Source: Periplaneta americana
Taxonomy: Eukaryota; Arthropoda; Insecta; Blattodea; Blattidae
NCBI RefSeq assembly: GCF_040183065.1
Contig: NC_091119.1
Span: forward strand, 67,024,892-67,088,891
DNA length: 64,000 nucleotides
Direction: 5' to 3'
The translations under genes and the position numbers were made by a program. Below the pieces are notes generated by a model. The model was not told the DNA's origin. It saw nothing but the letters and a program-made list of their open reading frames with translations, and ran no database searches. Of the stretch, positions 1-64,000 are shown piece by piece; within the stretch, counting starts at the first letter, position 1; every line of letters starts with the position of its first letter.

Positions 1-43
1 TATTATTTGGGTGCGCTTAAAACATTAAGTTCGAAAACGAAAT

Positions 44-250
44 GTGACTCCATCACGTAGTGACAGTGTATGCAGAACTATACGAGAATGTGTTGAACTT
101 ATAAATTCGGAATTGTGGACAGAGTGTGTTAACAGGACAAGAGAAATAGAACGCCAATATATTGTTCGCGATTCTGAAAACGACAGAGACTCGTTCATTA
201 TAAGCGTAGGTGACCGTGACAGTGAAGGAATCAGTTCAGATGAGAGCTAG
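44..250 (+). pseudogene. C-terminal tail of a Tc1/mariner-type transposase (fragment)
   Basis: Short frame ending at a stop. The pattern of an ELW-x-ECV helix, an acidic spacer, then SFIISVGDRDSEG and a Ser/Asp/Glu-rich end resembles the tail of one arthropod Tc-like transposase family. The minus-strand fragment at 54,935-55,150 has the same layout ([13 protein letters not shown], then a region ending [10 protein letters not shown]). No catalytic part is present, and the window edge cuts any upstream part. Identification is by pattern only. Confidence 0.35.
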
Positions 251-314
251 GATGTCAGGTAATTAACAACTGTAATTTACATATTTATTTAATTAATGTA
301 GTTAGATAGCATGG

Positions 315-318
<4 letters not shown>

Positions 319-394
<76 letters not shown>
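319..394. repeat. (ATT)n microsatellite
   Basis: About 25 uninterrupted ATT units. Confidence 0.97.
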
Positions 395-397
<3 letters not shown>

Positions 398-490
398 TAG
401 TTATAAAGTAGTCGTGTTTCTCGTTTGTACGCCCTGCAATTTGAAAAAGACGCGACAACATCGCTTTAGAACAGTATGCAATCGACATGT

Positions 491-1918
491 CTGTTATTGT
501 TGTTAACCTTTTCTTTGATCTGCCGGTCGTTACTCTGGCTCGCGCGGCGATAACTGGTGTGTCGCGTAGCCCTATGGAGTGTGTCGCGAAATTTTGGAAT
601 TGAAAAATAAATTTTATACCATCCAAAAAATCTCTTTGCAACGCATTTTTTATTTACAACGAAGTCTTTGATATGGCATATTTTATTTTGAGACAGACTT
701 TACCAATGAAATGTGAACAATAATTCGAATGAAAGTGAACACCTGCAACAATGCTTAGTAATTCGTTTCCTCTACCATCTTAGTAATATAAATAAGAGTT
801 TAGAATCGTCAGAACATATTTAGTATGGACGGGTGATAGTGCGACTATTTTATCAAAAGAGGTTTATTTGGATTTGATAATATACCGGTACAAATTTTTA
901 ATTCGCAAAAGACAATCTGAATCAAGTTCTGGGTTAGATGACAGCAGTGGTAATTCAAATAACGTGAGGGAAAATTCTCTTCAGGGTTCACAAAAATGTA
1001 CTACGTTTCGTAAATATAGTGATGAATTCTTGCAATATGGTTTTATATGGCGTGGAGATGAATATACACAAACTCCAGAGTGTCTTATATGCGGAAATGG
1101 TTTGTCAAATCCGTCGATGGTGCCGAATAAACTAAAAAGATATTTAAAACTGTTGTTTTCAACTTCATACTTACGTGATTCAGCATTTTCTACCATGAAA
1201 ATAGTGAAGTCTACACAAAGGAATAGACTGCTGCATCTTTAAGATTATTTACGTGTTGGCCTGTCAACCATAAGGCCGAGCCACATATAGAGAAACTTTG
1301 TGTAACCCACCAAGCTCAGACTTCACATTACTTTAAATAGCCTATGTGAGTTTTCAAAAACGATTATAAAAAATCTTTTATTGGCCATCTAGTATAGATA
1401 GGTTGGGATTTTTGACACATACCTTTGTTTTTTTTTTCTAATGCCACTCAAGTTACCGGTACTGTTTATTTCTTATAATTTTTTATTGCGTGTTAACGTC
1501 AACCTATCTATAACACTGGACGTTCGACACCACATAGAAGTTATCAGTACTTTTTTTCTGATGGAACGAGCTGGAACGGCGTTCCGGCACCTTTTTGTTG
1601 CATTTTTAATAGTGCAACCGAAATATGTGTGAATAACTATGTTTTTAATATAATTTTTCTTTCAATTCTGCTTAGACGTTGAAAGTCTTAGTTGAACGGA
1701 AAGGAGGCTACACATGATAAAATTCCCATGCTGTGAACATTAATCCCCCGTCCGCTATAAAATATTCTACACAGAGTTCCACCACCTTTTTCTCCAGAGG
1801 AAAAGCACTGGTTGTATTATTATATCATTATTAATAAAAACAAATAAATGTGTCGCGATTTCGTGAGCATTTAGTAAAGTGTGTCGTCAGTCAAAAAAAG
1901 GTTAGGAACCACTGGCTT
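491..1918 (+). mobile_element. Deletion derivative of a hAT (SCAND3/ZBED-like) transposon
   Basis: The right end, read on the minus strand, is CAGTGGTTCCTAACCTTTTT, the usual hAT terminus. A weaker related stretch (TGTTAACCTTTTCTTTGA) near 498 may be the left end. Both ends are followed inward by copies of a GTGTCGCG motif. The interior holds the shortened transposase frame at 868-1,242. The left boundary is uncertain and no 8-bp duplication was confirmed. Confidence 0.5.
868..1242 (+). pseudogene. Internally deleted hAT transposase (N- and C-termini fused)
   Basis: 124 codons, against roughly 600 for an intact protein of this group. The N-terminal half keeps RKYSDEFLQYGFIW followed by a Cys-x2-Cys pair (PECLICGNGLSNPSMVPNKL), which matches the start of SCAND3/ZBED-type hAT transposases. 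Immediately after comes YLRDSAFSTMKIVKSTQRN, which matches the C-terminal dimerisation end (usual form: YLCETGFSA, then KTKxRNRL). The whole catalytic core is missing, yet the frame is open across the junction. No good ATG precedes it in frame. Probably a relic of abortive gap repair, though a small DNA-binding protein cannot be excluded. Confidence 0.6.
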
Positions 1919-2288
1919 AAGGAATACAAAACCACAAAAATAATATTTCTGTCTCGTCTCGTTACTGAGAAATAGTGTTTAAAAATATATATACATCAAT
2001 TTGTGACAGTCTGTATATTACATTTGTATTTACATATGCAATTTCAGTTCATATTTAAAAGCTAAAACTAAAATTTAATTTCGCTACAGATTTATTAAGG
2101 ATGCTTACTTCACAACATCATGCAAAAATATGAGTAGAACAAGTTTTTAGGCCTAAATTATGCAAAACATTTTAGATGGTCCGTCAAAATTAAATATGAA
2201 ACTTACGGTGTCTGTGACATTCAAAAAGCTGGGAGCCATTGGTCTAGCGCAGAACTGCTATGAGATGGAGACAGGAGTTCATTATTAT

Positions 2289-2995
2289 TAGGGCTAGGAT
2301 TTTGATGAAAGTGCATCTTTTTTCTAGTAAGCCAGAAACATAGCTGCTTTTGTATTTATATGTTATGTGATAAACTGAGTGTTCTAAGACATATTTGTTA
2401 GGGTATTTTTTTGCATTTTCTGCCTGTTTCAACTCATAAGAGCATCTTTTGTTTTATTCGGTCATTTTTTAGGCATTTTCATATAATTTTGGCCATAAAT
2501 CCCCATGATTAATGTAAAATAATGTTTATTCCCTTTGATATTTTCTTTACATATTTTTTCCATTAATACCCATTATTTTGTATAATATTTTAATCCTTTT
2601 TCTACACAATTATTGCCATTTTAACGTAGTGGATCAGTCCAACCACCCCTTCAATATAGACTCCTCTATATCTGCTAATTCCGGATAAGAATGGCCTTGT
2701 GGTAGACTACATGAAAACTAAAAGTAAAGTAAATCCATGGCACTACAGCCCATGAAGGGCCAAGACCGAACAGCTGACTTCTGACCTCATGTCCACATGC
2801 CAAAGCAGAAGTGAACGAACACACATGGAAACTACATCAGGTAAAATAATTAATTGTAGTACAAAACCTCTTTTTCTACTAAGCCAATTATGTAAGATCA
2901 ATTTTTAGGGCATTTTTTAAACATTTTTAGGTCATAAATGTATTGTTTTTAGGACATTTTTTCATGATTTATAAGTCATCAAAATCCTAGCCCTA
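2289..2995. mobile_element. hAT-like MITE with a nested SINE-like insert
   Basis: Terminal inverted repeats of about 20 bp (TAGGGCTAGGATTTTGATGA at the left, its complement at the right). Short sub-terminal repeats of the type TTTTTAGGCATTTT and GGTCATAAAT recur inside. Flanks ATTATTAT and ATTATATT could be a decayed 8-bp duplication, but lie in low-complexity DNA. No coding capacity. At 2,715-2,830 it holds a stretch containing GGCACTACAGCCCATGAAGG, probably an older SINE fragment. Confidence 0.7.
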
Positions 2996-2999
2996 ATTA

Positions 3000-3830
3000 T
3001 ATTATTATTATATAAGTTGAATGCGTAAGCTCATACCTTTACTGTTGAGCGGGTGGGGGAGAGGGCGAGGACGGTTGGTCGTCTCCTTGCTTTCCTCCTT
3101 GGCCCTGTTCGGGATTGACTGGAGTTTCTTCTGAATATACTCTCTTCCACCCCCCTCCATCGGTAAACCGACTAGTGTGGATGTTGTGGTCCCTCTATGT
3201 ACCTTGGTTGTGGTCAGGAAAAATAATCCTTAGCACTGGAGTTTCTTCTACTCTCAAATTTCCGCCCTGATCAGTATGGGTGTTGTGGTCAGGAGGAATA
3301 ATCTCTGGCTCTGACTGTGGCTCTGGTGGTCTTGGCTTATATTTGGTGTAATCCGTTACGTTTATCACTTCTTCTGAAGGAGAACTGAGATCCTCTTCCT
3401 AAAGTCGTTTGTGCTTATGCCTATCCTTTAATAAAACATCTTTTAGATTGGCCTTCTGAGGTAGCTACATTTTCTTCGTTGCCGCTGATGATTTATGCAC
3501 GACGTATCCTGTATCAAGAGGGATATATATAACCCTCTTGTCCTGTACCTACTAAACTCGCTACTCCGATAGTTTTTATGACATTTGTTAAGAGTCTATC
3601 AGGATTAACGTACTCACTTATTCTCCGGTTTTCAGTTAAATGTTTAAACACAATTCTAAAGCGACCGAACATCTTGACTTGTATTCAGGAGGCATATAAC
3701 ACAGCAATGGTATTGCTATTGTTGTCATGCATCGTCTTCTACAATGGCACCAACTTTTGGAAAACACTGGGTGAACTCAAACATTTGAGGTATAAGTTAA
3801 ATAAATGTCATAAGTATAATGATTTGTGCC
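3000..3830. other. No recognised gene; possible decayed coding sequence on the minus strand
   Basis: The minus strand between about 3,640 and 3,250 reads as protein-like for short runs broken by stops. I could not assign it to a family. Around 3,110-3,300 there are two imperfect copies of a segment with GGAGTTTCTTCT and GTTGTGGTCAGGA. Confidence 0.3.
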
Positions 3831-3833
3831 ACT

Positions 3834-3835
<2 letters not shown>

Positions 3836-3893
<58 letters not shown>
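3836..3893. repeat. (TC)n microsatellite
   Basis: About 28 TC units. Confidence 0.97.
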
Positions 3894-3897
<4 letters not shown>

Positions 3898-4153
3898 GAG
3901 AATGAATTTGCAGATCTCGGTTGTTGTTTCGAAGTATCGTTCATATAGATACAAACCCTTCCTCTTTTTTTATAATAATTATAATTATTAGTGTTGATAT
4001 AGGCCTATTTTTTCCTGTGCTGTAGGCATGATAAAACTTGAATGTTATGAATCCAGAGCCAGATGTAGGTATAGTGCCGCCCCTAGGCAGTGCTCAAATT
4101 TGCAGCCCCCCTCCCAACTCCCACAAACAGTTTATGAGCAGCTATTATTCAGG

Positions 4154-5196
4154 CAGGGTTGTCAGATGTCCCGATTTGGCGGGACATGTCCCGATTTTCA
4201 TACAAAAGTCCCGAGTCTCACTCCGATTCGAGACGGGATGCAAAAAGTCCCTCCTTTATAGAATTAACATCACTTGAGTAATTTGATCGTTACGTAGTAA
4301 CTATTTTCTTCTAGGCCTAAATAATTACGTTAAATTTGAATTAATTTTCTTAACAATGAGAGTTTGCACATTGGAAAAAAAACGAACATTTCGGCAAGTG
4401 TAAGGTTTGTAGCAGCGAATTCAGTGGTGAATATGATTTTTATTCTTATTTTAGTAGGTTATTTTACGACGCTTTATCAACATCTTTAGTTATTTTGCGT
4501 CTGAATGAGATGAAGGTGATAATGCCGGTGAAATGAGTCCGGGATCCAGCACCGAAAGTTATCCAGCAGTGAATATGATATTTATAAACATTTAAAAAGA
4601 TACGTTCATCAGAAATGCATGGGCACAGAGAATGGACAGAAGCTTGTTGAAAATGCTAAAGTTCGGTGATAAATATGTTGGAAGCTCTAAAAATGTATAG
4701 GCCTACTCTAAGTTACATGATGGGTTTGGAGCAGTAATATGCTAAGGCACAAACTAAATATGAATTTAGGTAAAAATAAATTTTGTCATTTTTATCAATT
4801 AATAAACATTGAAATTGAAATATTTTGTCGCATGTGATGAAAGACAGAGGTATGATTAAGTCACGTAAGTTAATAATTTGGCATAGGCCTAACATATTAT
4901 TGCCACAAGCCCTTCAGAAAGACGCCAGAGAAACGTGATGTAACTTACAGCCAAATAAATATGTTTTGTACTTCGATAGCTGTATCTATAATATGTTTTT
5001 TTATATTCAAATTGCAATTTTGAGATTCATGTTACTTTCTTCAGCTGCGGGATAATTTTTTTTTATTTTTATTTATTTATTTTGTCTAGTCATGAAAATG
5101 TCAACTCTGTCCAAATTCATGTCACTCTTTCTTTATATACGGTATACGGTAAAAAAGAATGTCCCTACTTGATAGATCTAAAATATGGCAACCCTG
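4154..5196. mobile_element. hAT MITE with 8-bp target-site duplication
   Basis: Begins CAGGGTTGTCAGATGTCCC and ends GGCAACCCTG. It is flanked on both sides by a perfect 8-bp duplication, TATTCAGG (4,146-4,153 and 5,197-5,204), diagnostic of hAT-type integration. 1,043 bp without a transposase frame. It contains the 3' tail of a SINE (4,447-4,556), which therefore either pre-dates its mobility or inserted later. Confidence 0.88.
4447..4556 (-). repeat. SINE family A, 3' part only
   Basis: Complement of the shared SINE tail (GACGCTTTATCAACATC) plus the ATAATGCCGGTGAAATGAGT segment. The tRNA-like head is absent. Confidence 0.8.
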
Positions 5197-5204
5197 TATT
5201 CAGG

Positions 5205-6825
5205 TCAAGTTTAGTTTAAATTAGTTTCAAATGAAATGTTACAATTCAGAAAACAAATTAATGGAATCAAAATAAATGCATCTTACTTGTGAATTACAAA
5301 GATTCCCTTCTCTGTTTCTTCACAGAGAAAGCCTTGATGATGTCATCAAAGTCGATCTGACAAAGGACATCAGACTCGATCCAAAGAAATATATTCAAAC
5401 TTATTCAATGTTGAAAAAAAATTGATTTGTGAAAGACAGGCTGTGGTTTATTTTTAAGCATTGATTTTATTAGTGTTATAATTATTACGAGTATTCCTTA
5501 CTTAGACAGAAAGTATAAAGTAAATTGAAAAATAACTCCAACTCTTTGCAGAATAAACTTTTCATATCAAATTATATATGGTAATGCACATGCTTTAAAG
5601 TGATTAAATAGTATTGTTGACGATATAGTTGTATTGGAAATGTAAATGAGAGTTGTGGTTACTACCCATAGTGATAAATAGCTAATAAACACATCCAATT
5701 TGATTTTCAACAATGCATTCTTGTTTATACAAGCAGATAAATTTACTGTCCGTTACTCAGGAGAAGACGAGGGGCAAGAATGTGACCTTCTTGACTATCG
5801 CTGTTTATTATAAACATCGCTCAGATAAGCATCCCAGTATCCAGGTTATTACAGGAAACATGAGTAACAATGCGTATGGAAATTAAAGCTAAGTTGAACA
5901 GAAGGAGACCTAATGTTTCCGCTTACTACATTACAAAATATTGACGTGTTGTCGTACGTGATCTGTTCACATACCTTCCCCCTCAGTCCGCTCTCGTCTT
6001 CTCCTGAGTCACCGACAGTAAGCAGTTTCATAGTTAATAACGTGGCACAGGCTAACTGCACACTTTCTTTTTACTCTTGCCGCGACAATGCGATAACAAA
6101 ACAATATTCGACTTCCACAAGGTGATCAAGAACAAACTTCAGAAAAAATTTACCAACAAGTATTTTGAAGCAAATTCCACTGTAAAAAAAGAAAGAGAGA
6201 GAAAATGCCGCCCCCCCCCCTGCTCTGCTCTAGGCAACTGCCTAGGTTGCCTAGGCCTAAATCCTGCACAGACTTTAACGTGTAACGGCTTAGATTCCAA
6301 AAGTAGGCCTACAAATTAATGAACAGTTTGTTACCTCGCGAAGCTCACTTGTTAATTCAGTGGATATTGATTTACGATACTTTTTTGATCTCCTGTACAC
6401 TCAAAATAGAACATTGAAAGTGATTTTCTTTAAGATTATTATAATTATTTCAATTAATAATAATCTACAAATACCGCGCCTTTCTGCAGAGTTTATGAAG
6501 GAAATATACTACTTGTTGCAAAATTAAAAGGTCTGCCACCTTCTGATTTGTCTCTTTTATTTATATTAAAATAAGTTGGCAAAAGATATGTCGGAAAATT
6601 TCGAATTTCAAAGTTTCTTTTGAAAAAATGTCAAATTCAAATTTAAATTCGTCATCTCGAGGACATTATCTATTAAAATACTGCTGTCTTAATTTCCAGT
6701 ATTAATTTCAAGTATTTTAAAATTAAACTCAAAAGTTTAAAATTTCTCTCCTCGAAAATTATATATAAAAAAGCACGTATCATGTTTTTCCATGCTAGTC
6801 TAGAAATATTTAAATGGATGAATAC
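5205..6825. other. No gene seen
   Basis: AT-rich sequence with scattered stops in all frames. Stretches near 4,045-4,130 and 6,205-6,270 share GCCGCCCC and CTAGGCA motifs in inverted order and might be the ends of an older, larger element around the MITE at 4,154-5,196. That pairing is weak. Confidence 0.4.
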
Positions 6826-6827
6826 GG

Positions 6828-7025
6828 TAGCCCTAAAATATAAATGGATGAATAAATATATAAATGGATAAATAAATATATAAATGGATAAATAAATATT
6901 AAATGGATGAATAAAATATAAATAAATGTATAAGTGTATAAAATATGAATGAATAGATATATAAAGGAATGAATAGCTATATAAATTAGTGAATAAATGA
7001 TTGAATTAATATGGAAATAAATTAA
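6828..7025. repeat. AT-rich minisatellite
   Basis: Imperfect tandem units of about 20 bp built on ATATAAATGGATGAATAAAT, degenerating toward the right. Confidence 0.85.
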
Positions 7026-7089
7026 CGAATTATGATTTTCCCTGGGACCGTTTACAGAAAAAAGCACAATTGCATAGAAAGATTTATTG

Positions 7090-7320
7090 AAACAGATACA
7101 GCAATTGTTGCGCTATTTGTCAACATATCCCCCACTGTAATTGAGGCATTTGTCATACAATGGGATCAATTTTTGTATCCATGTGTCGTAGAAGTCAGCC
7201 ACCTGGGATCGGAACCAGCGTTTGACTGTCGTCTGCACCTCTTTCGATCCCATGATATGACAGTGTCTCAATTCCGGTGGGGAATATGTTGAAAAATAGC
7301 TCAACAATTGCTGTGTCTGT
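7090..7320 (-). pseudogene. Mariner-type transposase, C-terminal fragment
   Basis: The minus-strand frame 7,307-7,113 ends in EVQTTVKRWFRSQ, then DKCLN and YVDK before the stop. This is the usual C-terminus of arthropod mariner transposases (xVKxWLRxQ ... WDKCLNxxGDYVEK). The catalytic domain is absent. Confidence 0.7.
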
Positions 7321-7435
7321 TCCTATAAATGTGTATACTTTTAGGGTATGAACGAATCGTCGTTCAAAAGAATTTTAACGAATCGGTATGATACCACAGT
7401 CTACTTCGTAATAATAATATCTAGTTATATAGCCA

Positions 7436-7760
7436 CAAAGCTTGAGTTGTTGAGGGTACTAGGAACAATAAACTGTGCCGGTACTATTTCGCATTGTCTG
7501 TGATGAGGCGATAGTAGCGATCCTAGTGGTTAGCAACTATCTATGGATGCATATTCCCTACGTATAGAGCTTCGTGATTGTATATACTAGATGTAGTCAC
7601 GAAGCTCAATACGTAGGGAATATGCATCCAATGGCAGTTGAACTTCAGTTGCTATCGCATAGTATACTGTTCCTAGTGCTCTCAGTTGCTATAACCGCTT
7701 GGAGCATTGTATCGCGAGAAACGCAAAAAATCACCTCAAGCTTCGTGACTGTATGTACTA
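7436..7760. mobile_element. Foldback (hairpin) element
   Basis: Long imperfect palindrome centred near 7,585. The inner arms TGGATGCATATTCCCTACGT (about 7,545) and its complement (about 7,610-7,630) match almost perfectly. Outer arms share GGTACTAGGAACA and GTTGCTATCG-like stretches. No reading frame. Confidence 0.7.
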
Positions 7761-8248
7761 GACCGTGATAATACCGTAACCAACAATACGAGTCGATTCT
7801 ATTTACTTGTTTGAGATAACCTGTCAGCGGTAATTTCCGAACCGTGCCGAATGTTCCCGAGCGAGCAGAGAGAAAGAATTTGCAGTAGGCTATGTTATTT
7901 GAACAAGGTTGGGTGAAATAGCTGATAATAAACAAAGATTTCTAACCCTTATGAAACAAATGCTGTATAAATGATTAAAGAAAGGGTTAAGAGTGGAATC
8001 AAAATACTGCATTTGTTAAGCGTGAAAAATAATGAACACTTAGGCCTACCTGAAATTTGCAAAGTTAAAATACAGAGATGTAATGCAAAAAATATACTTG
8101 GTAGTAAGGTTGAGTTGATAAATAAAAATTAGGAAACACTATCTTGGATAATTTTGTGGACTAATGGAGGTCATGATGAATAGTTCTAACCAATGAGAAA
8201 GTTGGAATCGCAAACTGGGAAGAATCGTGAACGAATCATTAGAATGGA

Positions 8249-8505
8249 ATCCACACCTGTGGAGTAACGGTCAGTGCGTCTGGCCGCGAAACCAGGTGGC
8301 CCGGGTTCGAATCCCGGTCGGGGCAAGTTACCTGGTTGAGGTTTTTTCCGGGGTTTTCCTTCAACCCAATACGAGCAAATGCTGGGTAACTTTCGGTGCT
8401 GGACCCCGGACTCATTTCACCGGCATTATCACCTTCACTTCATTCAGACGCTAAATAATCTAGATGTTGATACAGCGTCGTAAAATAACCCAATTAAATT
8501 TAAAA
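8249..8505 (+). repeat. SINE family A, full length with target-site duplication
   Basis: tRNA-like head with an A-box-like GTGGAGTAACGGTCAGTGCG and B box GGTTCGAATCCC, then a body with GTTACCTGGTTGAGG, GCTGGACCCCGGACTCATTT and ACCGGCATTATC, and the tail GATACAGCGTCGTAAAATAA. An 11-bp direct repeat ATTAGAATGGA (8,238-8,248 and 8,506-8,516) marks LINE-style integration. Best-preserved family A copy in the window. Confidence 0.92.
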
Positions 8506-8712
8506 ATTAGAATGGATTCGTAATATATGATTGAATCGTTGGAATCGACTTCTGAAAAGAAATCGTGTTGCCCAACTCTAGTATTCATTCGCGCTGTTAA
8601 AACGGGCACAGAATGCTACACAAAACATAGACTGCTATGTGCAACCCAATTTTATATGCTGTAGACAACAGTTCCCAGGTAACTGCACGTTGCACATAAT
8701 GTAGGGCTACTC

Positions 8713-9460
8713 AGCGAATAGGGATTATAAAGAATGGACACTGAGCGAATTTTCCTGTGTTTTGTTTCTCTGTGCGTAGCGTTTAGTTCCACTTTCAAGC
8801 CCTAGAGGTTAGTGTAATCGAGCAAACGCTAAGATAATAATTGAGAATAGAATTGAGACACAGGATCCAAACATCGCCTACGTTATTGTATAATCCAGTA
8901 ACGCTTTGCTTCAAATAAATTCAAGTTAACAGCTTTTCCTTATTTCTCAGTGACAAACTAGTTGTAATAATAATATTTTATATTTCAGATATCATAAATT
9001 ATATTATAAAATAATATAATAAATTATAAAATTAAGTATCGAATTCGTTTAATATTTGTATATTATATAATATAATATAGGTATATGGTTTTACTTCTCG
9101 TAAGAGTTTTGTTTTTTCCATTTTCAGCGCTATCAAATCATTACATATTTTAATTGTTGTTGGGGTCAACGTCTCAACTCTCATTATAAAGGAACTCTAA
9201 GAGTCTAGACATTACAGTTAATGACGGATTTATTATTTTATGGATCCAATTTATTTTATTTGAGTACATAATGTGCCTAGATGTATTAATTATATGTGTT
9301 ATATTTCCGCTGTGTCGACTACTAGCTGGTGTGATGTCAGCGCCAACTCTAGGGAGAAAGCAGAATCTCACGCTTAGTTGGCTTGAAGGTCATTGAAATC
9401 AGCCCGGCTACATCAAAGGTACCGACGCGAAGTGTCCATTCTTTATAATCCCTATTCCCT
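8713..9460. mobile_element. MULE-like MITE with 9-bp target-site duplication
   Basis: 30-bp terminal inverted repeats, AG(C/G)GAATAGGGATTATAAA at both ends, flanked by a perfect 9-bp direct repeat GGGCTACTC (8,704-8,712 and 9,461-9,469). Nine-base duplications are the hallmark of Mutator-like elements. 748 bp, non-coding. A second, longer copy lies in inverted orientation at about 15,975-17,580. Confidence 0.85.
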
Positions 9461-9469
9461 GGGCTACTC

Positions 9470-10266
9470 ATCTTTGGTTCTGGAAGTAGCACAAAGTCAT
9501 ATCGCGTTGAATTTTACCGCAAGCATACGCAGACAGGCTTATTCGTGGCTCACGAGGCTTATTATGTTGCCATGCATCAAATAACTTGGAATTTTTCACG
9601 AGTATTTCATCCCTAGAACTACTATGAAATAGTAGATAAATTAATTAAAGGAATATACTACTTCTTTATTAAACTTCAAACAGCTACATTTTAAAAAGTT
9701 TTATTACATGCAATGTAATGCAATGTATGATACTGAACGAACCTTATGTATACCAACTCGTTTTTTTTTTTTTTTTTTAATTACGAACGAAAGCTTTTAA
9801 GAACACAATTATCTCTAGAAAATGTCAGATATAGTCTATAATAAAAATGTGTAACTAACCTTTCAGCTCGCGAAAACATTCTCAGGCCTTTGTGTATTTC
9901 TTCAAATACCTCCCATTATCCAACACGCACACAAAAATTAAACCATTGGCATAACACTTCACCGGTCATAATCACGAACTGCACATCTGTGGTCTGTCCA
10001 CAGGCAGTGGGTCTGCCGCTTTCGAAATTGAAACGCTGCAACTACCGTACCATTCAGTAGTGCCAATATTGTCTTTTCTTGTAAAATTATTGTACTTCGA
10101 TGAACTAAATATATCTATGTAAAGCAAAAATAAATTATTGTTATAAGTATATAGCACAGTCAATAATTCAATTTTTATATGCCTTTATTCATTTATTCAT
10201 ATAGATATCGAAAAAAACTTATAGTTTTACTTATGTATCTGAGTTCAGTTGTCTAATATTTCTAAT
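9470..10266. other. No gene seen
   Basis: Only a poly-T run near 9,762 and AT-rich sequence. Confidence 0.5.
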
Positions 10267-10277
10267 TATTTTAAGTT

Positions 10278-10532
10278 AGCCACCTGCGTGGCTCAGTCGG
10301 TTAAGGTGCTTGCCTGCCGGTCGGAAGTTGCGTTAGGGCGCGGATTCGATTCCCGCTTGGGCTGATTACCTGGTTGGGTTTTTTTCCCAAACGGTAATGT
10401 GAATGCAAGGTAATCTATGGCGAATCTTCGGCTTCATCTCGCCAAATATCATCTCGATATCACCAATCTCATCGACGCTAAATAACCTAGTAGTTGATAT
10501 AGCGTCGTTAAATAACCAACTAAAAAAATATA
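10278..10532 (+). repeat. SINE family B, full length with target-site duplication
   Basis: A different tRNA-like head (GTGGCTCAGTCGGTTAAGGT, then GATTCGATTCCC). The body has GATTACCTGGTTGGG and AAGGTAATCTATGGCG, and the tail GACGCTAAATAACCTAGTAG is shared with family A. An 11-bp direct repeat TATTTTAAGTT flanks it (10,267-10,277 and 10,533-10,543). Confidence 0.9.
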
Positions 10533-10875
10533 TATTTTAAGTTGGCCATCTCTTGCCACTCCCTCTACTCCAGTCTATCATCCAATGAGGAACAACTCAA
10601 TGCAAATAAAAACTACATAATGCAGTCAATATTATAAGAAGTGTAACTTAAACACATCATTAACCGATTAATCCAATAAATACACTACTTTCAAATAAAT
10701 ATGTTTCAGCTGGGCATTCATTTATTATTTAGTAGCTTAGAAATAAAATTGTTACATAACTACGTATATTGCGGGGGCAATATTAATAAAACATTAATAA
10801 AAGTAGGATTTCGGAGCGTCAAATCTTAGCAAAGGAGGGAGGGGAATCAGCTGTAGCGTGTAGCATTCAATATGC

Positions 10876-10897
10876 AGACAACAACAACAACAACAAC

Positions 10898-10967
<70 letters not shown>

Positions 10968-10968
10968 T
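10876..10968. repeat. (AAC)n(AAT)n microsatellite
   Basis: AAC units pass into AAT units. Confidence 0.95.
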
Positions 10969-11124
10969 ATTGTATGTATTTTGATATATAATTCATCTTT
11001 AATCAAGAGATATAATTGTGAATGTCTAATTCTATTTATTCGTTCAATCGTTGTGTTCCTGTTTTACACATAAAAAGCTCTAATAGGAACTTTTTGTCGC
11101 GTATTTATCTATTTAGGTGTTTGC

Positions 11125-11345
11125 CGTTGTAGCTATGTATATGCTTCCCAATCGAACGGTCCATGGTTCGATTGCCAGCGTAAGCAATAGAAGAAATTTA
11201 TCTCCGTCGACAGGACTGGATGTCATAAACAGAGAAGCCCACATTTGTGAAATGTCTAATGTGCGATTCAAGTAATCTCCCTCTCCTATCCGTAGTGGTG
11301 TGTAAGTCGGATGAAAGAGGTTAAGCAGAATAAGAAATAAATGTA
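11125..11345 (+). repeat. SINE-like sequence
   Basis: B-box-like GGTTCGATTGCC follows a plausible A-box region (TTGTAGCTATGTATATGCTT). The remainder is non-coding and matches no other copy in the window, so the class is uncertain. Confidence 0.45.
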
Positions 11346-11469
11346 TCTAAGTGAAGGTATTCCCTGAACAGCGATAGGCGACTTCTTTACATGTTTGACC
11401 ACTAAATCACGACAGCAGGCTCTACAGCTAGACTCAAATGTGAATATTAAGCATGCTAGCCTATGTGAA

Positions 11470-12433
11470 CAAGGTTACTAGACATCCCGGATTTTCAAGG
11501 ATTATTGTGGATTTTAATTATGTGTCCTGGATTGAGTTATATTTGTCCTGGAATGTAAAAAAAAATTGGGAAAATACTTTCTTTTTTCAATTCTATAAAA
11601 TTATTTTTAAGATAAATTCCTTATTCATTTTTACAAGACCTTGTCCAATCTATGTTCAACGTCGTCACCTCCTGGCACCTCCTGTCAGATTCTATTGAAA
11701 TAAAAACGATAATAATATACATATGTATTAGGTAGGTATTATATCTTTATCCTATATGGATATGGAGAAGAACAGAGCGTGTAAAATGGGCAGATAGAAT
11801 AAGAAATGAAGCTGTGCTAGGAAGAGTGGGTGCAGAAAGAATAATGCTGAAACTATCCAGGAAGAGAAAAAGAAATTGTCGGGCCACTGACTGTCTTAAA
11901 AGAAACTGACTACTGAAGGAAGGAATGGTGAACAGAAGGAAAATTCGAGGTAGAAAAATATATCAGATGATAAACTTTGAGATACCTACATGGATCATAT
12001 GCGGAGACTAAGAGGAAGGCGGGAAATAGGAAAGATTGGAGAATGCTGGACTTGCAGTGAAAGACCTGCGCTTGGGAGAACACTATGAATGAATGAATAT
12101 TTATTCTTTACTCCTTTTGGAAATTGATTTATTATTCATAGGATTTAAACACTGTATCATGCACTTTTTCTATATATATCAGGCTGTAATATGATATTAT
12201 TTTTCCAGACTTCGTCAATAAGTGAAAAGAAATTTCATAACAGCGAAAATTTAAAAACATTAAAAGTTTAGGCAAGGCCTAATAGCTTAGGTTCTCGTAT
12301 TTAGTTGAAATACATAAAACGAATAAAATTAGTTGTATTACAATTGAGTTAATTCAAATGTGTAGTCACGTTTAGGTATGCAGTAGGCGCTATCATTACC
12401 TGTCCCGGATTCCTGATGAATCTGGCAACCTTG
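11470..12433. mobile_element. hAT-like MITE carrying a LINE fragment
   Basis: Ends CAAGGTTACTAGACATCCCGGAT and, inverted, CAAGGTTGCCAGA with CCGGGACA further in. Flanking octamers TATGTGAA and TAGATGAA match at six of eight bases and may be the decayed duplication. It resembles the CAGGGTTGTC elements at 4,154 and 13,932. Confidence 0.65.
11755..12100 (+). pseudogene. LINE family gamma, 3' end
   Basis: Decayed copy of the sequence that is open at 56,628-56,939. Tracts such as GAACAGAGCGTGTAAAATGG and AATAAGAAATGAAGCTGTG line up with it. Ends in an (ATGA)n tail typical of its 3' terminus. 5'-truncated and full of stops. Confidence 0.75.
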
Positions 12434-12877
12434 TAGATGAATAAAAATTATCGTAGTTGTACGAGTAGTATTTAAAAAAAAAATCAGTATTCTCGACGTA
12501 CATTGTACAAAGTAAGTAACTTTTCCGTTAGCGACAAAGTCCTGTTGCATTACTTCCTCTTACTTCTTTATTATGAGATATAAAATAAATATGAACCCAC
12601 CGGTAAATAACTTTTAAGTAGAGAAATACGAGCAGATTTTCAGTGTTTCGTTCCCATATGTAGCAATCTTTGATCGATGATGTAAGCTTAGTTGGAATGA
12701 ACTCCGGACTGTTAAATAACGTGGAAAGTTTGAAGGAAAACTGGTATAAGGGTTTGGAATTTTCTGAGCATTGATTAAATTGATGTCAGTGTCTTATTAA
12801 CAATTAAAATCATTTATTTAAAAATAATTCGGAAATAATAAATAAGCCTGCGTAAAACAAACTTGAAGTTAATACTG

Positions 12878-12913
<36 letters not shown>

Positions 12914-12944
12914 CTTACCTACATAAGAAAGTATCAATGGATAT

Positions 12945-13290
12945 CAATCAATGGGCAACATTAATAGAGTTTTAAAGCTTCCATTATTACAAAAATCGAC
13001 TCATACTCGTCTTTATCAAATAATAGCTCGACCAGTCTTATGTTATGGGAGTGAAGCGTGGACTATAAGGACAAAAGATGAAAGCAAACTAACAGCTTGC
13101 GAGATGAGATTCATGTGCCGAACAGCTGGCTAAACTAAATGGAATCGAAAGAAAAAAATGAAGATATCCTTCAAGAACTTAATGTATCATCAATACTGGA
13201 CTATATCTCCAGATATCAGTTAAACTGGAAGGAACACGTCTCAAGAATGGTTTCATCCAGGATCTCTAAGGGTACGAACACGTTGGCGCC
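12945..13290 (+). pseudogene. LINE family beta, reverse-transcriptase C-terminal fragment
   Basis: Two frames (12,951-13,133 and 13,139-13,280). Encoded motifs RLYQIIARPVLCYGSEAWT and YQLNWKEHVSRM are characteristic of the region after the catalytic domain of arthropod non-LTR elements. The first frame ends at a stop just before the second. Confidence 0.75.
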
Positions 13291-13480
13291 TAGCTTTAAA
13301 GCTAGCAGGCTCCGCTATCAGTGTTATGAAAGACAAGGAAGCTTGGTGTGCACAAATTGGAGCATCTGTCAATAATGAAGCATCGTACAAATGGGAAACG
13401 GTCACTTGGTCGACCTATGAAAAGATGGCAAGAAAATCGCTTTTTCAGGCCGTAACAGTTCTTTTGGGACTAGTACTTGA

Positions 13481-13481
13481 C

Positions 13482-13566
<85 letters not shown>
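13481..13566. repeat. (ATG)n microsatellite
   Basis: About 28 ATG units. They create artificial poly-Met and poly-His frames on the two strands. Confidence 0.97.
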
Positions 13567-13567
<1 letters not shown>

Positions 13568-13931
13568 GAAAGCAAGGCAGTATTGGTACTGAATTACTAA
13601 GCACTGACAAACATAGAAATAACGTGAAGAAACATATTATGTCTATTTCTGAATGAAATTTTCTATTAAAACAATTGGTATATTCGATAAGTGTGTGCAC
13701 ATATAGGCCTAATGCCTTTATTAATACTTAGGCCTACTTATCAGTTACCGTATGACGGAAGTACGACTGTTCCAACCATATTGTAAAATGTAAAGCATAA
13801 ATAGGATTCCTAAATTGAATCGGTCATTTTAAAAAGGAGTCTTCTCCAATTTTTTTTTTTTTTCAAAAATTAACTTTTTGACGGCTTTGCATTCCTATAC
13901 TCCTATATGGAGTCTACACATATATGTATAG

Positions 13932-14242
13932 TAGGGTTGCCAACTCTCCCGTATTTGCCCCTAATGTTTAACAGTCTCTCGACTCCCGTATCATTCTTCT
14001 CTTCGAGAATTTTTCTCCCTTATTTTTCTATAATGTAAAATTTTTTATTCCAAACATTTGATTTTGCCGTGATTTGTTTATATGATGAGTTTTGTTGTTC
14101 AAGTGATGCATTAAAATATGCAGTATTTATATAATGTAATGCTTTCCAAGAAAGGGGTTTAAAATCACACAATATTAATGTTACAAATTTGGAAAAACTG
14201 GTGAGTTTTGTTCTAAGCATACCAAAGAGAGCATTTTATCTC

Positions 14243-14315
<73 letters not shown>

Positions 14316-14561
14316 TAACTGGACAGAAGTTCGACACATGAGCACGATACATTTAATCAAATCAGAGCTGAAAACTGCAGTCGACTTCAACTATTACGCG
14401 AGACAAAATGTCTCAAAATACTCTTAATTTAAACTTAGTTGCCGAAGTGTAGAATAAAGATGTTTTTTAGTAACTGAACCGAATAATTTGTCAATTTTAT
14501 ATGTGAAATTTTGTCGATTCCTTAATCTCCCGTATTTTCTTCAAAAAAGTTGGCAACCCTA
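13932..14561. mobile_element. hAT-like MITE containing an (AAT)n microsatellite
   Basis: TAGGGTTGCCAACTCTCCCG at the left and its near complement (GGGAG...AAAGTTGGCAACCCTA) at the right. Flanking octamers ATGTATAG and ATTTATAT match at six of eight. (AAT)n lies at 14,246-14,312. Confidence 0.7.
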
Positions 14562-14569
14562 ATTTATAT

Positions 14570-15230
14570 ACAGTACAGATACGAAATCGGAGAGTAAGCA
14601 ATCACAACAAATATTAATGTTTTATTTAGCCAATAACAAGTAGACTTCGAACTTGAGGCACACTGACTTCGAAGTTACATGCACACAACATAAATAAGCT
14701 GGCAACATTGTCCTCACCCCTCATACGCTGTCCGAGCAAGGAAAAAAATAAACGTTCGCTTGAAGGACAAAAATACATACAGTCTATCATGTTAGAATAC
14801 GATATATAATTGTCTTTCAGATGTAGAAACGTAACATTATTCTTAGGCTTATAGACAATAGCAATATTATTTACACAAGTGCATTATTTACATAACCTTC
14901 ATTTAGACGTACATAACAAGTGATGTAACTGTGCCGATTTTAAAAGCTTATTCCTTAGACATCTATGCCTACAACAAAAAATTCGAATATCATATCAGTT
15001 CCAAACATGGTTCCCAGAAACTTCACAAAAAATACGGTAGAGTGTTCTGATGGGGTGTATGAACCTCTTTGACTTGTAAACGGAGTACAGCAGAAATAAC
15101 GAACTTCACTGACGAGCTCACGCAAGTTGCACAGTGGCTTTCCGCTGGTGAATCTACAGAGAGGTCTGAAACAAGTCATAGAGATAGCAGGCAAGGTATT
15201 TAGCACAGTCTAATATATATTAGACTGTGG
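14570..15230. other. No gene seen
   Basis: AT-rich, with stops in every frame and no recognised motif. Confidence 0.45.
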
Positions 15231-15234
15231 GGTA

Positions 15235-15970
15235 CAGGGTGTTAAAAATATTCAATATTTTGAGGTGATAGCATGCATCAAAACAAGAAAATAATGTCTA
15301 ATAAACATGGGTCCTACAGCACATACTTTCTGAGATCTGAATGCTTGTTCATAGCAAGTACGGTATTCAATGTAACGTCCGTTTATGGCAATGCAGTTCT
15401 CTGCCCTGCAATACAGCAAACTAGCAGATAATTATACTGTAGTTGACGCTCTTGGCATGGAATAATACGTCGTAAAAAATACTTGAAAACAAAAGTCTGG
15501 TTGCGGATGAGCGAGGTTCAGTAGAGATGATGATGTGAATTTTCGTAATCAGCATCTGTTGGCTGATGAAAATCCCCATGCAGTTGAAAAAACAAGGCAT
15601 CAGCACCGATTCTCAATCAACTTATGGGTAGGCGTTCTTGGTGATAGATTAATAGGACCATAGTGCTACCACAGAGACTTCCAGGACCTTCTTATTAACA
15701 TATTACCTGCCTTGCTGGAGAATGTGCCATGTCAGCAGAGACTAAAGATGCGGTTCGTGTACAATGGCGCACCAGCACATTTTCTCCGCAATGTGCGTTA
15801 ACACCTGACGCTGACATTTCAGGACCGCTGGATTGGTCAGGAAACCTTGGCCTGCTCGTTCCCCATACCTAAATCCCCTAGACTTTTGGTTATGGGGACA
15901 CATGAAGGAACCAGGTCAATTTCAAAGAGTGCGTGATTCCTTACGCCGAAGGGCAGAGGAATGGATTGCC
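15235..15970 (+). pseudogene. Tc1/mariner-superfamily transposon fragment (DUF4817-type transposase)
   Basis: Begins with an end-like sequence (ACAGGGTGTTAAAAATATTC). Decayed frames read RWIGQ, then PWPARSPYLNPLDFWLWGHM at about 15,850-15,905, the region carrying the third catalytic acid of this group. The second acid region (GAPAHFL) is at about 15,763. Several stops and frame changes. No right terminus: the sequence passes directly into the MULE-like repeat near 15,975. Confidence 0.75.
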
Positions 15971-15974
15971 AGCT

Positions 15975-17580
15975 TGAGAGATTCTTCTTTTTCCCTAGAG
16001 TTGGCGCCAACATCACACCAGTTACCATTCGACACAGCGGAATATAACAGGTACATTATGTACTCAAATAAAATAAATTGGACCGATGAAATAATAAATC
16101 CGTCATTATGTGTAATGCCTAGACTCTAAAGTTCCTTTATAATTAAAGTTGAGACGTTGGCCCCATCAACAATTAAAATATTTAATGATTTGATAGCGCT
16201 GAAAATGGAAAAACAAAACTCCTATGATAAGTAAAACCATATGCCTATATACTGTATTGTATACAAATTTTAAACGAATTTGATATATAATTTTATAATG
16301 TATTATATTATTTTATAATATAATTTATTATATATAAAACACAAACAATTATTATTACAACTACTTAGTTTATCACTAAGAAATAAGGAGAAGCTCTTAA
16401 CTTGAATTTATTTGAAGCAAAACGTTACTGGATCATGCAATAAGATAGGCGATGTTTGGATCCTATGTCTCAACTCTTATATTCAATTACTAGCCGTACC
16501 CGTGCGCTCCGCTGCACCCGTTAGAAATAAATATAAAGTAATTACATAATTAAAATAGGACATTTGATCCAGGGAACATTCGTGTTTGATAGAAGGATAA
16601 ATCGTTTATTATGTTACTTAATTTAAATTGTATTAAAAAAATTAAAATGCGATCATTTTGATCCAGAGACCACTCATTTGGTCATAAAAATTATTTTAGA
16701 AAATACAGGAAACGAATGTACAGAATAGCCTAAGCATAAGAAGCTATTTTAATCTTACCTGTCTTCGATTCACTCAGAAGTTATTGTAATAACATTATAG
16801 CATTATGTCCATATAGAGAAACTACACTTTCCAATGGTGAATTAATAATTAATTATACAAATCGGTTAATTTAGCTTCCGATATTACTTCATACAAACAC
16901 AGAAACATTCTCTGTAGGCTATGTTTCATAGCTTTCAATTGTTGTTGACCAAGGCCTCTTATAGATGAAGTCATTTGTTTATTTCATTACACCGCCTTAG
17001 ATGGCATTGTTATTGTAATTTTGAAACTCACTTATCTCATTAAATATCAGTCCTATCAAAATTTTGCATAGAATAAAACTTATCGGAAATTATGTTTAAA
17101 GAAACTTTTGTTATGTAATATTTTCGTGAAAATTAATAATAAGGGAGATATTTCGATTTATTTCATTCAAGCCCCCTTACAACCCCCCTTTTAAATAAAA
17201 TATTTTGAATGCCATAAAGCCTAAATTCTAAGTTACAACGAACTTAATTTATATTCCAATTTTCATATAAATCGGTTCAGCCATTATCGCGTAAAAAGGT
17301 AACAAACATACAGACAGACAGACATACAAACAAAAATTTCAAAAATGCAATTTTCGGTTTTAGGGTGGTTAATTATATATGTTAGGACCAATTATTTTTG
17401 GAAAATCGAAAATTACCAGAAAAATTTCGGCTACAGATTTGTTATTAGTATAGATTAACTTCGCGTGTGCTCGATTACACTAACCTCTAGCGCTTGAAAG
17501 TGGAACTAAATGCCGGCGCACTGAGAAACAAAACAGGAAAATTCGCTCAGTGTGCATTCTACACAATCCCTATTCGCTGG
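15975..17580. mobile_element. Second copy of the MULE-like MITE family, interrupted
   Basis: Inverted homologue of 8,713-9,460: both contain CCCTAGAGTTGGCGC, the GTTGAGACGTTGG stretch and CTCTAGCGCTTGAAAGTGG. The right terminus CCCTATTCGCT lies at about 17,579. The left terminus is missing. An unrelated repeat of about 960 bp is inserted at 16,498-17,456. Confidence 0.75.
16498..17456 (+). mobile_element. Dispersed repeat R, copy 1 (class unresolved)
   Basis: Starts CTAGCCGTACCCGTGCGCTC and ends in TTATTAGTATAGATTA after a run of CAGACAGACAGACATACAAA. The same start and end bound the copy at 35,207-36,548. No coding frame. Such CTAGC-starting, TATAGAT-ending repeats are common in insects, but I cannot assign the superfamily from this sequence. 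Confidence 0.8.
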
Positions 17581-17752
17581 ATAAAACATTAAACTAGTGA
17601 ATGCCAACAGACTCGTCTCAACGTTTTGGCTGCGGTGTCCTTAAGCAATAATGTATTCACAACAGACTCTAGGTGGTGCGTTGTTGCCTGAAAAGTTCCT
17701 CAAATAATTTTAAAAATGTGGAGAACAAAAATTGCTTTTTAGATGGTTTTAA

Positions 17753-17812
17753 AGGCGTACGCCGGCGCCGGGCCCGTCACTAAACTGGCAGTGGCGGGAA
17801 GCACTGCAGGAG
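17753..17812 (+). promoter_or_regulatory. CpG-rich patch, possible promoter or 5' leader
   Basis: GGCGTACGCCGGCGCCGGGC and neighbouring GC-rich sequence stand out sharply from the AT-rich surroundings and lie just upstream of the candidate exon. Promoter function is inference. Confidence 0.35.
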
Positions 17813-17856
17813 GTTCGTGCTTTTTATACCGGTATTATAAGTAGACTACAGTATAG

Positions 17857-18183
17857 ACAAAATCTGAACGGCCGGATTCTACCAGAAAATTGACAAAGCT
17901 ATCAAATATCGAACCCGAACAGCGTGTTCGAAGCATCTCCGATACAAGTGAAGAAACAGATAAAAAATTCTGCAACAGCAGGAACTTCACATCAGATAAT
18001 CACGATATGGATGGGGAACCCACTGCTGATGAAGAAAAGGAAAAAGTAACATTCGCAGATGCGCTCGTCAGAGTAATTGAAGAGCCGGAAGGAACACCAG
18101 ATGCGGAAGAAGGCGAGGCTCCAAGAAAGAAATCCAATAAAATGTCATCTGCCGTGTATTCGGCATCCGGAAAGACTAGCCCG
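17857..18183 (+). CDS. Candidate host coding exon, unidentified
   Basis: Open frame of 109 codons from just after an in-frame stop to a perfect splice donor (CCG followed by GTAAGT), ending in phase 0. The first in-frame ATG is at 18,007 (context GATATGG), giving 59 residues beginning MDGEPTADEEKEKVTFADAL. The peptide is hydrophilic and rich in Glu, Ser and Lys with a basic RKKSNK stretch. It has no signal peptide, membrane segment or zinc finger, and would suit a disordered N-terminus. Base composition is less AT-rich than the neighbours. It does not resemble any transposase seen here. I cannot name the gene and see no second exon. The alternative is a chance open frame. Confidence 0.45.
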
Positions 18184-18377
18184 GTAAGTGTAAGACCCTG
18201 TTTCGTAATTGCACCCTAAACAACGTAAAGCAGGGATCGTCAGCTCGGAGATCTACAATGTTTCGGAGCCAGCTTGCTCTTCATTTGGAGGGGCAGAAAA
18301 AGCGTCCAGAGAAGAGTAGGGGAAGTGGTGACGCGTTCCCGAACATTTTTAAACCATTATTCCTAACATCTGCTTTG

Positions 18378-18595
18378 TCCACCACTGTGGAGTAACGGTT
18401 AGCACGTCTGACTGTGAAACGGGTTCAAATCCTGGTTAGGACAAGTTACCTGGTGGGGTTTTCCGGAGTTTTCTCTCAACCAACTGAAGCAAAATTGCTG
18501 GGTCTCGGCGTTGGACCACGGACTCATTTCCCCATCATAATTCACATACATCATCATCCATACCATAGTCCAGTTAAGTTCACGGTGCGGTTATT
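18378..18595 (+). repeat. SINE family A copy
   Basis: GTGGAGTAACGGTTAGCACG head, GGTTCAAATCCTGG B box, GTTACCTGGTGGGG, then GGACCACGGACTCATTTCC. The conserved tail is lost. Confidence 0.85.
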
Positions 18596-18984
18596 GTACT
18601 AGTACAAGAGAGCAGCCGTTCGGCTATCCAGTCATTCAAAGAATAAGAGTGGTAAGCACAATAAGCCAACCCAAGGTACCTCAGCAAGTGACGGATTTGC
18701 GAATTAGAATCTTATTGTGTTTTTCGTTTCTGTTCGGCTGAATAGACACGTTTGTCTTATTTTGTCTCGAAGGGGCTGCACTCATATATACTACATATTT
18801 GAGGAATGAGATATTTAATAATTGTAAACGATTAAGATCTAAAATCATGTCATTGTTTAAAAATACATTTAAAAAGCAGGTACAATAGAACATTGCAAAC
18901 AAACTGAAATTAGCGTATAAAATTAGAGGATATAGCCTAATATCTTAGCTGTATTGTTAATACAATACAGACGTAAGTATTCTC

Positions 18985-19140
18985 CCCATGGGCAGGTCTT
19001 TCACTGCAAACCCAGCATTCTCCAATCTTTCCTATTTTCTGCCTTCCTCTTAGTCTCCGCATAGCCTATGATCCACATATATCTAAATGTCGTCCATCAT
19101 CTATCTTCTTCTGCCCCAAACTCTTCTCCCGTTCACCAGC
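18985..19140 (-). pseudogene. LINE family gamma, 3' end
   Basis: Complement of the terminal segment seen at 56,800-56,950 (CTTTCACTGCAAACCCAGCA; TTTCCTATTTTCTGCCTTCC). Short, 5'-truncated. Confidence 0.7.
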
Positions 19141-19144
19141 CAAT

Positions 19145-20110
19145 ATAATATATAATAAGATAATTTATTAAAAATTAAACTTAAAAATGTAACAGTTTAT
19201 TGTTATATTTAATAGTAATATTAGCCTAATAAAATAATATTCAGCAGTAATCATAAGAACATTATTAACAATCATACAATAAAAAAAATTTACCTTTCTG
19301 TGACAAACTCTCTTTTTATATATATAAGTAAAAGCCTTTCGGACATTGTACATTTTAACGGAGGAGGCACGATATGTAGAATATCTCTTCAGACTAAACT
19401 CTATGACAATGGTTCTCAACTTTAGAGACCGTTATACATTTAACTAACATAAGTATTAATAGGCTAATTAAGTACAGTATGGCTTAATCTCAAAACTTAA
19501 AAAATATTAGTACACTATAAGAACAGTGCAATATATAAACAAATAATTGTATTAAATCACTGGATTAATGGCACTTTGTGGTGTTTTGTAGTTTCCTGAA
19601 ACTAACATCTTTAATGAATTTATGCTAAGTTTCATTGACATATTACCCTTTCTGACTACCTAAAACTAATAAAAGTTATGACATTGATCACTGTATTATT
19701 AAATTAATTTTAATGATGTTGGTTTGAAAAAAATGGTAATGGGAAGAGTGATTAGGCACTGTAACTCATCATCACAGAAGTCAACTGAGCAGGGGAAGCA
19801 ACAGAAGAATGTCAACATATAGGCAAAACACCACACATGCACGCCGAATGTTTTTATATGCAATATGAATCCTATACATTCAAATTCCCCTATATTCACT
19901 TTCACAAATTGAAGGATTTTGATAGTAACTCGTGGCAAATAGAGGGAATTTTCAACCTAACAGTGACTTTTAACAATCTTTTTGCTTTAAATTTAGTGAC
20001 TTTTTGAATTAAAACTATGTAAATGATTAGAATCATTCTCAGCAAGCAATATGTGGGCGTTACTCAATTGTAAACAAAATGGTCTTTAGGGGATTTTGAA
20101 TCTAGAGGAT
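19145..20110. other. No gene seen
   Basis: AT-rich. CAATGGTTCTCAACTTTA at about 19,403 looks like a hAT terminus and may belong to the transposase relic at 20,640-21,480; the partner end was not found. Confidence 0.4.
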
Positions 20111-20117
20111 TCATAAT

Positions 20118-20487
20118 TATGTTGTCTGTTGTTTAGTCAACTGTCCAAAGACAGGTCTGAACCTCACAAGTGATACCAACATGTCACCACTTATGAGGCA
20201 ACTAGGCCAAGAAATAATGGGTTAGGGTGGCCAGTTTCTTTCCCCCTCTATTGCATACATTGCCGATTAGCTACATATTACACTAATTATATATAATATG
20301 TTTAGAAATTTGGGATTTAACGCAGGCATATTGGCGCACAATTTAGTGATTAGAAATTGTGCACCACCATCTCTCCTAGTCCCAAGGTAGAAATTTTACA
20401 AGAAAATTTCTGACCCTGCTGGGAATCAAACCCAGGCCGACTAGTCTGGAGGCAGACATTCTACCACAGAAGTAACTCGGCAGATCA
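20118..20487 (-). repeat. SINE family C, long copy
   Basis: Read on the minus strand, the head is TGTGGTAGAATGTCTGCCTC then GGTTTGATTCCCAGC. The body extends about 290 bp and ends near a GTTGACTAAACAACAGAC stretch. The head matches the shorter plus-strand copy at 37,373. Confidence 0.8.
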
Positions 20488-20639
20488 TGATATATAATAT
20501 ATCGGTATTGTAATTTTGTGTAGAAAAATGTATGAACCTCTCAATTCTAAACACAATTTCCAACACTGATTAATAATTACGAACATAAAAACGCAGTAAA
20601 TTAACACAATAATTATAAGTTACTGAAAAAGTTAACTTT

Positions 20640-21480
20640 ATTATTTAATATATTTTATTTTTTCTGAGAATTTTTAAGTTTTTAGCGAGGCTAGTGAGAC
20701 TTTTGTTGCTGTTTTCTGTTCGTTAGCTTGTTAATTCAGGGAGAGAAAGTTGCAGGCAGTTCCTGTGTTTCGTTTTAAGCACAGTCATAGCAGAAAATGC
20801 AGTTTCACAAAGATGTGTGTTGGAAAAACAAAGAAGAAATCTGAACGCTATTTCATGTAAATTTGGTTATTCAGTTTTCATTCTTATGCAGAATTTCGAA
20901 TTACTCATAGAATTAAAAGTACTTTCCAGTCCTTTGATAATAACTTTAAAAGTTGACGTGTTTCCTCATGGGAAATGACTATCTCTTTGTGTTCTACAAA
21001 AGGGTTGACAATCCACAAGCTTTGCCTCTGGGGATCCTTATGTTCGGGATAGTACTTTTCAAACGATAACATCATCTTCAAGTGGGCTGCAATAATATCT
21101 GAGACTGAATCCTGTGAATTTAAATCGTCTGCTTCTATAGTAATCTGAGTAGGGCTGAAATATTTTTATTTTCTATTTAAGTAATCAACGGGTTTGTTGA
21201 CTAATGGGAATGTTTTGTGTTGAGATGTCGAAACAGTTCTGATGGCTTCATAACTTTATTTCCCAGAACATTAGCACAAATGACGCTGAGGTCGTGGCAA
21301 TTGGTCAGTGTCAGCACATTGTATGAAACCAAATTTTAAGTAGCTGACCACGTACTTATGGGTGAACAAATACTTTTTCTTCTGTGTGCTGGTAATTTGC
21401 CCCTTCTTTTGCTTATCTTGGAGAGCGTTCTGTGGAATTGAGATGAATACATCACTAGCTGTTATGTCACAAACACTTTC
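20640..21480 (-). pseudogene. hAT (SCAND3/ZBED-like) transposase relic
   Basis: On the minus strand, about 21,400-21,260 reads KYLFTHKYVVSYLKFGFIQC, then Pro/Arg-rich sequence with a decayed Cys-x2-Cys. About 20,860-20,700 reads FLLCFSNTHLCETAFSAMTV followed by KTKHRNCLQ, the hAT C-terminal signature. Between them is WIVNPFVEHKE, typical of the segment before the dimerisation domain. The catalytic middle is mostly missing and the frame has several stops. Confidence 0.7.
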
Positions 21481-21544
21481 AGTATTGGTACGAAATTTCT
21501 AATACCAAAATTAAACAAAGTCAGTTGTCTTTTATTCATAAACC

Positions 21545-21935
21545 TGTATGTCTATTTACTTACTTGCTTACAAATGGCTTTTAGAGAACCCGGAGGTTCA
21601 TTACCTCCCTCACATAATCGGTCCCTATCCTGTGCAAGATTAATCCAGTCCCTAGCATCATATTCCACCTCCCACACATCCTTTTAATATTATTCTCCCA
21701 TCTACATCTAGGCCTACCCAAAGTTATTTTTTCCCTTCGGCCTCCCAACTAACACTTTATATGCATTTCTGGATTCGTCCATGTACGTGCTACATGCCCT
21801 GTCCATTTGAAATGTCTGGATTTAATGTTCCTAATTATGTCAGGTGAAGAATACAATGTGTGCAGTTCTGCTTTGTGTAGCTCTCTCCATTCTTCTGTAA
21901 CTTCATCCCTCTTAGCTTCAAATATTCTGTATCAG
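21545..21935 (-). pseudogene. LINE family alpha, 3' end
   Basis: Closely similar to the 3' third of the copy at 53,672-54,598 (shared: CTGGATTTAATGTTCCTAAT; CGTCCATGTACGTGCTACAT in related form). 5'-truncated. Confidence 0.85.
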
Positions 21936-21939
21936 TATG

Positions 21940-22990
21940 TTGGGTTTCGAAAAAACACTTAACACACTGCAATTCAAAAATGTAAAGAGACAGTATTCAC
22001 TATAAATATTCAGTATCGAGAACCAGATACATAGTGTTTTTATCTTATTATTATGTAAGTGGAAAAATTTTGCTTATATTTGCCAGATAATGGGTCACTG
22101 GCCTGCAACACATGTTATTTCATTCAATTTTGACAACAGAGTATTCACCGTCCATTGTTGTGATCAGCTTGTAGGCAGTTTTTATTACCAGTCATAAACA
22201 GTGGTATTCCATTCCCCAAATGTTCAAAAGTTTCAAGGTCTCAAAATTCTCGATCATTCACAAATAAGTGGCTTGGTCACTGAAATTTGCTACACAAAAT
22301 CTTATTTAGTTAGATTTTAGAATTTAAAGTTTAGAGACAACCTGGATCTGTGCTTTTCGACATAATCATGTACATTTTTCTCCAAGGACTATTTCCACTA
22401 TAAGATATTAATGTAGAATTCCAAGACATATTGGAAAAAAATATGGGACACTTATCAGTTATCACTGAGTAAGTTTAGAATGCGCATCCATCAAATATGC
22501 CGATCTTTGAAAGTGTGTGTGTAGTAAAGTTTATTACACAAACACTTTACTAAGAGTAAGTAAACAAATAGTAAACAAAATCGTTAGGGAGTATTTTACG
22601 GGACGTCTGGGAATCCTATATTAATAGTAACTAAGTAGAATAAGTGCACTGTTGGGCCTATTTCAGTATAGTTTTATATTATGAAGAATGGTTTCCCTAA
22701 CAAGTTTGTGTGTGGCAATTCTGACTTTCAAGGCCTAACAACAATAGTTGTAAATACAACAAAAACACGATCGTGCAAAAAACAACAATATTATGAAACG
22801 TAATGCAACATATTCATTTACATGTAATTCAGAAACCAACTGATTTTAATAATGTCATTCTGAAGGAAAACCGAAAACAATGAACACTCAAGTGACAATT
22901 TTTCTCATTTTTTTTGGAAACTTTACATTGTTCATAGCTTTTCCTTTTTCCAACTTGTGTTTTTTCAAGTTGTTTTTGTTCACTTTTATT
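21940..22990. other. No gene seen
   Basis: AT-rich, no repeat partner or frame recognised. Confidence 0.4.
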
Positions 22991-22994
22991 ACTC

Positions 22995-23505
22995 GTTTAT
23001 TTAGCGATGCTGATCAACTACTAAATTATTTAACGTCTATAGAATTGGTGACAGCCTAGATGATATTATACCCAGATTGCTCATCCCTATGTTAAAATCA
23101 GTAGCACTTTGAAGAGAACGACCGCCAGAATCACCACCCATCCGCCATAAACGAACACAAGATGGCAATACAGTCACTAATGCAATTCAAATGGGAGTTA
23201 TAACGTGACTCCTTATGTAACAACTAGATGGCAGCATAGTAAACCTGACAAAAGTTGTTACCATACCGTCAAAGACTATAAGGCCGAGCAATCTGGGTAT
23301 ATATGATCTAGGGTGATAGCCAGATGGTATTTGGCGACATGAAGCCGAGGATTCGCCATAGATTATCTAACATTCGCCCTATGATTGGGGGAAACCGCGG
23401 AAAAAAACCCAACCAGCAGAAAACGAACCCACACCCATAGCACAACTCAGGATCAGCAGGAAAACCACTCTGCCTGAGCTACGTCAGTGACTTTACTTTT
23501 CATTT
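22995..23505 (-). repeat. SINE family B, split by a small MITE
   Basis: The family tail lies at 22,995-23,055 (ATTTAACGTCTATAGAATTG) and the body and decayed head at about 23,310-23,505 (GAGGATTCGCCATAGATTAT; AACCACTCTGCCTGAGCTAC). The 227-bp element at 23,071-23,297 separates them. Confidence 0.75.
23071..23297. mobile_element. Small Tc1/mariner-type MITE with TA duplication
   Basis: Ends CCCAGATTGCTC and GAGCAATCTGGG with TA directly outside each. 227 bp, no coding. Inserted in the family B SINE. Confidence 0.75.
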
Positions 23506-23509
23506 CTAA

Positions 23510-24470
23510 TATTTAATTTTGATATACAATATGTTCTTTGTAAAATAAAAATTTGTATCACTTCAGTTGAAATGTACGAATATTTATGTACAGCAATTTT
23601 TAGTAACTTATTTACATTTTTTCATTTTCTTAAGGAATTTCTTTGTAAAATCTGATGAATAATTTATTAATAGCCTAGAATCCAAAGTCCAACTGTCTGA
23701 AGGTTCTATCAAACCACCACAAGATAATTAATGTGAAATCGGCTCCGGAAAACAATATGAAATCTCCATTTTTTTTTTTTAATAGGTATGTGTAGCATTC
23801 CAGTTCTGGATGGGTATCTAAAAATTTGCCGGCAACCCATCCTCCAGATACATTTTAATCTATCCTCTTCAGAATCAAACTGCAAGACTGCTCTGTTGGT
23901 TTTTGGTGTAGGAGATCCCATAGCAGAAGAAGACCAAGACAGAATAATTCACACCCAAATAAGCAATGCGTAACTCATTCATATGGTTATATTGCAATTA
24001 CAATACATTAAATTCCATAATCCATACATCTTCAGAGGTAAATTCAAGAGTTCTGCTTGTAAATTCCTACCATAATCTACTTCAGTAAAATATTCGGGGA
24101 ACACGTGACAACTCCGTGGATTCCACTTCCACTTCTGCAAAATTTTTGAAGCCATTTCTGGCATATAATTTTATCTTTAGGAAAAGTGGAAAATGATTTA
24201 TTTCTCTTCATTTTTAGCCCTTGCTCTGCTGTTATTGCAGACAGCTACAGCACAACGTGTACCTGTCATTAATAGACCCACTTGCACGATATTAAAATAT
24301 CACAGAAAATATAACATTTGAACTCAGTGGTATACACACACATACACTTGTTGGGGAAAAGAAGTATATCAATGACGTCACACTTTCCCCGCTCACTCGC
24401 ACTTTTTTCTCGTCCAAACATAGCTGATTGAGATAACCTTATTCTACAGGCCTTGAATCCAGACTACACC
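23510..24470. other. No gene seen
   Basis: AT-rich sequence. Short frames on both strands around 23,700-24,160 have no recognisable motif. Confidence 0.4.
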
Positions 24471-24477
24471 GAAGCTG

Positions 24478-25105
24478 TGAAACCATCAGACTGTATCCAT
24501 GGCTTCATCCAGTCATCGGAACCATCAGTCTGCATCCCTGGCTTCAGCCATCGGAACCATCAGTCTACATCCCTGGCTTCAACCATCAGTCTGCATCCCT
24601 GGCTTCAGCCATCGGAACCATCAGTCTACATCCCTGGCTTCAACCATCAGTCTGCATCCCTGGCTTCAGCCATCGGAACCATCAGTCTACATCCCTGGCT
24701 TCAGCCATCAGAACCATCAGTCTGCATCCCTGGCTTCAGCCATCGGAACCATCAGTCTACATCCCTGGCTTCAACCATCAGAACCATCAGTCTGCATCCC
24801 TGGCTTCAGCCATCGGAACCATCAGTCTACATCCCTGGCTTCAACCATCAGAACCATCAGTCTACATCCCTGGCTTCAGCCATCAGAACCATCAGTCTAC
24901 ATCAGAAACATCAGTCTGCATCCCTGGCTTCAACCATCAGAACCATCAGTCTGCATCCCTGGCTTCAGCCATTGGAACCATCAGTCTGCATCCCTGGCTT
25001 CAACCATCAGAACCATCAGTCTGCATCCCTGGCTTCAGCCATTGGAACCATCAGTCTGCATCCCTGGCTTCAGCCATCAGTCTGCATCTCTGGGTTCACC
25101 CATAT
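24478..25105. repeat. Minisatellite of 35-bp and 26-bp units
   Basis: About 18-20 units. The full unit is ATCGGAACCATCAGTCTGCA plus TCCCTGGCTTCAGCC; some units lack the GAACCATC-type 9 bp. Units differ mainly at a few positions (CGG/CAG, TGC/TAC, GCC/ACC). Because 35 is not a multiple of 3 and the unit has no stop in the relevant registers, two plus-strand frames stay open for over 200 codons. Related decayed units continue to about 25,255. This is repeat-made openness, not a gene. Confidence 0.93.
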
Positions 25106-25397
25106 TAGGAAGCATCTAGTGTGGCATCTTTGACTTCAACTAGTGTTATGTCCCTGACTATACCGAACCTTGGGACCCATCAGACTGCGTAGCTTCATCC
25201 AGCCATCGGAACCATCAGTGTGCATCCCTGGGTTCACCCAGTATCAGGAGACATTACTGTAAATTACTTGGTTTAAATATATATGTGTAATAAAAAGTAA
25301 ACATTATGTTTAATCACTTTTGTTCCCTGATCTTCTTCATTGGCTCGAGCAAAAATAACTTCTAAATCACCATTATATCTGATACAACCACAAGTAA

Positions 25398-25900
25398 TTA
25401 AGCCAAAAGATTTGAGTTTTTCCACCTCTTCACAGAATAAGACATAATATATACTTTGTCTTTTCGGGATTTACTTCCAAACCTATCTCTTTACTTGCTT
25501 CAAGTAAAATTCCTGTGTTTTCCCTAATCGTTTGTGGATTTTCTTAACATATTCACGTCATCTGCATAGACCCAAACCCTATTATCCTGGAATTTCCTAA
25601 TGACATACTCTAAAGCAAAGTTAAAAGGTAATGGTGAAAGTACATCTCCTTGCTTTAGCCTGCAGTGAATTGGAAAAGCATCCAACAGAAACTGACTTAT
25701 ATGGTGTAAGTTTCACTGAGACACATTTTAATTAATGGAACTAGTTTCTTGGGAATACCAAATTCAATAAGAATATCATATAAAACTTCTCTCTTAACGG
25801 AGTCATGTACCTTTTTGAAATCTATGAATAACTGATGTGCTGTACAGTTATATCCCATTTTTTCTGCAATATCTGTCAAATACAAAAAGTCTGATAGTGC
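25398..25900 (-). pseudogene. LINE family alpha, reverse-transcriptase domain fragment
   Basis: On the minus strand: a palm-like segment HQLFIDFKKVHDSVKREVLY with GIPKKLVPLIKMCLSET following (25,885-25,697), then the catalytic VYADDVNM at about 25,580-25,557, then the decayed EKSKYLG-type segment. It overlaps in position with the family copy at 53,672-54,598 and extends further toward the RT core. Several frame breaks. Confidence 0.85.
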
Positions 25901-25924
25901 TGAATAAAATATGAAGATCTCTTG

Positions 25925-27363
25925 CTGTAATTATTATATTCTTCAGAAAAAAATTATCGCCTGAACAGAAGGATGTTTCAGGACACTGACTTTCATCACT
26001 TTTATATGAATCTGGTATAGGCAAGTCATCACTGTGGTACAGGCTTTAAAGATGATGGCACTTTGGGATAGACAATTAAATGTTTAGTTTTTTTCTTAAA
26101 TTCTGAAATTTTCGTCAAAAAAAACATAGCAGTCAGTCACATGATTTTTAGGTTCTCACCAAATTGTCGAAACTACGAAAGGCTTCTTTCCTTTCTGCTA
26201 CTCGGATAAAATGACGAAGCAAGAACAATAACATAAATATCTCGGAGGACCAAAGCTTATCCTGGTCAGCTAGCAGAGAGCCAAAGTAGAGCCTGTAGGC
26301 TTTTGGTTATAATATTTTTCTTTTGTCATTTCGGAGTGAATTTTCCACAAAAAAAATTAAGAAAAATTATTCGTATAATTTACACACTTGCTACTTCAGA
26401 ACTTGACATACCGCGTGTTTTTTCCTAATATGAACTTATACCACTATCTTTTCTTTTAATCCATGTTTAAAAATTAATTCAAAGACCTATCACAAAAAAA
26501 AAAAAAAAAAAACTTTTACTAGACAAAACTCGCACGTGTTAGCTCAATCACACTTTCTTTACAACTGCTTCACTGAAAATAAAGGATATTTAGCTACGGG
26601 TAGGACTGCTCAGGTACCACAACTCTCTCCTTCCCTCCGATAAATCTAGCTTATATGAATCACGGTTTTTTTTACCTTGACACTTATTCACAAGTATACT
26701 CCGTACAAGTCTTCGCCAAAAAAGAAAATTATTTTATCAGCGATCAGTGGCGGTTTTTGAGACTAAGTAATGCACAAGAAAATTTCTGTTGTTTCTTTTG
26801 TTTGTTTTCATTAAAATTTAGCTTTAGGTAGGGTTTATAGGAAAAAGCCTCATTCTATAGATGAACTAAAAGACTATTATACGAGAAGAAATCCAAGCTA
26901 ACAATGACGTGGAACTTCAGAGTGTTGTTCATTCATTTATCAGAAGATGTCAGTTGTGTGTGGCGGCAAACGGGGACCATTTTCAGCAACGACTGTGAGC
27001 ATGGTAAGTCCAAATTATTGAACATTTGTTGTTGGTACTGTTATATATTGCAGAAGTGCTGGAGAAGTGGTTGTGCGCTCGGCAGAAACCACAAAGGGTG
27101 CAGCCATCTGGCCGCTCTTTTCTGGGACCTATGATAATAATAGCTCTGTATATGTTGTCCCTGGTAGGGACAAATTAATTAATACCTTTTCAGCAGGCGA
27201 CACCAAATTCTTCTGGGGGGGAGGATCCCCAGCACCCCTCACCCCTGTCAATTCACATCCTGGTTGGCTCATATTTCTAAGGAAAGGATTTCTCAAAATA
27301 AAAAATCAATGTGATTCTGTAGAATATAAGTTTATGAAATTTCTTATAATAACATGACTATTT
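25925..27363. other. No further gene seen; downstream flank of FANCA
   Basis: Contains A and T runs and CAGTGGCGGTTTTTGAGACT (about 26,744), a hAT-like terminus without a found partner. No canonical AATAAA was found on the minus strand within about 600 bp of the FANCA stop, so the 3' end of the transcript is undetermined. Confidence 0.4.
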
Positions 27364-28158
27364 CTAAAAAATGTCTCGTATTTTAGGGTCTTTTGTACTT
27401 GTTATATAACTTTGTGGTATTGTAACAGCTTGTCTGCTGGTTACTGTTGCTAGAATGGAATAAAGCCTCTTTTTGACTACAAGTAACAGTTCTGTATCCA
27501 AAATAGGACAAGTTCTTGGTGTCTTTTGACTGGCAGTGGAATGAAATGGTGCCTCTTGAGCTCTTTGAGGAGGAAGTGGAGCATTCATGTACGCAGCATA
27601 ACAAGATAAGAGTACTCTGCACACAAGTGAAGCACTTGATTCACAAGTCATGAATTTATTAGTGTGTGTTTCTGTGAGTGAGTTATATAGCAAGATGAGC
27701 AGCACTGTCGTAAGACACATCATGTTCTGAGATACAGTGGACAAGCCACAAAATGGCAGTTGGTCCTGCCACACTGCGATATCTAGAGTTTCGAGCACGG
27801 AGGAATCATTCTCTACTTCACTCAACAGTACTTCCACAATGTTGCTCTGAGCGATATCATCTCTGAGGTATTCAAATGACACAGCCTGAGGGGAAATTTT
27901 GAATTTTACAATACCAGACTGAACATGAGAGCCAAGCTCAAGAATTCTATAAAAGAACACCCATTTCTTGGCACTAGGCTGTATGGACACAGCACTCTGA
28001 TGCTGCAACCACACGTCAAGGCCCACCTCCCAGTCCTCTACTGGGCAAACTGGTTTAAATGTCGCAATAAGGTGTGTCAGGGAGCTCTGAGTTGAAGATT
28101 CGGCCATATCAGTGGCTGTGAATCTTCGTAAAATGGGCACAGCAGTTGAAGAATGAAC
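27364..28158 (-). CDS. FANCA: FANCA terminal coding exon j
   Basis: Acceptor TTATTTGTATTGTAG. 265 codons including the stop. Leucine-rich and helical throughout ([50 protein letters not shown]). Close to the end, [20 protein letters not shown] mirrors human [20 protein letters not shown], which supports the C-terminal placement. Less conserved than the earlier exons, as in other FANCA proteins. Confidence 0.85.
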   Translation of the reverse strand, partial: VHSSTAVPILRRFTATDMAESSTQSSLTHLIATFKPVCPVEDWEVGLDVWLQHQSAVSIQPSAKKWVFFYRILELGSHVQSGIVKFKISPQAVSFEYLRDDIAQSNIVEVLLSEVENDSSVLETLDIAVWQDQLPFCGLSTVSQNMMCLTTVLLILLYNSLTETHTNKFMTCESSASLVCRVLLSCYAAYMNAPLPPQRAQEAPFHSTASQKTPRTCPILDTELLLVVKKRLYSILATVTSRQAVTIPQSYITSTKDPKIRDIF

Positions 28159-31100
28159 CTACAATACAAATAAAAACAAAATTAAAAACTTATACACAGT
28201 AAGAGAAAAATAAAGAATAAAGAGAGAGAGAATGGTGGTTTAAGGATAAAGAATTGGATGTCTACAATTTTACAGTAACACCCATTATTATTAAAATATT
28301 CTTTTAAGATTTTTTAATACAGTAAAACCTCGATAAGATGCGCTCGCTTATTACGCTATCCCGTGTAATACACTTTTTTTTTGTCCGGTTCCTGAACATT
28401 TCATAGATAACACCTTTATAAAATACCCTGTTTGTTGCACTGAAGTCCTGCATAATATGCTATTTTTGTGGAATATTTTTTATGTAATTTAGAGCAATGT
28501 ACTGTAACAGCAATGAAACATTTTGACCATTGAACTTACTGGTGTCATTAACCTGAAAAGTATTGGTATTCGACCCTTTACCTGCACATTTAAACGTTCA
28601 TACTATACAATACGCCACCCTCTTGTTACGCTCTCTTATTTGACACTTTACTTGTGCGCTTAAAGCTTACATACAGTTACAATACCCGACCCTCTTGCTA
28701 ACCCTCTCTCTCAAACAATGTTCCTCAGTCGACCGTAATAAAATTCTGAAAATTTTTGCTGGTCAGTTAGTTGTTCTTTAGTGTATTGAAGTGTCTGTGA
28801 GTGGGATTACAATAAGTGTTAAACGAAAAGCGCTTTCTGTGTCGGGAAAATTGGAAATCTTACGAAAGTATGATGAAAACAGTACTCTTAATCAGAAACA
28901 ACTGTCTAATTCATTAGGAATTCCATCATCGATAGTAAGAATGATAATAAAAAATCGCGACTCAATCACTGCAGCTGCGACATCGGGAGGGTGTAAGCGC
29001 AAGAGAGTGAAGTGTGGCAAACATAGGACTTGGAGAACACGCACACGGCAAACAACTATAAATGACTCTTTTCGAAAGAATTAAGTACAGTACATACATA
29101 CAGTATTATAGTCTTTGACGTACAGTGCAGTAATTACACAATGGAGTAATACTGTATTACTTTTCATGAATCATGTATTTCAATAAAGAAAAATGCTAAT
29201 AGATGCTGTATATAGGTCAAAATTAGTATACCCGCCTAATACATGGTCCCTTGAACAGCGTCTTATTGGGGTTTTACTGTATGATCAGATTCTGCGTCTT
29301 TCAAAAAGGTGATGATAAATATACAGTTAACAGTTACTTCTTTCATGGTGCAATGATCGTAAGACTATTATAGACTGACAGTAAGTTGTTATGGAAGAGA
29401 AAACCTCCAGTGGCGAAGCTCTTAAGAAGCTTTCGAGGCTTAGCCTACCCAAAAAATTTGAGTTATTATATCTAGTAACAGTATAACTTCGTAGAAACGA
29501 TATATTGTAACACTTGATTTCACTCCGATCCTTCCATATATTTAATTCACTGTTGGCAGTTCCAGGATTAAGAGTTCAGTGCGAGAGGCTTGTGGCAGAA
29601 GCCTCATAGCGACGGCCTCGCTCACAGACAGCACTCGCAAGCTTGAGGGAAGGCCAGGGTGGAGGGAGTATTGATTTGCTACTACTCAATAGTAGGAAAT
29701 GTGGCGCGATATAATACGCCACACTATATTGATGTTCCGTAAATGTGCTACATTGTTGAGTGTTAGTTTAATCAAAAATGCATGTGTGTGTGTGTGTTAC
29801 ATACTAATTTTGTGTTAAAAAATCTAAAAGGATTTTCAGTGAAATAAACGTAAGTGAACAAGACTTCATGTCCGTCACACTCTTAATCTATGAAATCTTG
29901 GACACACTGACTATACAAGTGGAAACGCGTTTTGGAGATGGTGAAAGATAAAATTTGTTAGATTTCTAGATAAAAATAGCTTTGTGGGATATAAACTAAA
30001 CTGATGAAATTACATAACCTTCTGTCCACATATCTATTTTTCAACAAAGAAAGATTAGAAAATGAATTGGCTTTTCTATAGCACATGACACTGAAACTTC
30101 CAACTTGCATTTTTCTAAGTTCTACAGTGCAGATATCTGCGACAGATTAGGTTAGGTTATTTTAGGCTTTTCGTATGTCTTGCATATACGAATCTGTCAA
30201 GGTTAGATTAAGTTAGTTTAAGCTTTTGGTATGCCTTGCATACACGAATCTGTAACAGGTTGGGTTAGGTTAGTTTAGGCTTTTGGTATGTCTTGCATGA
30301 AGTGAAATGCGCATTTCGCGTTCATTTTGAAGTGTTCTATCTCTTTATTTCACGTGTTAAATAATCACTTTTAGGTTACCTACATCGATTAATTCTTACC
30401 AACCTTCACCTATTTTCTAATATGTTTTCAAGTCAACTCACGTCCTACATGAATTCTTCATATTCCAAACTACCTTCCCTCTGGAAATTAGACCATTTTT
30501 CCACTTTTTTTCGTAAAAAAAAGTCAGTGTCACGTGCTATTCAAACCATGTATAAAAAGGTAACACAACTTGTGAAATTGATCTTGACATTCTCCGGTAC
30601 TACAGCTTTTCCCCGATAAGAGTAAAAAAATTATCTTCGTAATTCAATGAAGAATGAAAAATTAAGTTGTCTCAGTACAATTGTCACTGAAAAAAAACTG
30701 GTTACACAACTTTCTATTGACCAGAGTTTCATGGAAAGAGTAACTGACACTCTTGCAACCAAGAAGAATCGACTCCTGGATCTTCTGTATAAAAAAATAT
30801 AAGGTAAGCAAATTTTTTCAGCCTATCCAGTATTTATACCTTAGCTCGCCATTGGTTTACAGTGATCCGCAACTTACACAGAAACAATTGACGAGATGTG
30901 CATGCACTGTCTTCTAGTTCAACTCACCCTGATTGCAATAGTAAGGGATGGACAACTCTCAAACAGAACAGAAAATAAGCGCCGTGCTCTATCAATGGAT
31001 GCAGATTTCTGTGTTATACTCAGGCCTATTAAGAGATAGTGAAGCAAGCCTTGATTCAGGAATCCATTGTAGTCACTCAAGACATCCTTCTGTAAAAGAA

Positions 31101-34100
31101 AAAAAAAAAAAGCAATGATAACAGGAATGATGAAGGTAAAACCGTTTCTAGCCAAATTAAAAATATATTTATTAAGGAACACAAAAATGTATGATAGGTA
31201 TGATAAGGTTACATGAAAGCAGTAGGTTTTCTTAGAAGAAGTCTAAAGCCATGGTTGCTCCTTTGAGTATCGCAGCCGTCACTTTATCATCTGTGCAGAT
31301 TCTATGCCCCTTCAGAGCTTGTCTGAACAAATGAAAGTCACATGGTAACAAATCGGGGCTATAAGCTAGACGGCCAAGAACCTTTTGCTATTAAGAAGTG
31401 AATCACAGCCCGTCTTTGTCGAATATTGCAATCCAAAAGGAACTTTTAGCTCAAATTACTGAATGCCACTTCTTTCACAATGACATTATTGATAGGTTTG
31501 CTCCCTAAACGATAGACCTGATCTACAAAAAAAAAAAAAAAAGGTGAGTTATGCATGTCTGACTTACTAATTTACCAATATTTAATTTTTAAAAAAGTAG
31601 TGATTTTTTTTTTATTGTTATTTATTTTTTTTTTTGCATATAAGTACCTCTTCACTTACTATTTCAGACACGAGCCGTCATTTCTATATATCAACTTCAA
31701 TTCAAATAATGTGTTTAGAATTTTCTTCCATTTTCTACAAAAAAAAAAGTGTAGAATTTTCTTCCATTTTCTACAGAACCCATAAATAAAATTAAGAGAG
31801 AAAAAAAATCAATTAAAAATACGCAAAGCTCTAACTTATTATTGTTCCTGCACAACCACTGAATGAATGCAGCATCTGTTAATTTAAGCTAAAGAGTCCC
31901 CTTTAATCACATACTTAAGGTACGGCCACACGTCGCTACTTTTGCTGCGCAACTTTTGTACTGCAGCTGCAAAAGTTGCATGTCGTGTTCACACGTAAGC
32001 CAAAAGTAGCGCGCTGCACACTACTTTTCGTGCTGCGCAACCCGAGTGCAGCAAAAGTTGCAACTGGAGGTTGCGAGTCTGTTCACACACAAGGCGCTAC
32101 TTTTGCAGTCGCAGTCTTGCTGCAAGTTTCCAGGTCCATGTTGACTTCTCAATATACATTTTGTGGTTATGTTCGCATTATTATGAAACTCATGTGATAG
32201 CTTACTTATCTATTATTTGCTTTTCTGTCCTAACTAGTATTCAGAAATTGGCATTAGTTTTACTATAAAGCTTTTAAAAACGCCTATATACTTAAATGAT
32301 AATCAACAGCATATTCACGTAATCAATGTTGGCAACCCTCCTATTTGAAACTACGCTACAGAAAATTAAAAAAATGAATCACGAAAATAGTCAGACTGTG
32401 TTGTGCATTTAGTAACTGTTACAAATAATTTATTTTCATCACATCTAACATTAAAATATATCCAAACAATAAAAGTATCATTGCCACATTTGGATGGCAA
32501 CACTGATCGCAACCACAGCAAAATTTTCAACACAACTGACATCAAAAATGCTACGGCTGCAACCCTGAGAACCCTGTTCACATGTCACTACTTCTAAGCT
32601 GGTGCAGCATGAAAAAGTAGCGGACAGCATGTTCGGCAGCCCTACTTTTGGGTTGCAACGTTGTTCACACGTCGCAGTATGAGAGTTGCGCAGTTTTTTT
32701 GTACTGCAGCACTGTAAAAGTAGTGACGTGTGACCGTACCTTTAGGTACTATCACTAAAAAATCTGGTGATTAATAACTGAATGCGATAAATACTTATCA
32801 GAAAATGACGCACTTCTTGTGGTCTGTGCACTTATGAGTATATGTATAAACCAACTATTGGAACATTATTTTTGGTTCCTGTTAACGATGTGCTGGCATT
32901 TTTATAGAAACACAGCAGTTTGATTACATTTTAAATTAATTTAAAATTAAATGAAAACAGGACAAAATGGAACTTTAGATCACACTGACAGGATGGCCAA
33001 ACAGTATTATAAACAGGACATATGATCATCCTACAGCTCATAGGATCTATACATGGGGTCCTTTTTATCTAGTGATTTGCTGCTCTTCACAGGGATTGAA
33101 CCAGAGAATTTTGGGTCATGAAGTAAGTACGGTAACCAACATTCCACTGATTTACAAGTGAAATTCCATTAACTGAACATGATTTTGCCCTATGCTGCTG
33201 TTGTTTGGAATCAAAGCATACAGACTCACCAGGCGAGAGTTCACAAGTCTTGCAAGGATTTGTATTGTGTGCTCAGAAGGATCACTGTAGCACAAGTTGC
33301 TGAACATAAGCCATGGAGGCAGAGATGATGCAATTCTGTAAAGCAAGTAACACAATTTAGAGAGGCTCAAACAGATACATTTACAAGATTTAAACTTGAA
33401 ATTCGTGCTTCAATAGCCATTGATAGTCAATACTTGCAACTATCAATGTGTTATTTGTTGTTTTCAAATGCTTTCGGATATAGACTAGACTGTACTACAT
33501 TACTCCGACATTTTTTTTTCTTCCTAATGCCGTGAATAATGACGTGCGCCCATTTGCACTTATGTCTATTTTTCGCGAATTATGATGGAGAATTCTTTTC
33601 TGAGGTTGGGGCATCCACTAGGTCCATTAGCTCAGTATGATTGGTAGAATAACATATGAGCATGAAAGTAGGCAGGATGGAAGAAGATAAAGGTGAGGAC
33701 GGCAAAATGAACCCAGGGTCCAGCACCGAAGGCTAACCCACATTTGCTCTTAAATGGTTAAGGGAAAACCTTGGGAAAAACCTCAATCAGGCAACTTGTC
33801 CCAACAGGATTCGATCCTGGGCTTGCTAGTTTCGCAGTCAGACATACTGGCCACTACTTCAAAGCAGTGGATAGACTCATATCTTGAACTTACTAGGGTC
33901 ATGCTGGATTCCAGGTAGGAGCCTAATAAAGAAAAGTTTGTGAGAACCAAAATTTACTACCTTTAGAAATAAGGCAGTTTTTACGTTAAAATGGAATAAT
34001 TTAATTGAAAACAGTTCAGAATTACATATAATTCAATATTTAATCTTTTATATATTTCCATTTATTGTTTTTCTCAATTAGTTAATGGCAGTAGCATGAC

Positions 34101-34408
34101 ACACATATTTAAGGAAGTGCAATCGATTGGATGATGATGATGATAATTAGTGACTCTTTTTTTCTGATGGTATGCAACAGTACTCAATATTGGTACCTTT
34201 CCTCCTTCAACGTTTTTAAAATTATTAACATATCTGTCACAAAACAGCAAAGTGAATCGTACAGCCAGCAGTGGATACAGAACAAGCTATGATTGCATGA
34301 AGAAGGAGGTGCCCCTAACAATATATTCCGAACTTTAGTGCAATATAAATCTGTGTAACTTGCAAATTTTGGTGAGTATTAGCACATTTTTTCGCAGAAA
34401 AAATGCAC

Positions 34409-34467
<59 letters not shown>

Positions 34468-37400
34468 TTATAATAACAACAACAACAATAATAATAATAA
34501 TAATGACAACTTAAAACTTCTGCTATATAATGTTACAGAAGCAACAGAAATAACAATCATAACATAATGATAATATAGAGATACAACTATATTATTAAAT
34601 TGGAAAACTAGTCCTTTCAGTGCGTATGTGGACAATGTATCCTTTGTATTAGTAAATGCAAAGTTTCAAAACTAGTGAACTCATTTGAATGGATAACAGT
34701 TAACGAATTTCTTGCAGCAAAGTATAAATGTTTACTTTATTAAAAACCTAAACTTTAGATCCTTAATTGTGAAAAACTATATTTTGCAGATAACTATCAC
34801 TAGCATCTCGAAACTGACTAATTCGAAAAATTGCATTTTCCAAAATTTTCTCTGATTTTATGATGACAACTCACGAATCGCATTACAATGTAATCTTCCA
34901 GAACTTCAATTTGTTGTAGGTTTTTTCCTCTATACATTTTCCTTGAGAAAACTCCAGAAAGTTTTGTTAAGTTTCTTGTGGAAATATGATTCTCTGCCAG
35001 GACAAGGAACTATTTGCATACTGAAGTCTATGATAGTCAGAAGGCACGTTTTTATAGAAACTTTCAACTACTCAATAGTCACAAGTTATCTCTGACCCTG
35101 AAGTGCCTGTACTATTATACAGCGACTATTTTCGAGTTAATTTTACTATAAAAATGAAAATAGACGTCAGTTCGTTAATTTCGTTTCCTAGGAGATTTAT
35201 TAGATGACTAGCCATACCCGTGTGCTCTGCTGCACCCGTTAGGAATAAATATAGAGTAATTACATAATTAAAATAGGACATTTGATCTAGGGAACATTCG
35301 TGTTTGATTGAAGAATAAATCGTTTAATATGTTACTTAATTCAAATTGTATTTAAATAATTAAAATGCGATCATTTTGGTCCAGAGATCACTCATTTAGT
35401 GCAATGACAATTCCTTTAACATGTTTCTTAATTGTTATTACATGCAACCATAGTTTAATGAACATTGACATCATTTAGATTCAATGTGTATACTTTATTT
35501 TACTTGCTATATGTCGTAATGGTACTTTTGAAATGTTTGTAATTTTTACTACTACAATTAATGTTAAAAACAAATAAGAAGCAAGTAATGTGGAAGCTCC
35601 GGTTTCAGGTTCAATGATTTTGGCTTCCATTGAATTATGGTAATAACTTAATTTTAACCCTTGTTTTCTACGTCTTCAGTAAATGGCGCTTGGCCCACTA
35701 TAGTTCTGAACCCTTCAAATAACTTAAATAGTGATACAGCATACAGTATATAGTGATATGTAATTATATTTCTTTCTTTCGAAAATGTAAGAATTCACGA
35801 TCTCCTATGTACCATTGCCATGGAATGAATAAGTGTGTTTTTCTTCCTACTCAAAAATATTATATTTTACACATAGGAGTTACTGTAGGAACAACAACGC
35901 TATAATCTGAGACGGTGGTGAAAATATATTATATTGTTATTTTAAAAGTCTTTTATATCCTTTATTCGATATTACTTCATACAAACACAGAAATATTTCC
36001 TCTAGGCTATGTTTGATAGCTTTCGTTTGTTGTTGTTCAAGGCCCCTTATAGACGAAATCATTTGTTTTTTATTTCATTACAGCGCCTTAGATGGCGTTG
36101 TTATATACATTTTAAAACTCATTTATCTCATTAAATATCAGTCCTATCAAAATTTTGCATAGAATAAAACTTATCGGAAATAATATTTTAAAAAACTTTT
36201 GTTATGTAACATTTTTCACAAAAATTAATAATAAGGGAGATATTTCGATTTATTTAATTCAAGCCCCCTTATAACCCCCCTTTTAAATAAAGTATTTTGA
36301 ATGCCATAAAGCCTAAAATCTAAGTTACAACGAACTTAATTTATATTCCAATTTTCATATAAATCAGTTCAGCCATTATTGCGTGAAAAGGTAACAAACA
36401 TCCAGACAGACAGACATACAAACAACAATTTCAAAAAAGCGATTTTCGGTTTCAGGATGGTTAATTATACATGTTAACACCAATTATTTTTGGAAAATCG
36501 AAAATTACCAGAAAAATTTTGGCTACAGATTTATTATTAGTATAGATATGGTACCCACTGTAATGCTATTTTCTTCCCTGCTTTTATAAGTTGTCTGATA
36601 AGCTTACATATTTCCAATACTTTGTTATTTTAAGGCATTTTGTTTGAATGGTTCGATCTCGCAGTATTTGAATTGGTTTACTTAAAAAAATTTCTTCGGT
36701 ATTATTACTACATACAAATAAAAAATTAATGTCACATCCCACTCCATGGACAGTATTCAAACCAATTCCACAGCATTATTTAAATACTGATCGTTAAATA
36801 TCGAGTTTAGACAACTTTCAAGATAAAAACGTGTGTCGTCGGTCCTAAATGTTTCTGAAATTGTTTAGACTCAACAATAATTTTTATTCCAATGTGCAGG
36901 TACAACACTTCATTTATTTTCTTAGAGAACATAACACAAATGCGCATTACAACCTGCAGTGAACTACTATGAATTGACTGAGTTCAAAGCAGATAAAGAG
37001 CAAAATTAAAATTGAGAATGTTAAACAACACAAGTGATACCTGAAAAATGAAATATCACTGACAACATCGGACTTGTCTCGGAGAGTTAGCCATTCATGA
37101 AGCAACCAGGGCAGCGACTTTGCAGGTGGTTCAATAGGGTAAGTTTCTAGCAGACTTGTCAACACTTTCATCATATCCCTATGGAAGTTCTGCCACGAGT
37201 GTACTGTGAGGAGTGAAGCACTGTCCTACAAAGAGAATTAAAATCACATACATTGCAGAATTAAACCAAACAGCTATTTTAAAAAATAACAAATATTAAC
37301 TGGTACAAAACAATTGAGACTCAAACATCACTCACACAAACACAAAAATAACTGAAAGTTTATAAGTCAGCTGAGTTAGCTCTGTGGTAGCGTGTCTGCC

Positions 37401-40400
37401 TCCAGACTAACTGGCCTAGGTTCGATTCCCGGCAGAGTACAACTTCTAATCACTAAATTGTGCACCAATATGCCTGGGTTAAATCCCATATCTCTCTGCA
37501 ATGCATATCATCCTATTATTAGTAAAACTTATTAAGTCCACTTTTTTTGTAAAATAAGTTAAGTGCAGTGTACAACTTGTCTTTCCATGCTCTGTATTCT
37601 ACTAAAATCGAATAAATCTGAAATGCTGTAGGCAACAAACCAAATACTTTATTCAAAGAATTTATTACGATTTTTCGTGCATTAATAAAGTTTCAATTGC
37701 TGTTTTTACAAAACTTGCATTACTGGACTTAACTCGTTTTACTAGTAATAGAACGATATAAAGATCACTGTTGATAGTGATTTGTCTGTCGGATGGGGAC
37801 TTTAAGCCTGGCGGCCTCCTTGGTGCTATTCGACAGGAGTAAGCTACATGCTGACACTGGGTTTCTCACCTTCATCATCATCCTCACCCATTCTCTACAC
37901 ACACTTACACGAATACTTACTTACACATACACTCAGCCTAGTACACGACATAACTCTTCACTATCTCTGTTATGCATAACATGGTCTGCCGAAGTGGTGT
38001 GCAACTTGAAAATGGGTAACAGTCCTGGCATCTATCTGCAGTATGCGGCACCTGAATTACGAAAGTGAAGCGCACGCACACACACACACACACACACAGG
38101 TTATGGTAGTACTAAGTCTTTTTTTATGAGGAGAGCATGAAGGCTTGCTCTACAGCCTGAGGCTTATTGTGCCAACAACCTTATTATAGGATGATTGTTG
38201 AAGTCCTTAGGTTCACTCCTGTGAGAAGTAATTCACTGCTTGGTGCCATCTTTCGATTCAACTAAGGTATCCAAGCCTGATAGTCTCTCCCCGTTGTCCA
38301 CAGCCTCCTCAGAGCAATGCCATCTGTTTGCAAATCACGTGCTATGTTGACCTGAAGATCACAGCACCATAGATACCATGATCCACCATGGTGTCACCCA
38401 TCCGAGGGAGTACTAGATTCCTGGTTTGTCATAGTCTGCTGCAGAAGCCTCTTCGACTACCTAGGATCATATGGAGTTCCCTGAGACAGATGACACCTGT
38501 AGGCGAATCATGGCACCAACTCTGCTAGATCTCGTGGTCGACCTAGAACTAATGTAGATGATAGATGAAGTTGAAATAAATGAAGGCGAAATGAGTCCGA
38601 GGTCCAATGCTGAAAGTTACCCAGCAATTCTGCTTCAAATAGTTGAGATGGAAAACCTCGGCAAAAACCCAAACCAGGTAACTTGTTCCAACCAGGATTT
38701 GAACCTGGGTTCACTCGTTTCACGGTCAGACATTCCAACCATTATTCCACAGTGGTGGAAACAAAGTCTCTTGAGTCTAAATATTTGAAATGAAAAGGGA
38801 AATATTCTTAGTTCCCTGGACTAGCCAGACATAAGCCCAAGGGTAGGAGACTTTCAGGTCATAGTTATCTACCCTAATGATGGAACCTGCACATAATTCC
38901 AAAAGGTTGAAAATACGAAGTTCCAGGATATGGTGGAATATCCAAAAGTCTATCTCTGAAAAGCAAAGTACAGCTGTCAAAAAAAAAGTGTGGCTGCACT
39001 CGTAAACAGCAATATTTTCTAAGTCCACTTCTGATCATGGTGATGTTACACGATGTAATGCACTTGTAGAAGCAGTTTCGGAACTATGGAGTTATTCAAT
39101 ATCTGCGTCTCATCGTTCTTTAGCGATATAAATAATATTCAAGTTATCCTTTATATTGTTATTGTTCTTTAGTTATATAAGTAAAATAAATTTAATGTTA
39201 GATTTGAAACAATACAGTTACATAATACTAGTGTTAGTTTTTTCTTCTTACATTATTACATTACAGTATACTATCCTGTAACACAATAAAATGAAAAGAA
39301 CTGACGAGGATTTGAACCTGAGGCACTGACATCTAAATTCTAACGTTCTTTCAACTGAGCTAAGGGGACACAAGTAAAGAAACATATGCAGAAAAATTGA
39401 CCCAATCCCCTCCAAGACGTCCTGATAATTTGTGGAAACTCATCCAGGATGCCTGGAATGCTGAGGCTGAGAATTGAAAAAACTAGTGGATTCCATGCCC
39501 ACTCGACTGCAAGATGTGATCGAGATGGGAGGAAGATGGACTAAATATTGAATCGTGACTTTTTGTTTTTTTAACTTTTAATTGTTTTTCAATTTTCTAA
39601 GGCAGACGCTAGTAAGTTTGTTTTGTTTGTGCCACGAAATATATTTTTGTTGAGAATATAATCTTTCTTTCTTTCCATTTGCAGCCATAATGTCATAATA
39701 AATAATGATAAAGTCATGGCATGATACATTCATGAACCTGATGTTAATTATTAAAACAATCATAAAAGAGACAGAGGCAATCATATTTTCTCTTTCTCTT
39801 ATAAACAAAAAAACATTAAAAAGCACCAATTTGTGTTTGAACACACAACCTCAAGAATACCAGCCCAAAATGCTACCATTACATTACAACAGTAAGATGG
39901 AGAATACTTTATAACTGTAGATATCAGGCAATGTGGTCAACAACATGGAACATCGCCTGTTTCCAAATTGTAGCGGAGATACCCAAAGAGAACTTTATTT
40001 CTAGAGAGCAGCCACTTTTTCTTTTGACAGCTGTACTTCAGGATACAAAAGTCTATCTCTGAAAAGCAAAGTACTTCAGGATACACATTTCTAGAAAGAC
40101 TGGATTATAGGGACAAAAAACAAACCCACACACACTTTGACCATTCGTATGAGCGCATATGCAACCTCTATAGGTGAATTTTATTCTTATATAGGCAATG
40201 AATGACAGTAAATTTTGTCTGGAGCCTTCTCAATCAGAGACAGGATTATTTTACATCCCTTTTGAAGCAAATTATGCAAAGTATTTTCTGTCAGTCGTAG
40301 CAGGGTTTAAATCATCACATCTTGGATCCAGTGAGATGTAATCACTAGATTTCTGAGAACGAAACTTTAGACAAGAAAAATAAATTAAGATATTCGTAAA

Positions 40401-43400
40401 GAAGTACAGTAGAACCTCTATTATCTGTAGTAATAAAGGTTGTCAAGTGAACGGTTAATCGAAAAAATCAGATAATCTGTACCATATAAGGTTTTCATAA
40501 ATTAAATGCATAATACAGTTTCCTAATTTCCTCCGTGGTCTTGTGTTTTTAACATGCCAAGTAGTGGTTCAGAAGTTCACTAATTTAAGTCTGGTTTTCA
40601 ATGACGGCTTTTTAAGAGCCAAGGAAACTCCTTATGACGGCTATCTTTGGGAAGATAGGAATAGTACAGGTCTCATGTTGTAGATTTACATACTTATTAC
40701 ACTTTATATTTGCTTTTAATTAAATCGTGCACAGTTGTAATTCCTATTTCGTATTCTGATGCGAGATGAACCGCAGTTTCTCTTTTCTCAAACCACTCAA
40801 TTAATTGCACTATTTTTCGTAGCATAACTCCTTTTTTTTTTGTCACCTATGGAAGGCATTTTGCATAGAATTTATGCCCTTTTAAGAGTAGACCATACTG
40901 TATAAGAGAAAGTTTGTAAAAAAAAACACTGTGTAGAAAAAATTCGTACTAATATAATGTACAGTACTTCATATTTTTCTGCAGCAAAAAAAAAAAAAAA
41001 AAAAAAAAAAGAGTGAGAAAGAAAGACAGTTGGATAATCCACCAATCAGTTAACAGGGTGACGGAAAATTGGGGTTCTACTGTAAACATTTTTAATAAAG
41101 GACTACAGAAAGGAATGAAAAGATCAAGTTCAAAGAGACTATTGATGATTACAATCATTCACTGTCAGAACTCGGATAATTGTGTAAATATATAGAATGT
41201 CCACAACCAATGAGGATGAAGGATGAAGAAATTCCAAGGAAAATTATGATACTACAGAGGGGGAGAGGAAGGCCAAGATTACGGTGGACAGATGGTGTGA
41301 ATGGGCATGCTTTATCATTAAGAATGAGGAACTGGAGAATGATTGCATTGGATTGGGACAGATGGAGGAGAATTCTTGAGGAGGTCTAGAGATTCAGAGA
41401 TGAATTGTAGCACCATGGATGATGATGACAGAGTTTTCACATGAAATCTTTACAACTTCAAATGTAAATAATAAATTATTTAGATACGATATCTGGATGT
41501 GGTTTTCTGCATGTTAATCAGAAACTGTCAATTGGGAATTTTGTTGGATTGTTGAAAGGCGTTTTTTGGTTGCAAGTGTGAATTTTGGTGAAATCTAATA
41601 CTGAACGAGAAGTGGACACTTCAGGAGATGGCACAATGTGTATCTGGTTTATCAAGACACGATCAGATACACAGATGCAATGTCACGTCCGGACTCAATA
41701 TGGAAGAGAGCTGTCAACACTCCCTGAGTGGCAACGAAAATTTATGGCCATTGGGGGCATGCTGCAGCAAAAGGGCAGTGAGTAGCAAAGCACAAGTGTG
41801 GAGGACATTGAACATATGCAAAATGTATTTGTCCAAATGAATCCTTCCTCGGCATCAATTCTAGCCAGCATGTAGACAGCAAATGCTGTGCTGCGTGAAC
41901 GATCATTTAGCTGATGAGCTACATCACCTCTTGCACTGGCTGCATTGTAGACTGTTCGCTATCAAAGAATCAACAGGAACAAACATCACAGCATTGCCTT
42001 TGAACGGAATGAGTTTACTCATGTGACCTGACTTAAAAACTTTACATTTAAACTGCCAAGAGTCAGCCCATTCTTTTTGAACCCAATTGTACATCAGTTT
42101 GCCAAGCCATATGTTAAGCATGCAGAATCAACTTACATCTTTATTTATATCCCAGTCCATGGTGTACACAATGTGAAGTATTTCAGATGCTAGTCCACTA
42201 ATATTAGATGGATCAAAAATAGATCTGTTAGTGAGCCTATTCAGCAGATACTCATGCCTGGAAACCAGGAAATCTTCGAAAGGCTTAATGTTAGCTTCGT
42301 GTTTAAACCAATCCTCAACTGACATCTGAAAAATGGGGGAAAAAAAAAAAAAAAAAAACATAAAAATTCTTTAACCCAGATATTTTGGCCTTGTCCCAAA
42401 GCTCAGGTCCATATTACAATAGTGACTAGCTAACTACACACTATGAAAGCTTTGGACATGCATGCTTGAATCATGGCTCTTTTTCATAGACTATTTTTCT
42501 AAAAACCATGACATCACAGTGCAGCACTGAATTAAGGAGTGTCATGGATGAATATATAATAGGATGCAAAACTGCGGTCAGCACCATCTGACAGAAGAGG
42601 GTTCAAATAAGATGATCAAATCCGATGTGGTGGGTGGTGAACATTAAAACTACGTGTTGGGTAGATTACCCAGAGTTCTCTATTTATCCATTCGTTCGAG
42701 ATGAACAGAAGATGCTTAAGAAGACAAGATGGCAGCTAGAAACTTGCTAATAAGTGGACATAAAGTTATACTAAGTTTGTGTCTAAGCAGTGTTTGTTAA
42801 ACAGTGATGTTTATGGACGTTGTAAAAGTAATGTCGTTGAATATATTGTAAAGTAATAGTAATGTAATAAATTGAACTAAGTAGTTTTTGCAGACTTTTC
42901 CATTGCGCTGTACACTAAATACCCAAAGATTACAATCCCAATTATCTAACCTTTTGCTTTATTTTCTCTCTCTCTGGTCATATTTTAATTGGGTAGTGTA
43001 AAATAGATAGTCTTTTTATCTTCCTGTTGGCTCCAGTAAGAATTTTCAGTGGAAGATGGTGTGAGAAATAAAAATGTAAATGTTTTATTTTAAATTGGGT
43101 TAGTTAAGTTGGTCACTTTTTAATCTGTATTCACTCTCAATTTTAATTTTATTTTTGTTTGCATTGGAATCCCCTTCTGAGCACGAGTCTTACTCATTTA
43201 GGAGTGGCCTAACATTATATTAACTTGTATTCATTTCAAACTTACTAGGAATAAAATAAATAAATAAATATCGATGAGGGTGGCAGGGAAGAAATATTTT
43301 CTGCACAATTTAACATTTTCGCCACCAAGTATGCTGCTAAATGCATGGAGTAATTAGTTTTTCTTTTTGTTACTTGGTGCACTGCTAGACGTTATAAGTT

Positions 43401-46400
43401 CTCCACCGTCCAACAGATGGCAGCAAGATCAGTTTCTACATTAGCGCCTCTAGCATGTATTACAGGAAACTCAGTAAGTTTCGCATCCTAATTATATATT
43501 CATCCATGGCAGTGTCCTAATGCAGTTTCATTATGAGTTATATGGAAAGGATAAGGATCTAAAATGTTACAATACTTAAAAATTGGATACTAACAACGTC
43601 AATGTTTGGAGTTTATATGTTAGTCTACATTATACAGTGTGTCCGCAGAAACATTCCGAGGTTATAAACTGCTATAGCATTGCTATCAGTTGCGGGATTT
43701 ATACGAAACTGGTATCATTAGAAAGAGAAACTCAAAAATTGTTGTACCTATCTCAAAGATACTCTATGTGTGCTCCGTGTGTCATGCTGCAGACATCAAG
43801 GCGATATTCCCACTCATGTCACACACGTTCCAACATATCTATAGGGATGAACTCGATGGCGGCAGTGATACGAAGTTGACGCACTTGCAGATTTTGAAAT
43901 AGTGGAGGTATATAGACAAGATTCTTTATGTGACCCCATAAAAAGAAGTCACAGACAGTCTAGTCAGGGGACCTCGGAGGCCAGCTGCAGAAGACATCTT
44001 GGTTCCCAATGCATCCAATCCATCTTCTTGCAAGTTGTTGATTTAGAACATTCCGTACATCAAGATGCCAATGAGGAGGTGCTCCATCTTGTTGGAAAAG
44101 AAATTCGTTGCCTTCTTCTTCCAATTGTGGAAACAGCCACACAGTAAGCATATGAAGATAACTCATACCGGTGACAATGTTCTCTTGAAAGAAAAATGGA
44201 CCATACACTTTCAGTTTCGAAACAGCACAAAACACATTTAGCTTAGGGGAGTCACGTTCAACCTCCAAAATGAAATATGGATTCCCGCTTCCTCAAATCC
44301 TAACATTGTGCTTGCTTAGTTTTCCATTGATGTGGAACATTGCCTCATCACTAAAAACTTAATCTAAATAACCCTCAAAATGCTGCAGAATTCACACAGA
44401 CTTGAAAATTTAACATTCAGATCATTTAACACAATTTGCTTATATCCAACAATGCCTTAATGACAAGCGAAACAGCGGAAACAGTTTTTTTTTTCTTTCT
44501 CCTTGTGCTGTCATCTGTTGTTTCAGTCAACAATTATCAATTACGTATTTCCTGAAATTCTTTGAGCTGTTCTTTCTAATGACACTGGTATGAATATCGT
44601 AAACACATGGTGACAGAATTATATCAGTTTATAACCACGGAATGTTTCTGCGAACACACTGTATTTTCATATATTTACAAAGCATCTTCAGATTCCATGG
44701 CTCCAATTGCCGATGATGGGTCATCCACGTTTATTTAGTGAACAAGTCATCAATCAAGCATTTTCGTTTACTAGTTACTACAGACCAACTGCTATGCACT
44801 CTGCAGCTATAGATCTTGACTTGTTACATCATAGCTGACTATTTAGTTAAGTATCCAGTTCACTTCAGCTTTAAATGTAACTTTGGGACACGGCCTTTCT
44901 TTGGGGTGGGCTGGATGTAAATCAACGGCAGGATATTTATTATGGGTCAACAAGTAAAATGACATTATTAAAATATACAGTAAAAAGCTCAAAGAAACAA
45001 CATTTTTGTCATTTTACCTTCTCAATGGCGAATAGCTAGAGTGTTGGCTTTCTATGCTGGTAACCAGGTTCGAATCCTGGAGGGGAGCCAATTGGAATTT
45101 GTGGTGGACAAAGATAGTGTTTGGTGGTAGGTTTTCTTGGGTTACTCCCGTTTCCTCTACCAGCATTACACCATTGTTCCATTAATCATCATACGGTGTT
45201 ACGTAGTTCACCTTCTATGGTGCACCACTGGCAACACCTTCATGGCGGCTGAAAGAACCACAAGCTTTGGCACATCCCCAATAGATGGGGATGCTTGAGT
45301 GAATGCCATTAGTTAAAAAAGAAAAAAAAAATTATCTCAATGGAGATAAATTAATTTTGGACCAGGATTTAAGCCACAGTCGCATTTTGCTACTCGACTT
45401 CTAAAAATGCAACAATGTAAATTTGCAAAAATGCGACAACTACATTGAACTTCAGAAACGAAGATGGTAATGGAGTAAATGAAATCAGAGATATGTTTGA
45501 ACTAATCTGAATTTAAATGAAATGCTAATAGCATGGGCAATGTTCAAAAAGGTATTGATGTTCAGGAATTGATTTCAAAGTGTTGATGCAATTCGTATAA
45601 ATTAAGTAAACAATTTCTTCTAATTGATTTATATAAGTCCATTGTATATTGTAAATTGTGAGCGAAGATTTAGTTGCATGAGTCTTGTAAAAACTGGGAT
45701 TAGAAACCGCCTTTCAGTAAAAAAAAAGTTAGCACTCTGCTAACAATAAATCTTAAAGGGTCTACTAGTAAAGAATTTCAATGTTTAGAGTGTCCATAAA
45801 ATAATGTATTTTAATGTGATATAAATTCAGCAGTAATTGATTCTAAACATACCTACGTCTAATTGTTTACTTACAGAAGTATATCTAGAGTGTGATAAGA
45901 TGGACTGAAAGTAATAAAACTCCAAGAAACAAATTATATACCTTTTTGTTTCTGCATACTTTATAAATTTTATCTTTTTGCATAATTATTTATAATATTG
46001 CACAAGCATTCAGCAATTTGCACAAATATAATTTTTCATTTGTGCATTTTTGCGACAATTATTTATTTTCTAGCTTAAATCCTGGTATGTGGTCTATCTG
46101 TCTTTTCCTCCATATACTGTAATTTTTTCTATACTACTGGATTAATGAAAAAGTTCGATCAACTAGCATTGTGTTAAAAATACATGCCTGTGTACAGCTC
46201 ATGCATTTTGTCAAGACACTCGCGATGTGCAGTACAGGAACAACGTTTCTGTTGAGGGGGTAGAAGTAGAAGGGAAGGTAGGGTGTGTGTCTACTAATTG
46301 TGAGTTCAAGGCAAAAACTAACCCATTCCCCTATAATTCGTAAGCAGACTCATCCAATCTCATGCGCAGCTCTGTAGGACGAGTGGGGAAGTGTCTGATA

Positions 46401-49400
46401 AAATGCATGAACTGTACTGTAGAAGACCTGATATTACTCGTACTACCTCTGCCTGAGACAAAATGGAATTCCAAAGATGAGGATTGGTAGCATCTGGACT
46501 ATACTTCTCTATTCCATTTATTTCATAGCCATAAGCCAGGGAGTATCTGTTGTGCAGGTAAAGGTATTTTTTCACAAGAGAGAGTGGCACCGTAGAAATT
46601 TCTTCACTAGAAGCTTGTGTTCCATTCTGATTATCATTACTTGATAAAGCAGCCATGTGGGTGTTGGCTGACATCTTTAAACTCTGGTGATATGCTTCTG
46701 CATAAGACATGTATTCCATTGCAAATCTGTAACCAATAACAGATTCTTACAAGAAAAAAGAAAGCGTAATAAAAATAAACGAAATAATATGCATAACAGG
46801 ACTTCAAACCATGTATCGAGGCTTACAAGGAACTGTTATGAACCCATGTCGAAATTTCCCCTCGAACTACGCATATAGTTAGGTTTCCCAGCAAATAAAT
46901 ATAAAAATGAGCTGCCCACAGACTGTAAGATTGCGAAACTGAAGTTTAAATATACGATTATCGAAAAATTTAGTAGCTCCCGGTGCTGACTAGATAGTTT
47001 CATTTTCATTTCATTTATTATATCCCATAGACATTACATTAGCAATGAAGCTTTAAGGTGTGGAACAAGTCAAAATTTTACAAGATTACAATTACAATTT
47101 TTTACAATTTTTTGCCGAGATGTAGTGAGCCCGAAAATTCGCCAACAGATTACCTGGCATTTGCCTTATGGTTGGGGAAAACCTCGGAAGAAATCCAACC
47201 AGGTAACCAGACCAAACAGGGGTGAAGTGAGGCCGAGGACTCGCCATAGACCACCTTGCATCAGTCCCACTTATGTGAGGGCAGCAATGAACCTCCAGGT
47301 TCCTTAAAAGCCATTAAGTATGATTTGGTCAACTTCGAAATGGAATTATCACCTGTAACATTCTTCCATCTCCCAAGCATTTGTCAAGGGCAGATGTTCA
47401 GACAGGAATGATGCAAATGATGACATCTGCTCATCTTCCACGATTTCAGGGAAAATATTGCTTCCAGTGCACTCAATACTATGAACCAGTGCAGCTATTG
47501 ACTTTATCTGAAACACAGTATCACCATTCTTAGTGTCAACATACATGTCAATTTATTTCAGTTGAGTGCAAAGTCAAAGCAGTTACTTTATATGTTTTAG
47601 TGTTTTGTCATGTTTATCAAAGCGAATCTTTCACCAGATGTTCTGAAAAGAGTATCTTTAAATAAAAATAAAAATATAAAAAGAACTGGTGAATGTAGCA
47701 AATGGGAAATAATAATATATTAAGTGGAGTTTCACATGTTCATTACAATAGACTCACTCACATCATGCTGATGAAAGTAATAAAATTATCAACAACAAAA
47801 AAAATAACGCTTGAGGAATGAGATATGTAATCCTAAATGTAAGATCCATAATGTGATCACAGTCGCATGCTATGCCATTTTCAGAAAACATTTTTTTTCT
47901 TACCGCATCAAGGGTTCATACATTCCTCACCTCCATTATAAAGTAGAATATACAAGTGATATTGTGTTTAAATTAATTACCTGCTTAAATTTTAGTCGTC
48001 ATCGTCATCATCATCATTACCATCATCATTATCATTATTTTCCGTCTTGGGCCTCATAGCCTGCTATGGTCTCAATGAGTTGATTCAATTGTCCCAAACT
48101 TCTCTTCCTTTTAGATTAATAGTGTTGTTTTTGTTATTGTTATTATTATTATTATTATTATTAATCCTCTACTTCACCAATAATTTCCAATTTCTCTCTC
48201 GACAATTGGTTGTAGTAAATGAAAAATAACATTAGAAAGAACTTTGCATCCCAAACTCAAGAGAGCAATTCCACGATAATTATGAAAATCCTGCTAGACC
48301 ATACTGTAATTTTAAATTAGCTGGTGTTTAACAGTCTGTAAAATATCAATAACACTTGAAAGTATCAGCTTCCCTCCAATTCTGTAGTGATGCAAAACCA
48401 TTAAATCAAAGACGTGTATACAAATGGAGACTCATGGTCCACCTTGTACTGTGTCACTGAAAATTATTACTGGGATTATAAACTGTTATTGCTAAAAAGT
48501 ACTTAATGGATATACACGTGTGGCATCCTAAAATGTTCAGAAATGTTTAAAGTTCTGTGTGACCTTGAGACTTAACTTGCCTCATGAAATTAAACCCAAC
48601 GAAAGAGAAAAATGTGTGTGTGGAATTTCTAGTTTTATTGTCAACAGAATTGTTGACAATGTAACTTTCCTACAGCGCTTTTGTTTTAGTGATGAAGCAA
48701 CAGTTCATGTGAATGGGTGCGTTAATTGACAAAACTGTCGCATTTGAGGTTCACAGCCACCGAGGAAGATTCATGAATATGTTCACGGGTCAACAAAGGT
48801 GAACGTCTGATGCAAACTGCTGTATGATCGTGTTGTTGGTCCCTTCTTCTTCAATGATAACATCATAACCAGGGTTGTGTACCTTGACTGACTTGAACAC
48901 CACGTGTTTTCACAGTCTGAAGGCTGGGAACAACAAACGAAGAGTAGAGTTATTTTCACGCAGGACAGCGCTTCCTCATCATTTCAGTCAATTTGTTTGT
49001 GATATTTTAAATGAGAGGTTCCCAAATTCCTGGGCCAATATCCTAGTCACCTCGAAGACCAGACCTAACACCATTAAACTATTTTTTGTGGGGACACATT
49101 AAAAACATTGTGTATGCCGAGAAGATAACAGCCAGCATCTTAAAGAGAGGATCACTGCAGAAATTGCAACTGTAACTCCAGATACGATCCAGAAGATGTG
49201 GCAGGAGACAGAATATCATCTAAAAGTCTGCAGAGCTACAAATGGCGACCATATCGAAGTACACTAACAAAGTCTAAAACTTTTAATATTTTTTAACATT
49301 TTAAGATGCCATTCCATTATCCATTGTATATCCATTAAGTGTTTTTTATAGTAACAATTTATAATCCTGGCAACCATTTTCGCTGACCCAGTATAATATC

Positions 49401-52400
49401 ACACAATGGCTTTTTCACTTCTCCTGAACTAGTTCTAAAATGCCAAAGCAGTGTTCATTAATATTTTTCTACATACAAAGCAATTTTCGTTAATTTGATC
49501 GTAATTTCATTACTGCTATTTGATCATACTATATGTTTAAATTAGACATAAAATATCAATAAAATTTGAAAGTGTCACCTTCCTTTCAAAGGTGGAAAAA
49601 CATTTATAAGTTAAAAATAGGCTACTAATAATGATACTTTTGTAGAACAGGACAAATAAAACGTTATTTGTAACTAATATGTAGGCTATTGAGTAATAAA
49701 ACACAAGTCTACAATAAGTGTTTGTGGAATAGAAATTTTCTGATTTGTATGAGTTACAAATTCACTTATAAAGTACTGCTTCTTACTTTTGTGAAACAAA
49801 TCTTTAGTATGTTTGAATCTGGTATTAATGCATTTGGAACTTAAATGTGAAAAGTAAATGTGTCATTACTCACCTTAGCTTTAGCCATTGGAAGTTCTTG
49901 TATGCAGCTTTGGAAAATCTTACGAAACAAAACTATTTTCAAGTTTCGAAATGGCTGGAACACATCAACAAAATGTGCCGGCCAAATGAGATTCAACATT
50001 TGGGATACAGAAGAGTAGCAATCTATGAAGGTATCAATGAGCATCTCAACTGTCTGTAACATAACACCATACTGCTGTTAATCATTAATAAGACAAATAA
50101 CTTTACAGAAAGACTGCACTAAACAATTACCATTAATATTTACATCTTCTTAATTAATTTTATGGAAAACACATTTAACCAATGTTGCTTCGCAGTGTCT
50201 ACCACGATTAAATCTCTTGAAGATCATAGCTAATAAGGAATGAGGATCAGATATCACGACAATGCGTCTGTTTTTTATTTAAACATTATTGCTTATACAC
50301 GATCAAAATGGAAGGGTTCAGAGACATGGCGAGCCAAGCGCCATTTATTAAAAACGAAGAAAACAAGGGTTAAAATTAAGTAAATACCATAATTTAATGA
50401 AGATTGACATATCATTTAATTTTAAAGTGCATACTTTATCTTACTTGCTATACGTTTCGTTAAATTATGGTAACCATTTAACTGTAACCCTCGTTTTCTC
50501 CGTTTTTAATAAATGGCGCTTGGTCCACTATGACTCTGAACCCTTAAACTGACCCATGGGTGTGAAAAATGGGGAGGAGCATCAGCAACTCATCTACAAA
50601 AAATTTCTGTTCTTCAAAACTCAGCCTTAAGATTATGCCTAGGAGTACCAAAAACCACATCAACTGTTGCCTGGAAATTGAATGTAATATTCAACCAATC
50701 AGACACTATGTATTAAAATAGGGTCTAAAATACATTTAAAATTGCAAGCTTCATCCAGATCTCATTAAATTCTTCAAACTATCAGATAATATCCTGTGTA
50801 ATTTCTATAAAATAAATAAAGAATAAATACCAATCTATATCACAGACACATCATTGCTAAAACTCCAGTTGTGAGTAAAATTCGTACATGGAAATGAGTG
50901 ATTCCAGAACATAGCATACAAATTCCAGGAAATCATTCCAAAAATGATCCTCCATACATTCTTAAGTTAGATGCCATGGAACTAATCTGCAGCACATATA
51001 AGGGTCATCTTCAAATTTACACAGATGGATCTCTAAACCCTAATAATGGGACATCAGGAGCAGGGTATTACATTCCAAAATATCAAGAAAGGTACTTCAT
51101 ACTGTGACAGCTGCGTCGGGATTCGACAGGGCACGCGGGAGACGAAACGTTGGTCGCTTCGGTGTGGTGGACGTAAGGGGAATGTCTGCATCCCGAGAGG
51201 GCAAGGGGAGGTGCACTGCGGCGCGAGGCAAAGGGGGACGCAAAGCTGGTGGTGCTTCGCTGTGCGAGGTGAAGGGGGGGAGGACGAACCCTCCGGAAAA
51301 GAATCATCCAGGAAGAAGCAGTGAGAACAGAAGTCTGTAGAAGTAGAAAGTTCGAGCATCGTACTTTCTCGAAACTATGGTTTGGCTATAAAATACAACA
51401 CGCGAGTGAACTTGAGCAGTTGTTGTTGTAGTCGTTGGACAGCAAGCCAGCCAGTCTTGTGTAGCAGTGAAGCCAGCTTCGAGACTGGAGTTCGACTTGA
51501 GTGTCTCCGCAGCTGTGTGAGTGTCCGAAGTCCTGAGTTCGAATGCAGTGGACCGCAGTTGGGGGACCTGAGTTCGAAGTTCAGTGGACTGTCTCTGAAG
51601 GTCTGGGGTTCGAGATACTGAGTGACTGAGCTAGAAGAACTAGCCAAGGAAAACGAACTGTGAACTGAGAACTGACAGTTCTGATTTGTAAATAGTGCTT
51701 TGTGAACATTAGTTAAAATTAGCAGTACATTGTTGTTCTCAATAATCCAGGTAAATTGTCATTGTCGTCTGTGGAGTGCAATAACGAATGCTGTGTTACT
51801 GTGTGGAGTGGAAATCCCATTGTTGACGGGAGTGTTTACATTCAATTATAGAAAGTGTTTATTGTTGAAACAAGAAAATTACATTATTGATTTGTAATAA
51901 AAGTTACAATACCATGTTCATCCTCCTCCAGTCTTGATACTGAATTGCTAGCTATTATGCTGCTCTTTGGTAAGTTACTACCAGAATAGAGAGTACAGTG
52001 CGAGACTTGTGGCAGAAGCCTCTAAAGGCATGGCTATGATCTTGACTCGCAAGCTTGAGGGAGGACTGGAGGGGGTATCAATTCACTACAGCTTGATACG
52101 AAACACGGCTAGCCTCATCTTCACAATAATATGTTGCGCTATGTTGGTGTTCTGTGAATGTGCTGTGTTGTTGAGTGTTAGTTTAATCAAAATTGCATTT
52201 GTGTGTGTGTGTTACATATTGATTTTGTGTAAAATGGATCATACTGAGAGAAACTGAGGTCATTATTTGTACAATTAAAAGAGAAACCATTTTCAAGTTG
52301 GACATATGAAACAAAAAGTGCTTACTAAGATAGGAGATTGACACATTTACATATTAAAATAGAGGATGGAGGAAGACAAAATATAAATTTCAAATATCAT

Positions 52401-55400
52401 GGTATAAGAAATATACTTGGCTAACAGGGTGCTCTGAAACAAATAAGTTATATTCTTATACCTGTATTCTATTTGGAGGTGAAAATGAGTGGTCATCATC
52501 TTCTTGTGGGGTCTGTGTCACAAAAAAATTTTGATAGAAAAGCCGAGAAACATCTGCTATATAACAATATATAAGGTAAGTAGATTTTCTCAGTTTACAT
52601 CTTAGCTTTGCTACTGGTGTTTATAAAAATTTGTAGCACCATAGATTTTAGCTAAAAAGATAATCTACTTATATTTTGTTCCAGATGTAGAAGCGTGATA
52701 CACACTTTTTGTTTCCATTATTTTAAAAATATATTTGCTGCTTCAATAAATGCAGACTCATATTTTGTAGCATTTAACATTTAAATCCGAGAAAAAAGTA
52801 TAGTGCTACTTTCAAAATATATCATATAAACTTCCTGAGTTACATTTTTGCTGATTTAATCACAGGTTGATAAGCAAAGCAGTAATTTTAAACATCTTAA
52901 ATTTATTTTCATTACCTGTACCCAGTGTCCAGTATCAGTGCCCATATCACCAGACATAATTTGTACACTTGCTATTGGTCTGTTTCGTTCTAGAGAAGAT
53001 TTCTTCTCTGCTTCACCTACGACGTCTTTAAGACAATGGACTACTCTGACCAAACCTTCTTTCCAACTCGAAATGTCTCCCCTCTGTGAATCCCACTGCT
53101 GGTTCATGGTCTTGAGGGATTCCAGAATCTGCTCTAGACTTTCCTCTAACTTCTGTCTTGGATCTATTGCATCCATTATCATAGTAGGACTATTTGAGAA
53201 CAAGGCGTCTGGAACATTCAACAAAGTTAAAATATTTTAAACATAATGACTACCTAGTTCATTTATTTAATAATAACATATTATACATAATAATGCTACA
53301 TGAAAGCAAAGCTCGTGTTTGAGGACAGTTCTGATTTGATAAAAAGACTTGAAAGTGAAATAATTTTTCATGATTTACAAACATATGTTTTTTCTGAATT
53401 AAAATTCAAGATTCTCATACCAGAGTATTACACAGATTACACATAATTCATAATTCTCTGTTGTTTCTAAAATAAAATTTAAAATTCTTATACTAATCTC
53501 TATCCATCATAAGAAAAAAGCAACGTAAACAAAGCTAGTAAGTATCATTCTGCAATAGTCTGTTCTGATTGGTTGATTGCTGCAGTGGTACTATTTGCAG
53601 TACAATCAGTTACAATGCCAATCTAATTATTACTTTGGACTGGATGTTATGCATTCCGCTTCCATTTGAAAAATATTACTTACTTACTTACTGGCTTTTA
53701 TGGAACCCGGAGATTCATTGCCGCCCTCACATAAGCCTGCCATTGGTCCCTATCCTGAGCAAGATTAATCCAGTCTCTACCATCATATCCTACCTCCCTC
53801 AAATCCATTTCAATATTATCTTCCCATCTATGTCTCGGCCTCCCCAAAGGTCTTTTCCCCTCTGGCCTCCCAACTAACACTCTATATACATTTCTGGATT
53901 CGTCCATACATGCTACATACCTTGGCCATCTCAAACGTCTGGATTTAATGTTCCTAATTATGTCAGGTGAAGGATACAATGCGTGCAGCTCTGCGTTGTG
54001 TAACTTTCTCCATTCTCCTTTAACTTCATCCCTCTTAGCCCCAAATATTTTCCTAAGAACCTTATTCTCAAAAACCCTCAATCTCTGTTCCTCTCTCAAA
54101 GTGAGAGTCCAAGTTTCAGAGCCATACAGAACAACCGGTAATATAACTGTTTTATAAATTCTAACTTTCAGATTTTTTGACAGCAGACTAGATGACAAAA
54201 GCTTCTCAACCGAATAATAACAGGCATTTCCCATATTTATTCTGCGTTTAATTTCCTCCCGAATGTCATTTATATTTGTTACTGTTGCTCCAAGATATTT
54301 GGATTTTTCCACCTCTTCGAAGGATAAATCTCCAACTTTTATAGTTCCATTTCGTACAATATTCTGATCACGAGACATAATCATATACTTAATCTTTTCG
54401 GGATTTACTTCCAACCCTATCTCTTTACTTGCTTCAAGTAGAATTTCCGTGTTTTCCCTAATCATTTGTGGATTTTCTCCTAACATATTCACATCATCCG
54501 CATAGACAAAAAGCTGATGTAACTGGTTCAATTGCAAACCTTCTGTGTTATCCTGAACTTTCCTAATGGCATATTCTAGAGCGAAGTTAAAAGTAAAGGC
54601 GATGAAAAATATTACAGTACATTAAATTATAGGAAATTCAATTTGATATTAATACCGTAACAAGAAATGTTTTATTCCTATAACAATATCTTCGCCTCAT
54701 GCACTCCTGCAACCACACGTCATTGCCTGTTGTTTAATTCTTCTAATATCAATATATAATGAAAGCTTGTCACAAAATGCAAAACTTACCGATGTTCTAG
54801 TTGCTGCTACTTTCACGAAGGCTTACTACCAAAACAGAATCACTATTGGAATCATTGGAAGAAGAGTCGTTTCCGATGTTAATAATTATACTGTCCACCA
54901 CATGGTCCACTTTTCAGTCAAGTTCCCAAATCCGCTACTCTTCAGAAATCACATGTCTGACATCATGTTGCCACACCTCGGCCGTGACCTCTTGTAAGGC
55001 AGCATTGACAAGCTCCCGCACTTCACGTGATTTGAACATCCAACTACTCTCTTTTCCCCCACTTCTTAATGGTTTACTTTGAGAATGTTTGATAATATCA
55101 CTCAGTCCTGCCACTGTCACTGAGACTGGATCAGCCATAATCACACAGTATTCCAGGCAAGCGATGCAACACGTGGTGCACTACCAGTACTTTTGCAAAC
55201 TGTCCATTATAAATGTGGTTACAATTATATCAGTGAATCAACCATTGTGTAAGATATTTATTTCCGTGTCACATACATTTTGAATGTATTTTTTTACTTT
55301 AGTAGGTTATTTTATGACGCTTTATCAACATCTCAGGTTATTTAGCATCTGAATGAAATGAAGGTGATAATGCCGGTGAAATGAGTCCGGGGTCCAACAT

Positions 55401-55941
55401 CGAAAGTTACCCAGCATTTGCTCAAATTGGATTGAGGGAAAACTCCAGAAAAAACCTCAACCAGGTAACTTGCCCCGACTGGCAATCGAAACCGGACCAC
55501 CTGGTTTCGCGGCTAGACGTGCTAACCGTTACTCCACAGGTATGGACTACATTTTAAATGTAGATATCTGTATGATAACAGAGACGAAACACGCTAAACA
55601 AAAGGGAACTATTTTCTTCGAGAGTATTGTAGGTGATATGGTCAGGCACCAATCATAGTACTTCTAACCATGTGCTTCTATTTACGTTGCTTTTTTCTTA
55701 TGATGAATGGAGATTAGGATCACATGCTTAAGAAGACTGGACAGACAAAAACATACATAAATCACAAATATACATACTTTGTAGACTAACGTTTAAATAC
55801 CAGGATAAGATATTTAACAAGTACACTACATTAAGGTGAAAATAATAAAATTAATAACAATAATACCAGTAATAAGTGAGACAATCTATACCACAATTTT
55901 AGAGTGATGATGAGATTGGTGATCCTATATTATTATTGTTA

Positions 55942-56013
<72 letters not shown>

Positions 56014-57457
56014 GAGTAACTAGTAGCAAATCATGTTGATATAGTAGCAATGATAAGATTGAGAGAAATAATATATTTAGGGAAGAAGTAAACTTGCTTT
56101 ACAATATATGCTACATTTAAACTAAGGAAGTCTGTCATATGAGCTGTTTAATTCTGGATTTGAAAATTCAATTGCTTAAAGTAGCCAATTCTGGATGAAA
56201 TTTTATTATCGAATTATACAGACGTGACTGGGAGGAGTGATAGTAGGAGGAAGAACAATAAAGTGCATAAGATTTGCTGATGATATGGCATTGTTAGCAG
56301 AAGAGGAAATGATACTAAACAATATGCTACTGGAGCTAAATGACAGCTGTGCGCAGTATGAGATGAAGATAAATATAAATAAGACGAAGACCATGGTCAT
56401 TTGGGGTGTACTATAAGCAGTAACATAAGCTGCAGCCAGGAAGTCAAAAGAAGGACAGCAATGGCCAAGGAAGCTTTTAATAGAAAAAGGAGCATTTTCT
56501 GCGGATCTCTGGAAAAAGAACTAAGGAAGATACTAGTGAAGTGTTTTGTATGGAGTGTGGCATTGTATGGGGCAGAAAAACATGGACATTACGACGAAGT
56601 GAAGAGAAGTGAATAGAAGGATTTGAAATGTGGATATGGAGAAGAATGGAACGTGTGAAGTGGACAAACAGAATAAGAAATGAAGCTGTGTTGGAAAGAG
56701 TGGGTGAAGAAGGAATGATGCTGAAACTGATCAGGAAGAGGAAAAGGAATTGGTTGGGTCGCTGGTTGAGAAGAAACTGCCTAGTGAAGGATGCACTGGA
56801 AGGAATGGTGAACGGGAGAAGAGTTTGGGGTAGAAGAAGATATCAGGTGATAGACGACATTAAGATATATGGACCATATGAGGAAACGAAGAAGAAGGCA
56901 GAAAATAGGAAAGCTTGGAGAAAGCTGGGTTTGCAGTGAAATACCTGTCCTTGGACAGAACACTAAATGAATGAATAGACGTGGACCATAATTTATATTA
57001 TGTAGTAGAGCAGCAGATGTGAAGCATTTAGGTTCAACTAAAATAAGAATTTCATTTCGTCTTGTATGAGAGTCATGGCAACTATTTTTTTCAGCGGAAT
57101 CCCAGACCGCGATTCACATTTGTCGATATACAGCAATGACATTGAGATGTATCATACTTATTGATGCCACTAGATGGTGTAGATGTTCAATGACAGAAGA
57201 GGAAGGGATGCGCAAAAATCAGTTGATTTTCAATCATTGTCAAGTATGGATGTCAGTCAGCTAGAACAATGTGCGTATGTAAAAATAGCGTATGACATTC
57301 GAGGAATTCTTTTGTGTCATTTTGTTCCCCATGATCAGACTGGCAGCGGCGGTGGTGGTGGGGGGTTGGTAGTGGTTGTGGTGGTGGCAGCGGGGGCAGT
57401 GGTGGTGGCAGGGGGGGGCAGTGGCGGTGCCAGTGGCAGTGATATGATGATGACGAC

Positions 57458-57494
<37 letters not shown>

Positions 57495-59076
57495 AGAGTC
57501 CAGATTTTTATGTAATTATATTATTTTTTTCCTTAGTATGTATCTTTCTGAAAACTCAAAATGTTGGCGAAATAGGCTACTAAGATAATTATATTTAATT
57601 TTAATACCACATATTTCTTACATATTTTTACACAAAATTAACATCCAAGCCAAATGTATTTTAATTAAACGTCTTGTAAAGAAAATTGTTAATATTTAAG
57701 CATAAACTAAAATGAAATTATAAAAATATTTATACAATTTCAAATGCAAAGTTTTCAATACATAAAGACTTAATGAGATACATACTTCATCATTCAGGAC
57801 AGGACAACCACTCAGGTGTAATTTCGCATTTCCCTGCTAATCCTGCTGTCTTGCACTTTGTCCTCAACTCTGGAAAAATCTTGGTGATCTACAGGACTCA
57901 CTACATAATAACTTATGTCATTGCACTGCTTGAATGCGGCTCAAATTTTATCTTTGTGATTTGTTAGCTGGGGTTTACAGTGAAATAGAGAAATACGAGT
58001 ATTTAGAGTATTTCCTGGAATTGGAAAAGGTATATTTTATTACACAGGACCTTTTATTACATTATTCACTTGACTGCTTCGCAACATCTGTTACAGAATT
58101 CTAAAATTGTGTATGAGTTGCAACTGCAACTTCAGCTGGATTTCCAAAAGCATCGAAAAATGGAAACTATCGGACTTTCACTCATGATATTGGTGGACAT
58201 CATCTGTGACGCAAAGAATAAACTCAGTGTTGTCCGTGGAACTGCAAATAAACAAGTCGAAAAAAAATTCGTAGCAGTCCTTGAACGAAATCAGGGTTAC
58301 ACCAGTTTATTTACTGTTAATCAGATCCTCAGTGGAGAAATGCGGAATATTCCAAAAGTCATAGGCATTTGTTTAAATATGCGATGTTGAGAGATCGTTT
58401 TCGGTGTATAAGAACATGCTGTCTGATCACCGACGAAACTTAAATCCTGAAAATATGGAGAAATATCTTTTGGCACATTGTACTTCATGCCTTGATTAAT
58501 TTTAGAATCGCACTAAAATCTAACTATCGAGACATACCATATATAAATACGTAATTTGTATGAAATTAATCTTCTTATTCATCTTTATTTAAAATAAAAC
58601 TATTTTTTTAACAAAATAATTTTTAACTCATTATGCAATTTTGACATTACATATTTAGTACATATTTCGAAGTTTTCACTTATATATTTATGTACATATT
58701 TTTAGGGTCAATATTAGTACATAAAAATCTGGACTCTAATGATGATCTGATGAAACCCAATCACACTGCTTAATCCTAAGTTTAAGTGTATGAATTCAAA
58801 TTCCAGACCTTGGATAACTCTAGCTTCAGACAGACATGCCTCTTGGTATCTGTTGAATGTGCTGTGAGAGATCTTTCCCATGCTATGCAGCTTCCCAATG
58901 AATCTGGCCCTTGTGTCTGGAATGTCTGGAAGCACACGTGGGGTGAGTAACTTGCCAACAAACTCCTGTTCAAAGTGCTGGCGACGGAACACAGAGGCAT
59001 CCAGCAGTATCTGTGCCACCTCCCCATTGTGAGTTTCAAAGTATTTCAGTGCAAACTCTATGTCTTGTTCCGTATT
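27364..59076 (-). CDS. FANCA: FANCA, Fanconi anaemia core-complex protein (10 C-terminal coding exons)
   Basis: FANCA scaffolds the nuclear Fanconi core complex that ubiquitinates FANCD2-FANCI at DNA interstrand crosslinks. Ten exons (59076-58809, 53208-52916, 50053-49874, 47507-47353, 46726-46447, 42325-42137, 37225-37041, 33335-33230, 31089-30928, 28158-27364) have AG/GT borders and phases that agree at every junction, giving 2,613 bases including the stop, about 870 residues. Human FANCA has close to the same length from the matching point to its C-terminus. Diagnostic resemblance (recalled, not aligned by program): [18 protein letters not shown] against human [32 protein letters not shown] against [14 protein letters not shown], and LARLVNSRL against FFHLVNSEM. 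The protein is mostly alpha-helical. The first roughly 580 residues are not in the window. No internal stops, so probably functional. Introns reach 5.6 kb and are full of transposons. Confidence 0.9.
28320..29279 (+). mobile_element. Tigger/pogo deletion derivative with intact ends
   Basis: Inverted ends CAGTAAAACCTCGATAAGA and (complement) CAGTAAAACCCCAATAAGA with TA on each side. Lies in the last FANCA intron. 960 bp against about 2.4 kb for typical Tigger elements. Encodes only the HTH frame below. Confidence 0.9.
28791..29084 (+). pseudogene. Tigger transposase reduced to its DNA-binding N-terminus
   Basis: 97 codons in one open frame. [19 protein letters not shown], then [20 protein letters not shown] form the CENP-B N-terminal-type helix-turn-helix of pogo/Tigger transposases, followed by a basic KRKRVKCGK patch that could serve nuclear import. 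It then jumps to [12 protein letters not shown], the usual transposase C-terminus. The CENP-B second DNA-binding half and the DDE domain are absent. No ATG: the first codon in the expected place is GTG, so translation is doubtful unless a spliced or upstream start exists. Confidence 0.75.
29410..30850. mobile_element. hAT-like non-autonomous element, copy 1
   Basis: Ends CAGTGGCGAAGCTC and, inverted, CAATGGCGAGCTAAGG. It shares two blocks with 51,988-52,630: the left-hand block (GGCTTGTGGCAGAAGCCTC; GTTGAGTGTTAGTTTAATCA) and the right end (ATATAAGGTAAG, then TTAGCT). No transposase frame and no convincing 8-bp duplication. Confidence 0.6.
30135..30300. repeat. Three tandem units of about 57 bp with TTAGG-like motifs
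   Basis: Each unit runs through GGTTAGGTTAGTTTAGGC-like sequence, CTTTTGGTATGTCTTGCAT and ACGAATCTGT. Two units contain (TTAGG)2-like stretches, the insect telomere repeat. Confidence 0.85.
30928..31089 (-). CDS. FANCA: FANCA exon i
   Basis: Acceptor TTTTTTTCTTTTACAG, perfect donor AGG/GTGAGT. 54 codons: [20 protein letters not shown] and [16 protein letters not shown], corresponding to human LTQDITAHFFRGLLNACL and CQTKCPLILTSAL. Confidence 0.87.
31917..32742. mobile_element. MITE with long inverted repeats and internal sub-repeats
   Basis: Left end AAGGTACGGCCACACGTCGC and right end its near complement; similarity continues inward with TACTTTTGCTGC and TACTGCAGC. Sub-repeats of the type GCAACTTTTGTACTGCAGC recur in both orientations across the first and last 200 bp. 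No coding. Target duplication not resolved. Confidence 0.75.
33230..33335 (-). CDS. FANCA: FANCA exon h
   Basis: Acceptor TTACTTGCTTTACAG, perfect donor CTG/GTGAGT. Short exon (106 bases) encoding [18 protein letters not shown] and [10 protein letters not shown], aligned with human LPSSVLCGSSF and FFHLVNSEM. Confidence 0.87.
33650..33880 (-). repeat. SINE family A copy
   Basis: AACCCAGGGTCCAGCACCGA, GGAAAAACCTCAATCAGG, GGATTCGATCCTGG, then a decayed head. Confidence 0.85.
33885..35200. other. Intron sequence, no gene seen; (AAT)n microsatellite at 34,410-34,504
   Basis: AT-rich, with AAT units interrupted by ATAACAACAACAACA. No other motif. Confidence 0.5.
35207..36548 (+). mobile_element. 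Dispersed repeat R, copy 2
   Basis: CTAGCCATACCCGTGTGCTC at the start and GGCTACAGATTTATTATTAG, TATAGAT at the end, as in copy 1. Its middle (about 35,412-35,965) differs from copy 1 and contains a relic of the foldback family found at 50,312-50,545 (GTAAATGGCGCTTGGCCCAC). Confidence 0.8.
37041..37225 (-). CDS. FANCA: FANCA exon g
   Basis: Acceptor AATTCTCTTTGTAG, donor TTTCAG/GTATCA. Encodes [28 protein letters not shown] and [17 protein letters not shown], the position of human DIISRLQEMVADLELQ. Carries two bases over. Confidence 0.85.
37373..37505 (+). repeat. SINE family C, head portion
   Basis: CTCTGTGGTAGCGTGTCTGC and GGTTCGATTCCCGGC, then the start of the body (TAATCACTAAATTGTGCACC), as in the complement of 20,118-20,487. 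Confidence 0.85.
37510..38550. other. Intron sequence; unclassified repeat-like stretch and (CA)n
   Basis: 37,780-38,070 is less AT-rich and may be an unrecognised SINE or element end. (CA)n at 38,072-38,098. 38,130-38,510 is also GC-richer and non-coding. No family assigned. Confidence 0.35.
38556..38765 (-). repeat. SINE family A copy
   Basis: GGCGAAATGAGTCCGAGGTC, GTAACTTGTTCCAACCAGGA, TTTGAACCTGGG, ending in TTCCACAGTGGTGG. Confidence 0.88.
39299..39372 (-). repeat. tRNA-like SINE head
   Basis: Minus strand: CCCCTTAGCTCAGTTGAAAG then GGTTCAAATCCTCGTC, an A box and B box about 45 bp apart. The stem pairing is too poor for a working tRNA. A second, weaker tRNA-like stretch is at about 39,835-39,900. 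Confidence 0.6.
39400..39556 (+). pseudogene. Tc1-type transposase C-terminus
   Basis: [20 protein letters not shown] and then [19 protein letters not shown] before a stop, the standard end of Tc1 transposases (SMPxRLxxVIxxxGGxTxY). There is one stop between the two parts. Confidence 0.8.
40407..41082 (-). mobile_element. Tigger/pogo-like derivative with TA duplication
   Basis: Ends CAGTAGAACCTCTATTATCT and (complement) CAGTAGAACCCCAATTTTCC, TA outside both. The minus strand around 40,859-40,712 keeps a helix-turn-helix start ([34 protein letters not shown]). A homopolymer A run after the first residues puts the start and the HTH in different frames. Confidence 0.85.
41195..41435 (+). pseudogene. 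LINE family delta, 3' end
   Basis: Encodes [14 protein letters not shown], then [12 protein letters not shown] and a stop, with an ATGATGATGA tail: the usual C-terminus of an arthropod LINE ORF2. 5'-truncated. Confidence 0.8.
41600..41875 (+). pseudogene. Mariner-like transposase N-terminal fragment
   Basis: [36 protein letters not shown], then [14 protein letters not shown], with one stop between the second and third parts. This is the N-terminal helix-turn-helix of a common arthropod IS630/mariner family (usual form: FIETKSVTQVQRxFRxxYG ... FxETGxVxxKKxxGRP). Confidence 0.75.
42137..42325 (-). CDS. FANCA: FANCA exon f
   Basis: The acceptor tract is an extraordinary T run then CCCCCATTTTTCAG. 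Perfect donor GAT/GTAAGT. 63 codons encoding [19 protein letters not shown] and [16 protein letters not shown], matching the human [20 protein letters not shown] and ILVNALMDF. The T run (about 20) is an unstable microsatellite inside the splice acceptor. Confidence 0.9.
42543..43508. mobile_element. MITE with 25-bp inverted repeats
   Basis: CATGGATGAATATATAATAG with GATGC at the left, and the complement of CATGGATGAATATATAATTA with GGATGC at the right. AGTGT lies just outside both ends. 966 bp, non-coding, in the intron immediately 5' of FANCA exon f. Confidence 0.75.
43635..44661 (-). mobile_element. Tc1/mariner-superfamily transposon with complete ends
   Basis: 37-bp inverted repeats (CAGTGTGTCCGCAGAAACAT and CAGTGTGTTCGCAGAAACAT), continuing to GGTTATAAACTG, with TA outside both. 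1,027 bp. Holds the catalytic half of the transposase only. Confidence 0.93.
43960..44350 (-). pseudogene. Transposase catalytic domain of the 43.6-kb mariner element
   Basis: Minus strand: [17 protein letters not shown] (first catalytic Asp, about 44,350), one stop, then the open frame 44,268-43,960 with [37 protein letters not shown] (second Asp) and WPPRSPD (start of the third). The N-terminal DNA-binding part is missing, so the copy could not be autonomous. Confidence 0.85.
45020..45305 (+). repeat. SINE family D
   Basis: CTCAATGGCGAATAGCTAGA, GGTTCGAATCCTGGAGGGG, then an unrelated body (TTTTCTTGGGTTACTCCCGT; AACCACAAGCTTTGGCACAT) ending before an A-rich run. Only copy in the window. Confidence 0.8.
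45362..46083 (+). mobile_element. hAT deletion derivative
   Basis: Inverted ends CCAGGATTTAAGCCACAGTC and CCAGGATTTAAGCTAGAAAA, each followed by AAAAATGC sub-terminal repeats. At about 45,650-45,760 it keeps the hAT C-terminal dimerisation signature [17 protein letters not shown] in a broken frame. Confidence 0.78.
46090..46440. other. Intron sequence, no feature seen
   Basis: No frame or repeat recognised. Confidence 0.4.
46447..46726 (-). CDS. FANCA: FANCA exon e
   Basis: Acceptor TTATTGGTTACAG, donor GCAGAG/GTAGTA. Encodes [17 protein letters not shown] (human KFCTAAISYSLCKFSS) and [15 protein letters not shown] (human LIKKFQFLMFRLFSEA). The stretch between them is a Ser/Asn/Thr-rich loop. 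Confidence 0.88.
47115..47315. repeat. SINE family B body fused to a LINE alpha 3' end
   Basis: 47,115-47,265 matches the complement of the family B body (GAGGACTCGCCATAGACCAC; GGGGAAAACCTCGGAAG). 47,268-47,315 is the LINE alpha terminus on the plus strand (TATGTGAGGGCAGCAATGAA, encoding [11 protein letters not shown] then stop), the same end that closes the 53.7-kb copy. Confidence 0.7.
47353..47507 (-). CDS. FANCA: FANCA exon d
   Basis: Acceptor ACTGTGTTTCAG, donor TTACAG/GTGATA. Encodes [20 protein letters not shown] (human counterpart LGLAALAVHLGE) and WEMEECYR, leaving two bases for the next exon. Confidence 0.85.
47510..48445. other. Intron sequence, no gene seen
   Basis: Short (CAT)n and (ATT)n microsatellites near 48,000-48,040 and 48,135-48,165. 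Otherwise AT-rich. Confidence 0.45.
48449..49391 (+). mobile_element. Tc1/mariner-superfamily transposon with complete ends, decayed transposase
   Basis: Inverted repeats of about 75 bp (CTGTGTCACTGAAAATTATT left; CTGGGTCAGCGAAAATGGTT right), both continuing to ACTTAATGGATATACA, with TA outside. The transposase relic reads [14 protein letters not shown], then FFFNDNI and YLDMLEHHVF, with stops after. Same catalytic family as the element at 43,635, but with different termini. The N-terminal third is missing. Confidence 0.88.
49874..50053 (-). CDS. FANCA: FANCA exon c
   Basis: Acceptor GTGTTATGTTACAG, perfect donor AAG/GTGAGT, phase 0 at both ends, 60 codons. Encodes [20 protein letters not shown] and [18 protein letters not shown], matching the place of human AVDLLLTSFCQNLMAAS and CQLLRHQG. 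Confidence 0.85.
50312..50545. mobile_element. Foldback element of 234 bp
   Basis: Nearly all of it is two arms of about 88 bp (AAGGGTTCAGAGACATGGCG left; complement AAGGGTTCAGAGTCATAGTG), meeting at CCAAGCGCCATTTATTAAAA and onward, with a short AT-rich loop. A relic of the family is embedded in repeat R copy 2. Confidence 0.85.
50570..51985 (+). pseudogene. LINE (I/R1/Jockey-type) RNase H region, split by a solo LTR
   Basis: About 50,600-50,700 encodes [18 protein letters not shown], the segment after the reverse transcriptase in I-group LINEs. 50,898-51,102 encodes the RNase H start [19 protein letters not shown] with the first catalytic Asp. The next conserved block, DTELLAI with its Glu, follows the LTR insertion at about 51,945. 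Strongly 5'- and 3'-truncated. Confidence 0.78.
51103..51908 (+). mobile_element. Solo LTR of an LTR retrotransposon (Gypsy-like), fossil
   Basis: 806 bp beginning TGTGACAG and ending GTTACA, bordered by the direct repeat ATAC (51,099-51,102 and 51,909-51,912). GC-richer than its surroundings. TATAAAAT at about 51,386 could be the promoter box and AATAAA at about 51,897 the polyadenylation signal, in the right order. No internal region or second LTR: the usual product of LTR-LTR recombination. The short duplication is still perfect, so it is not very old. Family is inferred from the termini alone. Confidence 0.8.
51988..52630. mobile_element. hAT-like non-autonomous element, copy 2 (partial)
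   Basis: Shares GCAGAAGCCTC, CTCGCAAGCTTGAGGGA, GTTGAGTGTTAGTTTAATCA and the right end (ATATATAAGGTAAG, CTTAGCTTTGCTACTGG) with 29,410-30,850. The left terminus is missing. Confidence 0.6.
52916..53208 (-). CDS. FANCA: FANCA exon b
   Basis: Acceptor GTTGAATGTTCCAG, donor GTACAG/GTAATG. Encodes [18 protein letters not shown] and [13 protein letters not shown], corresponding to the human segment with a Gln/Leu-rich helix followed by ISKIQLSINTPR. 293 bases: two complete a split codon from exon a, the rest are whole codons. Confidence 0.85.
53672..54598 (-). pseudogene. LINE family alpha (RTE-like), reverse-transcriptase C-terminal two-thirds of a domain plus 3' end
   Basis: The longest LINE frame in the window: 279 codons open on the minus strand (54,537-53,698) and extending upstream in frame to about 54,595 ([16 protein letters not shown]). 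Contains the catalytic [52 protein letters not shown] and [19 protein letters not shown], ending [11 protein letters not shown]. The 3' end is followed by a (TAAG)n tail, as expected of target-primed insertion. 5'-truncated before the RT core, so inactive but evidently recent. Lies in the 5.6-kb FANCA intron. Confidence 0.92.
54935..55150 (-). pseudogene. Tc1/mariner-type transposase C-terminal fragment
   Basis: [20 protein letters not shown] leads to [20 protein letters not shown] and [15 protein letters not shown], then a stop. The same frame past two stops gives [19 protein letters not shown]. The FKxxxVRELVxxALxEVT ... W ... HV pattern suits the tail of an IS630/Tc family. It lies between FANCA exons a and b, but the phases of those exons join without it, so it is intronic, not FANCA. 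Confidence 0.45.
55289..55548 (-). repeat. SINE family A, full length with target-site duplication
   Basis: Complement of the family A consensus from tail (GACGCTTTATCAACATCTCA) to head (CTAACCGTTACTCCACAGG). A 14-bp repeat ACATTTTGAATGTA / ACATTTTAAATGTA flanks it with one mismatch. Confidence 0.92.
55550..56220. other. Intron sequence with (ATT)n at 55,930-56,013
   Basis: No gene or other repeat recognised. Confidence 0.6.
56225..56965 (+). pseudogene. LINE family gamma (Jockey/CR1-like), RT C-terminal part and 3' end
   Basis: Catalytic [15 protein letters not shown] at about 56,270-56,315, then [20 protein letters not shown] in another frame (56,401-56,616), [11 protein letters not shown], and the open frame 56,628-56,939 with [31 protein letters not shown] and [11 protein letters not shown]. 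Ends in an (AATG)n tail. 5'-truncated, with about two frame breaks. Confidence 0.88.
57183..57345 (+). pseudogene. Mariner-like transposase remnant (start joined to catalytic region)
   Basis: [17 protein letters not shown] resembles the N-terminal helix of a known IS630-type family (usual LEQRAYVKIA), then [12 protein letters not shown] resembles its catalytic-domain segment. The middle is deleted. The frame runs into a GGT/ATG-rich microsatellite. Confidence 0.5.
57345..57493. repeat. (GGT)n-like and (ATG)n microsatellite
   Basis: A GTG/GGC-rich stretch followed by ATG units. The final ATGATGAT is the left target duplication of the next element. Confidence 0.93.
57494..58738 (+). mobile_element. 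hAT transposon with perfect 8-bp target duplication
   Basis: 21-bp identical inverted repeats TAGAGTCCAGATTTTTATGT(A), flanked by ATGATGAT on both sides (57,486-57,493 and 58,739-58,746). Sub-terminal ACATATTT motifs recur at both ends. 1,245 bp, carrying only the transposase C-terminus. The right end is about 70 bp from the FANCA exon a donor. Confidence 0.95.
58070..58497 (+). pseudogene. hAT transposase C-terminal part
   Basis: 58,070-58,387 encodes [39 protein letters not shown] and [13 protein letters not shown]. After one stop and a frame change, 58,386-58,497 encodes [28 protein letters not shown] and a stop, the hAT dimerisation signature. BED finger and catalytic core are absent. 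Confidence 0.82.
58809..59076 (-). CDS. FANCA: FANCA exon a (first in window)
   Basis: Acceptor TTGTTTGATGTTTCAG, then AATACGG (phase 0). Encodes [32 protein letters not shown], the hallmark [18 protein letters not shown] and [14 protein letters not shown]. Human FANCA has [17 protein letters not shown] and YCQAC in the same order. The donor is CCAAG/GTCTGG, a weak site chosen because its phase (one base carried over) fits the next exon exactly. The hAT element at 57,494-58,738 ends only about 70 bp past this donor. Confidence 0.9.
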
Positions 59077-59283
59077 CTGAAACATCAAACAAGCATATCA
59101 TTACGAGAAATTAAGTTTTAAGCTGATTGTGTTCAGAAAAATAATTATTTCCTGGAAGAGAGAAATATGACCACATACTTTTATGGAACTATATACAGAG
59201 TGATTTATAGAGGGTGGAAGGTATGGTAGTACATTAATTGTAGGATGTGATTCTTTCAAATATAACAAACAAAAAAGTCTAAT

Positions 59284-59778
59284 GAATAATTTCGAGGGAA
59301 AAATTGTTCCGGGGCCGGGTATCGAACCCGGGACCTTTGGTTAAAAGTACCAACGCTCTCCCATTGAGCTACCCGGGAACTCTACCCGACACCGATCCAA
59401 TTTTTCCCTCTATATCCACAGACCTCAAAGTGGGCTGACAACCGTCAAGCAACCAACATTTGAGTGCGCACTAACTCTGTGTGACTTTAAATTGTGGTTT
59501 TCTGTTACGTACAGTGACGTGTATTATGCAAATTAAGCTTTCAGGAATAACTCCCTGTAAAGTTAATTTGAATAATTTCGAGGGAAAAATTGTTCTGGGG
59601 CCGGGTATAGAGGGAAAAATTGGATCGGTGTCGGGTAGAGTTCCCGGGTAGCTCAGTGGGAGAGCGTTGGTACGTTTAACCAAAGGTCCCGGGTTCGATA
59701 CCCGGCCCCGGAACAATTTTTCCCTCGAAATTATTCAAATTAACTTTACAGGGAGTTATTCCTGAAAGCTTAATTTGC
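59284..59778. repeat. SINE family E cluster: two tRNA-like heads facing each other
   Basis: Two copies of a tRNA-like unit (GGGTAGCTCAGTGGGAGAGC; GGTCCCGGGTTCGATACCCG), minus strand at about 59,305-59,385 and plus at 59,640-59,715, in an inverted arrangement whose outer parts also mirror (CTTTCAGGAATAACTCCCTG). The direct repeat AAAAAAGTCTAAT at 59,271-59,283 and again at 59,779-59,792 shows that the whole block arrived as one insertion. Acceptor-stem pairing is imperfect, so these are not working tRNA genes. Confidence 0.8.
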
Positions 59779-60085
59779 AAAAAAAGTCTAATACCATTTT
59801 GCTCGTTTTTGTGAGGTTTTTGAAGAAATAATACTTTTGTGCCGACATTTCGATCGCGAATTTTATGAATACTGTTCAAAATACGGTTTAAATTCTTGTA
59901 TAACAAAGAAGAGAACGTTTGTTATGTTCACGTTGCAGCAGTATTTTAATTAGAAAATTCATAGATTTCGAATTAATCGACTGAAGAAACATTGGAAATA
60001 CTGATTGTCGAGTCACGTACAGGTCTAAAAATTGGCATTGCTATCAGGACAACAGATAGTTTGCATAGTACTCGCAACTAATCAG

Positions 60086-61062
60086 TAGGCTCCGAATTTT
60101 TATGTAATATCAAAGTGCGAAATATGTACATAAAAATGTAGTAAATATTGCAGAAATATGTAATTAAATATGTAATATTAACAAAATATGTAAATTAAAA
60201 TCACTATTTACTAATGCATTATATTCACAAAAATGTCATCATAATTAGTTTATCAGTTGAAGTGTAGGATGCAGCCTGAAAAGTCGATTTGCCATTTTCA
60301 CCCCATTGTATAGTTTACATATACAACTTGTCTCTGCCACAATCTATGATTTTCTTGTACCATAAGATTTCCTAGAAAAATATTTTTGCGTCGCACACAT
60401 TGGCCTAATGATATTTTGACTTATCTGACACCCCACCCAAACCCCTCGCTAGTAGCATACTTTCAATTTGTAACAAAGATAAATGACTGGCTCAACTGAC
60501 CATCCCAGATTCTGAGAAAGCATTAGTGCAAATATATAGAGTTGAGGCACCTCGAAGTATTTTATTTTACAAACAATGGGTTGGAATCCCCAGTTTTATG
60601 TTTGTTTCTATTTCTAAAAGAACTATTCTCTTAAACCAGCTTTAGAAATTGAAGTATTTTCTATAGTTGTGAACAGAACATAACTACGTCAGTTCCAGGC
60701 CCTTCCTCTTTACCAGCATCATGTACTATAGTGAGAACAAAAATGCCCTCCAGGAGGTGTTATGACACAGGGACATTAAGATTTATCTCCAGTACAGTAT
60801 ATATTATGAAAGAAAATGCAATACTTTACTCTGGAAAATAAAACGAATTTAATAAAAAAGTAAAAAACTCAATAATCGCCTAGATATGTACAAAAATGTT
60901 ACATTTTTTACATAATATGTAAAATATGTAATATTTCTAAGAATATGTAAAATGGAACTCAGCTATAGCTGTATCAGAAGCACAAATTGCCGACATTTAT
61001 CATTTTCAGTAGTCTGCAAGTAAAGGAATGCAATATGTAATTACATAAGAATCCGGGCCCTA
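60086..61062. mobile_element. hAT MITE related to the 57.5-kb hAT element
   Basis: Ends TAGGCTCCGAATTTTTATGT and (complement) TAGGGCCCGGATTCTTATGT. Flanks CTAATCAG and CTGATCAG, one mismatch in 8. Dense ATATGTAA sub-terminal repeats. 977 bp, non-coding. The termini resemble TAGAGTCCAGATTTTTATGT of the element at 57,494, so they probably share a mobilising transposase. Confidence 0.87.
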
Positions 61063-61097
61063 CTGATCAGCTGTTGTGATGTTTACATTGCATTAGT

Positions 61098-62177
61098 ATG
61101 CAGTTTAGTTTATTTCAAAACTACGAGATGCCAGAGTTCACAAATCGTGACATGATACTGATTTACGGGGAAAGATCTGAAAATGCTGCTGAAGCTTCCA
61201 GATTATATCGACAAAGATTTCCAAATAGAAGGCCACCAAATCCTAGGACTTTCGTTGCGACAATGAAGAGGGTATTAGACACTGATGCGTAATTTCTACG
61301 TATGAAGTAGAACAACTGCAAAACAGAGATCAAGCTGAGCAACAAATTTTACACCTTGTAGACGATGACCCCACTATGAGCAGTAGTGAAATAGCTCGCA
61401 TTGTTGACATATCCCATTGGACAGATCTGAGGATTTTGAAAGAACAATTGTTGCGACCATATCATTTCCAGCAAGTCCAGTGTCTCACAGAAGCAGACTA
61501 TGCCCCGAGACTAGAATTTTGTAATGGGTTCTTCGAATGGGGCCCAGATTTTCCGCACTTAATCTTGGCAACTGATGAAGCCACGTTTGCAAGGCATGGT
61601 TTTTTCAACTTCCAAAATAGCTATACTTGGGCCGAAGAGAATCCTTGCAGAACATGTGGATATCATTTTCAACAGAGATTTGCTGTAAATGTGTGGGCAG
61701 GAATCGTCAATGATTCCTTAATTGGTCCTTACATTCTATCCATACGGCTAAATGGTGATACTTATTTAGCATTCCTGCAAGCTCACTTCCAGATCTGCTA
61801 GACAATGTACCCTTAATAATCAGGAGGAACATCTGGTTTTTACATGATGGTGCCCCACCGCAAATTACGCATACAGTTCATGACCATTTAAACTGTACTT
61901 TTCCTGCCAGGTGGATTGGACGTTTTGGACCCGTTGGCCTACTAGAACATCAGATCTAAATACATTTGATTTTTTTTTGTCGGGAAATATGAAAAGGACA
62001 GTTTATAATACGGACATTCCGAATGTTGAAACTCTCTGTGAACGTATTTTCCAGGCTGCGGAAAAAATTCGGAACAGTGAAGGACTACTGGCCAGAGTTC
62101 GTCATAATTGGATAGAAGATGTGAAAGCTGCACGCACACTGATGGTGGACATTTTGAACAGTACGTGTAAGATGTGA
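61098..62177 (+). pseudogene. Transposase of the nested 59.2-63.6-kb element (DUF4817-type N-terminus)
   Basis: 61,098-61,292 encodes FTNRDMILIYGERSENAAEA and YRQRFPNRRPPNPRTFVATM, the DUF4817 helix-turn-helix. After a stop, 61,376-61,801 encodes LILATDEATFARHGFFN (first acid), NVWAGIVNDSLIGPYIL. Then a short piece has FLHDGAPP (second acid), RWIGRFGP, and 61,911-62,177 has SDLNTFDFFLSGNMKRTVY (third acid region). All three catalytic regions survive but about three stops or frame changes separate them, so it is inactive yet fairly young. Confidence 0.88.
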
Positions 62178-62931
62178 GTGGAATGTGGTTTACAGAGTTT
62201 ATTACTCTTTATTTCATTATTAAAGCCCAGAATTAGTGATTCGTAAAACAACAAACTGTAATGTTAATTACATCCTGTTAACAAAGTTACATCAGTTTTC
62301 TTTTTTCATCAATTATAACTGAAACTTCAATTATAAGTGTTTTCACTAATTTGGACATAATTTCCTGATTTTCACATTATTTCTTCTTATTACTGTACGT
62401 ATTTCTTGCTTACATTAAAATTACTATGCCATACTTAGTATTGAATTGTTACTGTATTGCATTGTAAGTTGATAATTCTGTATTCATTGTTGAACTCCAC
62501 CCGAACAGGAGCTATTTTGTTCATTTGGGTTATTAATTTACATTTTCTGACATTAAATTACACAAACTAAACAAATAACAGTTACGTTCCTATCCAAAGT
62601 TTACATAGGTCATTTTTGTGTGAAGATTTATCCCCAGATTAGCTCGTGAAGTATTGCATCGAAGCTCAGTACATTTGTTTACTGCCACCCTCCCTCTCAC
62701 TGCTGTAAGGTGCATGGTGAAAAGTAGTTGAACTTAACCCACCCCTTTCAAGTCGCTGACCACATGGGGTGTGGAGTATTACTGCAATTGCTGTCAGCGC
62801 TTTTGAAACACTTGTAATTATCTCACTATCCATAAGTCCTATAATTTTTTTTATTTGACAAAACTTATTCTAAATAATGAGATCTATGGCTCCTGTCAAT
62901 TAATATACTACCTTATCTTCCACCCTGTATA

Positions 62932-63561
62932 GAACTAACACATTTCTTTCTTTCTTTCTTTATTTCAAAACGAATGATGCTAGTCACAATTTGTCACACC
63001 TCAAATGTAGAGTATCTTTGGGAGATCACTAACTTCTATAGCAAATATTGAAAATTATTTGTTTATTTGGCTGAAAATTCACTTAATGACCAGTTTTCAA
63101 CGTCAAATTAAGCAGGAGTTTTGATTCCCAGTCACGAGATGCGCAGATATTCTTTATTCCTTATTGTTGGGAGCTGTTTTCGACATTTTGTTTTAGTCAC
63201 TGAAAATTCAGTTAAATCAACGGCTTCCTTGTGAAGCAATACTGGATTACGAATTCTATTACAGCTACTCAAGGGCATACCAGAGAGAATTTGGTATTCG
63301 TAATCCTCCCAAAGAAACACAATACTGGGACTGGTAAACAAATTGGAAACAACTGGATCTCTGGTGAGTGAAAAAGGCAAACATCGTTCATCTAGGATGC
63401 CCAACGAGTGGTCAGTAACATGGAATGTGTTGAGTTATGCCTTATGCAGGATGGAGGACATTTTCAACATTTGCTATAGAGGTTAGTATTCTCCCAAAGA
63501 TACTCTACATTTGAGGTATAACAAATTGTGTTTTGAAATAAAGAAAGAAATGTGTTAGTTC
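62932..63561. mobile_element. Hairpin MITE inserted in a transposon terminal repeat
   Basis: Inverted repeats of about 130 bp: GAACTAACACATTTCTTTCT ... CCTCAAATGTAGAGTATCTT ... TCTATAGCAAAT at the left and the same in complement at the right, with TA outside both. 630 bp. Outside it, CACCCTGTA and TCAATCACTCTG are the two halves of the host element's right end. Confidence 0.88.
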
Positions 63562-63646
63562 TATATCAATCACTCTGTATATGCGAATATCCTCTTTCCA
63601 CTCACACAGATGCTTGTAAATCAGATTTCATAGAGACAGACAACTA

Positions 63647-64000
63647 CAGAGTGATTCAGGAGGAATAGTAAATATTTCAGAGGGTGGTAGTATGAACTAT
63701 TTTGAGTAAAAAAGTTCACATAAATGTGTGTCCAATTTTCAATGTGTGAATGTTATGCATAACATGCATTACAAGTAGCAAGAAGAAAAGACAAATGACT
63801 TAATGATTACATTGATTGCTTCTTTACATAGTACCAATACATTTCAACATATATGAATATAAGTATATAGTTCAAAGTAATGGTTCAAAAATTTCACCAC
63901 CAGCTTCAATGCACTTTTCCGCTCTGCTGACAACATTGAGTGTTGTTACTCTTCTGAAGTTGTCTTGTCACTCTTTTATGAGGGCAGCACTATTCATAAT
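63647..64000 (-). mobile_element. Second element of the CAGAGTGATT family, cut by the window edge
   Basis: Starts CAGAGTGATTCAGGAGGAAT with TA outside. The minus strand at about 63,930-63,874 encodes SRAEKCIEAGGEIFEPLL then a stop, the C-terminus of the same transposase type. The transposase would read from beyond 64,000 into the window. It is only about 70 bp from the end of the previous element. Confidence 0.8.

What the first reader, a model, noticed from the sequence alone, without database searches (positions are those of the whole stretch)
27364..59076. A FANCA gene in an insect, with intact splice structure
Ten exons with agreeing phases give about 870 residues that follow human FANCA in order, including [18 protein letters not shown]. 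Flies lack FANCA, and the Fanconi core complex is generally reduced in insects, so an intact-looking copy suggests that this lineage keeps more of the core complex. The identification rests on recalled human sequence.
Basis: partly seen in the sequence, partly recalled or inferred. Interest (0 to 1): 0.75.

Follow-up and report, generated by a model that had tools for sequence, protein, structure and literature searches.

The report
Insect gene for repair protein FANCA
This stretch holds the larger, rear part of an intact-looking insect copy of FANCA, a DNA cross-link repair gene that is often broken in people with Fanconi anaemia; the gene is of a known kind, but finding it in an insect with its old intron layout is a useful correction to the idea that insects have lost it.

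Summary
Ten minus-strand exons lie at 59076-27364 with AG/GT borders, agreeing phases and 870 codons plus a stop. They match FANCA_helical and FANCA_arcN above Pfam's cut-offs and human FANCA (E 1.1e-13). The gene outruns the window: four upstream exons join in phase, giving 1131 residues and Fanconi_A_N at E 2.8e-45; three more likely exons extend that match to positions 4-353 of 355. Of 13 introns, 8 fall on the same nucleotide and phase as human FANCA introns and 12 lie within 8 residues in phase; the human list is recalled, three entries confirmed in papers. So this is a vertically inherited FANCA ortholog. Limits: the last exon (264 residues) has no FANCA signal of its own; FANCA_CTD was not found; no expression evidence; species unnamed; start codon not found. 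FANCL, the ligase subunit, is also in the genome. FANCC, FANCE and FAAP100 gave no match in insensitive searches, so 'keeps more of the core complex' is only partly shown. A new member of a known kind.

The parts
58809..59076 (-).
   Evidence: human 549-625, z 33; exit border = human c.1900 (recalled)
52916..53208 (-). FANCA exon 2, start of arcN; phase 1 in, 0 out
   Evidence: exit border one residue from human c.2151
49874..50053 (-). FANCA exon 3, arcN; phase 0/0
   Evidence: exit border 8 residues from human c.2316 (recalled)
47353..47507 (-). FANCA exon 4, arcN; phase 0 in, 2 out
   Evidence: exit border = human c.2504 (recalled)
46447..46726 (-). FANCA exon 5, end of arcN; phase 2 in, 0 out
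   Evidence: exit border = human c.2778
42137..42325 (-). FANCA exon 6; phase 0/0
   Evidence: local match to human 927-946, not significant alone (z 1.4); exit border has no human counterpart
37041..37225 (-). FANCA exon 7; phase 0 in, 2 out
   Evidence: exit border = human c.3239 (recalled)
33230..33335 (-). FANCA exon 8; phase 2 in, 0 out
   Evidence: exit border = human c.3348
30928..31089 (-). FANCA exon 9; phase 0/0
   Evidence: with exon 8 and the start of exon 10 aligns to Xenopus FANCA, z 2.6-3.5, not to human; exit border = human c.3513 (recalled)
27364..28158 (-). Terminal exon 10 with stop codon, 264 residues; no FANCA sequence signal of its own
   Evidence: structure prediction uninformative

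Best explanation
The ten exons are the rear part of an insect FANCA ortholog inherited vertically from the animal ancestor. The 14-exon chain spans about 58 kb (C3:67052255-67110382); with three likely further exons it is about 84 kb (to 67136704). Shown: the open, phase-consistent exon chain, three FANCA-only Pfam domains in order, and shared intron positions. Inferred: that it is transcribed and makes a large helical scaffold protein which, as in vertebrates, belongs to the Fanconi core complex and helps the FANCL ubiquitin ligase, also found in this genome, to mark FANCD2-FANCI at DNA cross-links. The C-terminal domain has diverged beyond recognition by sequence and is read from one long last exon.
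For: Pfam on the 1131-residue 14-exon model: Fanconi_A_N 155.7 bits (E 2.8e-45), FANCA_helical 71.5, FANCA_arcN 36.6, all above cut-off and in order; with three more upstream exons Fanconi_A_N covers 4-353 of 355, 166.7 bits. PDB: human FANCA E 1.1e-13, Xenopus 2.7e-11. Profile alignment with human plus Xenopus FANCA: local, model 8-1107 to human 281-1422, E 3.9e-31; global, which forces the ends, E 3.6e-39. Of 13 introns, 8 match a human intron exactly in nucleotide and phase and 12 lie within 8 residues in the same phase; 0 of 200,000 random sets did as well on either count. Human c.2151, c.2778 and c.3348/3349 borders confirmed in papers. The Fanconi_A_N search of the genome gave three matches, all at this locus. 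FANCL RING exons on C6.
Against: Exon 10 has no pairwise or Pfam signal and FANCA_CTD has no match in the genome. Exons 2-10 have no significant pairwise signal singly (z -1.3 to 2.2), and the 8-to-10 stretch that matches Xenopus does not match human. The junction between exons 6 and 7 has no human counterpart. The human intron list was recalled after I had seen the insect borders; only three of its entries were checked. FANCC, FANCE and FAAP100 gave no match. No expression data. No start codon found; part of the front is not modelled.
Confidence: 0.92

Rival explanations
1. An intact-looking but unused FANCA relic, losing function slowly.
For: C-terminal domain unrecognisable; FANCC, FANCE, FAAP100 not found; a reverse transcriptase piece sits in an intron, though that is common in large genomes.
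Against: 1131 codons across 14 exons without a stop or phase break; three domains well conserved. A neutral copy in 14 pieces over about 58 kb would be expected to break.
Confidence: 0.05
2. A FANCA gene whose real 3' end differs: exons 1-9 are FANCA but the 264-residue last exon belongs to another gene, or the true last exons lie elsewhere.
For: No FANCA signal in exon 10; human FANCA uses several exons there (recalled).
Against: Acceptor in phase with a 264-codon open frame directly following, entry border on human c.3513 (recalled); no Pfam family fits it.
Confidence: 0.12
3. A different helical protein that only resembles FANCA.
For: Weak pairwise similarity outside exon 1; a few other Pfam families appear, but only below their cut-offs.
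Against: Three FANCA-specific Pfam families and shared intron positions.
Confidence: 0.01

Closest known systems
Human FANCA (PDB 7kzp)
   Same: Domain order N-terminal, helical, arcN; motif around LLTPRVLP; 8 of 13 introns at the same nucleotide and phase by a recalled human list
   Different: Little similarity outside the N-terminal and helical parts; C-terminal domain not recognisable; the last 264 residues in one exon
Xenopus FANCA (PDB 6lhs)
   Same: Helical domain match E 2.7e-11; weak collinear match of model residues 517-617 (870-residue numbering) to about 1051-1152 of the partial chain used
   Different: As for human
Reduced arthropod Fanconi pathway as described with Drosophila (PMC11061109, passages)
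   Same: FANCL present here too
   Different: The passages seen list no FANCA for Drosophila; this genome has it

Membership tests
FANCA | Fanconi_A_N domain (PF15865) | tested here: met
   155.7 bits, cut-off 27; 166.7 bits over 4-353/355 with added exons; it lies upstream of the window
FANCA | FANCA_helical domain (PF24781) | tested here: met
   70.7 bits, cut-off 28
FANCA | FANCA_arcN subdomain (PF24783) | tested here: met
   37.2 bits, cut-off 27.2
FANCA | FANCA_CTD (PF03511) | tested here: inconclusive
   No match in the model at E 10 or the genome at E 0.001, 19 candidates scored; no control genome rang and an exon-wise search is insensitive
FANCA | Gene structure shared with vertebrate FANCA | tested here: met
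   8 of 13 introns exact, 12 of 13 near; human list recalled, three borders confirmed in papers, of which two are exact and one is a residue off
FANCA | Assembly with FANCG/FAAP20 and the core complex | not testable with these tools
   No interaction data
Fanconi core complex in this genome | FANCL present | tested here: met
   C6:105863925-105864032 (45.2 bits) and 105870529-105870618 (29.3 bits), cut-off 27.3; the other 21 of 23 matches are under it
Fanconi core complex in this genome | FANCC, FANCE, FAAP100 present | tested here: inconclusive
   No match at E 10; control genomes uninformative
Fanconi core complex in this genome | FANCB, FANCF, FANCG, FAAP20 present | not tested
   FANCF search did not complete; FANCB, FANCG, FAAP20 not sent

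The most novel reading that the evidence does not exclude
This insect runs a reduced core complex in which FANCA, with a remodelled C-terminal domain, serves FANCL without recognisable FANCC, FANCE or FAAP100, a middle stage between the full vertebrate complex and the fly's minimal one.
Probability: 0.2. Interest if true: 0.6.

Novelty: new member of a known kind. Interest (0 to 1): 0.42.

Why it matters
A FANCA that kept ancestral intron positions agrees with the gene having been present in the common ancestor of insects and vertebrates, so that its absence from flies, if real, is a later loss. It points to an insect in which FANCA's role can be tested outside the vertebrate setting, and gives a distant sequence for judging which FANCA surfaces are essential: the C-terminal domain, where patient point mutations are said to cluster (PMC7102982, start of abstract in the listing), is the least conserved part here.

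Tried and rejected
Chance open frames: rejected by domain scores and intron positions. Other copies: the Fanconi_A_N search found only this locus, with six candidates scored; the same check with FANCA_helical was sent four times and never answered. Structure of exon 10: folded alone without relatives, mean pLDDT 36.1, useless, so no fold search was made. A scan of viral contigs with exon 1: 22 pattern hits, none a relative. Single-exon alignments: only exon 1 was strong. Below-cut-off Pfam hits on the exons (DUF1673, DUF5089 and others) and the S100-A13 chain in the PDB search (E 0.85) were taken as chance.

Papers: six of the ten searches paired Fanconi or FANCA with animal or evolution terms and four sought human splice borders (one search found none). 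I saw 15 of 29, 2 of 2, 20 of 593, 4 of 4, 15 of 1,460 and 5 of 7,997 rows of the first six. In these rows no title was of a study of insect FANCA. Passage searches in PMC3388349, PMC7933650, PMC4723128 and PMC8372062 gave no usable border. The library is partial and no insect sequence database is on hand, so I do not claim that insect FANCA is unreported; annotated entries may well exist (recall, unchecked).

Full report
What was checked. They lie on the minus strand from 59076 to 27364, have AG acceptors and GT donors, agree in phase at all nine junctions and give 870 residues ending in a stop. I located the borders by hand with phase in mind, so phase agreement alone is not a strong test; the independent tests follow.

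Identity of the rear part. Pfam finds FANCA_helical (70.7 bits, cut-off 28) and FANCA_arcN (37.2 bits, cut-off 27.2) in that order; the third family listed, DUF1673, is far below its cut-off. The best solved-structure match is human FANCA, residues 549-701, E 1.1e-13, then Xenopus FANCA, E 2.7e-11. Taken singly, only exon 1 aligns strongly (z 33 with human, 26 with Xenopus); exons 2 to 10 have z between -1.3 and 2.2. A stretch from the start of exon 8 to the start of exon 10 aligns with Xenopus in the right place with z 2.6 to 3.5, but the same parts show nothing against human.

The gene goes on past the window. In the whole genome (G000, 3.23 Gb, 91 contigs; window = C3:67024892-67088891) the Fanconi_A_N family has three matches, all on the minus strand of C3 just upstream, in the right order: 67095641-67095925 (56.5 bits), 67103725-67103889 (17.2 bits, under the cut-off) and 67110113-67110283 (27.9 bits). 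The acceptor of the last of these is weak by my score (2.7). Pfam on this model gives Fanconi_A_N 155.7 bits, E 2.8e-45, FANCA_helical 71.5 and FANCA_arcN 36.6. Three further exons, C3:67136456-67136704, 67132744-67132817 and 67117470-67117702, are likelier than not. The first two on their own match no Pfam family; adding all three, with a spacer for a missing piece, takes Fanconi_A_N to 166.7 bits and positions 4-353 of 355. The start codon was not found.

Introns. The 14-exon model was aligned as a profile with human plus Xenopus FANCA (local E 3.9e-31, model 8-1107 to human 281-1422; global E 3.6e-39) and each of its 13 junctions was carried over to the human coding sequence; both alignments place them alike. 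Eight fall on exactly the same nucleotide and phase as a human junction (c.1083, 1225, 1900, 2504, 2778, 3239, 3348, 3513); four more have the same phase within 1 to 8 residues (c.1470, 1626, 2151, 2316); one, between exons 6 and 7, has none. Random sets of 13 positions gave 0.13 exact and 2.1 near hits on average, and none of 200,000 reached 8 exact or 12 near. The human junction list is recalled, and was written down after the insect borders were known. Papers confirm c.2778 (PMC10397729, passages), c.2151 (PMC10504672, passages) and c.3348/3349 (PMC3149625 and PMC10426286, passages); of these, two match exactly and one is a residue off. This supports exons 6-9, whose sequence alone is weak, and points to vertical descent.

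The C-terminal end. Exon 10 is one open frame of 264 codons. It has no pairwise signal, no Pfam family, and FANCA_CTD has no match in the genome (the control genomes did not ring either, so this does not show absence). A structure prediction of exon 10 alone was useless (mean pLDDT 36.1). I read it as a diverged C-terminal domain in one long exon, with a modest chance that the true 3' end differs.

Which animal. Of eight contig ends looked at, two (the end of C3 and the start of C4) carry long (TTAGG)n arrays, three were all N, and three had no array or only a trace; triple TTAGGG was not seen in any. TTAGG is the usual arthropod telomere repeat (recalled).

The rest of the pathway. FANCL_C has two neighbouring matches over the cut-off on C6, about 6.5 kb apart, among 23 listed; their reading frames show the cysteine-rich pattern of the FANCL RING (pattern recalled). 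FANCE, FAAP100 and FANCC gave no match at E up to 10. These searches look at single exons of fast-evolving families, and their controls were uninformative, so they do not show absence. FANCF and FANCD2 searches were sent but did not complete; FANCB, FANCG and FAAP20 were not searched.

How it most likely works. Shown: an intact-looking gene of the FANCA family. From established knowledge: vertebrate FANCA is a large helical scaffold of the core complex that supports FANCL in monoubiquitinating FANCD2-FANCI at cross-links. Inferred: the same job here. Not shown: transcription, protein, partners.

What is known. PMC11061109 (passages) states that arthropods have a rather depleted Fanconi repertoire, citing FANCJ, FANCL, FANCM, FANCD2 and FANCI in Drosophila. 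An insect with an intact-looking FANCA qualifies that picture. Annotated insect FANCA proteins may already exist in databases that I could not search. I rate it a new member of a known kind with moderate interest.

Noticed in passing
53698-54621, minus strand: Reverse transcriptase piece (RVT_1, 34 bits, E 3.2e-8) inside the intron between FANCA exons 1 and 2, on the gene's own strand.
   Followed up: partly
   Followed up: partly
28782-29081, plus strand: CENP-B_N-like DNA-binding frame (21.0 bits, cut-off 21.2), perhaps of a pogo/Tigger-type transposon, in the last FANCA intron, opposite strand.
   Followed up: partly
24432-25133, plus strand: All three plus frames stay open over about 640-700 bases of a short repeating unit (SLHPWLQPSEPSVYIPGF and similar): probably a minisatellite, not a gene.
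   Followed up: no
17857-18216, plus strand: A 120-residue acidic open frame (TFADALVRVIEEPEGTPDAEEGEAPRKKSNK) that looks like a coding exon of a neighbouring gene but reaches no Pfam cut-off.
   Followed up: partly
L024 and L025 (G000:C6:105863925-105870618): FANCL RING exons of the same genome, about 6.5 kb apart.
   Followed up: partly
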